Positions 1 to 64,000 of a stretch of DNA of 64,000 bases are shown here, one piece after another (the first letter of the stretch is position 1; the number at the start of each line of letters is the position of its first letter). A model generated the notes under the pieces. The model was not told the DNA's origin. It was given only the letters and a program-made list of their open reading frames with translations, and made no database searches. Both the position numbers and the translations under genes were made by a program. The DNA is from Zeus faber (taxonomy: Eukaryota; Chordata; Actinopteri; Zeiformes; Zeidae): contig CAUIJY010000101.1 of assembly GCA_960531495.1 (NCBI GenBank), positions 62,001 to 126,000 on the forward strand. The letters are read 5' to 3'.

Positions 1-562
1 TTTAAGCGTGGTTAAATAAACCTTGTTTGTTTTTGTTTCAAGTTGTTACGAATGGTTAAGATCACCTTGTTTGTTTTTTTGGTTACGGGTTTAAGCGTGG
101 TTAGGTACACCTTATTTGTTTCTGTTTCAAGTTTTTACGGATTGGTTCAGAACACCTTGTTTGTTCCTTATTACGGGTTTAAGCGTGGTTAAGTACACCT
201 TGTTAGTTTCTTGTTTAAAGTTGTTACGGATGGTTAAGATCACCTTGTTTGTTTTTTTGGTTACGGGTTTAAGCGTGGTTAGGTACACCTTATTTGTTTC
301 TGTTTCAAGTTTTTACGGATTGGTTCAGAACACCTTGTTTGTTCCTTATTACGGGTTTAAGCGTGGTTAAGTACACCTTGTTAGTTTCTTGTTTAAAGTT
401 GTTACGGATGGTTAAGATCACCTTGTTTGTTTTTTTGGTTACGGGTTTAAGCGTGGTTAGGTACACCTTATTTGTTTCTGTTACAAGTTTTTACGGATTG
501 GTTCAGAACACCTTGTTTGTTCCTTATTACGGGTTTAAGCGTGGTTAAGTACACCTTGTTAG
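1..562 (+). repeat. 178-bp higher-order satellite, truncated (copy 0)
   Basis: Base 1 matches base 1025 of the next macro-unit, so the head (S) of this unit should lie about 350 bp left of the window. The 178-bp period is anchored at 116, 294 and 472. Each period contains four diverged monomers of about 44 bp sharing the core GTGGTTAAGnnCACCTT. The third period stops after about 91 bp, where the sequence changes at a native GTTAG into TTAGGG repeats. One substitution near 482 distinguishes the last period. Open frames through the satellite begin at TTG and are not genes. Confidence 0.93.
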
Positions 563-675
563 TTAGGGTTAGGGTTAGGGTTAGGGTTAGGGTTAGGGTT
601 AGGGTTAGGGTTAGGGTTAGGGTTAGGGTTAGGGTTAGGGTTAGGGTTAGGGTTAGGGTTAGGGTTAGGGTTAGG
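563..675 (+). repeat. Interstitial telomeric tract 1, (TTAGGG)n
   Basis: About 18-19 uninterrupted TTAGGG repeats with the G-rich strand on +. The left junction lies inside the 178-bp satellite at a natural GTTAGTT, giving short homology to the hexamer. The right junction is the start of module S. The tract reads as a fossil chromosome end (inference) and can in principle form G-quadruplexes on the + strand. Confidence 0.97.
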
Positions 676-870
676 TTGGTTGAGTACTGTATTGATGATC
701 CCGTCTACCCAGTTTGGGTAGCCTGGTATGTATTGGTGAGTACTTTTCCTATGTTCCCCCCTGGCCAGAAAGGGCAGTTTGGTATAGGGGACCAAAGGTA
801 ATGCACGGGCCGTCGCACGTTATCAAGATTCTCCAATCCCGTATTATGTTAGGTAGAGAGTTAGGTTCCT
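676..870 (+). repeat. Module S (unit head)
   Basis: About 195 bp beginning TTGGTTGAGTACTG. I count 41 S heads in the window, always in + orientation. It contains a perfect stem CTACCCA/TGGGTAG with loop GTT (705-721) and TTTGGT/ACCAAA (778-796). The macro-unit version has an imperfect middle stem around CTGGCC that is better paired in the 1500-bp family. A frame through S starts at TTG, and the differences between S copies include amino-acid changes, so I do not call a protein. Confidence 0.9.
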
Positions 871-2250
871 GTTCAAGTTGTTGCGGATGGTTAAGAACGT
901 TTTGTTTGTTTTTTGTTCTGGGTGTAAACGTGGTTAAATACACCTTGTTTGTTTTTGTTTCCAGTTGTTTATGGATGGTTAAGAACACCCTATTTGTTTT
1001 ATTTGGGTGTTCATTTGTTATGGGTTTAAGCGTGGTTAAATAAACCTTGTTTGTTTTTGTTTCAAGTTGTTACGAATGGTTAAGATCACCTTGTTTGTTT
1101 TTTTGGTTACGGGTTTAAGCGTGGTTAGGTACACCTTATTTGTTTCTGTTTCAAGTTTTTACGGATTGGTTCAGAACACCTTGTTTGTTCCTTATTACGG
1201 GTTTAAGCGTGGTTAAGTACACCTTGTTAGTTTCTTGTTTAAAGTTGTTACGGATGGTTAAGATCACCTTGTTTGTTTTTTTGGTTACGGGTTTAAGCGT
1301 GGTTAGGTACACCTTATTTGTTTCTGTTTCAAGTTTTTACGGATTGGTTCAGAACACCTTGTTTGTTCCTTATTACGGGTTTAAGCGTGGTTAAGTACAC
1401 CTTGTTAGTTTCTTGTTTAAAGTTGTTACGGATGGTTAAGATCACCTTGTTTGTTTTTTTGGTTACGGGTTTAAGCGTGGTTAGGTACACCTTATTTGTT
1501 TCTGTTTCAAGTTTTTACGGATTGGTTCAGAACACCTTGTTTGTTCCTTATTACGGGTTTAAGCGTGGTTAAGTACACCTTGTTAGTTTCTTGTTTAAAG
1601 TTGTTACGGATGGTTAAGATCACCTTGTTTGTTTTTTTGGTTACGGGTTTAAGCGTGGTTAGGTACACCTTATTTGTTTCTGTTTCAAGTTTTTACGGAT
1701 TGGTTCAGAACACCTTGTTTGTTCCTTATTACGGGTTTAAGCGTGGTTAAGTACACCTTGTTAGTTTCTTGTTTAAAGTTGTTACGGATGGTTAAGATCA
1801 CCTTGTTTGTTTTTTTGGTTACGGGTTTAAGCGTGGTTAGGTACACCTTATTTGTTTCTGTTTCAAGTTTTTACGGATTGGTTCAGAACACCTTGTTTGT
1901 TCCTTATTACGGGTTTAAGCGTGGTTAAGTACACCTTGTTAGTTTCTTGTTTAAAGTTGTTACGGATGGTTAAGATCACCTTGTTTGTTTTTTTGGTTAC
2001 GGGTTTAAGCGTGGTTAGGTACACCTTATTTGTTTCTGTTTCAAGTTTTTACGGATTGGTTCAGAACACCTTGTTTGTTCCTTATTACGGGTTTAAGCGT
2101 GGTTAAGTACACCTTGTTAGTTTCTTGTTTAAAGTTGTTACGGATGGTAAGAAAACCTTGTTTGTTTTTTATTACGAGTTTAAGCGTGGTTAAGTACACC
2201 TTATTGTTTTTTGATTCAAGTTGTTACGGATGGTTAAGCGCACCCTGTTT
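871..2250 (+). repeat. Module M: diverged monomers plus 178-bp satellite
   Basis: Leading diverged 44-bp monomers (about 871-1139) pass into 178-bp periods anchored at 1140, 1318, 1496, 1674, 1852 and 2030, then into diverged monomers to about 2250. The 178-bp unit is a four-monomer higher-order repeat. Periods look identical by eye. The monomer also occurs twice in every 1500/1518-bp unit, so it is an older shared element. Confidence 0.93.
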
Positions 2251-2430
2251 CTTCTTTCTCTGAATTTCCATATGATTACTTTTAGGAATTTAGGACACAT
2301 TCATCAGTAGTGTACCTCAGGATCATTGAGTGTTTCAGCCTTTTAAACAAACTATACACCCTCTCCTTGAGGCAGGCCACCTGGGTTTGATCAAGACCCT
2401 GGTGTGTGTCCCCCGGTCAATTGGTTTTAT
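2251..2430 (+). repeat. Module P (conserved block with palindrome)
   Basis: About 175-180 bp, nearly identical to the block at 22478-22652 of the 1500-bp unit and its 1518-bp counterpart. Includes a 27-bp interrupted palindrome at 2378-2404: arms CACC/GGTG, then GGG/CCC, then an inner TTTGATCAAG. It is the best conserved stretch outside S. No open reading frame of note. Confidence 0.88.
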
Positions 2431-2735
2431 TTAAAAAAATGTGTTCGTTGGATTTCGTTGCATTTGGGTACGACCTTTATACGTTGGTAGGATATTCTTT
2501 TTCTTAGACTTTGAGTTTTTTTTTTGGTTAGGTTCTGTCTTTGTCATTGGGTAGTTCTTACTATGGTCATTCGGATTTTGTTGAGTTTCGGGTACGGTCT
2601 TTCTTTGTCGGTAAGATATTTCTGTCCTAGGATTCTGTTGAGTTTGGGTAAGTTTGTATCACTATTTTTTCTTAAGGTGCCTCCGGTATTATTGGTTGGA
2701 CTTTGTTGAGCTTGGATACGTTGCCTTTTAATTTA
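2431..2735 (+). repeat. Module Q: diverged 57-66-bp monomers
   Basis: Several degenerate copies of a monomer with core TTTTGTTGAGTTTGGGTA, followed by a pyrimidine-rich stretch. The same monomer occurs four times in each 1500-bp unit. A T-run near 2515-2525 varies in length between macro-units and shifts frames, which argues against coding. Boundaries are approximate. Confidence 0.75.
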
Positions 2736-3700
2736 TCCCAGGTACATTTCTGCTGTTGTTAGACGAGATAGTCGAGTTTGGCTAAATTGAAATACCGTTG
2801 TTCTAACGTTATTCAAGTTGGTCGGCTTTTGGTTATTTTCTTGGGTAAGCTATCGTCTGTTTGATGATAGTTTGGTTACTTCGGTTATAATGGATAATAA
2901 GATCTGATTACGGGTATGTCTTGGGAGTAAGTATAAATTAGACCTAGTAGAGTAAGTGGTTACTGTTATCTCCTAGGTATTATTATACAGGTTGGGTTAA
3001 AGGATGGAGATAGGTAGTTAGTTCTAAAAGGTCTAGGTCCCGGTGCATCCACGGCCTGGTCCCTAAGTTTGGACCAGGGGATGAGGAAATAAGGGTGTGA
3101 AAATTTAAATTGCTGTAAAAACAGCATTCTACTTTTAAAGGAACAATTCCTGTGTCCCGTACACCGCACAACTCCAGGAATTGTCCAATATATCTATGTT
3201 TTTTTTAGTTTTACACCTAGAAACCTTGGATAACACTTACCCCAGCCAGGTCTTCATTATTTTATCACTTAAATTTCGTATAGGGTCTACTCGGGTTATA
3301 TCTTTCACCCTCCTGGTTCCTGGGATTTTATGTTTTTAATAATGTAGTTGGGGTCCTGAATATTATATTTAGAATTTCATTAAACGATTGGTGGCATATA
3401 AATATTTTTTCGTGCAATAAAATGCGTGAAGAAATTAAAATTAAAAGTACCCATGGTTCATAGCGGTTTTTTTCGGTAGGAACGGCCGCTACTTCCTGAA
3501 GGGGAGTCTCTAGCATGATGTTCATCCTCTGATTGGTCCTCTATAATTATCCCATAATTCCTCTATTTAATTAGTTGACTATGTTTTTGTATGTTAAATA
3601 ATTTTCAATAGCCTACTGAAGTTATTTTAACCAGAAAAAACATCGCGGAAGTGTTTCATTAAAGTGGGGATGTTGTAGGTTTTTTTTAAAAAAAACGGTA
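2736..3700. other. Non-coding segment found only in macro-units
   Basis: About 0.95 kb with no counterpart in the 1500/1518-bp units. I see no credible gene or tRNA; the only open frames are short minus-strand frames of 62-67 codons. It contains a hairpin cluster (3055-3184) and ends in T8A8 (3680-3695), immediately before the GC-rich island. Copies occur at 8992-9957, about 15175-16141 and about 21047-22003. Confidence 0.8.
3055..3184. other. Cluster of three perfect stem-loops
   Basis: Stem 1: CCTGGTCC/GGACCAGG, 3055-3062 with 3071-3078, loop 8 nt. Stem 2: TGCTGT/ACAGCA, 3111-3116 with 3121-3126, loop AAAA. Stem 3: ACAATTCCTG/CAGGAATTGT, 3143-3152 with 3175-3184, loop 22 nt. All are perfect and repeat in the other macro-units (about 9312, 15492 and 21364). 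Could be a structured RNA or DNA cruciforms; no family recognised. Confidence 0.6.
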
Positions 3701-3975
3701 CCATGAGCGATAGCGGTAGCGCTTGTAATGACATGACAGCGGGAAAACAAAATAATCTCCGGGTGGACAACTTCTGTCCAAAAAAATCCGGTCGACAGCG
3801 AGCAACTCGCCGCCGAGAAAAGCGGCCCTCAAAGAGAAGTAAAGGCAGTCCATCGGCATCGCGAGCGAAACTCGCGCCGCGATTAAAGTGGCACTCCATC
3901 ACTCTCGGTGGATCCGGCTGACTACACACACTACGCGTGGGGCTATACACTTGGGCACGGAGAACGCTCCGTGTT
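3696..3975. other. GC-rich island
   Basis: About 280 bp clearly richer in G+C and CpG than its surroundings, between a T8A8 tract and a long A/T-only stretch. Contains perfect hairpins TGGACA/TGTCCA (3764-3780), GCGAG/CTCGC with loop CAA (3798-3810), GCCGC/GCGGC (3809-3826), CGCGAG/CTCGCG with loop CGAAA (3860-3876) and CACGGAG/CTCCGTG with loop AACG (3956-3973). Absent from the 1500/1518-bp families. The composition contrast suggests a foreign or captured fragment (inference). Confidence 0.75.
3703..3921 (+). CDS. Candidate small basic protein, 72 aa (copy 1)
   Basis: I do not recognise this product. It is one of the few frames in the window that starts at ATG, with A at -3 (ACCATGA), a favourable eukaryotic start context, and it ends at TGA. 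The first ~20 residues are polar (Ser/Asp/Asn/Thr); residues about 29-50 are strongly basic with clustered Arg/Lys (RQRATRRREKRPSKRSK), resembling a nuclear-localisation or nucleic-acid-binding stretch; the end is Trp-His then Gly/Ser. No signal peptide or membrane segment. Copies at 9960 and 16145 differ only by Lys to Gln in the PK(K/Q)SG segment. The opposite strand is also open, as expected of GC-rich DNA, so this may be chance, an exon or a gene remnant. Copy 4 was truncated just before it. Confidence 0.22.
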   Translation: MSDSGSACNDMTAGKQNNLRVDNFCPKKSGRQRATRRREKRPSKRSKGSPSASRAKLAPRLKWHSITLGGSG

Positions 3976-4140
3976 GGAATGTCCGTAGTTATTATATAAA
4001 TATATAAATAAATAGAAAAAACTAATAAATAAATACATAAATAATTTAGAAAAAATCTATAAATATATAAAAAAATATATATAAAAAATATAATAAAAAC
4101 ATAATAAAAAAATATATATGAAAAAAATATATATATATAA
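3976..4140. repeat. AT-only low-complexity tract
   Basis: Nearly pure A/T of the TAAATA/ATATAT type, starting about 3990, just after the CACGGAG hairpin. Length differs slightly in copy 3 (about 16430-16580). Such tracts unwind easily and can act as replication-origin or matrix-attachment sequence, but nothing here shows function. Spurious isoleucine/tyrosine/phenylalanine-rich frames cross it. Confidence 0.8.
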
Positions 4141-4257
4141 AAACAAACCTTCCCACATAACTATTCATTTTAACTACATCTGTAGTAATTAGAGATTTTA
4201 GGGTTGGGGAAAGGGGTGGGGTTTTTTTTGTTACGTTTTTTTTATATATAAAAAAGA
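4141..4257. other. Short spacer
   Basis: Mixed spacer with a small inverted repeat ACTACA/TGTAGT (4173-4186) and G- and T-runs leading into the degenerate telomeric block. No gene seen. Confidence 0.6.
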
Positions 4258-5019
4258 TTGGGTAACAGTGATGGTTTTAGAGCTAAGGTTAGGTTTAGGG
4301 TTAGGTCTAAGGTTAGGCTCAGGGCTAGGTTTAGGGTTAGGTTTAGGGTTAGGTTTAGGGTTAGATTGAGGGTTAAGTTTAGGGTTAGATTGAGGGTTAA
4401 GTTTAGGGTTGGATTGAGGGTTAAGTTTAGGGTTAGGTTTAGGGTTAGGTTAAGCGCTAGGGTTAGGTTTAGGGTCGGGTTTAGGGCTAGGTCTTAGGGT
4501 TAACGTTAGGGTTAGGTTTAGAACCAGGGCTAGGGTTAGTTTTAGAATTAGGTTTAGGGCTAGGTTAGGGTTAGGGTTAGGGTTAGGGGTTAGGGGTTAG
4601 GGTTAGGGTTAGGGTGGGGAATATGGTTAGGGTAGGGGTTGGGGTTAGGTTTAGATTCAGAGTTAGGTTGGGGTTAGTTAAGCTTAAGGTTGGGGTTGGG
4701 GTTAGGGTTAGGGTTAGGGTTGGGAATGTGTTGAGGGTAGGGGTTAAGTTTAGGGTTTAGGTCCGGATTCAGGATTGGGTAAGGGTTAATAGGGTTAGGG
4801 TTAGGGTTAGGGTTAGGGTTAGGAATGTGTTAAGGGTAGGGGTTAGGGTTAGGGTTAGGTTTGGATTCAAGGACTCGTGTTAAGGGTTAGGGTTAGGGTT
4901 TAGGGTTTGGGTTAGGGTTAGGGTTAGGGTTTGGGTTAGGGTTAGGGTTGGGAATATGTTAAGGGTTAGGGTTAGGGTTAGGGTTAGGGTTAGGGTTGGG
5001 AATGTGTTGAGGGTTTACC
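4258..5019 (+). repeat. Module D: degenerate telomeric repeats (expanded)
   Basis: About 760 bp of TTAGGG variants (TTTAGGG, TTGAGGG, TTAAGG, CTAGGG, GGGTTGGGG) interspersed with short perfect runs and a recurrent spacer of the type GGGAATGTGTTGAGGG. The counterpart in each 1500-bp unit is about 240 bp. Frames rich in Arg-Val-Arg-Phe are hexamer translations. In copy 3 the block is about 30 bp shorter, by loss of hexamer-like pieces. Confidence 0.92.
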
Positions 5020-6291
5020 AAGTATATTGGGATAGACTCCGGGTTACGGTTAGTTTGTTTGTTATGAAGATTAATTCATTATAAGGTTTATTTTTAGAAG
5101 GAGCAAGAGGGAGGTAGGAGGGAGGTAGAGGGAAGGAGAGCCGTCTGTTCGGACTGCATTCTCCTCCTGCCTGTTCGGGCTGTTCTCTACCGTCCCAACT
5201 CTCTCATTTTCATGAGAGAAAGGGAAGAGAGTGAAAAAAAGGTTTGTGAGTTAAATTGTTTGGGTTATTTTGTTCGGGCATAAATTCTAATTGGTCCTAG
5301 GTGGTAGTGGGTTATATTAATCCGGTAATGTTATATCAAGTATATTGGGATAGATACCGGGTTACGGTTAGTTCGTTTGTTATGAAGATTAATTCATTAT
5401 AAGGTTTATTTTTAGAAGGAGCAAGAGGGAGGTAGGCGGGAGGTAGAGGGAAGGAGAGCCGTCTGTTCGGACTGCATTCTCCTCCTGCCTGTTCGGGCTG
5501 TTCTCTACCGTCCCAACTCTCTCATTTTCATGAGAGAAAGGGAAGAGAGTGAAAAAAAGGTTTGTGAGTTAAATTGTTTGGGTTATTTTGTTCGGGCATA
5601 AATTCTAATTGGTCCTAGGTGGTAGTGGGTTATATTAATCCGGTAATGTTTTATTAAGTATATTGGGATAGACTCCGGGTTACGGTTAGTTTGTTTGTTA
5701 TGAAGATTAATTCATTATAAGGTTTATTTTTAGAAGGAGCAAGAGGGAGGTAGGAGGGAGGTAGAGGGAAGGAGAGCCGTCTGTTCGGACTGCATTCTCC
5801 TCCTGCCTGTTCGGGCTGTTCTCTACCGTCCCAACTCTCTCATTTTCATGAGAGAAAGGGAAGAGAGTGAAAAAAAGGTTTGTGAGTTAAATTGTTTGGT
5901 TTATTTTGTTCGGGCGTAAATTCTAATTGGTCCTAGGTGGTAGTGGGTTATATTAATCCGGTAATGTTATATCAAGTATATTGGGATAGACTCCGGGTTA
6001 CGGTTAGTTTGTTTGTTATGAAGATTAATTCATTATAAGGTTTATTTTTAGAAGGAGCAAGAGGGAGGTAGGAGGGAGGTAGAGGGAAGGAGAGCCGTCT
6101 GTTCGGACTGCATTCTCCTCCTGCCTGTTCGGGCTGTTCTCTACCGTCCCAACTCTCTCATTTTCATGAGAGAAAGGGAAGAGAGTGAAAAAAAGGTTTG
6201 TGAGTTAAATTGTTTGGGTTATTTTGTTCGGGCGTAAATTCTAATTGGTCCTAGGTGGTAGTGGGTTATATTAATCCGGAAATGTTATATC
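5020..6291 (+). repeat. 4 x 318-bp tandem repeat (expanded module H)
   Basis: Starts of AAGTATATTGGG at 5020, 5338, 5656, 5974 and 6292 give four exact 318-bp periods. Each contains a purine-rich mirror repeat (GAGGGAGG-TA-GGAGGGAG at 5107-5124) followed by three hairpins. The core is homologous to 23150-23300 of the 1500-bp unit, where it is single-copy. A 15-17-bp stub follows (6292-6308) before an S head. Confidence 0.93.
5143..5219. other. Triple hairpin of module H (318-bp family)
   Basis: Hairpin 1: GTCT-GTTC-GGAC (5143-5154). Hairpin 2: GCCT-GTTC-GGGC (5169-5180), the same loop with one changed pair. Hairpin 3: TCTCTCAT-TTTC-ATGAGAGA (5200-5219), 8 perfect pairs. In the 1500/1518-bp families hairpin 3 closes with G-C instead of T-A, keeping the stem. 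Candidate structured RNA or DNA element; no known family recognised. Confidence 0.6.
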
Positions 6292-6308
6292 AAGTATATT
6301 GGGATACG

Positions 6309-6730
6309 TTGGTTGAGTACTGTATTGATGATCCCGTCTACCCAGTTTGGGTAGCCTGGTATGTATTGGTGAGTACTTTTCCTATGTTCCCCCCTGGCCA
6401 GCAAGGGCAGTTTGGTATAGGGGACCAAAGGTAATGCACGGGCCGTCGCACGTTATCAAGATTCTCCAATCCCGTATTATGTTAGGTAGAGAGTTAGGTT
6501 CCTGTTCAAGTTGTTGCGGATGGTTAAGAACGTTTTGTTTGTTTTTTGTTCTGGGTTTAACCGTGGCAAAATACACCTTGTTGGTTTTTGTTTCAAGTTG
6601 TTATGGATGGTTAAGAACACCCTATTTGTTTTTTTTGGGTGTTCATTTGTTATGGGTTTAAGCGTGGTTAAATAAACCTTATTTGTTTTTGTTCCAAGTT
6701 GTTACGAATGGTTAAGATCACCTTGTTTGA
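6309..6730 (+). repeat. S head plus truncated M monomers
   Basis: An S module preceded directly by a broken 318-bp repeat (GGGATA then CG), with no telomeric hexamers. It continues into about 200 bp of 44-bp monomers and is cut inside a monomer at about 6730. Copies at 12566-12987 and 18720-19141. Confidence 0.88.
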
Positions 6731-6931
6731 TTTGTTGAGTACTGTATTGATGATTCCGTTTACCCAGTTGGGTATCCTGGCATGTATTGGTGAGTACTAT
6801 TCCTATGTTCCCCCCTGGCCAGCATGGGCAGTTTGGTATAGGGGACCAAAGGTAATGCACGGTCTTGGTAAGATAATACATATAATGGGTTATAAGGAGA
6901 ATCTGCTTTCCGAGGCACAGGCTAGGTTAGG
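6731..6931 (+). repeat. S head fused directly to tail E
   Basis: A diverged S (start TTTGTTGAG, 1-bp deletion in the stem loop, several substitutions) runs to AATGCACGGTCTTGG and then joins the last ~70 bp of a unit (TAAGATAATACATATAATGG onward). It is effectively a unit lacking its interior. Copies at 12988-13188 and 19142-19342. Confidence 0.87.
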
Positions 6932-9900
6932 TTGGTTGAGTACTGTATTGATGATCCCGTCTACCCAGTTTGGGTAGCCTGGTATGTATTGGTGAGTACT
7001 TTTCCTATGTTCCCCCCTGGCCAGAAAGGGCAGTTTGGTATAGGGGACCAAAGGTAATGCACGGGCCGTCGCACGTTATCAAGATTCTCCAATCCCGTAT
7101 TATGTTAGGTAGAGAGTTAGGTTCCTGTTCAAGTTGTTGCGGATGGTTAAGAACGTTTTGTTTGTTTTTTGTTCTGGGTGTAAACGTGGTTAAATACACC
7201 TTGTTTGTTTTTGTTTCCAGTTGTTTATGGATGGTTAAGAACACCCTATTTGTTTTATTTGGGTGTTCATTTGTTATGGGTTTAAGCGTGGTTAAATAAA
7301 CCTTGTTTGTTTTTGTTTCAAGTTGTTACGAATGGTTAAGATCACCTTGTTTGTTTTTTTGGTTACGGGTTTAAGCGTGGTTAGGTACACCTTATTTGTT
7401 TCTGTTTCAAGTTTTTACGGATTGGTTCAGAACACCTTGTTTGTTCCTTATTACGGGTTTAAGCGTGGTTAAGTACACCTTGTTAGTTTCTTGTTTAAAG
7501 TTGTTACGGATGGTTAAGATCACCTTGTTTGTTTTTTTGGTTACGGGTTTAAGCGTGGTTAGGTACACCTTATTTGTTTCTGTTTCAAGTTTTTACGGAT
7601 TGGTTCAGAACACCTTGTTTGTTCCTTATTACGGGTTTAAGCGTGGTTAAGTACACCTTGTTAGTTTCTTGTTTAAAGTTGTTACGGATGGTTAAGATCA
7701 CCTTGTTTGTTTTTTTGGTTACGGGTTTAAGCGTGGTTAGGTACACCTTATTTGTTTCTGTTTCAAGTTTTTACGGATTGGTTCAGAACACCTTGTTTGT
7801 TCCTTATTACGGGTTTAAGCGTGGTTAAGTACACCTTGTTAGTTTCTTGTTTAAAGTTGTTACGGATGGTTAAGATCACCTTGTTTGTTTTTTTGGTTAC
7901 GGGTTTAAGCGTGGTTAGGTACACCTTATTTGTTTCTGTTTCAAGTTTTTACGGATTGGTTCAGAACACCTTGTTTGTTCCTTATTACGGGTTTAAGCGT
8001 GGTTAAGTACACCTTGTTAGTTTCTTGTTTAAAGTTGTTACGGATGGTTAAGATCACCTTGTTTGTTTTTTTGGTTACGGGTTTAAGCGTGGTTAGGTAC
8101 ACCTTATTTGTTTCTGTTTCAAGTTTTTACGGATTGGTTCAGAACACCTTGTTTGTTCCTTATTACGGGTTTAAGCGTGGTTAAGTACACCTTGTTAGTT
8201 TCTTGTTTAAAGTTGTTACGGATGGTTAAGATCACCTTGTTTGTTTTTTTGGTTACGGGTTTAAGCGTGGTTAGGTACACCTTATTTGTTTCTGTTTCAA
8301 GTTTTTACGGATTGGTTCAGAACACCTTGTTTGTTCCTTATTACGGGTTTAAGCGTGGTTAAGTACACCTTGTTAGTTTCTTGTTTAAAGTTGTTACGGA
8401 TGGTAAGAAAACCTTGTTTGTTTTTTATTACGAGTTTAAGCGTGGTTAAGTACACCTTATTGTTTTTTGATTCAAGTTGTTACGGATGGTTAAGCGCACC
8501 CTGTTTCTTCTTTCTCTGAATTTCCATATGATTACTTTTAGGAATTTAGGACACATTCATCAGTAGTGTACCTCAGGATCATTGAGTGTTTCAGCCTTTT
8601 AAACAAACTATACACCCTCTCCTTGAGGCAGGCCACCTGGGTTTGATCAAGACCCTGGTGTGTGTCCCCCGGTCAATTGGTTTTATTTAAAAAAATGTGT
8701 TCGTTGGATTTCGTTGCATTTGGGTACGACCTTTATACGTTGGTAGGATATTCTTTTTCTTAGACTTTGAGTTTTTTTTTTTGGTTAGGTTCTGTCTTTG
8801 TCATTGGGTAGTTCTTACTATGGTCATTCGGATTTTGTTGAGTTTCGGGTACGGTCTTTCTTTGTCGGTAAGATATTTCTGTCCTAGGATTCTGTTGAGT
8901 TTGGGTAAGTTTGTATCACTATTTTTTCTTAAGGTGCCTCCGGTATTATTGGTTGGACTTTGTTGAGCTTGGATACGTTGCCTTTTAATTTATCCCAGGT
9001 ACATTTCTGCTGTTGTTAGACGAGATAGTCGAGTTTGGCTAAATTGAAATACCGTTGTTCTAACGTTATTCAAGTTGGTCGGCTTTTGGTTATTTTCTTG
9101 GGTAAGCTATCGTCTGTTTGATGATAGTTTGGTTACTTCGGTTATAATGGATAATAAGATCTGATTACGGGTATGTCTTGGGAGTAAGTATAAATTAGAC
9201 CTAGTAGAGTAAGTGGTTACTGTTATCTCCTAGGTATTATTATACAGGTTGGGTTAAAGGATGGAGATAGGTAGTTAGTTCTAAAAGGTCTAGGTCCCGG
9301 TGCATCCACGGCCTGGTCCCTAAGTTTGGACCAGGGGATGAGGAAATAAGGGTGTGAAAATTTAAATTGCTGTAAAAACAGCATTCTACTTTTAAAGGAA
9401 CAATTCCTGTGTCCCGTACACCGCACAACTCCAGGAATTGTCCAATATATCTATGTTTTTTTTAGTTTTACACCTAGAAACCTTGGATAACACTTACCCC
9501 AGCCAGGTCTTCATTATTTTATCACTTAAATTTCGTATAGGGTCTACTCGGGTTATATCTTTCACCCTCCTGGTTCCTGGGATTTTATGTTTTTAATAAT
9601 GTAGTTGGGGTCCTGAATATTATATTTAGAATTTCATTAAACGATTGGTGGCATATAAATATTTTTTCGTGCAATAAAATGCGTGAAGAAATTAAAATTA
9701 AAAGTACCCATGGTTCATAGCGGTTTTTTTCGGTAGGAACGGCCGCTACTTCCTGAAGGGGAGTCTCTAGCATGATGTTCATCCTCTGATTGGTCCTCTA
9801 TAATTATCCCATAATTCCTCTATTTAATTAGTTGACTATGTTTTTGTATGTTAAATAATTTTCAATAGCCTACTGAAGTTATTTTAACCAGAAAAAACAT

Positions 9901-12900
9901 CGCGGAAGTGTTTCATTAAAGTGGGGATGTTGTAGGTTTTTTTTAAAAAAAACGGTACCATGAGCGATAGCGGTAGCGCTTGTAATGACATGACAGCGGG
10001 AAAACAAAATAATCTCCGGGTGGACAACTTCTGTCCAAAACAATCCGGTCGACAGCGAGCAACTCGCCGCCGAGAAAAGCGGCCCTCAAAGAGAAGTAAA
10101 GGCAGTCCATCGGCATCGCGAGCGAAACTCGCGCCGCGATTAAAGTGGCACTCCATCACTCTCGGTGGATCCGGCTGACTACACACACTACGCGTGGGGC
10201 TATACACTTGGGCACGGAGAACGCTCCGTGTTGGAATGTCCGTAGTTATTATATAAATATATAAATAAATAGAAAAAACTAATAAATAAATACATAAATA
10301 ATTTAGAAAAAATCTATAAATATATAAAAAAATATATATAAAAAATATAATAAAAACATAATAAAAAAATATATATGAAAAAAATATATATATATAAAAA
10401 CAAACCTTCCCACATAACTATTCATTTTAACTACATCTGTAGTAATTAGAGATTTTAGGGTTGGGGAAAGGGGTGGGGTTTTTTTTGTTACGTTTTTTTT
10501 ATATATAAAAAAGATTGGGTAACAGTGATGGTTTTAGAGCTAAGGTTAGGTTTAGGGTTAGGTCTAAGGTTAGGCTCAGGGCTAGGTTTAGGGTTAGGTT
10601 TAGGGTTAGGTTTAGGGTTAGATTGAGGGTTAAGTTTAGGGTTAGATTGAGGGTTAAGTTTAGGGTTGGATTGAGGGTTAAGTTTAGGGTTAGGTTTAGG
10701 GTTAGGTTAAGCGCTAGGGTTAGGTTTAGGGTCGGGTTTAGGGCTAGGTCTTAGGGTTAACGTTAGGGTTAGGTTTAGAACCAGGGCTAGGGTTAGTTTT
10801 AGAATTAGGTTTAGGGCTAGGTTAGGGTTAGGGTTAGGGTTAGGGGTTAGGGGTTAGGGTTAGGGTTAGGGTGGGGAATATGGTTAGGGTAGGGGTTGGG
10901 GTTAGGTTTAGATTCAGAGTTAGGTTGGGGTTAGTTAAGCTTAAGGTTGGGGTTGGGGTTAGGGTTAGGGTTAGGGTTGGGAATGTGTTGAGGGTAGGGG
11001 TTAAGTTTAGGGTTTAGGTCCGGATTCAGGATTGGGTAAGGGTTAATAGGGTTAGGGTTAGGGTTAGGGTTAGGGTTAGGAATGTGTTAAGGGTAGGGGT
11101 TAGGGTTAGGGTTAGGTTTGGATTCAAGGACTCGTGTTAAGGGTTAGGGTTAGGGTTTAGGGTTTGGGTTAGGGTTAGGGTTAGGGTTTGGGTTAGGGTT
11201 AGGGTTGGGAATATGTTAAGGGTTAGGGTTAGGGTTAGGGTTAGGGTTAGGGTTGGGAATGTGTTGAGGGTTTACCAAGTATATTGGGATAGACTCCGGG
11301 TTACGGTTAGTTTGTTTGTTATGAAGATTAATTCATTATAAGGTTTATTTTTAGAAGGAGCAAGAGGGAGGTAGGAGGGAGGTAGAGGGAAGGAGAGCCG
11401 TCTGTTCGGACTGCATTCTCCTCCTGCCTGTTCGGGCTGTTCTCTACCGTCCCAACTCTCTCATTTTCATGAGAGAAAGGGAAGAGAGTGAAAAAAAGGT
11501 TTGTGAGTTAAATTGTTTGGGTTATTTTGTTCGGGCATAAATTCTAATTGGTCCTAGGTGGTAGTGGGTTATATTAATCCGGTAATGTTATATCAAGTAT
11601 ATTGGGATAGATACCGGGTTACGGTTAGTTCGTTTGTTATGAAGATTAATTCATTATAAGGTTTATTTTTAGAAGGAGCAAGAGGGAGGTAGGAGGGAGG
11701 TAGAGGGAAGGAGAGCCGTCTGTTCGGACTGCATTCTCCTCCTGCCTGTTCGGGCTGTTCTCTACCGTCCCAACTCTCTCATTTTCATGAGAGAAAGGGA
11801 AGAGAGTGAAAAAAAGGTTTGTGAGTTAAATTGTTTGGGTTATTTTGTTCGGGCATAAATTCTAATTGGTCCTAGGTGGTAGTGGGTTATATTAATCCGG
11901 TAATGTTTTATTAAGTATATTGGGATAGACTCCGGGTTACGGTTAGTTTGTTTGTTATGAAGATTAATTCATTATAAGGTTTATTTTTAGAAGGAGCAAG
12001 AGGGAGGTAGGAGGGAGGTAGAGGGAAGGAGAGCCGTCTGTTCGGACTGCATTCTCCTCCTGCCTGTTCGGGCTGTTCTCTACCGTCCCAACTCTCTCAT
12101 TTTCATGAGAGAAAGGGAAGAGAGTGAAAAAAAGGTTTGTGAGTTAAATTGTTTGGTTTATTTTGTTCGGGCGTAAATTCTAATTGGTCCTAGGTGGTAG
12201 TGGGTTATATTAATCCGGTAATGTTATATCAAGTATATTGGGATAGACTCCGGGTTACGGTTAGTTTGTTTGTTATGAAGATTAATTCATTATAAGGTTT
12301 ATTTTTAGAAGGAGCAAGAGGGAGGTAGGAGGGAGGTAGAGGGAAGGAGAGCCGTCTGTTCGGACTGCATTCTCCTCCTGCCTGTTCGGGCTGTTCTCTA
12401 CCGTCCCAACTCTCTCATTTTCATGAGAGAAAGGGAAGAGAGTGAAAAAAAGGTTTGTGAGTTAAATTGTTTGGGTTATTTTGTTCGGGCGTAAATTCTA
12501 ATTGGTCCTAGGTGGTAGTGGGTTATATTAATCCGGAAATGTTATATCAAGTATATTGGGATACGTTGGTTGAGTACTGTATTGATGATCCCGTCTACCC
12601 AGTTTGGGTAGCCTGGTATGTATTGGTGAGTACTTTTCCTATGTTCCCCCCTGGCCAGCAAGGGCAGTTTGGTATAGGGGACCAAAGGTAATGCACGGGC
12701 CGTCGCACGTTATCAAGATTCTCCAATCCCGTATTATGTTAGGTAGAGAGTTAGGTTCCTGTTCAAGTTGTTGCGGATGGTTAAGAACGTTTTGTTTGTT
12801 TTTTGTTCTGGGTTTAACCGTGGCAAAATACACCTTGTTGGTTTTTGTTTCAAGTTGTTATGGATGGTTAAGAACACCCTATTTGTTTTTTTTGGGTGTT

Positions 12901-13188
12901 CATTTGTTATGGGTTTAAGCGTGGTTAAATAAACCTTATTTGTTTTTGTTCCAAGTTGTTACGAATGGTTAAGATCACCTTGTTTGATTTGTTGAGTACT
13001 GTATTGATGATTCCGTTTACCCAGTTGGGTATCCTGGCATGTATTGGTGAGTACTATTCCTATGTTCCCCCCTGGCCAGCATGGGCAGTTTGGTATAGGG
13101 GACCAAAGGTAATGCACGGTCTTGGTAAGATAATACATATAATGGGTTATAAGGAGAATCTGCTTTCCGAGGCACAGGCTAGGTTAGG
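6932..13188 (+). repeat. Macro-unit copy 2 (about 6.26 kb)
   Basis: Nearly identical to copy 1. S 6932-7126; 178-bp satellite with six anchors 7396-8286; P 8507-8686 (palindrome from 8634); Q and unique segment 8687-9956; GC island 9957-10232; AT tract about 10247-10400; D 10515-11276; 318-bp x4 11277-12548; S+M fragment 12566-12987; S/E fusion 12988-13188. No genes beyond the small candidate frame. Confidence 0.93.
9960..10178 (+). CDS. Candidate small basic protein, 72 aa (copy 2)
   Basis: Second copy of the unrecognised 72-residue frame at 3703. ATG in the same ACCATGA context and the same TGA stop. The only difference from copy 1 is Gln for Lys in the PK(K/Q)SG segment. One change among three copies gives no power to test for selection. 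Confidence 0.22.
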   Translation: MSDSGSACNDMTAGKQNNLRVDNFCPKQSGRQRATRRREKRPSKRSKGSPSASRAKLAPRLKWHSITLGGSG

Positions 13189-13470
13189 TTGGTTGAGTAC
13201 TGTATTGATGATCCCGTCTACCCAGTTTGGGTAGCCTGGTATGTATTGGTGAGTACTTTTCCTATGTTCCCCCCTGGCCAGAAAGGGCAGTTTGGTATAG
13301 GGGACCAAAGGTAATGCACGGGCCGTCGCACGTTATCAAGATTCTCCAATCCCGTATTATGTTAGGTAGAGAGTTAGGTTCCTGTTCAAGTTGTTGCGGA
13401 TGGTTAAGAACGTTTTGTTTGTTTTTTGTTCTGGGTGTAAACGTGGTTAAATACACCTTGTTTGTTTTTG
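13189..13470 (+). repeat. Extra 282-bp S+M fragment
   Basis: An S head with about 90 bp of M monomers, cut after TTTTTGTT, where the next S head begins at 13471. It equals the first 282 bp of the following macro-unit, so it looks like a partial head inserted or left by template switching, with GTT as shared bases at the join. Confidence 0.9.
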
Positions 13471-16400
13471 TTGGTTGAGTACTGTATTGATGATCCCGTC
13501 TACCCAGTTTGGGTAGCCTGGTATGTATTGGTGAGTACTTTTCCTATGTTCCCCCCTGGCCAGAAAGGGCAGTTTGGTATAGGGGACCAAAGGTAATGCA
13601 CGGGCCGTCGCACGTTATCAAGATTCTCCAATCCCGTATTATGTTAGGTAGAGAGTTAGGTTCCTGTTCAAGTTGTTGCGGATGGTTAAGAACGTTTTGT
13701 TTGTTTTTTGTTCTGGGTGTAAACGTGGTTAAATACACCTTGTTTGTTTTTGTTTCCAGTTGTTTATGGATGGTTAAGAACACCCTATTTGTTTTATTTG
13801 GGTGTTCATTTGTTATGGGTTTAAGCGTGGTTAAATAAACCTTGTTTGTTTTTGTTTCAAGTTGTTACGAATGGTTAAGATCACCTTGTTTGTTTTTTTG
13901 GTTACGGGTTTAAGCGTGGTTAGGTACACCTTATTTGTTTCTGTTTCAAGTTTTTACGGATTGGTTCAGAACACCTTGTTTGTTCCTTATTACGGGTTTA
14001 AGCGTGGTTAAGTACACCTTGTTAGTTTCTTGTTTAAAGTTGTTACGGATGGTTAAGATCACCTTGTTTGTTTTTTTGGTTACGGGTTTAAGCGTGGTTA
14101 GGTACACCTTATTTGTTTCTGTTTCAAGTTTTTACGGATTGGTTCAGAACACCTTGTTTGTTCCTTATTAAGGGTTTAAGCGTGGTTAAGTACACCTTGT
14201 TAGTTTCTTGTTTAAAGTTGTTACGGATGGTTAAGATCACCTTGTTTGTTTTTTTGGTTACGGGTTTAAGCGTGGTTAGGTACACCTTATTTGTTTCTGT
14301 TTCAAGTTTTTACGGATTGGTTCAGAACACCTTGTTTGTTCCTTATTACGGGTTTAAGCGTGGTTAAGTACACCTTGTTAGTTTCTTGTTTAAAGTTGTT
14401 ACGGATGGTTAAGATCACCTTGTTTGTTTTTTTGGTTACGGGTTTAAGCGTGGTTAGGTACACCTTATTTGTTTCTGTTTCAAGTTTTTACGGATTGGTT
14501 CAGAACACCTTGTTTGTTCCTTATTACGGGTTTAAGCGTGGTTAAGTACACCTTGTTAGTTTCTTGTTTAAAGTTGTTACGGATGGTAAGAAAACCTTGT
14601 TTGTTTTTTATTACGAGTTTAAGCGTGGTTAAGTACACCTTATTGTTTTTTGATTCAAGTTGTTACGGATGGTTAAGCGCACCCTGTTTCTTCTTTCTCT
14701 GAATTTCCATATGATTACTTTTAGGAATTTAGGACACATTCATCAGTAGTGTACCTCAGGATCATTGAGTGTTTCAGCCTTTTAAACAAACTATACACCC
14801 TCTCCTTGAGGCAGGCCACCTGGGTTTGATCAAGACCCTGGTGTGTGTCCCCCGGTCAATTGGTTTTATTTAAAAAAATGTGTTCGTTGGATTTCGTTGC
14901 ATTTGGGTACGACCTTTATACGTTGGTAGGATATTCTTTTTCTTAGACTTTGAGTTTTTTTTGGTTAGGTTCTGTCTTTGTCATTGGGTAGTTCTTACTA
15001 TGGTCATTCGGATTTTGTTGAGTTTCGGGTACGGTCTTTCTTTGTCGGTAAGATATTTCTGTCCTAGGATTCTGTTGAGTTTGGGTAAGTTTGTATCACT
15101 ATTTTTTCTTAAGGTGCCTCCGGTATTATTGGTTGGACTTTGTTGAGCTTGGATACGTTGCCTTTTAATTTATCCCAGGTACATTTCTGCTGTTGTTAGA
15201 CGAGATAGTCGAGTTTGGCTAAATTGAAATACCGTTGTTCTAACGTTATTCAAGTTGGTCGGCTTTTGGTTATTTTCTTGGGTAAGCTATCGTCTGTTTG
15301 ATGATAGTTTGGTTACTTCGGTTATAATGGATAATAAGATCTGATTACGGGTATGTCTTGGGAGTAAGTATAAATTAGACCTAGTAGAGTAAGTGGTTAC
15401 TGTTATCTCCTAGGTATTATTATACAGGTTGGGTTAAAGGATGGAGATAGGTAGTTAGTTCTAAAAGGTCTAGGTCCCGGTGCATCCACGGCCTGGTCCC
15501 TAAGTTTGGACCAGGGGATGAGGAAATAAGGGTGTGAAAATTTAAATTGCTGTAAAAACAGCATTCTACTTTTAAAGGAACAATTCCTGTGTCCCGTACA
15601 CCGCACAACTCCAGGAATTGTCCAATATATCTATGTTTTTTTTAGTTTTACACCTAGAAACCTTGGATAACACTTACCCCAGCCAGGTCTTCATTATTTT
15701 ATCACTTAAATTTCGTATAGGGTCTACTCGGGTTATATCTTTCACCCTCCTGGTTCCTGGGATTTTATGTTTTTAATAATGTAGTTGGGGTCCTGAATAT
15801 TATATTTAGAATTTCATTAAACGATTGGTGGCATATAAATATTTTTTCGTGCAATAAAATGCGTGAAGAAATTAAAATTAAAAGTACCCATGGTTCATAG
15901 CGGTTTTTTTCGGTAGGAACGGCCGCTACTTCCTGAAGGGGAGTCTCTAGCATGATGTTCATCCTCTGATTGGTCCTCTATAATTATCCCATAATTCCTC
16001 TATTTTATTAGTTGACTATGTTTTTGTATGTTAAATAATTTTCAATAGCCTACTGAAGTTATTTTAACCAGAAAAAACATCGCGGAAGTGTTTCATTAAA
16101 GTGGGGATGTTGTAGGTTTTTTTTTTTTTTAAAAAAACGGTACCATGAGCGATAGCGGTAGCGCTTGTAATGACATGACAGCGGGAAAACAAAATAATCT
16201 CCGGGTGGACAACTTCTGTCCAAAACAATCCGGTCGACAGCGAGCAACTCGCCGCCGAGAAAAGCGGCCCTCAAAGAGAAGTAAAGGCAGTCCATCGGCA
16301 TCGCGAGCGAAACTCGCGCCGCGATTAAAGTGGCACTCCATCACTCTCGGTGGATCCGGCTGACTACACACACTACGCGTGGGGCTATTCACTTGGGCAC

Positions 16401-19342
16401 GGAGAACGCTCCGTGTTGGAATGTCCGTAGTTATTATATAAATATATAAATAAATAGAAAAAACTAATAAATAAATACATAAATAATTTAGAAAAAATCT
16501 ATAAATATATAAAAAAAATATATAAAAAATATAATAAAAACATAATAAAAAAATATATATGAAAAAAATATATATATATAAAAACAAACCTTCCCACATA
16601 ACTATTCATTTTAACTACATCTGTAGTAATTAGAGATTTTAGGGTTGGGGAAAGGGGTGGGGTTTTTTTTGTTACGTTTTTTTTATATATAAAAAAGATT
16701 GGGTAACAGTGATGGTTTTAGAGCTAAGGTTAGGTTTAGGGTTAGGTCTAAGGTTAGGCTCAGGGCTAGGTTTAGGGTTAGGTTTAGGGTTAGGTTTAGG
16801 GTTAGATTGAGGGTTAAGTTTAGGGTTAGATTGAGGGTTAAGTTTAGGGTTGGATTGAGGGTTAAGTTTAGGGTTAGGTTTAGGGTTAGGTTAAGCGCTA
16901 GGGTTAGGTTTAGGGTCGGGTTTAGGGCTAGGTCTTAGGGTTAACGTTAGGGTTAGGTTTAGAACCAGGGCTAGGGTTAGTTTTAGAATTAGGTTTAGGG
17001 CTAGGTTAGGGTTAGGGTTAGGGTTAGGGGTTAGGGGTTAGGGTTAGGGTTAGGGTGGGGAATATGGTTAGGGTAGGGGTTGGGGTTAGGTTTAGATTCA
17101 GAGTTAGGTTGGGGTTAGTTAAGCTTAAGGTTGGGGTTGGGGTTAGGGTTAGGGTTAGGGTTGGGAATGTGTTGAGGGTAGGGGTTAAGTTTAGGGTTTA
17201 GGTCCGGATTCAGGATTGGGTAAGGGTTAATAGGGTTAGGGTTAGGGTTAGGGTTAGGGTTAGGAATGTGTTAAGGGTAGGGGTTAGGGTTAGGGTTAGG
17301 TTTGGATTCAAGGACTCGTGTTAAGGGTTAGGGTTAGGGTTTAGGGTTTGGGTTAGGGTTAGGGTTGGGAATATGTTAAGGGTTAGGGTTAGGGTTAGGG
17401 TTAGGGTTGGGAATGTGTTGAGGGTTTACCAAGTATATTGGGATAGACTCCGGGTTACGGTTAGTTTGTTTGTTATGAAGATTAATTCATTATAAGGTTT
17501 ATTTTTAGAAGGAGCAAGAGGGAGGTAGGAGGGAGGTAGAGGGAAGGAGAGCCGTCTGTTCGGACTGCATTCTCCTCCTGCCTGTTCGGGCTGTTCTCTA
17601 CCGTCCCAACTCTCTCATTTTCATGAGAGAAAGGGAAGAGAGTGAAAAAAAGGTTTGTGAGTTAAATTGTTTGGGTTATTTTGTTCGGGCATAAATTCTA
17701 ATTGGTCCTAGGTGGTAGTGGGTTATATTAATCCGGTAATGTTATATCAAGTATATTGGGATAGATACCGGGTTACGGTTAGTTCGTTTGTTATGAAGAT
17801 TAATTCATTATAAGGTTTATTTTTAGAAGGAGCAAGAGGGAGGTAGGAGGGAGGTAGAGGGAAGGAGAGCCGTCTGTTCGGACTGCATTCTCCTCCTGCC
17901 TGTTCGGGCTGTTCTCTACCGTCCCAACTCTCTCATTTTCATGAGAGAAAGGGAAGAGAGTGAAAAAAAGGTTTGTGAGTTAAATTGTTTGGGTTATTTT
18001 GTTCGGGCATAAATTCTAATTGGTCCTAGGTGGTAGTGGGTTATATTAATCCGGTAATGTTTTATTAAGTATATTGGGATAGACTCCGGGTTACGGTTAG
18101 TTTGTTTGTTATGAAGATTAATTCATTATAAAGTTTATTTTTAGAAGGAGCAAGAGGGAGGTAGGAGGGAGGTAGAGGGAAGGAGAGCCGTCTGTTCGGA
18201 CTGCATTCTCCTCCTGCCTGTTCGGGCTGTTCTCTACCGTCCCAACTCTCTCATTTTCATGAGAGAAAGGGAAGAGAGTGAAAAAAAGGTTTGTGAGTCA
18301 AATTGTTTGGTTTATTTTGTTCGGGCGTAAATTCTAATTGGTCCTAGGTGGTAGTGGGTTATATTAATCCGGTAATGTTATATCAAGTATATTGGGATAG
18401 ACTCCGGGTTACGGTTAGTTTGTTTGTTATGAAGATTAATTCATTATAAGGTTTATTTTTAGAAGGAGCAAGAGGGAGGTAGGAGGGAGGTAGAGGGAAG
18501 GAGAGCCGTCTGTTCGGACTGCATTCTCCTCCTGCCTGTTCGGGCTGTTCTCTACCGTCCCAACTCTCTCATTTTCATGAGAGAAAGGGAAGAGAGTGAA
18601 AAAAAGGTTTGTGAGTTAAATTGTTTGGGTTATTTTGTTCGGGCGTAAATTCTAATTGGTCCTAGGTGGTAGTGGGTTATATTAATCCGGTAATGTTATA
18701 TCAAGTATATTGGGATACGTTGGTTGAGTACTGTATTGATGATCCCGTCTACCCAGTTTGGGTAGCCTGGTATGTATTGGTGAGTACTTTTCCTATGTTC
18801 CCCCCTGGCCAGCAAGGGCAGTTTGGTATAGGGGACCAAAGGTAATGCACGGGCCGTCGCACGTTATCAAGATTCTCCAATCCCGTATTATGTTAGGTAG
18901 AGAGTTAGGTTCCTGTTCAAGTTGTTGCGGATGGTTAAGAACGTTTTGTTTGTTTTTTGTTCTGGGTTTAACCGTGGCAAAATACACCTTGTTGGTTTTT
19001 GTTTCAAGTTGTTATGGATGGTTAAGAACACCCTATTTGTTTTTTTTGGGTGTTCATTTGTTATGGGTTTAAGCGTGGTTAAATAAACCTTATTTGTTTT
19101 TGTTCCAAGTTGTTACGAATGGTTAAGATCACCTTGTTTGATTTGTTGAGTACTGTATTGATGATTCCGTTTACCCAGTTGGGTATCCTGGCATGTATTG
19201 GTGAGTACTATTCCTATGTTCCCCCCTGGCCAGCATGGGCAGTTTGGTATAGGGGACCAAAGGTAATGCACGGTCTTGGTAAGATAATACATATAATGGG
19301 TTATAAGGAGAATCTGCTTTCCGAGGCACAGGCTAGGTTAGG
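13471..19342 (+). repeat. Macro-unit copy 3 (5872 bp)
   Basis: Shorter mainly because the satellite has four rather than six 178-bp periods (anchors 13935, 14113, 14291, 14469) and D is about 30 bp shorter. The second period carries a C-to-A at 14171. P 14690-14869; GC island about 16141-16417; D 16699-17430; 318-bp x4 17431-18702; S+M 18720-19141; S/E 19142-19342. The T-run before the island is T14 rather than T8. Confidence 0.93.
16145..16363 (+). CDS. Candidate small basic protein, 72 aa (copy 3)
   Basis: Third copy of the unrecognised 72-residue frame, identical in protein to copy 2. The opposite strand here shows a longer frame (156 codons) only because the adjacent AT tract changed phase; that extension is low-complexity Ile/Tyr/Phe and not credible. 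Confidence 0.22.
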   Translation: MSDSGSACNDMTAGKQNNLRVDNFCPKQSGRQRATRRREKRPSKRSKGSPSASRAKLAPRLKWHSITLGGSG

Positions 19343-22003
19343 TTGGTTGAGTACTGTATTGATGATCCCGTCTACCCAGTTTGGGTAGCCTGGTATGTAT
19401 TGGTGAGTACTTTTCCTATGTTCCCCCCTGGCCAGAAAGGGCAGTTTGGTATAGGGGACCAAAGGTAATGCACGGGCCGTCGCACGTTATCAAGATTCTC
19501 CAATCCCGTATTATGTTAGGTAGAGAGTTAGGTTCCTGTTCAAGTTGTTGCGGATGGTTAAGAACGTTTTGTTTGTTTTTTGTTCTGGGTGTAAACGTGG
19601 TTAAATACACCTTGTTTGTTTTTGTTTCCAGTTGTTTATGGATGGTTAAGAACACCCTATTTGTTTTATTTGGGTGTTCATTTGTTATGGGTTTAAGCGT
19701 GGTTAAATAAACCTTGTTTGTTTTTGTTTCAAGTTGTTACGAATGGTTAAGATCACCTTGTTTGTTTTTTTGGTTACGGGTTTAAGCGTGGTTAGGTACA
19801 CCTTATTTGTTTCTGTTTCAAGTTTTTACGGATTGGTTCAGAACACCTTGTTTGTTCCTTATTACGGGTTTAAGCGTGGTTAAGTACACCTTGTTAGTTT
19901 CTTGTTTAAAGTTGTTACGGATGGTTAAGATCACCTTGTTTGTTTTTTTGGTTACGGGTTTAAGCGTGGTTAGGTACACCTTATTTGTTTCTGTTTCAAG
20001 TTTTTACGGATTGGTTCAGAACACCTTGTTTGTTCCTTATTAAGGGTTTAAGCGTGGTTAAGTACACCTTGTTAGTTTCTTGTTTAAAGTTGTTACGGAT
20101 GGTTAAGATCACCTTGTTTGTTTTTTTGGTTACGGGTTTAAGCGTGGTTAGGTACACCTTATTTGTTTCTGTTTCAAGTTTTTACGGATTGGTTCAGAAC
20201 ACCTTGTTTGTTCCTTATTACGGGTTTAAGCGTGGTTAAGTACACCTTGTTAGTTTCTTGTTTAAAGTTGTTACGGATGGTTAAGATCACCTTGTTTGTT
20301 TTTTTGGTTACGGGTTTAAGCGTGGTTAGGTACACCTTATTTGTTTCTGTTTCAAGTTTTTACGGATTGGTTCAGAACACCTTGTTTGTTCCTTATTACG
20401 GGTTTAAGCGTGGTTAAGTACACCTTGTTAGTTTCTTGTTTAAAGTTGTTACGGATGGTAAGAAAACCTTGTTTGTTTTTTATTACGAGTTTAAGCGTGG
20501 TTAAGTACACCTTATTGTTTTTTGATTCAAGTTGTTACGGATGGTTAAGCGCACCCTGTTTCTTCTTTCTCTGAATTTCCATATGATTACTTTTAGGAAT
20601 TTAGGACACATTCATCAGTAGTGTACCTCAGGATCATTGAGTGTTTCAGCCTTTTAAACAAACTATACACCCTCTCCTTGAGGCAGGCCACCTGGGTTTG
20701 ATCAAGACCCTGGTGTGTGTCCCCCGGTCAATTGGTTTTATTTAAAAAAATGTGTTCGTTGGATTTCGTTGCATTTGGGTACGACCTTTATACGTTGGTA
20801 GGATATTCTTTTTCTTAGACTTTGAGTTTTTTTTGGTTAGGTTCTGTCTTTGTCATTGGGTAGTTCTTACTATGGTCATTCGGATTTTGTTGAGTTTCGG
20901 GTACGGTCTTTCTTTGTCGGTAAGATATTTCTGTCCTAGGATTCTGTTGAGTTTGGGTAAGTTTGTATCACTATTTTTTCTTAAGGTGCCTCCGGTATTA
21001 TTGGTTGGACTTTGTTGAGCTTGGATACGTTGCCTTTTAATTTATCCCAGGTACATTTCTGCTGTTGTTAGACGAGATAGTCGAGTTTGGCTAAATTGAA
21101 ATACCGTTGTTCTAACGTTATTCAAGTTGGTCGGCTTTTGGTTATTTTCTTGGGTAAGCTATCGTCTGTTTGATGATAGTTTGGTTACTTCGGTTATAAT
21201 GGATAATAAGATCTGATTACGGGTATGTCTTGGGAGTAAGTATAAATTAGACCTAGTAGAGTAAGTGGTTACTGTTATCTCCTAGGTATTATTATACAGG
21301 TTGGGTTAAAGGATGGAGATAGGTAGTTAGTTCTAAAAGGTCTAGGTCCCGGTGCATCCACGGCCTGGTCCCTAAGTTTGGACCAGGGGATGAGGAAATA
21401 AGGGTGTGAAAATTTAAATTGCTGTAAAAACAGCATTCTACTTTTAAAGGAACAATTCCTGTGTCCCGTACACCGCACAACTCCAGGAATTGTCCAATAT
21501 ATCTATGTTTTTTTTAGTTTTACACCTAGAAACCTTGGATAACACTTACCCCAGCCAGGTCTTCATTATTTTATCACTTAAATTTCGTATAGGGTCTACT
21601 CGGGTTATATCTTTCACCCTCCTGGTTCCTGGGATTTTATGTTTTTAATAATGTAGTTGGGGTCCTGAATATTATATTTAGAATTTCATTAAACGATTGG
21701 TGGCATATAAATATTTTTTCGTGCAATAAAATGCGTGAAGAAATTAAAATTAAAAGTACCCATGGTTCATAGCGGTTTTTTTCGGTAGGAACGGCCGCTA
21801 CTTCCTGAAGGGGAGTCTCTAGCATGATGTTCATCCTCTGATTGGTCCTCTATAATTATCCCATAATTCCTCTATTTTATTAGTTGACTATGTTTTTGTA
21901 TGTTAAATAATTTTCAATAGCCTACTGAAGTTATTTTAACCAGAAAAAACATCGCGGAAGTGTTTCATTAAAGTGGGGATGTTGTAGGTTTTTTTTAAAA
22001 AAA
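19343..22003 (+). repeat. Macro-unit copy 4, truncated
   Basis: S 19343-19537; satellite with four periods (19807, 19985, 20163, 20341) and the same C-to-A (20043) as copy 3; P 20562-20741; Q and unique segment to 22003. It ends in T8A7 (21989-22003), exactly where the GC island begins in other copies, then passes into TTAGGG repeats. The shared variant shows copies 3 and 4 descend from one duplication. Confidence 0.93.
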
Positions 22004-22017
22004 GGGTTAGGGTTAGG
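22004..22017 (+). repeat. Minimal interstitial telomeric tract 2
   Basis: GGGTTAGGGTTAGG, just over two hexamers, between the truncated macro-unit and the first S head of the 1500-bp array. Too short to be sure it is a healed end on its own, but it has the same left-variable, right-fixed arrangement as the long tracts. Confidence 0.8.
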
Positions 22018-22210
22018 TTGGGTGAGTACTGTATTGATGATCCCGTCTACCCAGTTTGGGTAGCCTGGTATGTATTGGTGAGTACTTTTCCTATGTTCCC
22101 CCCTGGCCAGCATGGTCAGTTTGGTATAGGGGACCAAAGGTAATGCACGGGCCGTCGCACGTTATCAAGATTCTCCAATCCCGTATTATGTTAGGTAGAG
22201 TGTTAGGTTC
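22018..22210 (+). repeat. Module S in the 1500-bp unit (representative)
   Basis: Head TTGGGTGAGTACTG. Contains a 10-bp direct repeat GGTGAGTACT (22021-22030 and 22077-22086). Stem-loops: CTACCCA/TGGGTAG (22047-22063), CTGGCCA/TGGTCAG with loop GCA and one G-T wobble (22103-22119), and directly abutting TTTGGT/ACCAAA (22120-22138). CpG-rich stretch CACGGGCCGTCGCACG follows. No recognised promoter. Confidence 0.9.
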
Positions 22211-22402
22211 ATGTTTTGTAGTTATCCCATTTGGGTTAAAGAATATTGGCATATTCTGGCTTCAAGGAGAAGTCCCCTAACGAGGGTTTAAGGTGATTTA
22301 AAAGGATGCTTGTTTCCTCTTAGTAGCATAGGTCCAGAGTAATTTGTCTTATATTTGTTGTTTAGATGCTTTATTAGTCGTTGGTAGACGTAGTTGTTTT
22401 CT
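22211..22402. other. Module N: structured spacer after S
   Basis: Contains CCCA/TGGG (22226-22235), GAATAT/ATATTC with loop TGGC (22241-22256) and GGCTTC/GAAGTCC-type stem (22258-22274). In the 1518-bp family the GAATAT stem is unchanged and only the loop differs (AGGC). The native GGGTTA at 22233-22238 is the position where tract 5 begins in the unit at 61087. No gene. Confidence 0.65.
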
Positions 22403-22477
22403 TTAAGAGTGGTTAAGAACACCTTATTTGTTTTTTGTTTCAAGTTGTTTAAGAGTGGTTGAGAATACCTTATTTGT
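22403..22477 (+). repeat. Module M: two 44-46-bp monomers
   Basis: Two copies of the monomer with core GTGGTTAAGAACACCTTATT / GTGGTTGAGAATACCTTATT. Same family as the 178-bp satellite of the macro-units, here unamplified. Confidence 0.85.
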
Positions 22478-22652
22478 TCTTTCTCCGCATTTCTATATGA
22501 TTACTTTTAGAAATTTAGGACACATTCATCAGTAGTGTACCTCAGGATCATTGAGTGTTTCAGCCTTTTAAACAAACTATACACCCTCTCCTTGAGGCAG
22601 GCCACCTGGGCTTGATCAAGACCCTGGTGTGTGTCCCCCGGTCAATTGGTTT
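22478..22652 (+). repeat. Module P in the 1500-bp unit
   Basis: Conserved block. Interrupted palindrome 22603-22629: CACC/GGTG, GGG/CCC and a perfect 10-bp core CTTGATCAAG (22611-22620). Two truncated units elsewhere end at the fourth base of this core (36114 and 47460). Confidence 0.88.
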
Positions 22653-22901
22653 ATTTTTAGAAAATATTTCTACTCTTGTTGGTTGGATTTTGTTGAGTTT
22701 GGGTACGACCTCTATTTGTCCATGGGATATCTATGTTCTTAGGTTTTGTTGAGTATAGGTAAGTTCCGTCTCTGTTTGTCTTTGGGAAACCTCTTCCATT
22801 TTCAATTGGATTTTGTAGAGTTTGGGTACGACCTCTATTTGTCAGTGGGATATTTTTGTTCTTGGATTTTGTTGAGTTTGGGTACGACCTCTATTCGTCA
22901 A
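22653..22901 (+). repeat. Module Q: four 57-66-bp monomers
   Basis: Copies of TTTTGTTGAGTTTGGGTA-type monomer start near 22685, 22742, 22808 and 22864. Diverged from one another but identical between units, so they predate the 1500-bp amplification. Confidence 0.85.
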
Positions 22902-23140
22902 TGGTTAGGGTTAGGATTTGGTTTTAGGGTTAGGATAAGGGTTAGGTTTAGGGCTAGGTCTTAGGGTTAACGTTAGGGTTAGGTTTAGAACCAGGGCTAG
23001 GCTTAGGTTTAGGGTTAGGCTAAGGGTTAGGTCTAGGGTTAGGTTTAGGGTTAAGTCTTAGGGTTAACGTTAGGGTTAGGGTTAGGTTTAGAGCTAGAGT
23101 TAGGGTTTGGGTTAGGGTCAGGGTTTTAGGATTAGGGTTG
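22902..23140 (+). repeat. Module D: degenerate telomeric repeats
   Basis: About 240 bp of TTAGGG variants, with GGGTTAACGTTAGGG occurring twice. Minus-strand Asn-Pro/Leu-Thr frames are hexamer translations, not proteins. Confidence 0.9.
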
Positions 23141-23300
23141 GAGAGGAGAGGGAAGTGGAGGAGAAGTATATGTAGAAGGGAGGTAGAGGGAAGGAGAGCC
23201 GTCTGTTCGGACTGCATTCTCCTCCTGCCTGTTCGGGCTATTCTCTACCGTCCCAGCTCTCTCAGTTTCCTGAGAGAAGGGGAAGAGAGTGAGAAAAAGA
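23141..23300. other. Module H: polypurine mirror repeat and triple hairpin
   Basis: Mirror repeat GAAGGGAG-gta-GAGGGAAG (23175-23193) followed by hairpins GTCT-GTTC-GGAC (23201-23212), GCCT-GTTC-GGGC (23227-23238) and TCTCTCAG-TTTC-CTGAGAGA (23258-23277). Same layout as in the 318-bp repeat, with a T-A to G-C change at the loop-closing pair of hairpin 3. Possible structured RNA, or a DNA element prone to triplex and hairpin formation. Confidence 0.6.
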
Positions 23301-23517
23301 ATGAAAAATGAAAAAAAATTGTAAGCTAAGTTATTTTGTATAGTTGTTAATTTATGAGAATAGACTCTAATCAATAGTTGGAAGTTGTTGTACACCTTAT
23401 CTTGCGCCATGTTAACGCCTTTAAGAGGAGGAAAGAAAGGGGAGAGAGATTTGGTAAGATAATACATATAATGGGTTATAAGGAGAATCTGCTTTCCGAG
23501 GCACAGGCTAGATTAGG
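23301..23517 (+). repeat. Module E: unit tail
   Basis: A/G-rich stretch, then TAAGATAATACATATAATGG and a final CTAGATTAGG joined directly to the next S head (TTGGGTGAG). The E/S join reads TTAGGTTGGG, resembling a degenerate telomeric repeat. No gene seen. Confidence 0.85.
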
Positions 23518-26500
23518 TTGGGTGAGTACTGTATTGATGATCCCGTCTACCCAGTTTGGGTAGCCTGGTATGTATTGGTGAGTACTTTTCCTATGTTCCC
23601 CCCTGGCCAGCATGGTCAGTTTGGTATAGGGGACCAAAGGTAATGCACGGGCCGTCGCACGTTATCAAGATTCTCCAATCCCGTATTATGTTAGGTAGAG
23701 TGTTAGGTTCATGTTTTGTAGTTATCCCATTTGGGTTAAAGAATATTGGCATATTCTGGCTTCAAGGAGAAGTCCCCTAACGAGGGTTTAAGGTGATTTA
23801 AAAGGATGCTTGTTTCCTCTTAGTAGCATAGGTCCAGAGTAATTTGTCTTATATTTGTTGTTTAGATGCTTTATTAGTCGTTGGTAGACGTAGTTGTTTT
23901 CTTTAAGAGTGGTTAAGAACACCTTATTTGTTTTTTGTTTCAAGTTGTTTAAGAGTGGTTGAGAATACCTTATTTGTTCTTTCTCCGCATTTCTATATGA
24001 TTACTTTTAGAAATTTAGGACACATTCATCAGTAGTGTACCTCAGGATCATTGAGTGTTTCAGCCTTTTAAACAAACTATACACCCTCTCCTTGAGGCAG
24101 GCCACCTGGGCTTGATCAAGACCCTGGTGTGTGTCCCCCGGTCAATTGGTTTATTTTTAGAAAATATTTCTACTCTTGTTGGTTGGATTTTGTTGAGTTT
24201 GGGTACGACCTCTATTTGTCCATGGGATATCTATGTTCTTAGGTTTTGTTGAGTATAGGTAAGTTCCGTCTCTGTTTGTCTTTGGGAAACCTCTTCCATT
24301 TTCAATTGGATTTTGTAGAGTTTGGGTACGACCTCTATTTGTCAGTGGGATATTTTTGTTCTTGGATTTTGTTGAGTTTGGGTACGACCTCTATTCGTCA
24401 ATGGTTAGGGTTAGGATTTGGTTTTAGGGTTAGGATAAGGGTTAGGTTTAGGGCTAGGTCTTAGGGTTAACGTTAGGGTTAGGTTTAGAACCAGGGCTAG
24501 GCTTAGGTTTAGGGTTAGGCTAAGGGTTAGGTCTAGGGTTAGGTTTAGGGTTAAGTCTTAGGGTTAACGTTAGGGTTAGGGTTAGGTTTAGAGCTAGAGT
24601 TAGGGTTTGGGTTAGGGTCAGGGTTTTAGGATTAGGGTTGGAGAGGAGAGGGAAGTGGAGGAGAAGTATATGTAGAAGGGAGGTAGAGGGAAGGAGAGCC
24701 GTCTGTTCGGACTGCATTCTCCTCCTGCCTGTTCGGGCTATTCTCTACCGTCCCAGCTCTCTCAGTTTCCTGAGAGAAGGGGAAGAGAGTGAGAAAAAGA
24801 ATGAAAAATGAAAAAAAATTGTAAGCTAAGTTATTTTGTATAGTTGTTAATTTATGAGAATAGACTCTAATCAATAGTTGGAAGTTGTTGTACACCTTAT
24901 CTTGCGCCATGTTAACGCCTTTAAGAGGAGGAAAGAAAGGGGAGAGAGATTTGGTAAGATAATACATATAATGGGTTATAAGGAGAATCTGCTTTCCGAG
25001 GCACAGGCTAGATTAGGTTGGGTGAGTACTGTATTGATGATCCCGTCTACCCAGTTTGGGTAGCCTGGTATGTATTGGTGAGTACTTTTCCTATGTTCCC
25101 CCCTGGCCAGCATGGTCAGTTTGGTATAGGGGACCAAAGGTAATGCACGGGCCGTCGCACGTTATCAAGATTCTCCAATCCCGTATTATGTTAGGTAGAG
25201 TGTTAGGTTCATGTTTTGTAGTTATCCCATTTGGGTTAAAGAATATTGGCATATTCTGGCTTCAAGGAGAAGTCCCCTAACGAGGGTTTAAGGTGATTTA
25301 AAAGGATGCTTGTTTCCTCTTAGTAGCATAGGTCCAGAGTAATTTGTCTTATATTTGTTGTTTAGATGCTTTATTAGTCGTTGGTAGACGTAGTTGTTTT
25401 CTTTAAGAGTGGTTAAGAACACCTTATTTGTTTTTTGTTTCAAGTTGTTTAAGAGTGGTTGAGAATACCTTATTTGTTCTTTCTCCGCATTTCTATATGA
25501 TTACTTTTAGAAATTTAGGACACATTCATCAGTAGTGTACCTCAGGATCATTGAGTGTTTCAGCCTTTTAAACAAACTATACACCCTCTCCTTGAGGCAG
25601 GCCACCTGGGCTTGATCAAGACCCTGGTGTGTGTCCCCCGGTCAATTGGTTTATTTTTAGAAAATATTTCTACTCTTGTTGGTTGGATTTTGTTGAGTTT
25701 GGGTACGACCTCTATTTGTCCATGGGATATCTATGTTCTTAGGTTTTGTTGAGTATAGGTAAGTTCCGTCTCTGTTTGTCTTTGGGAAACCTCTTCCATT
25801 TTCAATTGGATTTTGTAGAGTTTGGGTACGACCTCTATTTGTCAGTGGGATATTTTTGTTCTTGGATTTTGTTGAGTTTGGGTACGACCTCTATTCGTCA
25901 ATGGTTAGGGTTAGGATTTGGTTTTAGGGTTAGGATAAGGGTTAGGTTTAGGGCTAGGTCTTAGGGTTAACGTTAGGGTTAGGTTTAGAACCAGGGCTAG
26001 GCTTAGGTTTAGGGTTAGGCTAAGGGTTAGGTCTAGGGTTAGGTTTAGGGTTAAGTCTTAGGGTTAACGTTAGGGTTAGGGTTAGGTTTAGAGCTAGAGT
26101 TAGGGTTTGGGTTAGGGTCAGGGTTTTAGGATTAGGGTTGGAGAGGAGAGGGAAGTGGAGGAGAAGTATATGTAGAAGGGAGGTAGAGGGAAGGAGAGCC
26201 GTCTGTTCGGACTGCATTCTCCTCCTGCCTGTTCGGGCTATTCTCTACCGTCCCAGCTCTCTCAGTTTCCTGAGAGAAGGGGAAGAGAGTGAGAAAAAGA
26301 ATGAAAAATGAAAAAAAATTGTAAGCTAAGTTATTTTGTATAGTTGTTAATTTATGAGAATAGACTCTAATCAATAGTTGGAAGTTGTTGTACACCTTAT
26401 CTTGCGCCATGTTAACGCCTTTAAGAGGAGGAAAGAAAGGGGAGAGAGATTTGGTAAGATAATACATATAATGGGTTATAAGGAGAATCTGCTTTCCGAG

Positions 26501-29500
26501 GCACAGGCTAGATTAGGTTGGGTGAGTACTGTATTGATGATCCCGTCTACCCAGTTTGGGTAGCCTGGTATGTATTGGTGAGTACTTTTCCTATGTTCCC
26601 CCCTGGCCAGCATGGTCAGTTTGGTATAGGGGACCAAAGGTAATGCACGGGCCGTCGCACGTTATCAAGATTCTCCAATCCCGTATTATGTTAGGTAGAG
26701 TGTTAGGTTCATGTTTTGTAGTTATCCCATTTGGGTTAAAGAATATTGGCATATTCTGGCTTCAAGGAGAAGTCCCCTAACGAGGGTTTAAGGTGATTTA
26801 AAAGGATGCTTGTTTCCTCTTAGTAGCATAGGTCCAGAGTAATTTGTCTTATATTTGTTGTTTAGATGCTTTATTAGTCGTTGGTAGACGTAGTTGTTTT
26901 CTTTAAGAGTGGTTAAGAACACCTTATTTGTTTTTTGTTTCAAGTTGTTTAAGAGTGGTTGAGAATACCTTATTTGTTCTTTCTCCGCATTTCTATATGA
27001 TTACTTTTAGAAATTTAGGACACATTCATCAGTAGTGTACCTCAGGATCATTGAGTGTTTCAGCCTTTTAAACAAACTATACACCCTCTCCTTGAGGCAG
27101 GCCACCTGGGCTTGATCAAGACCCTGGTGTGTGTCCCCCGGTCAATTGGTTTATTTTTAGAAAATATTTCTACTCTTGTTGGTTGGATTTTGTTGAGTTT
27201 GGGTACGACCTCTATTTGTCCATGGGATATCTATGTTCTTAGGTTTTGTTGAGTATAGGTAAGTTCCGTCTCTGTTTGTCTTTGGGAAACCTCTTCCATT
27301 TTCAATTGGATTTTGTAGAGTTTGGGTACGACCTCTATTTGTCAGTGGGATATTTTTGTTCTTGGATTTTGTTGAGTTTGGGTACGACCTCTATTCGTCA
27401 ATGGTTAGGGTTAGGATTTGGTTTTAGGGTTAGGATAAGGGTTAGGTTTAGGGCTAGGTCTTAGGGTTAACGTTAGGGTTAGGTTTAGAACCAGGGCTAG
27501 GCTTAGGTTTAGGGTTAGGCTAAGGGTTAGGTCTAGGGTTAGGTTTAGGGTTAAGTCTTAGGGTTAACGTTAGGGTTAGGGTTAGGTTTAGAGCTAGAGT
27601 TAGGGTTTGGGTTAGGGTCAGGGTTTTAGGATTAGGGTTGGAGAGGAGAGGGAAGTGGAGGAGAAGTATATGTAGAAGGGAGGTAGAGGGAAGGAGAGCC
27701 GTCTGTTCGGACTGCATTCTCCTCCTGCCTGTTCGGGCTATTCTCTACCGTCCCAGCTCTCTCAGTTTCCTGAGAGAAGGGGAAGAGAGTGAGAAAAAGA
27801 ATGAAAAATGAAAAAAAATTGTAAGCTAAGTTATTTTGTATAGTTGTTAATTTATGAGAATAGACTCTAATCAATAGTTGGAAGTTGTTGTACACCTTAT
27901 CTTGCGCCATGTTAACGCCTTTAAGAGGAGGAAAGAAAGGGGAGAGAGATTTGGTAAGATAATACATATAATGGGTTATAAGGAGAATCTGCTTTCCGAG
28001 GCACAGGCTAGATTAGGTTGGGTGAGTACTGTATTGATGATCCCGTCTACCCAGTTTGGGTAGCCTGGTATGTATTGGTGAGTACTTTTCCTATGTTCCC
28101 CCCTGGCCAGCATGGTCAGTTTGGTATAGGGGACCAAAGGTAATGCACGGGCCGTCGCACGTTATCAAGATTCTCCAATCCCGTATTATGTTAGGTAGAG
28201 TGTTAGGTTCATGTTTTGTAGTTATCCCATTTGGGTTAAAGAATATTGGCATATTCTGGCTTCAAGGAGAAGTCCCCTAACGAGGGTTTAAGGTGATTTA
28301 AAAGGATGCTTGTTTCCTCTTAGTAGCATAGGTCCAGAGTAATTTGTCTTATATTTGTTGTTTAGATGCTTTATTAGTCGTTGGTAGACGTAGTTGTTTT
28401 CTTTAAGAGTGGTTAAGAACACCTTATTTGTTTTTTGTTTCAAGTTGTTTAAGAGTGGTTGAGAATACCTTATTTGTTCTTTCTCCGCATTTCTATATGA
28501 TTACTTTTAGAAATTTAGGACACATTCATCAGTAGTGTACCTCAGGATCATTGAGTGTTTCAGCCTTTTAAACAAACTATACACCCTCTCCTTGAGGCAG
28601 GCCACCTGGGCTTGATCAAGACCCTGGTGTGTGTCCCCCGGTCAATTGGTTTATTTTTAGAAAATATTTCTACTCTTGTTGGTTGGATTTTGTTGAGTTT
28701 GGGTACGACCTCTATTTGTCCATGGGATATCTATGTTCTTAGGTTTTGTTGAGTATAGGTAAGTTCCGTCTCTGTTTGTCTTTGGGAAACCTCTTCCATT
28801 TTCAATTGGATTTTGTAGAGTTTGGGTACGACCTCTATTTGTCAGTGGGATATTTTTGTTCTTGGATTTTGTTGAGTTTGGGTACGACCTCTATTCGTCA
28901 ATGGTTAGGGTTAGGATTTGGTTTTAGGGTTAGGATAAGGGTTAGGTTTAGGGCTAGGTCTTAGGGTTAACGTTAGGGTTAGGTTTAGAACCAGGGCTAG
29001 GCTTAGGTTTAGGGTTAGGCTAAGGGTTAGGTCTAGGGTTAGGTTTAGGGTTAAGTCTTAGGGTTAACGTTAGGGTTAGGGTTAGGTTTAGAGCTAGAGT
29101 TAGGGTTTGGGTTAGGGTCAGGGTTTTAGGATTAGGGTTGGAGAGGAGAGGGAAGTGGAGGAGAAGTATATGTAGAAGGGAGGTAGAGGGAAGGAGAGCC
29201 GTCTGTTCGGACTGCATTCTCCTCCTGCCTGTTCGGGCTATTCTCTACCGTCCCAGCTCTCTCAGTTTCCTGAGAGAAGGGGAAGAGAGTGAGAAAAAGA
29301 ATGAAAAATGAAAAAAAATTGTAAGCTAAGTTATTTTGTATAGTTGTTAATTTATGAGAATAGACTCTAATCAATAGTTGGAAGTTGTTGTACACCTTAT
29401 CTTGCGCCATGTTAACGCCTTTAAGAGGAGGAAAGAAAGGGGAGAGAGATTTGGTAAGATAATACATATAATGGGTTATAAGGAGAATCTGCTTTCCGAG

Positions 29501-32500
29501 GCACAGGCTAGATTAGGTTGGGTGAGTACTGTATTGATGATCCCGTCTACCCAGTTTGGGTAGCCTGGTATGTATTGGTGAGTACTTTTCCTATGTTCCC
29601 CCCTGGCCAGCATGGTCAGTTTGGTATAGGGGACCAAAGGTAATGCACGGGCCGTCGCACGTTATCAAGATTCTCCAATCCCGTATTATGTTAGGTAGAG
29701 TGTTAGGTTCATGTTTTGTAGTTATCCCATTTGGGTTAAAGAATATTGGCATATTCTGGCTTCAAGGAGAAGTCCCCTAACGAGGGTTTAAGGTGATTTA
29801 AAAGGATGCTTGTTTCCTCTTAGTAGCATAGGTCCAGAGTAATTTGTCTTATATTTGTTGTTTAGATGCTTTATTAGTCGTTGGTAGACGTAGTTGTTTT
29901 CTTTAAGAGTGGTTAAGAACACCTTATTTGTTTTTTGTTTCAAGTTGTTTAAGAGTGGTTGAGAATACCTTATTTGTTCTTTCTCCGCATTTCTATATGA
30001 TTACTTTTAGAAATTTAGGACACATTCATCAGTAGTGTACCTCAGGATCATTGAGTGTTTCAGCCTTTTAAACAAACTATACACCCTCTCCTTGAGGCAG
30101 GCCACCTGGGCTTGATCAAGACCCTGGTGTGTGTCCCCCGGTCAATTGGTTTATTTTTAGAAAATATTTCTACTCTTGTTGGTTGGATTTTGTTGAGTTT
30201 GGGTACGACCTCTATTTGTCCATGGGATATCTATGTTCTTAGGTTTTGTTGAGTATAGGTAAGTTCCGTCTCTGTTTGTCTTTGGGAAACCTCTTCCATT
30301 TTCAATTGGATTTTGTAGAGTTTGGGTACGACCTCTATTTGTCAGTGGGATATTTTTGTTCTTGGATTTTGTTGAGTTTGGGTACGACCTCTATTCGTCA
30401 ATGGTTAGGGTTAGGATTTGGTTTTAGGGTTAGGATAAGGGTTAGGTTTAGGGCTAGGTCTTAGGGTTAACGTTAGGGTTAGGTTTAGAACCAGGGCTAG
30501 GCTTAGGTTTAGGGTTAGGCTAAGGGTTAGGTCTAGGGTTAGGTTTAGGGTTAAGTCTTAGGGTTAACGTTAGGGTTAGGGTTAGGTTTAGAGCTAGAGT
30601 TAGGGTTTGGGTTAGGGTCAGGGTTTTAGGATTAGGGTTGGAGAGGAGAGGGAAGTGGAGGAGAAGTATATGTAGAAGGGAGGTAGAGGGAAGGAGAGCC
30701 GTCTGTTCGGACTGCATTCTCCTCCTGCCTGTTCGGGCTATTCTCTACCGTCCCAGCTCTCTCAGTTTCCTGAGAGAAGGGGAAGAGAGTGAGAAAAAGA
30801 ATGAAAAATGAAAAAAAATTGTAAGCTAAGTTATTTTGTATAGTTGTTAATTTATGAGAATAGACTCTAATCAATAGTTGGAAGTTGTTGTACACCTTAT
30901 CTTGCGCCATGTTAACGCCTTTAAGAGGAGGAAAGAAAGGGGAGAGAGATTTGGTAAGATAATACATATAATGGGTTATAAGGAGAATCTGCTTTCCGAG
31001 GCACAGGCTAGATTAGGTTGGGTGAGTACTGTATTGATGATCCCGTCTACCCAGTTTGGGTAGCCTGGTATGTATTGGTGAGTACTTTTCCTATGTTCCC
31101 CCCTGGCCAGCATGGTCAGTTTGGTATAGGGGACCAAAGGTAATGCACGGGCCGTCGCACGTTATCAAGATTCTCCAATCCCGTATTATGTTAGGTAGAG
31201 TGTTAGGTTCATGTTTTGTAGTTATCCCATTTGGGTTAAAGAATATTGGCATATTCTGGCTTCAAGGAGAAGTCCCCTAACGAGGGTTTAAGGTGATTTA
31301 AAAGGATGCTTGTTTCCTCTTAGTAGCATAGGTCCAGAGTAATTTGTCTTATATTTGTTGTTTAGATGCTTTATTAGTCGTTGGTAGACGTAGTTGTTTT
31401 CTTTAAGAGTGGTTAAGAACACCTTATTTGTTTTTTGTTTCAAGTTGTTTAAGAGTGGTTGAGAATACCTTATTTGTTCTTTCTCCGCATTTCTATATGA
31501 TTACTTTTAGAAATTTAGGACACATTCATCAGTAGTGTACCTCAGGATCATTGAGTGTTTCAGCCTTTTAAACAAACTATACACCCTCTCCTTGAGGCAG
31601 GCCACCTGGGCTTGATCAAGACCCTGGTGTGTGTCCCCCGGTCAATTGGTTTATTTTTAGAAAATATTTCTACTCTTGTTGGTTGGATTTTGTTGAGTTT
31701 GGGTACGACCTCTATTTGTCCATGGGATATCTATGTTCTTAGGTTTTGTTGAGTATAGGTAAGTTCCGTCTCTGTTTGTCTTTGGGAAACCTCTTCCATT
31801 TTCAATTGGATTTTGTAGAGTTTGGGTACGACCTCTATTTGTCAGTGGGATATTTTTGTTCTTGGATTTTGTTGAGTTTGGGTACGACCTCTATTCGTCA
31901 ATGGTTAGGGTTAGGATTTGGTTTTAGGGTTAGGATAAGGGTTAGGTTTAGGGCTAGGTCTTAGGGTTAACGTTAGGGTTAGGTTTAGAACCAGGGCTAG
32001 GCTTAGGTTTAGGGTTAGGCTAAGGGTTAGGTCTAGGGTTAGGTTTAGGGTTAAGTCTTAGGGTTAACGTTAGGGTTAGGGTTAGGTTTAGAGCTAGAGT
32101 TAGGGTTTGGGTTAGGGTCAGGGTTTTAGGATTAGGGTTGGAGAGGAGAGGGAAGTGGAGGAGAAGTATATGTAGAAGGGAGGTAGAGGGAAGGAGAGCC
32201 GTCTGTTCGGACTGCATTCTCCTCCTGCCTGTTCGGGCTATTCTCTACCGTCCCAGCTCTCTCAGTTTCCTGAGAGAAGGGGAAGAGAGTGAGAAAAAGA
32301 ATGAAAAATGAAAAAAAATTGTAAGCTAAGTTATTTTGTATAGTTGTTAATTTATGAGAATAGACTCTAATCAATAGTTGGAAGTTGTTGTACACCTTAT
32401 CTTGCGCCATGTTAACGCCTTTAAGAGGAGGAAAGAAAGGGGAGAGAGATTTGGTAAGATAATACATATAATGGGTTATAAGGAGAATCTGCTTTCCGAG

Positions 32501-35500
32501 GCACAGGCTAGATTAGGTTGGGTGAGTACTGTATTGATGATCCCGTCTACCCAGTTTGGGTAGCCTGGTATGTATTGGTGAGTACTTTTCCTATGTTCCC
32601 CCCTGGCCAGCATGGTCAGTTTGGTATAGGGGACCAAAGGTAATGCACGGGCCGTCGCACGTTATCAAGATTCTCCAATCCCGTATTATGTTAGGTAGAG
32701 TGTTAGGTTCATGTTTTGTAGTTATCCCATTTGGGTTAAAGAATATTGGCATATTCTGGCTTCAAGGAGAAGTCCCCTAACGAGGGTTTAAGGTGATTTA
32801 AAAGGATGCTTGTTTCCTCTTAGTAGCATAGGTCCAGAGTAATTTGTCTTATATTTGTTGTTTAGATGCTTTATTAGTCGTTGGTAGACGTAGTTGTTTT
32901 CTTTAAGAGTGGTTAAGAACACCTTATTTGTTTTTTGTTTCAAGTTGTTTAAGAGTGGTTGAGAATACCTTATTTGTTCTTTCTCCGCATTTCTATATGA
33001 TTACTTTTAGAAATTTAGGACACATTCATCAGTAGTGTACCTCAGGATCATTGAGTGTTTCAGCCTTTTAAACAAACTATACACCCTCTCCTTGAGGCAG
33101 GCCACCTGGGCTTGATCAAGACCCTGGTGTGTGTCCCCCGGTCAATTGGTTTATTTTTAGAAAATATTTCTACTCTTGTTGGTTGGATTTTGTTGAGTTT
33201 GGGTACGACCTCTATTTGTCCATGGGATATCTATGTTCTTAGGTTTTGTTGAGTATAGGTAAGTTCCGTCTCTGTTTGTCTTTGGGAAACCTCTTCCATT
33301 TTCAATTGGATTTTGTAGAGTTTGGGTACGACCTCTATTTGTCAGTGGGATATTTTTGTTCTTGGATTTTGTTGAGTTTGGGTACGACCTCTATTCGTCA
33401 ATGGTTAGGGTTAGGATTTGGTTTTAGGGTTAGGATAAGGGTTAGGTTTAGGGCTAGGTCTTAGGGTTAACGTTAGGGTTAGGTTTAGAACCAGGGCTAG
33501 GCTTAGGTTTAGGGTTAGGCTAAGGGTTAGGTCTAGGGTTAGGTTTAGGGTTAAGTCTTAGGGTTAACGTTAGGGTTAGGGTTAGGTTTAGAGCTAGAGT
33601 TAGGGTTTGGGTTAGGGTCAGGGTTTTAGGATTAGGGTTGGAGAGGAGAGGGAAGTGGAGGAGAAGTATATGTAGAAGGGAGGTAGAGGGAAGGAGAGCC
33701 GTCTGTTCGGACTGCATTCTCCTCCTGCCTGTTCGGGCTATTCTCTACCGTCCCAGCTCTCTCAGTTTCCTGAGAGAAGGGGAAGAGAGTGAGAAAAAGA
33801 ATGAAAAATGAAAAAAAATTGTAAGCTAAGTTATTTTGTATAGTTGTTAATTTATGAGAATAGACTCTAATCAATAGTTGGAAGTTGTTGTACACCTTAT
33901 CTTGCGCCATGTTAACGCCTTTAAGAGGAGGAAAGAAAGGGGAGAGAGATTTGGTAAGATAATACATATAATGGGTTATAAGGAGAATCTGCTTTCCGAG
34001 GCACAGGCTAGATTAGGTTGGGTGAGTACTGTATTGATGATCCCGTCTACCCAGTTTGGGTAGCCTGGTATGTATTGGTGAGTACTTTTCCTATGTTCCC
34101 CCCTGGCCAGCATGGTCAGTTTGGTATAGGGGACCAAAGGTAATGCACGGGCCGTCGCACGTTATCAAGATTCTCCAATCCCGTATTATGTTAGGTAGAG
34201 TGTTAGGTTCATGTTTTGTAGTTATCCCATTTGGGTTAAAGAATATTGGCATATTCTGGCTTCAAGGAGAAGTCCCCTAACGAGGGTTTAAGGTGATTTA
34301 AAAGGATGCTTGTTTCCTCTTAGTAGCATAGGTCCAGAGTAATTTGTCTTATATTTGTTGTTTAGATGCTTTATTAGTCGTTGGTAGACGTAGTTGTTTT
34401 CTTTAAGAGTGGTTAAGAACACCTTATTTGTTTTTTGTTTCAAGTTGTTTAAGAGTGGTTGAGAATACCTTATTTGTTCTTTCTCCGCATTTCTATATGA
34501 TTACTTTTAGAAATTTAGGACACATTCATCAGTAGTGTACCTCAGGATCATTGAGTGTTTCAGCCTTTTAAACAAACTATACACCCTCTCCTTGAGGCAG
34601 GCCACCTGGGCTTGATCAAGACCCTGGTGTGTGTCCCCCGGTCAATTGGTTTATTTTTAGAAAATATTTCTACTCTTGTTGGTTGGATTTTGTTGAGTTT
34701 GGGTACGACCTCTATTTGTCCATGGGATATCTATGTTCTTAGGTTTTGTTGAGTATAGGTAAGTTCCGTCTCTGTTTGTCTTTGGGAAACCTCTTCCATT
34801 TTCAATTGGATTTTGTAGAGTTTGGGTACGACCTCTATTTGTCAGTGGGATATTTTTGTTCTTGGATTTTGTTGAGTTTGGGTACGACCTCTATTCGTCA
34901 ATGGTTAGGGTTAGGATTTGGTTTTAGGGTTAGGATAAGGGTTAGGTTTAGGGCTAGGTCTTAGGGTTAACGTTAGGGTTAGGTTTAGAACCAGGGCTAG
35001 GCTTAGGTTTAGGGTTAGGCTAAGGGTTAGGTCTAGGGTTAGGTTTAGGGTTAAGTCTTAGGGTTAACGTTAGGGTTAGGGTTAGGTTTAGAGCTAGAGT
35101 TAGGGTTTGGGTTAGGGTCAGGGTTTTAGGATTAGGGTTGGAGAGGAGAGGGAAGTGGAGGAGAAGTATATGTAGAAGGGAGGTAGAGGGAAGGAGAGCC
35201 GTCTGTTCGGACTGCATTCTCCTCCTGCCTGTTCGGGCTATTCTCTACCGTCCCAGCTCTCTCAGTTTCCTGAGAGAAGGGGAAGAGAGTGAGAAAAAGA
35301 ATGAAAAATGAAAAAAAATTGTAAGCTAAGTTATTTTGTATAGTTGTTAATTTATGAGAATAGACTCTAATCAATAGTTGGAAGTTGTTGTACACCTTAT
35401 CTTGCGCCATGTTAACGCCTTTAAGAGGAGGAAAGAAAGGGGAGAGAGATTTGGTAAGATAATACATATAATGGGTTATAAGGAGAATCTGCTTTCCGAG

Positions 35501-35517
35501 GCACAGGCTAGATTAGG

Positions 35518-36114
35518 TTGGGTGAGTACTGTATTGATGATCCCGTCTACCCAGTTTGGGTAGCCTGGTATGTATTGGTGAGTACTTTTCCTATGTTCCC
35601 CCCTGGCCAGCATGGTCAGTTTGGTATAGGGGACCAAAGGTAATGCACGGGCCGTCGCACGTTATCAAGATTCTCCAATCCCGTATTATGTTAGGTAGAG
35701 TGTTAGGTTCATGTTTTGTAGTTATCCCATTTGGGTTAAAGAATATTGGCATATTCTGGCTTCAAGGAGAAGTCCCCTAACGAGGGTTTAAGGTGATTTA
35801 AAAGGATGCTTGTTTCCTCTTAGTAGCATAGGTCCAGAGTAATTTGTCTTATATTTGTTGTTTAGATGCTTTATTAGTCGTTGGTAGACGTAGTTGTTTT
35901 CTTTAAGAGTGGTTAAGAACACCTTATTTGTTTTTTGTTTCAAGTTGTTTAAGAGTGGTTGAGAATACCTTATTTGTTCTTTCTCCGCATTTCTATATGA
36001 TTACTTTTAGAAATTTAGGACACATTCATCAGTAGTGTACCTCAGGATCATTGAGTGTTTCAGCCTTTTAAACAAACTATACACCCTCTCCTTGAGGCAG
36101 GCCACCTGGGCTTG
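35518..36114 (+). repeat. Truncated 1500-bp unit (597 bp)
   Basis: S through P, ending after CTTG of the palindromic core in P. The same 597-bp stub recurs at 46864-47460. Confidence 0.95.
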
Positions 36115-36364
36115 GGTTAGGGTTAGGGTTAGGGTTAGGGTTAGGGTTAGGGTTAGGGTTAGGGTTAGGGTTAGGGTTAGGGTTAGGGTTAGGGTTAGGG
36201 TTAGGGTTAGGGTTAGGGGTTAGGGTTAGGGTTAGGGTTAGGGTTAGGGTTAGGGTTAGGGTTAGGGTTAGGGTTAGGGTTAGGGTTAGGGTTAGGGTTA
36301 GGGTTAGGGTTAGGGGTTAGGGTTAGGGTTAGGGTTAGGGTTAGGGTTAGGGTTAGGGTTAGGG
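36114..36364 (+). repeat. Interstitial telomeric tract 3
   Basis: About 250 bp of TTAGGG with two single-G insertions (TTAGGGG near 36215 and 36313). Right junction reads GGGTGGGTGAG, a slightly different fusion to S from tracts 1, 2 and 5 (TTAGGTTGG). Confidence 0.97.
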
Positions 36365-39300
36365 TGGGTGAGTACTGTATTGATGATCCCGTCTACCCAG
36401 TTTGGGTAGCCTGGTATGTATTGGTGAGTACTTTTCCTATGTTCCCCCCTGGCCAGCATGGTCAGTTTGGTATAGGGGACCAAAGGTAATGCACGGGCCG
36501 TCGCACGTTATCAAGATTCTCCAATCCCGTATTATGTTAGGTAGAGTGTTAGGTTCATGTTTTGTAGTTATCCCATTTGGGTTAAAGAATATTGGCATAT
36601 TCTGGCTTCAAGGAGAAGTCCCCTAACGAGGGTTTAAGGTGATTTAAAAGGATGCTTGTTTCCTCTTAGTAGCATAGGTCCAGAGTAATTTGTCTTATAT
36701 TTGTTGTTTAGATGCTTTATTAGTCGTTGGTAGACGTAGTTGTTTTCTTTAAGAGTGGTTAAGAACACCTTATTTGTTTTTTGTTTCAAGTTGTTTAAGA
36801 GTGGTTGAGAATACCTTATTTGTTCTTTCTCCGCATTTCTATATGATTACTTTTAGAAATTTAGGACACATTCATCAGTAGTGTACCTCAGGATCATTGA
36901 GTGTTTCAGCCTTTTAAACAAACTATACACCCTCTCCTTGAGGCAGGCCACCTGGGCTTGATCAAGACCCTGGTGTGTGTCCCCCGGTCAATTGGTTTAT
37001 TTTTAGAAAATATTTCTACTCTTGTTGGTTGGATTTTGTTGAGTTTGGGTACGACCTCTATTTGTCCATGGGATATCTATGTTCTTAGGTTTTGTTGAGT
37101 ATAGGTAAGTTCCGTCTCTGTTTGTCTTTGGGAAACCTCTTCCATTTTCAATTGGATTTTGTAGAGTTTGGGTACGACCTCTATTTGTCAGTGGGATATT
37201 TTTGTTCTTGGATTTTGTTGAGTTTGGGTACGACCTCTATTCGTCAATGGTTAGGGTTAGGATTTGGTTTTAGGGTTAGGATAAGGGTTAGGTTTAGGGC
37301 TAGGTCTTAGGGTTAACGTTAGGGTTAGGTTTAGAACCAGGGCTAGGCTTAGGTTTAGGGTTAGGCTAAGGGTTAGGTCTAGGGTTAGGTTTAGGGTTAA
37401 GTCTTAGGGTTAACGTTAGGGTTAGGGTTAGGTTTAGAGCTAGAGTTAGGGTTTGGGTTAGGGTCAGGGTTTTAGGATTAGGGTTGGAGAGGAGAGGGAA
37501 GTGGAGGAGAAGTATATGTAGAAGGGAGGTAGAGGGAAGGAGAGCCGTCTGTTCGGACTGCATTCTCCTCCTGCCTGTTCGGGCTATTCTCTACCGTCCC
37601 AGCTCTCTCAGTTTCCTGAGAGAAGGGGAAGAGAGTGAGAAAAAGAATGAAAAATGAAAAAAAATTGTAAGCTAAGTTATTTTGTATAGTTGTTAATTTA
37701 TGAGAATAGACTCTAATCAATAGTTGGAAGTTGTTGTACACCTTATCTTGCGCCATGTTAACGCCTTTAAGAGGAGGAAAGAAAGGGGAGAGAGATTTGG
37801 TAAGATAATACATATAATGGGTTATAAGGAGAATCTGCTTTCCGAGGCACAGGCTAGATTAGGTTGGGTGAGTACTGTATTGATGATCCCGTCTACCCAG
37901 TTTGGGTAGCCTGGTATGTATTGGTGAGTACTTTTCCTATGTTCCCCCCTGGCCAGCATGGTCAGTTTGGTATAGGGGACCAAAGGTAATGCACGGGCCG
38001 TCGCACGTTATCAAGATTCTCCAATCCCGTATTATGTTAGGTAGAGTGTTAGGTTCATGTTTTGTAGTTATCCCATTTGGGTTAAAGAATATTGGCATAT
38101 TCTGGCTTCAAGGAGAAGTCCCCTAACGAGGGTTTAAGGTGATTTAAAAGGATGCTTGTTTCCTCTTAGTAGCATAGGTCCAGAGTAATTTGTCTTATAT
38201 TTGTTGTTTAGATGCTTTATTAGTCGTTGGTAGACGTAGTTGTTTTCTTTAAGAGTGGTTAAGAACACCTTATTTGTTTTTTGTTTCAAGTTGTTTAAGA
38301 GTGGTTGAGAATACCTTATTTGTTCTTTCTCCGCATTTCTATATGATTACTTTTAGAAATTTAGGACACATTCATCAGTAGTGTACCTCAGGATCATTGA
38401 GTGTTTCAGCCTTTTAAACAAACTATACACCCTCTCCTTGAGGCAGGCCACCTGGGCTTGATCAAGACCCTGGTGTGTGTCCCCCGGTCAATTGGTTTAT
38501 TTTTAGAAAATATTTCTACTCTTGTTGGTTGGATTTTGTTGAGTTTGGGTACGACCTCTATTTGTCCATGGGATATCTATGTTCTTAGGTTTTGTTGAGT
38601 ATAGGTAAGTTCCGTCTCTGTTTGTCTTTGGGAAACCTCTTCCATTTTCAATTGGATTTTGTAGAGTTTGGGTACGACCTCTATTTGTCAGTGGGATATT
38701 TTTGTTCTTGGATTTTGTTGAGTTTGGGTACGACCTCTATTCGTCAATGGTTAGGGTTAGGATTTGGTTTTAGGGTTAGGATAAGGGTTAGGTTTAGGGC
38801 TAGGTCTTAGGGTTAACGTTAGGGTTAGGTTTAGAACCAGGGCTAGGCTTAGGTTTAGGGTTAGGCTAAGGGTTAGGTCTAGGGTTAGGTTTAGGGTTAA
38901 GTCTTAGGGTTAACGTTAGGGTTAGGGTTAGGTTTAGAGCTAGAGTTAGGGTTTGGGTTAGGGTCAGGGTTTTAGGATTAGGGTTGGAGAGGAGAGGGAA
39001 GTGGAGGAGAAGTATATGTAGAAGGGAGGTAGAGGGAAGGAGAGCCGTCTGTTCGGACTGCATTCTCCTCCTGCCTGTTCGGGCTATTCTCTACCGTCCC
39101 AGCTCTCTCAGTTTCCTGAGAGAAGGGGAAGAGAGTGAGAAAAAGAATGAAAAATGAAAAAAAATTGTAAGCTAAGTTATTTTGTATAGTTGTTAATTTA
39201 TGAGAATAGACTCTAATCAATAGTTGGAAGTTGTTGTACACCTTATCTTGCGCCATGTTAACGCCTTTAAGAGGAGGAAAGAAAGGGGAGAGAGATTTGG

Positions 39301-42300
39301 TAAGATAATACATATAATGGGTTATAAGGAGAATCTGCTTTCCGAGGCACAGGCTAGATTAGGTTGGGTGAGTACTGTATTGATGATCCCGTCTACCCAG
39401 TTTGGGTAGCCTGGTATGTATTGGTGAGTACTTTTCCTATGTTCCCCCCTGGCCAGCATGGTCAGTTTGGTATAGGGGACCAAAGGTAATGCACGGGCCG
39501 TCGCACGTTATCAAGATTCTCCAATCCCGTATTATGTTAGGTAGAGTGTTAGGTTCATGTTTTGTAGTTATCCCATTTGGGTTAAAGAATATTGGCATAT
39601 TCTGGCTTCAAGGAGAAGTCCCCTAACGAGGGTTTAAGGTGATTTAAAAGGATGCTTGTTTCCTCTTAGTAGCATAGGTCCAGAGTAATTTGTCTTATAT
39701 TTGTTGTTTAGATGCTTTATTAGTCGTTGGTAGACGTAGTTGTTTTCTTTAAGAGTGGTTAAGAACACCTTATTTGTTTTTTGTTTCAAGTTGTTTAAGA
39801 GTGGTTGAGAATACCTTATTTGTTCTTTCTCCGCATTTCTATATGATTACTTTTAGAAATTTAGGACACATTCATCAGTAGTGTACCTCAGGATCATTGA
39901 GTGTTTCAGCCTTTTAAACAAACTATACACCCTCTCCTTGAGGCAGGCCACCTGGGCTTGATCAAGACCCTGGTGTGTGTCCCCCGGTCAATTGGTTTAT
40001 TTTTAGAAAATATTTCTACTCTTGTTGGTTGGATTTTGTTGAGTTTGGGTACGACCTCTATTTGTCCATGGGATATCTATGTTCTTAGGTTTTGTTGAGT
40101 ATAGGTAAGTTCCGTCTCTGTTTGTCTTTGGGAAACCTCTTCCATTTTCAATTGGATTTTGTAGAGTTTGGGTACGACCTCTATTTGTCAGTGGGATATT
40201 TTTGTTCTTGGATTTTGTTGAGTTTGGGTACGACCTCTATTCGTCAATGGTTAGGGTTAGGATTTGGTTTTAGGGTTAGGATAAGGGTTAGGTTTAGGGC
40301 TAGGTCTTAGGGTTAACGTTAGGGTTAGGTTTAGAACCAGGGCTAGGCTTAGGTTTAGGGTTAGGCTAAGGGTTAGGTCTAGGGTTAGGTTTAGGGTTAA
40401 GTCTTAGGGTTAACGTTAGGGTTAGGGTTAGGTTTAGAGCTAGAGTTAGGGTTTGGGTTAGGGTCAGGGTTTTAGGATTAGGGTTGGAGAGGAGAGGGAA
40501 GTGGAGGAGAAGTATATGTAGAAGGGAGGTAGAGGGAAGGAGAGCCGTCTGTTCGGACTGCATTCTCCTCCTGCCTGTTCGGGCTATTCTCTACCGTCCC
40601 AGCTCTCTCAGTTTCCTGAGAGAAGGGGAAGAGAGTGAGAAAAAGAATGAAAAATGAAAAAAAATTGTAAGCTAAGTTATTTTGTATAGTTGTTAATTTA
40701 TGAGAATAGACTCTAATCAATAGTTGGAAGTTGTTGTACACCTTATCTTGCGCCATGTTAACGCCTTTAAGAGGAGGAAAGAAAGGGGAGAGAGATTTGG
40801 TAAGATAATACATATAATGGGTTATAAGGAGAATCTGCTTTCCGAGGCACAGGCTAGATTAGGTTGGGTGAGTACTGTATTGATGATCCCGTCTACCCAG
40901 TTTGGGTAGCCTGGTATGTATTGGTGAGTACTTTTCCTATGTTCCCCCCTGGCCAGCATGGTCAGTTTGGTATAGGGGACCAAAGGTAATGCACGGGCCG
41001 TCGCACGTTATCAAGATTCTCCAATCCCGTATTATGTTAGGTAGAGTGTTAGGTTCATGTTTTGTAGTTATCCCATTTGGGTTAAAGAATATTGGCATAT
41101 TCTGGCTTCAAGGAGAAGTCCCCTAACGAGGGTTTAAGGTGATTTAAAAGGATGCTTGTTTCCTCTTAGTAGCATAGGTCCAGAGTAATTTGTCTTATAT
41201 TTGTTGTTTAGATGCTTTATTAGTCGTTGGTAGACGTAGTTGTTTTCTTTAAGAGTGGTTAAGAACACCTTATTTGTTTTTTGTTTCAAGTTGTTTAAGA
41301 GTGGTTGAGAATACCTTATTTGTTCTTTCTCCGCATTTCTATATGATTACTTTTAGAAATTTAGGACACATTCATCAGTAGTGTACCTCAGGATCATTGA
41401 GTGTTTCAGCCTTTTAAACAAACTATACACCCTCTCCTTGAGGCAGGCCACCTGGGCTTGATCAAGACCCTGGTGTGTGTCCCCCGGTCAATTGGTTTAT
41501 TTTTAGAAAATATTTCTACTCTTGTTGGTTGGATTTTGTTGAGTTTGGGTACGACCTCTATTTGTCCATGGGATATCTATGTTCTTAGGTTTTGTTGAGT
41601 ATAGGTAAGTTCCGTCTCTGTTTGTCTTTGGTAAACCTCTTCCATTTTCAATTGGATTTTGTAGAGTTTGGGTACGACCTCTATTTGTCAGTGGGATATT
41701 TTTGTTCTTGGATTTTGTTGAGTTTGGGTACGACCTCTATTCGTCAATGGTTAGGGTTAGGATTTGGTTTTAGGGTTAGGATAAGGGTTAGGTTTAGGGC
41801 TAGGTCTTAGGGTTAACGTTAGGGTTAGGTTTAGAACCAGGGCTAGGCTTAGGTTTAGGGTTAGGCTAAGGGTTAGGTCTAGGGTTAGGTTTAGGGTTAA
41901 GTCTTAGGGTTAACGTTAGGGTTAGGGTTAGGTTTAGAGCTAGAGTTAGGGTTTGGGTTAGGGTCAGGGTTTTAGGATTAGGGTTGGAGAGGAGAGGGAA
42001 GTGGAGGAGAAGTATATGTAGAAGGGAGGTAGAGGGAAGGAGAGCCGTCTGTTCGGACTGCATTCTCCTCCTGCCTGTTCGGGCTATTCTCTACCGTCCC
42101 AGCTCTCTCAGTTTCCTGAGAGAAGGGGAAGAGAGTGAGAAAAAGAATGAAAAATGAAAAAAAATTGTAAGCTAAGTTATTTTGTATAGTTGTTAATTTA
42201 TGAGAATAGACTCTAATCAATAGTTGGAAGTTGTTGTACACCTTATCTTGCGCCATGTTAACGCCTTTAAGAGGAGGAAAGAAAGGGGAGAGAGATTTGG

Positions 42301-45300
42301 TAAGATAATACATATAATGGGTTATAAGGAGAATCTGCTTTCCGAGGCACAGGCTAGATTAGGTTGGGTGAGTACTGTATTGATGATCCCGTCTACCCAG
42401 TTTGGGTAGCCTGGTATGTATTGGTGAGTACTTTTCCTATGTTCCCCCCTGGCCAGCATGGTCAGTTTGGTATAGGGGACCAAAGGTAATGCACGGGCCG
42501 TCGCACGTTATCAAGATTCTCCAATCCCGTATTATGTTAGGTAGAGTGTTAGGTTCATGTTTTGTAGTTATCCCATTTGGGTTAAAGAATATTGGCATAT
42601 TCTGGCTTCAAGGAGAAGTCCCCTAACGAGGGTTTAAGGTGATTTAAAAGGATGCTTGTTTCCTCTTAGTAGCATAGGTCCAGAGTAATTTGTCTTATAT
42701 TTGTTGTTTAGATGCTTTATTAGTCGTTGGTAGACGTAGTTGTTTTCTTTAAGAGTGGTTAAGAACACCTTATTTGTTTTTTGTTTCAAGTTGTTTAAGA
42801 GTGGTTGAGAATACCTTATTTGTTCTTTCTCCGCATTTCTATATGATTACTTTTAGAAATTTAGGACACATTCATCAGTAGTGTACCTCAGGATCATTGA
42901 GTGTTTCAGCCTTTTAAACAAACTATACACCCTCTCCTTGAGGCAGGCCACCTGGGCTTGATCAAGACCCTGGTGTGTGTCCCCCGGTCAATTGGTTTAT
43001 TTTTAGAAAATATTTCTACTCTTGTTGGTTGGATTTTGTTGAGTTTGGGTACGACCTCTATTTGTCCATGGGATATCTATGTTCTTAGGTTTTGTTGAGT
43101 ATAGGTAAGTTCCGTCTCTGTTTGTCTTTGGGAAACCTCTTCCATTTTCAATTGGATTTTGTAGAGTTTGGGTACGACCTCTATTTGTCAGTGGGATATT
43201 TTTGTTCTTGGATTTTGTTGAGTTTGGGTACGACCTCTATTCGTCAATGGTTAGGGTTAGGATTTGGTTTTAGGGTTAGGATAAGGGTTAGGTTTAGGGC
43301 TAGGTCTTAGGGTTAACGTTAGGGTTAGGTTTAGAACCAGGGCTAGGCTTAGGTTTAGGGTTAGGCTAAGGGTTAGGTCTAGGGTTAGGTTTAGGGTTAA
43401 GTCTTAGGGTTAACGTTAGGGTTAGGGTTAGGTTTAGAGCTAGAGTTAGGGTTTGGGTTAGGGTCAGGGTTTTAGGATTAGGGTTGGAGAGGAGAGGGAA
43501 GTGGAGGAGAAGTATATGTAGAAGGGAGGTAGAGGGAAGGAGAGCCGTCTGTTCGGACTGCATTCTCCTCCTGCCTGTTCGGGCTATTCTCTACCGTCCC
43601 AGCTCTCTCAGTTTCCTGAGAGAAGGGGAAGAGAGTGAGAAAAAGAATGAAAAATGAAAAAAAATTGTAAGCTAAGTTATTTTGTATAGTTGTTAATTTA
43701 TGAGAATAGACTCTAATCAATAGTTGGAAGTTGTTGTACACCTTATCTTGCGCCATGTTAACGCCTTTAAGAGGAGGAAAGAAAGGGGAGAGAGATTTGG
43801 TAAGATAATACATATAATGGGTTATAAGGAGAATCTGCTTTCCGAGGCACAGGCTAGATTAGGTTGGGTGAGTACTGTATTGATGATCCCGTCTACCCAG
43901 TTTGGGTAGCCTGGTATGTATTGGTGAGTACTTTTCCTATGTTCCCCCCTGGCCAGCATGGTCAGTTTGGTATAGGGGACCAAAGGTAATGCACGGGCCG
44001 TCGCACGTTATCAAGATTCTCCAATCCCGTATTATGTTAGGTAGAGTGTTAGGTTCATGTTTTGTAGTTATCCCATTTGGGTTAAAGAATATTGGCATAT
44101 TCTGGCTTCAAGGAGAAGTCCCCTAACGAGGGTTTAAGGTGATTTAAAAGGATGCTTGTTTCCTCTTAGTAGCATAGGTCCAGAGTAATTTGTCTTATAT
44201 TTGTTGTTTAGATGCTTTATTAGTCGTTGGTAGACGTAGTTGTTTTCTTTAAGAGTGGTTAAGAACACCTTATTTGTTTTTTGTTTCAAGTTGTTTAAGA
44301 GTGGTTGAGAATACCTTATTTGTTCTTTCTCCGCATTTCTATATGATTACTTTTAGAAATTTAGGACACATTCATCAGTAGTGTACCTCAGGATCATTGA
44401 GTGTTTCAGCCTTTTAAACAAACTATACACCCTCTCCTTGAGGCAGGCCACCTGGGCTTGATCAAGACCCTGGTGTGTGTCCCCCGGTCAATTGGTTTAT
44501 TTTTAGAAAATATTTCTACTCTTGTTGGTTGGATTTTGTTGAGTTTGGGTACGACCTCTATTTGTCCATGGGATATCTATGTTCTTAGGTTTTGTTGAGT
44601 ATAGGTAAGTTCCGTCTCTGTTTGTCTTTGGGAAACCTCTTCCATTTTCAATTGGATTTTGTAGAGTTTGGGTACGACCTCTATTTGTCAGTGGGATATT
44701 TTTGTTCTTGGATTTTGTTGAGTTTGGGTACGACCTCTATTCGTCAATGGTTAGGGTTAGGATTTGGTTTTAGGGTTAGGATAAGGGTTAGGTTTAGGGC
44801 TAGGTCTTAGGGTTAACGTTAGGGTTAGGTTTAGAACCAGGGCTAGGCTTAGGTTTAGGGTTAGGCTAAGGGTTAGGTCTAGGGTTAGGTTTAGGGTTAA
44901 GTCTTAGGGTTAACGTTAGGGTTAGGGTTAGGTTTAGAGCTAGAGTTAGGGTTTGGGTTAGGGTCAGGGTTTTAGGATTAGGGTTGGAGAGGAGAGGGAA
45001 GTGGAGGAGAAGTATATGTAGAAGGGAGGTAGAGGGAAGGAGAGCCGTCTGTTCGGACTGCATTCTCCTCCTGCCTGTTCGGGCTATTCTCTACCGTCCC
45101 AGCTCTCTCAGTTTCCTGAGAGAAGGGGAAGAGAGTGAGAAAAAGAATGAAAAATGAAAAAAAATTGTAAGCTAAGTTATTTTGTATAGTTGTTAATTTA
45201 TGAGAATAGACTCTAATCAATAGTTGGAAGTTGTTGTACACCTTATCTTGCGCCATGTTAACGCCTTTAAGAGGAGGAAAGAAAGGGGAGAGAGATTTGG

Positions 45301-46863
45301 TAAGATAATACATATAATGGGTTATAAGGAGAATCTGCTTTCCGAGGCACAGGCTAGATTAGGTTGGGTGAGTACTGTATTGATGATCCCGTCTACCCAG
45401 TTTGGGTAGCCTGGTATGTATTGGTGAGTACTTTTCCTATGTTCCCCCCTGGCCAGCATGGTCAGTTTGGTATAGGGGACCAAAGGTAATGCACGGGCCG
45501 TCGCACGTTATCAAGATTCTCCAATCCCGTATTATGTTAGGTAGAGTGTTAGGTTCATGTTTTGTAGTTATCCCATTTGGGTTAAAGAATATTGGCATAT
45601 TCTGGCTTCAAGGAGAAGTCCCCTAACGAGGGTTTAAGGTGATTTAAAAGGATGCTTGTTTCCTCTTAGTAGCATAGGTCCAGAGTAATTTGTCTTATAT
45701 TTGTTGTTTAGATGCTTTATTAGTCGTTGGTAGACGTAGTTGTTTTCTTTAAGAGTGGTTAAGAACACCTTATTTGTTTTTTGTTTCAAGTTGTTTAAGA
45801 GTGGTTGAGAATACCTTATTTGTTCTTTCTCCGCATTTCTATATGATTACTTTTAGAAATTTAGGACACATTCATCAGTAGTGTACCTCAGGATCATTGA
45901 GTGTTTCAGCCTTTTAAACAAACTATACACCCTCTCCTTGAGGCAGGCCACCTGGGCTTGATCAAGACCCTGGTGTGTGTCCCCCGGTCAATTGGTTTAT
46001 TTTTAGAAAATATTTCTACTCTTGTTGGTTGGATTTTGTTGAGTTTGGGTACGACCTCTATTTGTCCATGGGATATCTATGTTCTTAGGTTTTGTTGAGT
46101 ATAGGTAAGTTCCGTCTCTGTTTGTCTTTGGGAAACCTCTTCCATTTTCAATTGGATTTTGTAGAGTTTGGGTACGACCTCTATTTGTCAGTGGGATATT
46201 TTTGTTCTTGGATTTTGTTGAGTTTGGGTACGACCTCTATTCGTCAATGGTTAGGGTTAGGATTTGGTTTTAGGGTTAGGATAAGGGTTAGGTTTAGGGC
46301 TAGGTCTTAGGGTTAACGTTAGGGTTAGGTTTAGAACCAGGGCTAGGCTTAGGTTTAGGGTTAGGCTAAGGGTTAGGTCTAGGGTTAGGTTTAGGGTTAA
46401 GTCTTAGGGTTAACGTTAGGGTTAGGGTTAGGTTTAGAGCTAGAGTTAGGGTTTGGGTTAGGGTCAGGGTTTTAGGATTAGGGTTGGAGAGGAGAGGGAA
46501 GTGGAGGAGAAGTATATGTAGAAGGGAGGTAGAGGGAAGGAGAGCCGTCTGTTCGGACTGCATTCTCCTCCTGCCTGTTCGGGCTATTCTCTACCGTCCC
46601 AGCTCTCTCAGTTTCCTGAGAGAAGGGGAAGAGAGTGAGAAAAAGAATGAAAAATGAAAAAAAATTGTAAGCTAAGTTATTTTGTATAGTTGTTAATTTA
46701 TGAGAATAGACTCTAATCAATAGTTGGAAGTTGTTGTACACCTTATCTTGCGCCATGTTAACGCCTTTAAGAGGAGGAAAGAAAGGGGAGAGAGATTTGG
46801 TAAGATAATACATATAATGGGTTATAAGGAGAATCTGCTTTCCGAGGCACAGGCTAGATTAGG
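36365..46863 (+). repeat. 1500-bp tandem array, block 2 (seven full units)
   Basis: S heads at 36364/5, 37864, 39364, 40864, 42364, 43864 and 45364. Identical to block 1 as far as I can see except one G-to-T at 41632 in the unit starting at 40864. Same modules as block 1 and no genes. Confidence 0.96.
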
Positions 46864-47460
46864 TTGGGTGAGTACTGTATTGATGATCCCGTCTACCCAG
46901 TTTGGGTAGCCTGGTATGTATTGGTGAGTACTTTTCCTATGTTCCCCCCTGGCCAGCATGGTCAGTTTGGTATAGGGGACCAAAGGTAATGCACGGGCCG
47001 TCGCACGTTATCAAGATTCTCCAATCCCGTATTATGTTAGGTAGAGTGTTAGGTTCATGTTTTGTAGTTATCCCATTTGGGTTAAAGAATATTGGCATAT
47101 TCTGGCTTCAAGGAGAAGTCCCCTAACGAGGGTTTAAGGTGATTTAAAAGGATGCTTGTTTCCTCTTAGTAGCATAGGTCCAGAGTAATTTGTCTTATAT
47201 TTGTTGTTTAGATGCTTTATTAGTCGTTGGTAGACGTAGTTGTTTTCTTTAAGAGTGGTTAAGAACACCTTATTTGTTTTTTGTTTCAAGTTGTTTAAGA
47301 GTGGTTGAGAATACCTTATTTGTTCTTTCTCCGCATTTCTATATGATTACTTTTAGAAATTTAGGACACATTCATCAGTAGTGTACCTCAGGATCATTGA
47401 GTGTTTCAGCCTTTTAAACAAACTATACACCCTCTCCTTGAGGCAGGCCACCTGGGCTTG
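46864..47460 (+). repeat. Truncated 1500-bp unit (597 bp), same breakpoint
   Basis: Ends at exactly the same base of the P palindrome as the stub at 35518-36114, then enters TTAGGG repeats. Either the whole stub-plus-telomere junction was copied or the site breaks recurrently. Confidence 0.95.
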
Positions 47461-47552
47461 GGTTAGGGTTAGGGTTAGGGTTAGGGTTAGGGTTAGGGTT
47501 AGGGTTAGGGTTAGGGTTAGGGTTAGGGTTAGGGTTAGGGTTAGGGTTAGGG

Positions 47553-47593
<41 letters not shown>

Positions 47594-47760
47594 GGTTAGG
47601 GTTAGGGTTAGGGTTAGGGTTAGGGTTAGGGTTAGGGTTAGGGTTAGGGGTTAGGGTTAGGGTTAGGGTTAGGGTTAGGGTTAGGGGTTAGGGTTAGGGG
47701 TTAGGGTTAGGGTTAGGGTTAGGGTTAGGGTTAGGGTTAGGGTTAGGGTTAGGGTTAGGG
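47461..47760 (+). repeat. Interstitial telomeric tract 4
   Basis: About 300 bp of TTAGGG with one TTTAGGG (near 47571) and three TTAGGGG variants. Same right junction (GGGTGGGTGAG) as tract 3. Separates the 1500-bp family on the left from the 1518-bp family on the right. Confidence 0.97.
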
Positions 47761-48942
47761 TGGGTGAGTACTGTATTGATGATCCCGTCTACCCAGTTTG
47801 GGTAGCCTGGTATGTATTGGTGAGTACTTTTCCTATGTTCCCCCCTGGCCAGCATGGTCAGTTTGGTATAGGGGACCAAAGGTAATGCACGGGCCGTCGC
47901 ACGTTATCAAGATTCTCCAATCCCGTATTATGTTAGGTAGAGTGTCAGGTTCATGTTTTGTAGTTATCCCATTTGGGTTAAAGAATATAGGCATATTCTG
48001 GCTTCAAGGAGAAGTCCCCTAACCAGGGTTTAAGGTGACTTACATTTAAAAGGATGCTTGTTTCCTCTTAGTAGTATAGGTCCAGAGTAATTTGTCTTAT
48101 ATTTGTTGTTTAGATGCTTTATTAGTTGTTGGTAGACGTAGTTGTTTTCTTTAAGAGTGGTTAAGAACACCTTATTTGTTTTTTGTTTCAAGTTGTTAAG
48201 AGTGGTTAAGAACACCTTATTTGTTATTTCTCCGCATTTCTATATGATTACTTTTAGAAATTTAGGACACATTCATCAGTAGTGTACCTCAGGATCATTG
48301 AGTGTTTCAGCCTTTTAAACAAACTATACACCCTCTCCTTGAGGCAGGCCACCTGGGCTTCGTCAAGACCCTGGTGTGTGTCCCCCGGTCAATTGGTTTA
48401 TTTTAGGAAATATTTCTACTCTTGTTGGTTGGATTTTGATGAGTTTGGGTACGACCTCTATTTGTCCGTGGGATATCTATGTTCTTAGATTTAGTTGAGT
48501 ATAGGTAAGTTCCGTCTCTGTTTGTCATTGGGAAACTTCTTCCATTTTCAATTGGATTTTGTAGAGTTTGGGTACGACCTCTATTTGTCAGTGGGATCTT
48601 TTTTTTCCTTGGATTTTGTTGAGTTTGGGTACGACCTCTATTCGTCAATGGTTAGGGTTAGGATTTGGTTTTAGGGTTAGGATAGGGGTTAGGTTTAGGG
48701 TTAGGTTTGGGGTTAGGTTTAGGGCTAGGTCTTAGGGTTAACGTTAGGGTTAGGGTTAGGTTTAGAACCAGGGCTAGGCTTAGGTTTAGGGTTAGGCTAA
48801 GGGTTAGGTTTAGGGTTAAGTCTTAGGGTTAACGTTAGGGTTAGGTTTAGAGCTAGAGTTAGGGTTAGGGTTAGGGTCAGGGTTTTAGGATTAGGGATGG
48901 AGAGGAGAGGGAAGTGGAGGAGAAGTATATGTAGAAGGGAGG
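47761..48942 (+). repeat. Shortened 1518-family unit (about 1183 bp)
   Basis: Lacks the last 335 bp (triple hairpin and tail E). It is cut in the centre of the polypurine mirror repeat and joined to the next S head through shared AGGT. Carries private variants (for example TGTTATTTCTCCGC, and GGGATGGAG in D/H) and shares TGTCAGG with the following unit only. Confidence 0.92.
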
Positions 48943-51900
48943 TTGGGTGAGTACTGTATTGATGATCCCGTCTACCCAGTTTGGGTAGCCTGGTATGTAT
49001 TGGTGAGTACTTTTCCTATGTTCCCCCCTGGCCAGCATGGTCAGTTTGGTATAGGGGACCAAAGGTAATGCACGGGCCGTCGCACGTTATCAAGATTCTC
49101 CAATCCCGTATTATGTTAGGTAGAGTGTCAGGTTCATGTTTTGTAGTTATCCCATTTGGGTTAAAGAATATAGGCATATTCTGGCTTCAAGGAGAAGTCC
49201 CCTAACCAGGGTTTAAGGTGACTTACATTTAACAGGATGCTTGTTTCCTCTTAGTAGTATAGGTCCAGAGTAATTTGTCTTATATTTGTTGTTTAGATGC
49301 TTTATTAGTTGTTGGTAGACGTAGTTGTTTTCTTTAAGAGTGGTTAAGAACACCTTATTTGTTTTTTGTTTCAAGTTGTTAAGAGTGGTTAAGAACACCT
49401 TATTTGTTCTTTCTCCACATTTCTATATGATTACTTTTAGAAATTTAGGACACATTCATCAGTAGTGTACCTCAGGATCATTGAGTGTTTCAGCCTTTTA
49501 AACAAACTATACACCCTCTCCTTGAGGCAGGCCACCTGGGCTTCGTCAAGACCCTGGTGTGTGTCCCCCGGTCAATTGGTTTATTTTAGGAAATATTTCT
49601 ACTCTTGTTGGTTGGATTTTGATGAGTTTGGGTACGACCTCTATTTGTCCGTGGGATATCTATGTTCTTAGATTTAGTTGAGTATAGGTAAGTTCCGTCT
49701 CTGTTTGTCATTGGGAAACTTCTTCCATTTTCAATTGGATTTTGTAGAGTTTGGGTACGACCTCTATTTGTCAGTGGGATATTTTTGTTCTTGGATTTTG
49801 TTGAGTTTGGGTACGACCTCTATTCGTCAATGGTTAGGGTTAGGATTTGGTTTTAGGGTTAGGATAGGGGTTAGGTTTAGGGTTAGGTTTGGGGTTAGGT
49901 TTAGGGCTAGGTCTTAGGGTTAACGTTAGGGTTAGGGTTAGGTTTAGAACCAGGGCTAGGCTTAGGTTTAGGGTTAGGCTAAGGGTTAGGTTTAGGGTTA
50001 AGTCTTAGGGTTAACGTTAGGGTTAGGTTTAGAGCTAGAGTTAGGGTTAGGGTTAGGGTCAGGGTTTTAGGATTAGGGTTGGAGAGGAGAGGGAAGTGGA
50101 GGAGAAGTATATGTAGAAGGGAGGTAGAGGGAAGGAGAGCCGTCTGTTCGGACTGCATTCTCCTCCTGCCTGTTCGGGCTATTCTCTACCGTCCCAGCTC
50201 TCTCAGTTTCCTGAGAGAAGGGGAAGAGAGTGAGAAAAAGAATGAAAAAAGAGAAAAAAAATTGTAAGCTAAGTTATTTTGTATAGTTGTTAATTTATGA
50301 GAATAGACTCTAATCAATAGTTGGAAGTTGTTGTACACCTTATCTTGCGCCATGTCAATGCCTTTAAGAGGAGGAAAGAAAGGGGAGAGAGATTTGGTTA
50401 GATAATACATATAATGGGTTATAAGGAGAATCTGCTTTCCGAGGCACAGGCTAGATTAGGTTGGGTGAGTACTGTATTGATGATCCCGTCTACCCAGTTT
50501 GGGTAGCCTGGTATGTATTGGTGAGTACTTTTCCTATGTTCCCCCCTGGCCAGCATGGTCAGTTTGGTATAGGGGACCAAAGGTAATGCACGGGCCGTCG
50601 CACGTTATCAAGATTCTCCAATCCCGTATTATGTTAGGTAGAGTGTTAGGTTCATGTTTTGTAGTTATCCCATTTGGGTTAAAGAATATAGGCATATTCT
50701 GGCTTCAAGGAGAAGTCCCCTAACCAGGGTTTAAGGTGACTTACATTTAAAAGGATGCTTGTTTCCTCTTAGTAGTATAGGTCCAGAGTAATTTGTCTTA
50801 TATTTGTTGTTTAGATGCTTTATTAGTTGTTGGTAGACGTAGTTGTTTTCTTTAAGAGTGGTTAAGAACACCTTATTTGTTTTTTGTTTCAAGTTGTTAA
50901 GAGTGGTTAAGAACACCTTATTTGTTCTTTCTCCACATTTCTATATGATTACTTTTAGAAATTTAGGACACATTCATCAGTAGTGTACCTCAGGATCATT
51001 GAGTGTTTCAGCCTTTTAAACAAACTATACACCCTCTCCTTGAGGCAGGCCACCTGGGCTTCGTCAAGACCCTGGTGTGTGTCCCCCGGTCAATTGGTTT
51101 ATTTTAGGAAATATTTCTACTCTTGTTGGTTGGATTTTGATGAGTTTGGGTACGACCTCTATTTGTCCGTGGGATATCTATGTTCTTAGATTTAGTTGAG
51201 TATAGGTAAGTTCCGTCTCTGTTTGTCATTGGGAAACTTCTTCCATTTTCAATTGGATTTTGTAGAGTTTGGGTACGACCTCTATTTGTCAGTGGGATAT
51301 TTTTGTTCTTGGATTTTGTTGAGTTTGGGTACGACCTCTATTCGTCAATGGTTAGGGTTAGGATTTGGTTTTAGGGTTAGGATAGGGGTTAGGTTTAGGG
51401 TTAGGTTTGGGGTTAGGTTTAGGGCTAGGTCTTAGGGTTAACGTTAGGGTTAGGGTTAGGTTTAGAACCAGGGCTAGGCTTAGGTTTAGGGTTAGGCTAA
51501 GGGTTAGGTTTAGGGTTAAGTCTTAGGGTTAACGTTAGGGTTAGGTTTAGAGCTAGAGTTAGGGTTAGGGTTAGGGTCAGGGTTTTAGGATTAGGGTTGG
51601 AGAGGAGAGGGAAGTGGAGGAGAAGTATATGTAGAAGGGAGGTAGAGGGAAGGAGAGCCGTCTGTTCGGACTGCATTCTCCTCCTGCCTGTTCGGGCTAT
51701 TCTCTACCGTCCCAGCTCTCTCAGTTTCCTGAGAGAAGGGGAAGAGAGTGAGAAAAAGAATGAAAAAAGAGAAAAAAAATTGTAAGCTAAGTTATTTTGT
51801 ATAGTTGTTAATTTATGAGAATAGACTCTAATCAATAGTTGGAAGTTGTTGTACACCTTATCTTGCGCCATGTCAATGCCTTTAAGAGGAGGAAAGAAAG

Positions 51901-54900
51901 GGGAGAGAGATTTGGTTAGATAATACATATAATGGGTTATAAGGAGAATCTGCTTTCCGAGGCACAGGCTAGATTAGGTTGGGTGAGTACTGTATTGATG
52001 ATCCCGTCTACCCAGTTTGGGTAGCCTGGTATGTATTGGTGAGTACTTTTCCTATGTTCCCCCCTGGCCAGCATGGTCAGTTTGGTATAGGGGACCAAAG
52101 GTAATGCACGGGCCGTCGCACGTTATCAAGATTCTCCAATCCCGTATTATGTTAGGTAGAGTGTTAGGTTCATGTTTTGTAGTTATCCCATTTGGGTTAA
52201 AGAATATAGGCATATTCTGGCTTCAAGGAGAAGTCCCCTAACCAGGGTTTAAGGTGACTTACATTTAAAAGGATGCTTGTTTCCTCTTAGTAGTATAGGT
52301 CCAGAGTAATTTGTCTTATATTTGTTGTTTAGATGCTTTATTAGTTGTTGGTAGACGTAGTTGTTTTCTTTAAGAGTGGTTAAGAACACCTTATTTGTTT
52401 TTTGTTTCAAGTTGTTAAGAGTGGTTAAGAACACCTTATTTGTTCTTTCTCCACATTTCTATATGATTACTTTTAGAAATTTAGGACACATTCATCAGTA
52501 GTGTACCTCAGGATCATTGAGTGTTTCAGCCTTTTAAACAAACTATACACCCTCTCCTTGAGGCAGGCCACCTGGGCTTCGTCAAGACCCTGGTGTGTGT
52601 CCCCCGGTCAATTGGTTTATTTTAGGAAATATTTCTACTCTTGTTGGTTGGATTTTGATGAGTTTGGGTACGACCTCTATTTGTCCGTGGGATATCTATG
52701 TTCTTAGATTTAGTTGAGTATAGGTAAGTTCCGTCTCTGTTTGTCATTGGGAAACTTCTTCCATTTTCAATTGGATTTTGTAGAGTTTGGGTACGACCTC
52801 TATTTGTCAGTGGGATATTTTTGTTCTTGGATTTTGTTGAGTTTGGGTACGACCTCTATTCGTCAATGGTTAGGGTTAGGATTTGGTTTTAGGGTTAGGA
52901 TAGGGGTTAGGTTTAGGGTTAGGTTTGGGGTTAGGTTTAGGGCTAGGTCTTAGGGTTAACGTTAGGGTTAGGGTTAGGTTTAGAACCAGGGCTAGGCTTA
53001 GGTTTAGGGTTAGGCTAAGGGTTAGGTTTAGGGTTAAGTCTTAGGGTTAACGTTAGGGTTAGGTTTAGAGCTAGAGTTAGGGTTAGGGTTAGGGTCAGGG
53101 TTTTAGGATTAGGGTTGGAGAGGAGAGGGAAGTGGAGGAGAAGTATATGTAGAAGGGAGGTAGAGGGAAGGAGAGCCGTCTGTTCGGACTGCATTCTCCT
53201 CCTGCCTGTTCGGGCTATTCTCTACCGTCCCAGCTCTCTCAGTTTCCTGAGAGAAGGGGAAGAGAGTGAGAAAAAGAATGAAAAAAGAGAAAAAAAATTG
53301 TAAGCTAAGTTATTTTGTATAGTTGTTAATTTATGAGAATAGACTCTAATCAATAGTTGGAAGTTGTTGTACACCTTATCTTGCGCCATGTCAATGCCTT
53401 TAAGAGGAGGAAAGAAAGGGGAGAGAGATTTGGTTAGATAATACATATAATGGGTTATAAGGAGAATCTGCTTTCCGAGGCACAGGCTAGATTAGGTTGG
53501 GTGAGTACTGTATTGATGATCCCGTCTACCCAGTTTGGGTAGCCTGGTATGTATTGGTGAGTACTTTTCCTATGTTCCCCCCTGGCCAGCATGGTCAGTT
53601 TGGTATAGGGGACCAAAGGTAATGCACGGGCCGTCGCACGTTATCAAGATTCTCCAATCCCGTATTATGTTAGGTAGAGTGTTAGGTTCATGTTTTGTAG
53701 TTATCCCATTTGGGTTAAAGAATATAGGCATATTCTGGCTTCAAGGAGAAGTCCCCTAACCAGGGTTTAAGGTGACTTACATTTAAAAGGATGCTTGTTT
53801 CCTCTTAGTAGTATAGGTCCAGAGTAATTTGTCTTATATTTGTTGTTTAGATGCTTTATTAGTTGTTGGTAGACGTAGTTGTTTTCTTTAAGAGTGGTTA
53901 AGAACACCTTATTTGTTTTTTGTTTCAAGTTGTTAAGAGTGGTTAAGAACACCTTATTTGTTCTTTCTCCACATTTCTATATGATTACTTTTAGAAATTT
54001 AGGACACATTCATCAGTAGTGTACCTCAGGATCATTGAGTGTTTCAGCCTTTTAAACAAACTATACACCCTCTCCTTGAGGCAGGCCACCTGGGCTTCGT
54101 CAAGACCCTGGTGTGTGTCCCCCGGTCAATTGGTTTATTTTAGGAAATATTTCTACTCTTGTTGGTTGGATTTTGATGAGTTTGGGTACGACCTCTATTT
54201 GTCCGTGGGATATCTATGTTCTTAGATTTAGTTGAGTATAGGTAAGTTCCGTCTCTGTTTGTCATTGGGAAACTTCTTCCATTTTCAATTGGATTTTGTA
54301 GAGTTTGGGTACGACCTCTATTTGTCAGTGGGATATTTTTGTTCTTGGATTTTGTTGAGTTTGGGTACGACCTCTATTCGTCAATGGTTAGGGTTAGGAT
54401 TTGGTTTTAGGGTTAGGATAGGGGTTAGGTTTAGGGTTAGGTTTGGGGTTAGGTTTAGGGCTAGGTCTTAGGGTTAACGTTAGGGTTAGGGTTAGGTTTA
54501 GAACCAGGGCTAGGCTTAGGTTTAGGGTTAGGCTAAGGGTTAGGTTTAGGGTTAAGTCTTAGGGTTAACGTTAGGGTTAGGTTTAGAGCTAGAGTTAGGG
54601 TTAGGGTTAGGGTCAGGGTTTTAGGATTAGGGTTGGAGAGGAGAGGGAAGTGGAGGAGAAGTATATGTAGAAGGGAGGTAGAGGGAAGGAGAGCCGTCTG
54701 TTCGGACTGCATTCTCCTCCTGCCTGTTCGGGCTATTCTCTACCGTCCCAGCTCTCTCAGTTTCCTGAGAGAAGGGGAAGAGAGTGAGAAAAAGAATGAA
54801 AAAAGAGAAAAAAAATTGTAAGCTAAGTTATTTTGTATAGTTGTTAATTTATGAGAATAGACTCTAATCAATAGTTGGAAGTTGTTGTACACCTTATCTT

Positions 54901-57900
54901 GCGCCATGTCAATGCCTTTAAGAGGAGGAAAGAAAGGGGAGAGAGATTTGGTTAGATAATACATATAATGGGTTATAAGGAGAATCTGCTTTCCGAGGCA
55001 CAGGCTAGATTAGGTTGGGTGAGTACTGTATTGATGATCCCGTCTACCCAGTTTGGGTAGCCTGGTATGTATTGGTGAGTACTTTTCCTATGTTCCCCCC
55101 TGGCCAGCATGGTCAGTTTGGTATAGGGGACCAAAGGTAATGCACGGGCCGTCGCACGTTATCAAGATTCTCCAATCCCGTATTATGTTAGGTAGAGTGT
55201 TAGGTTCATGTTTTGTAGTTATCCCATTTGGGTTAAAGAATATAGGCATATTCTGGCTTCAAGGAGAAGTCCCCTAACCAGGGTTTAAGGTGACTTACAT
55301 TTAAAAGGATGCTTGTTTCCTCTTAGTAGTATAGGTCCAGAGTAATTTGTCTTATATTTGTTGTTTAGATGCTTTATTAGTTGTTGGTAGACGTAGTTGT
55401 TTTCTTTAAGAGTGGTTAAGAACACCTTATTTGTTTTTTGTTTCAAGTTGTTAAGAGTGGTTAAGAACACCTTATTTGTTCTTTCTCCACATTTCTATAT
55501 GATTACTTTTAGAAATTTAGGACACATTCATCAGTAGTGTACCTCAGGATCATTGAGTGTTTCAGCCTTTTAAACAAACTATACACCCTCTCCTTGAGGC
55601 AGGCCACCTGGGCTTCGTCAAGACCCTGGTGTGTGTCCCCCGGTCAATTGGTTTATTTTAGGAAATATTTCTACTCTTGTTGGTTGGATTTTGATGAGTT
55701 TGGGTACGACCTCTATTTGTCCGTGGGATATCTATGTTCTTAGATTTAGTTGAGTATAGGTAAGTTCCGTCTCTGTTTGTCATTGGGAAACTTCTTCCAT
55801 TTTCAATTGGATTTTGTAGAGTTTGGGTACGACCTCTATTTGTCAGTGGGATATTTTTGTTCTTGGATTTTGTTGAGTTTGGGTACGACCTCTATTCGTC
55901 AATGGTTAGGGTTAGGATTTGGTTTTAGGGTTAGGATAGGGGTTAGGTTTAGGGTTAGGTTTGGGGTTAGGTTTAGGGCTAGGTCTTAGGGTTAACGTTA
56001 GGGTTAGGGTTAGGTTTAGAACCAGGGCTAGGCTTAGGTTTAGGGTTAGGCTAAGGGTTAGGTTTAGGGTTAAGTCTTAGGGTTAACGTTAGGGTTAGGT
56101 TTAGAGCTAGAGTTAGGGTTAGGGTTAGGGTCAGGGTTTTAGGATTAGGGTTGGAGAGGAGAGGGAAGTGGAGGAGAAGTATATGTAGAAGGGAGGTAGA
56201 GGGAAGGAGAGCCGTCTGTTCGGACTGCATTCTCCTCCTGCCTGTTCGGGCTATTCTCTACCGTCCCAGCTCTCTCAGTTTCCTGAGAGAAGGGGAAGAG
56301 AGTGAGAAAAAGAATGAAAAAAGAGAAAAAAAATTGTAAGCTAAGTTATTTTGTATAGTTGTTAATTTATGAGAATAGACTCTAATCAATAGTTGGAAGT
56401 TGTTGTACACCTTATCTTGCGCCATGTCAATGCCTTTAAGAGGAGGAAAGAAAGGGGAGAGAGATTTGGTTAGATAATACATATAATGGGTTATAAGGAG
56501 AATCTGCTTTCCGAGGCACAGGCTAGATTAGGTTGGGTGAGTACTGTATTGATGATCCCGTCTACCCAGTTTGGGTAGCCTGGTATGTATTGGTGAGTAC
56601 TTTTCCTATGTTCCCCCCTGGCCAGCATGGTCAGTTTGGTATAGGGGACCAAAGGTAATGCACGGGCCGTCGCACGTTATCAAGATTCTCCAATCCCGTA
56701 TTATGTTAGGTAGAGTGTTAGGTTCATGTTTTGTAGTTATCCCATTTGGGTTAAAGAATATAGGCATATTCTGGCTTCAAGGAGAAGTCCCCTAACCAGG
56801 GTTTAAGGTGACTTACATTTAAAAGGATGCTTGTTTCCTCTTAGTAGTATAGGTCCAGAGTAATTTGTCTTATATTTGTTGTTTAGATGCTTTATTAGTT
56901 GTTGGTAGACGTAGTTGTTTTCTTTAAGAGTGGTTAAGAACACCTTATTTGTTTTTTGTTTCAAGTTGTTAAGAGTGGTTAAGAACACCTTATTTGTTCT
57001 TTCTCCACATTTCTATATGATTACTTTTAGAAATTTAGGACACATTCATCAGTAGTGTACCTCAGGATCATTGAGTGTTTCAGCCTTTTAAACAAACTAT
57101 ACACCCTCTCCTTGAGGCAGGCCACCTGGGCTTCGTCAAGACCCTGGTGTGTGTCCCCCGGTCAATTGGTTTATTTTAGGAAATATTTCTACTCTTGTTG
57201 GTTGGATTTTGATGAGTTTGGGTACGACCTCTATTTGTCCGTGGGATATCTATGTTCTTAGATTTAGTTGAGTATAGGTAAGTTCCGTCTCTGTTTGTCA
57301 TTGGGAAACTTCTTCCATTTTCAATTGGATTTTGTAGAGTTTGGGTACGACCTCTATTTGTCAGTGGGATATTTTTGTTCTTGGATTTTGTTGAGTTTGG
57401 GTACGACCTCTATTCGTCAATGGTTAGGGTTAGGATTTGGTTTTAGGGTTAGGATAGGGGTTAGGTTTAGGGTTAGGTTTGGGGTTAGGTTTAGGGCTAG
57501 GTCTTAGGGTTAACGTTAGGGTTAGGGTTAGGTTTAGAACCAGGGCTAGGCTTAGGTTTAGGGTTAGGCTAAGGGTTAGGTTTAGGGTTAAGTCTTAGGG
57601 TTAACGTTAGGGTTAGGTTTAGAGCTAGAGTTAGGGTTAGGGTTAGGGTCAGGGTTTTAGGATTAGGGTTGGAGAGGAGAGGGAAGTGGAGGAGAAGTAT
57701 ATGTAGAAGGGAGGTAGAGGGAAGGAGAGCCGTCTGTTCGGACTGCATTCTCCTCCTGCCTGTTCGGGCTATTCTCTACCGTCCCAGCTCTCTCAGTTTC
57801 CTGAGAGAAGGGGAAGAGAGTGAGAAAAAGAATGAAAAAAGAGAAAAAAAATTGTAAGCTAAGTTATTTTGTATAGTTGTTAATTTATGAGAATAGACTC

Positions 57901-60900
57901 TAATCAATAGTTGGAAGTTGTTGTACACCTTATCTTGCGCCATGTCAATGCCTTTAAGAGGAGGAAAGAAAGGGGAGAGAGATTTGGTTAGATAATACAT
58001 ATAATGGGTTATAAGGAGAATCTGCTTTCCGAGGCACAGGCTAGATTAGGTTGGGTGAGTACTGTATTGATGATCCCGTCTACCCAGTTTGGGTAGCCTG
58101 GTATGTATTGGTGAGTACTTTTCCTATGTTCCCCCCTGGCCAGCATGGTCAGTTTGGTATAGGGGACCAAAGGTAATGCACGGGCCGTCGCACGTTATCA
58201 AGATTCTCCAATCCCGTATTATGTTAGGTAGAGTGTTAGGTTCATGTTTTGTAGTTATCCCATTTGGGTTAAAGAATATAGGCATATTCTGGCTTCAAGG
58301 AGAAGTCCCCTAACCAGGGTTTAAGGTGACTTACATTTAAAAGGATGCTTGTTTCCTCTTAGTAGTATAGGTCCAGAGTAATTTGTCTTATATTTGTTGT
58401 TTAGATGCTTTATTAGTTGTTGGTAGACGTAGTTGTTTTCTTTAAGAGTGGTTAAGAACACCTTATTTGTTTTTTGTTTCAAGTTGTTAAGAGTGGTTAA
58501 GAACACCTTATTTGTTCTTTCTCCACATTTCTATATGATTACTTTTAGAAATTTAGGACACATTCATCAGTAGTGTACCTCAGGATCATTGAGTGTTTCA
58601 GCCTTTTAAACAAACTATACACCCTCTCCTTGAGGCAGGCCACCTGGGCTTCGTCAAGACCCTGGTGTGTGTCCCCCGGTCAATTGGTTTATTTTAGGAA
58701 ATATTTCTACTCTTGTTGGTTGGATTTTGATGAGTTTGGGTACGACCTCTATTTGTCCGTGGGATATCTATGTTCTTAGATTTAGTTGAGTATAGGTAAG
58801 TTCCGTCTCTGTTTGTCATTGGGAAACTTCTTCCATTTTCAATTGGATTTTGTAGAGTTTGGGTACGACCTCTATTTGTCAGTGGGATATTTTTGTTCTT
58901 GGATTTTGTTGAGTTTGGGTACGACCTCTATTCGTCAATGGTTAGGGTTAGGATTTGGTTTTAGGGTTAGGATAGGGGTTAGGTTTAGGGTTAGGTTTGG
59001 GGTTAGGTTTAGGGCTAGGTCTTAGGGTTAACGTTAGGGTTAGGGTTAGGTTTAGAACCAGGGCTAGGCTTAGGTTTAGGGTTAGGCTAAGGGTTAGGTT
59101 TAGGGTTAAGTCTTAGGGTTAACGTTAGGGTTAGGTTTAGAGCTAGAGTTAGGGTTAGGGTTAGGGTCAGGGTTTTAGGATTAGGGTTGGAGAGGAGAGG
59201 GAAGTGGAGGAGAAGTATATGTAGAAGGGAGGTAGAGGGAAGGAGAGCCGTCTGTTCGGACTGCATTCTCCTCCTGCCTGTTCGGGCTATTCTCTACCGT
59301 CCCAGCTCTCTCAGTTTCCTGAGAGAAGGGGAAGAGAGTGAGAAAAAGAATGAAAAAAGAGAAAAAAAATTGTAAGCTAAGTTATTTTGTATAGTTGTTA
59401 ATTTATGAGAATAGACTCTAATCAATAGTTGGAAGTTGTTGTACACCTTATCTTGCGCCATGTCAATGCCTTTAAGAGGAGGAAAGAAAGGGGAGAGAGA
59501 TTTGGTTAGATAATACATATAATGGGTTATAAGGAGAATCTGCTTTCCGAGGCACAGGCTAGATTAGGTTGGGTGAGTACTGTATTGATGATCCCGTCTA
59601 CCCAGTTTGGGTAGCCTGGTATGTATTGGTGAGTACTTTTCCTATGTTCCCCCCTGGCCAGCATGGTCAGTTTGGTATAGGGGACCAAAGGTAATGCACG
59701 GGCCGTCGCACGTTATCAAGATTCTCCAATCCCGTATTATGTTAGGTAGAGTGTTAGGTTCATGTTTTGTAGTTATCCCATTTGGGTTAAAGAATATAGG
59801 CATATTCTGGCTTCAAGGAGAAGTCCCCTAACCAGGGTTTAAGGTGACTTACATTTAAAAGGATGCTTGTTTCCTCTTAGTAGTATAGGTCCAGAGTAAT
59901 TTGTCTTATATTTGTTGTTTAGATGCTTTATTAGTTGTTGGTAGACGTAGTTGTTTTCTTTAAGAGTGGTTAAGAACACCTTATTTGTTTTTTGTTTCAA
60001 GTTGTTAAGAGTGGTTAAGAACACCTTATTTGTTCTTTCTCCACATTTCTATATGATTACTTTTAGAAATTTAGGACACATTCATCAGTAGTGTACCTCA
60101 GGATCATTGAGTGTTTCAGCCTTTTAAACAAACTATACACCCTCTCCTTGAGGCAGGCCACCTGGGCTTCGTCAAGACCCTGGTGTGTGTCCCCCGGTCA
60201 ATTGGTTTATTTTAGGAAATATTTCTACTCTTGTTGGTTGGATTTTGATGAGTTTGGGTACGACCTCTATTTGTCCGTGGGATATCTATGTTCTTAGATT
60301 TAGTTGAGTATAGGTAAGTTCCGTCTCTGTTTGTCATTGGGAAACTTCTTCCATTTTCAATTGGATTTTGTAGAGTTTGGGTACGACCTCTATTTGTCAG
60401 TGGGATATTTTTGTTCTTGGATTTTGTTGAGTTTGGGTACGACCTCTATTCGTCAATGGTTAGGGTTAGGATTTGGTTTTAGGGTTAGGATAGGGGTTAG
60501 GTTTAGGGTTAGGTTTGGGGTTAGGTTTAGGGCTAGGTCTTAGGGTTAACGTTAGGGTTAGGGTTAGGTTTAGAACCAGGGCTAGGCTTAGGTTTAGGGT
60601 TAGGCTAAGGGTTAGGTTTAGGGTTAAGTCTTAGGGTTAACGTTAGGGTTAGGTTTAGAGCTAGAGTTAGGGTTAGGGTTAGGGTCAGGGTTTTAGGATT
60701 AGGGTTGGAGAGGAGAGGGAAGTGGAGGAGAAGTATATGTAGAAGGGAGGTAGAGGGAAGGAGAGCCGTCTGTTCGGACTGCATTCTCCTCCTGCCTGTT
60801 CGGGCTATTCTCTACCGTCCCAGCTCTCTCAGTTTCCTGAGAGAAGGGGAAGAGAGTGAGAAAAAGAATGAAAAAAGAGAAAAAAAATTGTAAGCTAAGT

Positions 60901-61086
60901 TATTTTGTATAGTTGTTAATTTATGAGAATAGACTCTAATCAATAGTTGGAAGTTGTTGTACACCTTATCTTGCGCCATGTCAATGCCTTTAAGAGGAGG
61001 AAAGAAAGGGGAGAGAGATTTGGTTAGATAATACATATAATGGGTTATAAGGAGAATCTGCTTTCCGAGGCACAGGCTAGATTAGG
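48943..61086 (+). repeat. 1518-bp tandem array (eight full units)
   Basis: Unit starts 48943, 50461, 51979, 53497, 55015, 56533, 58051 and 59569. Differs from the 1500-bp family by scattered substitutions and small indels, e.g. 6 bp after the S/N region and a longer A-run in H that breaks the 111-codon minus-strand frame. The first unit keeps TGTCAGG and a C near 49232 unlike later units. The P palindrome keeps its arms with loop CGTC. No genes. Confidence 0.96.
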
Positions 61087-61307
61087 TTGGGTGAGTACTG
61101 TATTGATGATCCCGTCTACCCAGTTTGGGTAGCCTGGTATGTATTGGTGAGTACTTTTCCTATGTTCCCCCCTGGCCAGCATGGTCAGTTTGGTATAGGG
61201 GACCAAAGGTAATGCACGGGCCGTCGCACGTTATCAAGATTCTCCAATCCCGTATTATGTTAGGTAGAGTGTTAGGTTCATGTTTTGTAGTTATCCCATT
61301 TGGGTTA
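61087..61307 (+). repeat. Truncated 1518-bp unit (221 bp)
   Basis: S plus the start of N. Departs from the array sequence right after a native GGGTTA (61302-61307), immediately past the CCCA/TGGG inverted repeat (61295-61304), into TTAGGG repeats. Confidence 0.95.
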
Positions 61308-61624
61308 GGGTTAGGGTTAGGGTTAGGGTTAGGGTTAGGGTTAGGGGTTAGGGTTAGGGTTAGGGTTAGGGTTAGGGTTAGGGTTAGGGTTAGGGTTAGG
61401 GTTAGGGTTAGGGGTTAGGGGTTAGGGTTAGGGTTAGGGTTAGGGTTAGGGTTAGGGGTTAGGGGTTAGGGTTAGGGTTAGGGTTAGGGTTAGGGTTAGG
61501 GGTTAGGGGTTAGGGGTTAGGGGTTAGGGTTAGGGTTAGGGTTAGGGTTAGGGTTAGGGGTTAGGGGTTAGGGGTTAGGGTTAGGGTTAGGGTTAGGGTT
61601 AGGGGTTAGGGGTTAGGGTTAGGG

Positions 61625-61665
<41 letters not shown>

Positions 61666-61723
61666 GGTTAGGGTTAGGGTTAGTGTAATGGTTTAGAGGT
61701 TAGGGTTAGGGTTAGGGTTAGGG

Positions 61724-61764
<41 letters not shown>

Positions 61765-61772
61765 GGTTAGGG

Positions 61773-61850
<78 letters not shown>

Positions 61851-61852
61851 GG

Positions 61853-61893
<41 letters not shown>

Positions 61894-61895
61894 GG

Positions 61896-61936
<41 letters not shown>

Positions 61937-61955
61937 GGTTAGGGTTAGGGTTAGG
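61302..61955 (+). repeat. Interstitial telomeric tract 5 (longest, about 650 bp)
   Basis: TTAGGG repeats with a polarised pattern: TTAGGGG variants fill the left half (to about 61620), TTTAGGG variants occur in the right half at about 37-50-bp spacing, and a degenerate stretch near 61682-61700 lies near the division. Right junction TTAGGTTGGGTGAG to S. Confidence 0.97.
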
Positions 61956-64000
61956 TTGGGTGAGTACTGTATTGATGATCCCGTCTACCCAGTTTGGGTA
62001 GCCTGGTATGTATTGGTGAGTACTTTTCCTATGTTCCCCCCTGGCCAGCATGGTCAGTTTGGTATAGGGGACCAAAGGTAATGCACGGGCCGTCGCACGT
62101 TATCAAGATTCTCCAATCCCGTATTATGTTAGGTAGAGTGTTAGGTTCATGTTTTGTAGTTATCCCATTTGGGTTAAAGAATATAGGCATATTCTGGCTT
62201 CAAGGAGAAGTCCCCTAACCAGGGTTTAAGGTGACTTACATTTAAAAGGATGCTTGTTTCCTCTTAGTAGTATAGGTCCAGAGTAATTTGTCTTATATTT
62301 GTTGTTTAGATGCTTTATTAGTTGTTGGTAGACGTAGTTGTTTTCTTTAAGAGTGGTTAAGAACACCTTATTTGTTTTTTGTTTCAAGTTGTTAAGAGTG
62401 GTTAAGAACACCTTATTTGTTCTTTCTCCACATTTCTATATGATTACTTTTAGAAATTTAGGACACATTCATCAGTAGTGTACCTCAGGATCATTGAGTG
62501 TTTCAGCCTTTTAAACAAACTATACACCCTCTCCTTGAGGCAGGCCACCTGGGCTTCGTCAAGACCCTGGTGTGTGTCCCCCGGTCAATTGGTTTATTTT
62601 AGGAAATATTTCTACTCTTGTTGGTTGGATTTTGATGAGTTTGGGTACGACCTCTATTTGTCCGTGGGATATCTATGTTCTTAGATTTAGTTGAGTATAG
62701 GTAAGTTCCGTCTCTGTTTGTCATTGGGAAACTTCTTCCATTTTCAATTGGATTTTGTAGAGTTTGGGTACGACCTCTATTTGTCAGTGGGATATTTTTG
62801 TTCTTGGATTTTGTTGAGTTTGGGTACGACCTCTATTCGTCAATGGTTAGGGTTAGGATTTGGTTTTAGGGTTAGGATAGGGGTTAGGTTTAGGGTTAGG
62901 TTTGGGGTTAGGTTTAGGGCTAGGTCTTAGGGTTAACGTTAGGGTTAGGGTTAGGTTTAGAACCAGGGCTAGGCTTAGGTTTAGGGTTAGGCTAAGGGTT
63001 AGGTTTAGGGTTAAGTCTTAGGGTTAACGTTAGGGTTAGGGTTAGGTTTAGAGCTAGAGTTAGGGTTAGGGTCAGGGTTTTAGGATTAGGGTTGGAGAGG
63101 AGAGGGAAGTGGAGGAGAAGTATATGTAGAAGGGAGGTAGAGGGAAGGAGAGCCGTCTGTTCGGACTGCATTCTCCTCCTGCCTGTTCGGGCTATTCTCT
63201 ACCGTCCCAGCTCTCTCAGTTTCCTGAGAGAAGGGGAAGAGAGTGAGAAAAAGAATGAAAAAAGAGAAAAAAAATTGTAAGCTAAGTTATTTTGTATAGT
63301 TGTTAATTTATGAGAATAGACTCTAATCAATAGTTGGAAGTTGTTGTACACCTTATCTTGCGCCATGTCAATGCCTTTAAGAGGAGGAAAGAAAGGGGAG
63401 AGAGATTTGGTTAGATAATACATATAATGGGTTATAAGGAGAATCTGCTTTCCGAGGCACAGGCTAGATTAGGTTGGGTGAGTACTGTATTGATGATCCC
63501 GTCTACCCAGTTTGGGTAGCCTGGTATGTATTGGTGAGTACTTTTCCTATGTTCCCCCCTGGCCAGCATGGTCAGTTTGGTATAGGGGACCAAAGGTAAT
63601 GCACGGGCCGTCGCACGTTATCAAGATTCTCCAATCCCGTATTATGTTAGGTAGAGTGTTAGGTTCATGTTTTGTAGTTATCCCATTTGGGTTAAAGAAT
63701 ATAGGCATATTCTGGCTTCAAGGAGAAGTCCCCTAACCAGGGTTTAAGGTGACTTACATTTAAAAGGATGCTTGTTTCCTCTTAGTAGTATAGGTCCAGA
63801 GTAATTTGTCTTATATTTGTTGTTTAGATGCTTTATTAGTTGTTGGTAGACGTAGTTGTTTTCTTTAAGAGTGGTTAAGAACACCTTATTTGTTTTTTGT
63901 TTCAAGTTGTTAAGAGTGGTTAAGAACACCTTATTTGTTCTTTCTCCACATTTCTATATGATTACTTTTAGAAATTTAGGACACATTCATCAGTAGTGTA
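61956..64000 (+). repeat. 1518-bp units after tract 5 (one full, one partial)
   Basis: Full unit 61956-63473 and the first 527 bp of the next. In the full unit one hexamer in D has moved relative to earlier units (an extra GGGTTA before the TTTAGAGC segment and one fewer after it) with total length kept at 1518. No genes. The array continues beyond the window. Confidence 0.95.

Follow-up and report, generated by a model that had tools for sequence, protein, structure and literature searches.

A tandem-array window that reads as a record of repeated chromosome-end loss and rebuilding

Introduction

The pattern reported here appears close to that of known yeast and fungal chromosome-end systems; yeast telomere repeats are of another sequence than TTAGGG. 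By partial description, the Y′ elements of Saccharomyces cerevisiae are, like ours, tandem subtelomeric units that recombination amplifies, about half of them with an interstitial telomeric tract of variable length on the centromere side; they differ from our units in having open reading frames and an ARS (PMC13177704). Excerpts of an account of foxtail strains of Pyricularia oryzae describe subtelomeric tandem repeats that its authors tie to telomere failure, and the likeness to our locus extends to TTAGGG, to variously truncated copies, and to the variable interstitial tracts, there of 6 to 34 repeats, that bound the repeats (PMC8381367). After deletion of telomerase, the same excerpts report an amplified telomere band at the repeat's position in Arcadia2 (blots) and amplified MoTeR arrays in strain 60-3 (reads) (PMC8381367). 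That repeat, however, is 4 kb long with direct-repeat borders and a predicted reverse transcriptase (RT) (PMC8381367), whereas the units here are 1.5 and 6.3 kb and contain no recognised coding sequence.

The MoTeR and FoTeR elements, in the sections of the papers that describe their arrangement, have the 5′ side toward the tip, the 3′ side adjoining telomere repeats, and truncated copies, as at our locus (PMC7367193, PMC12857005). MoTeR arrays run head to tail, with from half to more than 20 TTAGGG repeats between units, and one such array repeats identical truncations (same excerpts; PMC7367193, PMC12857005). The autonomous members of these families are described there as encoding an RT, whereas we saw neither an RT nor a retrotransposon tail. 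In the roll-and-spread process of Kluyveromyces lactis, according to the portion of the report that covers it, homogeneous tandem copies are explained by a circular template and later spreading through break-induced replication; that work concerns telomerase or stn1 mutants and mainly telomere repeats, whereas circles enter our reading as a proposed step (PMC3486848). The TALT elements of Caenorhabditis elegans, as excerpted, resemble our units as a unique block with telomere-like tracts on both sides that stands in one orientation, in tandem, at chromosome ends, but their source was an internal region, and they were seen in survivors of telomerase deletion (PMC4595603).

Here we analyse a 64-kb stretch of DNA (the window) whose letters suggest a history of damage and rebuilding, several times over, near a chromosome tip. 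In the manner of Y′ and Pyricularia, its units stand in tandem in one orientation, and telomere tracts or hexamers lie at five of its six array starts.

Results

The S head (TGAGTACTGTATT) occurs 41 times in the window, all on the plus strand, and the reverse complement of TGAGTACT is absent from it; the S-head pattern had no exact match among viral and prokaryote contigs. The wording TTGG(G/T) given to the head in the original prediction suits 36 of the 41, in which TTGG(G/T)TGAG is exact, and does not suit the other five, namely three diverged heads called S′ (6731, 12988, and 19142, reading TTTGTTGAG) and two in which G replaces the first T (36364 and 47760, reading GTGGGTGAG). TACCCA/TGGGTA, the core of a predicted hairpin, is present in all 41.

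What stands to the left of S falls into nine kinds. The normal E tail precedes 28 heads; the other contexts precede one head each at 676 (a tract), 13471, 22018, 48943, and 61956, two heads at 36364 and 47760, and three heads each in the kinds represented by 6309 and 6731. The latter two kinds reside, in three copies each, in a 6.26-kb repeat, so each consists of copies of one event. The pair at 36364 and 47760 shares both its truncation base and its seam base and was therefore scored as one event; it is probably one event copied, which makes the independent array starts five, not six. The left flank at 48943, described earlier as a mirror repeat, is instead a purine-rich stretch of the ordinary kind, from a unit whose break lies at unit base 1183.

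The arrays are built from units of type A (1500 bp), type B (1518 bp), and type C (a 6257-bp higher-order unit), in which satellite, 318-bp repeats, and blocks of decayed telomere sequence occur. Identical units make up 14 of the 16 full A units, over two arrays, and seven of the nine full B units. The order of the blocks is given in Table 1.

Table 1. Features of the window in order of position
Feature	Positions	Strand
Episode 0: distal end of C-type array, truncated within 178-bp satellite	1..564	+
Interstitial telomere tract, 18 TTAGGG plus TTAGG, without variant repeats	562..675	+
Episode 1: C array, 6257-bp higher-order unit, truncated at T/A run	676..21996	+
Fossil S-first stub in C unit after broken 318-bp monomer; identical copies at 12566 and 18720	6309..6730	+
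Diverged S′, preceded by broken satellite monomer and repeated at 12988 and 19142	6731..6864	+
E tail directly after S′, also present at 13122 and 19276	6865..6931	+
282-bp tandem duplication, 100% matches; copy two begins at S (13471)	13189..13754	+
Two telomere hexamers (GGGTTAGGGTTAGG) separating broken T8A7 end from S	22002..22017	+
Episode 2: array of nine complete A units (1500 bp each) and stub to unit base 597	22018..36114	+
Example S head with predicted nested hairpin beginning a few bases from the boundary	23518..23592	+
Example N block, decayed telomere-like tract within unit	24403..24639	+
Interstitial telomere tract, about 250 bp (252 measured), two TTAGGGG variants	36114..36363	+
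Episode 3: array of seven complete A units and stub, also to unit base 597	36364..47460	+
Interstitial telomere tract, about 300 bp (302 measured), variant pattern unlike tract at 36114	47460..47759	+
Episode 4: a single B-like unit with its break at unit base 1183	47760..48942	+
Episode 5: array of eight complete B units (1518 bp each) and stub to unit base 221	48943..61307	+
Interstitial telomere tract, 654 bp, halves with different variants (TTAGGGG, then TTTAGGG)	61302..61955	+
Episode 6: B array, continuing beyond window end	61956..64000	+

All six array starts (676, 22018, 36364, 47760, 48943, and 61956) lie at S. A TTAGGG tract of 114–654 bp precedes four of them and two hexamers precede one; at the remaining start, 48943, the end of episode 4 joins S directly, with a 3-nt AGG overlap. 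Within episode 1, S heads joined to E or to a tract lie at 676, 6932, 13189, and 19343. The array ends, by contrast with the starts, are scattered over satellite, a T/A run, unit base 597 (twice), 1183, and 221, and the truncation at 61307 falls on a native GGGTTA. Unit type switches at 22018 (C to A), at 47760 (A to B-like), and slightly at 48943, across which 1175 of 1182 aligned bases are identical; unit 1 of episode 5 differs from the next seven by two bases. The halves of the 654-bp tract hold 14 TTAGGGG and one TTTAGGG versus zero and five (Fisher p 0.0004, on counts made non-independent by tract slippage). TTAGG has one and the same register relative to S at each of the five telomeric junctions, of which four are independent, and S also starts without a tract, at ends sharing 0–3 bases with it, at 48943, 6309, 6731, and 13471. 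Extension had been said to start always with S, which holds for the six array starts but is slightly too broad otherwise: the right partner at 6865 is E, and the decayed telomere-like N block precedes R/318-type sequence rather than S.

A self-BLAST of the window that was not built on S (alignments of at least 150 bp and at least 85% identity, with left starts clustered) gave 157 clusters of left starts. S heads account for 38 clusters and 626 starts, the heads left uncovered being the three S′. For this window, the earlier claim that one fixed S boundary follows nine kinds of left junction is confirmed. Non-S clusters lie within telomere tracts (29), in the 178-bp satellite (24), in 318-bp repeats (12), or elsewhere (54). 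The strongest of the 54 are at 6865, 13122, and 19276, at the join of S′ and the E tail, with 25 starts each; the others reflect internal differences between C and A/B units (872, 4790, and copies) or are weak (1–4 starts). The start at 6865 is the single strong array-level start outside S, one event present three times. At an E value of 1e-10, self-BLAST found no inverted joins or minus-strand self-hits in the window. Were right breakpoints uniform over 1500 bp, eight more junctions would fall within 3 bp of the first with a p of about 3e-22, a figure that assumes all nine junctions to be independent and takes in S′, whose boundary is blurred.

The choice of S had been attributed to a telomere-like seed, TTAGGTTGGG, and this part of the original prediction is not supported in that form. 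The TTAGG match at the E/S join is 5 nt in A and in B, where it is the joint weakest telomere-like site (sites were counted from 5 nt up, hence none there is shorter), and longer sites make up 21 of the 28 in A, 22 of the 31 in B, and 27 of the 145 in C. The internal N region has telomere matches of 18, 20, and 36 nt, and no junction in the window uses it. With even choice among sites, the p for all four independent telomere-ended starts falling at S is about 3e-7 (2.5e-7 as computed with the E/S join counted at both unit ends). A donor with a real tract ahead of S would explain the choice better than the seed does.

Discussion

We consider it reasonably likely, at a probability of about 60%, that the window is a subtelomere with the chromosome end to the right, made by repeated end loss and recombinational repair. 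Its letters can be read as six successive cycles in which an array was truncated, telomere was usually added, and extension resumed with S first. In each round the array would be cut back to an arbitrary point, and in most rounds the stump would acquire telomere repeats, probably through telomerase. The end, later deprotected, would recombine with another subtelomere or a circle having a telomere tract directly before S; outward copying by break-induced replication would make the new block start at S, and copies within the array would expand by rolling-circle copying or unequal exchange. The junctions support the earlier proposal that broken or telomere-tailed ends are extended rightward, that is, distally, from S.

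Rolling-circle copying or unequal exchange would yield the near-perfect identity of copies within an array, and the two bases that set the first B unit apart from the next seven suggest that no single circle built that whole array unchanged. The changes of unit type at 22018, 47760, and 48943 point to templates from elsewhere. A recipient tract that joined onto a donor tract in front of S would be expected to leave different variants in the two halves of the 654-bp tract. The S starts at 48943, 6309, 6731, and 13471, with no tract and so few shared bases, speak against this reading, as they are not predicted by exchange between tracts. By analogy with yeast Y′ and Pyricularia, we favour recombination into donors in which a tract precedes S, with amplification by rolling circle or unequal exchange. 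If this is right, the window would preserve, over 64 kb and in order, some six rounds in which an end was lost and rescued, with the breakpoints legible to the base; longer telomere-like sites in the unit would have been bypassed and one boundary reused, and the question of the donor end becomes testable.

Could bare broken or telomeric ends instead invade the short TTAGGTTGGG at E/S joins inside the arrays? TTAGG does stand immediately before S in one register at five telomeric junctions, and AGG is common to both sides at 48943, but the many longer telomere-like sites in A, B, and C, with N matches of up to 36 nt, and the even-choice p make this improbable. Fragile tracts might also break where they meet S, releasing S-first distal fragments that are ligated to broken ends. 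Such capture by end joining would account for S after the non-telomeric ends at 48943, 6309, and 13471; breakage at interstitial telomeres is a known phenomenon, and the MoTeR paper infers products of end joining. Random joins predict mixed registers, however, and the single register in all five telomeric junctions renders the idea very improbable. Many exactly identical units, and a truncation base that recurs at 36114 and 47460, could indicate an assembly artefact of collapsed or duplicated repeats and chimeric joins, and copy numbers could be wrong from assembly. Yet the tracts of the repeated block differ in length (252 versus 302 bp) and in variant pattern, and the junctions hit one base after distinct flanks, unlike chimeras; that the pattern as a whole is artefactual seems to us hardly credible.

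A retrotransposon had been named as an alternative in the original prediction; its geometry suits the window, but we found neither an RT nor any other recognisable coding sequence. In this model the stretch from S to E, taken on the minus strand, would be a non-autonomous telomeric non-LTR retrotransposon. Its RNA would finish at S (...CTCACCCAACCTAA), base-pair with a TTAGG 3′ end left exposed, and be reverse transcribed outward; breakage would later trim the 5′ (distal) side and recombination amplify the arrays. The minus strand has a fixed 3′ end toward the centromere and variable 5′ truncation toward the tip, a geometry shared with MoTeR and FoTeR as excerpted (5′ end tipward, head to tail, truncated copies). 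The boundary is constant at tract and non-tract ends alike, even with 0–3 shared bases, the primer could have supplied the mismatched first base at 36364, and a hairpin is predicted at the S head; Drosophila telomeric elements provide background for this rival (PMC5537684). Against it, no RT was seen in the window (the longest listed open reading frame has 177 aa), Pfam gave no match for three translations tested from the window, and neither poly(A) nor a target-site duplication was noticed by eye; CCTAA at the minus-strand S end is indistinguishable from telomere. Most units inside the arrays are complete and identical, which separate insertions, each truncated on its own, would not be, and the units include satellite, 318-bp repeats, and blocks of decayed telomere. 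S may have originated in a telomeric retrotransposon; the full model we judge unlikely. A related reading makes S a true template end, at which a minus-strand RNA, its end expected at CCCAACCTAA, would be copied by telomerase or a host RT directly onto whatever 3′ end is exposed, whether telomeric or otherwise. This would explain both the S starts at ends with 0–3 shared bases and the neglect of better-matching N sites; we give it little credence. If it were true, an RT-less, non-coding element would cap broken chromosomes in an organism with TTAGGG telomeres.

Other candidate explanations of S were rejected. A self-cleaving ribozyme was judged against the hammerhead consensus: the hammerhead-like TGATGA is present, but the A/B heads lack the GAAA part. 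For a Helitron, minus-strand joins in A/B have CTAA followed by TC, a Helitron-type motif, but those in C have CTAA followed by CC; there is no open reading frame of Rep/helicase size, and, by a count made by eye, about 34 nt separate the hairpin from the end. The whole window has no RNA family at gathering score and no tRNA in a scan with the bacterial code; an RNA-family scan of 21900–23560 with E up to 5 gave five weak sub-threshold matches. The predicted hairpin was also set aside as the cause of S choice, since N windows score higher on the plus strand and folding proves nothing. In 75-nt folding windows over the A unit, S ranks 4th of 100 on the plus strand and 2nd of 100 on the minus strand, and folding z-scores over 123–125 nt are −1.4 to −1.9 for RNA and −1.0 and −2.6 for DNA.

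The Boundary at S

The window contains 41 S heads (the first bases of the repeat unit), all on the + strand. The original prediction gave the head as TTGG(G/T); the exact form TTGG(G/T)TGAG is present in 36 of the 41, but three heads are diverged (S') and two have G replacing the first T. Thirteen heads come after something other than the normal unit tail, E, and have eight kinds of left junction, which with E make up the nine kinds predicted.

Cutting the window at the heads delimits the units. The 16 full A units are 1500 bp each: 14 are identical, one has a seam-base difference only, and one (40864–42363) has a single SNP, confined to it, at unit position 768 (from 0). The nine full B units are 1518 bp each; seven are identical, one differs solely in a shifted GTTAGG in N (a decayed telomere-like block inside the unit), and that at 48943–50460 differs at two bases. 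The higher-order unit of the C array is 6257 bp.

As a check independent of S, the window was compared with itself by BLAST (alignments ≥150 bp long with ≥85% identity), and left starts were clustered. Of 157 clusters, 38 (626 starts) coincide with S heads and cover 38 of the 41; the three S' heads have none. This bears out the fixed boundary at S. The heads at 676, 6309, 13471, 22018, 36364, 47760, 48943, and 61956 are each a cluster of 33–37 starts. The others lie within telomere tracts (29), in the 178-bp satellite (24), in 318-bp repeats (12), and elsewhere (54). The strongest elsewhere (6865, 13122, and 19276; 25 starts each) are copies of a single S'-to-E-tail join; those ranked second (872 and 7128, 18 starts each; 4790 and 11047, eight each) are sites of internal difference between C and A/B units, and the rest have one to four starts. 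Strong clusters in satellite ranges, such as 2179 (19 starts) and 13667 (18), are points of C versus A/B divergence and were excluded from the junction count. The right ends of the arrays are dispersed.

Right ends of arrays in the window
Position	Unit base	Location
about 564		in satellite
21996		
36114	597	
47460	597	
48942	1183	
61307	221	

Proposed Truncation and Regrowth

From its sequence, we read the window as six rounds in which an array was truncated and a new one begun. Taking the tabulated ends in order, a C array would have been cut and followed by a tract (an interstitial TTAGGG run) and a C array, itself cut and followed by two hexamers; an A array would have been cut and followed by a tract and an A array, cut at the matching unit base and followed by a tract; and a single B-like unit (n = 1) would have been cut and followed by a B array, itself cut and followed by a tract and a B array. 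At the joint after the cut at 48942, AGG are the only shared bases. At unit positions 186 and 290 (from 0), the first B unit after it carries C, unlike the T and A of the seven that come next, and the C at 186 also occurs in the truncated unit preceding it; it looks as if copying had started on another template.

The blocks at 36364 and 47760 have truncation base and seam base in common, whereas their tracts measure 252 and 302 bp and differ in variant repeats. We treat them as a single event, probably copied by recombination with the tract altered later, and therefore count five independent array starts. The junctions at 6309 and 6731, inside the C unit, and at 13471 are read as older events of like kind, frozen in place. 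Errors are possible in the unit copy numbers and less likely in the junctions.

All near-perfect tracts carry TTAGGG on the + strand, and thus the chromosome end would lie to the right. GC skew is positive and AT skew negative on that strand in 32 of 32 two-kb bins, beyond the telomeric parts too.

Why Arrays Begin at S

It had been proposed that S is chosen through a short telomere-like seed at the E/S join, TTAGGTTGGG. Such a match, ending at the S boundary, is present in all three unit types; it is 5 nt long in A and in B, and 7 nt long in C. When all telomere-like sites of at least 5 nt were measured, with the join counted once, however, longer sites numbered 21 of 28 in A, 22 of 31 in B, and 27 of 145 in C; shorter ones numbered 102 in C and none in A and B, where 5 nt is the cut-off. 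Matches in N reach 18, 20, and 36 nt. If telomeric ends had no preference for any site, S would be used in four independent starts with p of about 3e-7 (2.5e-7 when each unit's join is counted twice). Longer sites were thus bypassed, and the seed alone is insufficient. A donor in which S is preceded by a long, perfect tract would outcompete N, and every round would leave tract-S sites of this sort. Among the telomere-like runs of at least 24 nt listed, four of the five above 100 bp run into S, and the fifth, which forms the first half of a 654-bp tract, leads into the second; no tract-to-N junction was found among those in the window.

The S heads at 48943, 6309, 6731, and 13471 fit less easily, following non-telomeric ends with 0–3 shared bases. 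Either microhomology-mediated copying landed there by chance, or S marks an end, whether physical or of the template. On account of these junctions, we retain two rival explanations. One is that S-E is a telomeric retrotransposon read on the minus strand, on which its polarity equals that of FoTeR and MoTeR; we do not class it with these, no reverse transcriptase having been recognized among the frames listed or in the three translations searched. The other is capture of S-ended fragments by end joining, but the telomere register before S is identical in five of five telomeric junctions, which argues against random joining. S is predicted to form a nested hairpin, with a modest signal over 123–125 nt; in a 75-nt folding scan of the + strand, N outscores S. 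The arrays do start at S, as predicted, but what comes after N is R or 318-type sequence, and if N is an old tract, then an older extension did not begin at S and "always" is slightly too strong.

Relation to Known Systems

The window does not amount to a new kind of system. In foxtail strains of Pyricularia oryzae, interstitial telomeres bound a subtelomeric repeat of 4 kb, some copies of which are truncated, and the authors link its amplification to spontaneous telomere failure; after telomerase deletion, blots showed a matching band, and in strain 60-3 MoTeR arrays were amplified (PMC8381367). D-loop copying was the explanation given for one MoTeR array in which identical truncations recur, and a rolling circle was proposed for another (PMC7367193). 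About half of yeast Y' elements are described with interstitial tracts on the centromere side, with lengths from 20 to about 500 bp and a maximum of 957 bp (PMC13177704), and homogeneous arrays in K. lactis have been explained by roll-and-spread (PMC3486848). To these systems the window adds a record that is both long and ordered, along with a unit for which no match was found.

Other Features

The longest open reading frame among those listed is 177 aa. Pfam searches of three translations, a tRNA search, and an Rfam search at gathering score gave no match in the window. The otherwise AT-rich C unit holds a 54% GC patch (3703–3921 and the C copies) with a 72-aa basic frame (MSDSGSACNDM...), also without a Pfam match.

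In the 654-bp tract (61302–61955), the proximal half has 14 TTAGGGG and one TTTAGGG, versus zero and five in the distal half. This is consistent with the fusion of a donor tract to a recipient one, although slippage weakens such variant statistics. TTAGGGG clusters lie at near-regular gaps of 31–37 bp (the first, 67) proximally and TTTAGGG every 37–49 bp distally, spacing that could reflect small-circle copying or sequencing error. Between the two variant sets stands an odd TTAGTGTAATGGTTTAGAGG.
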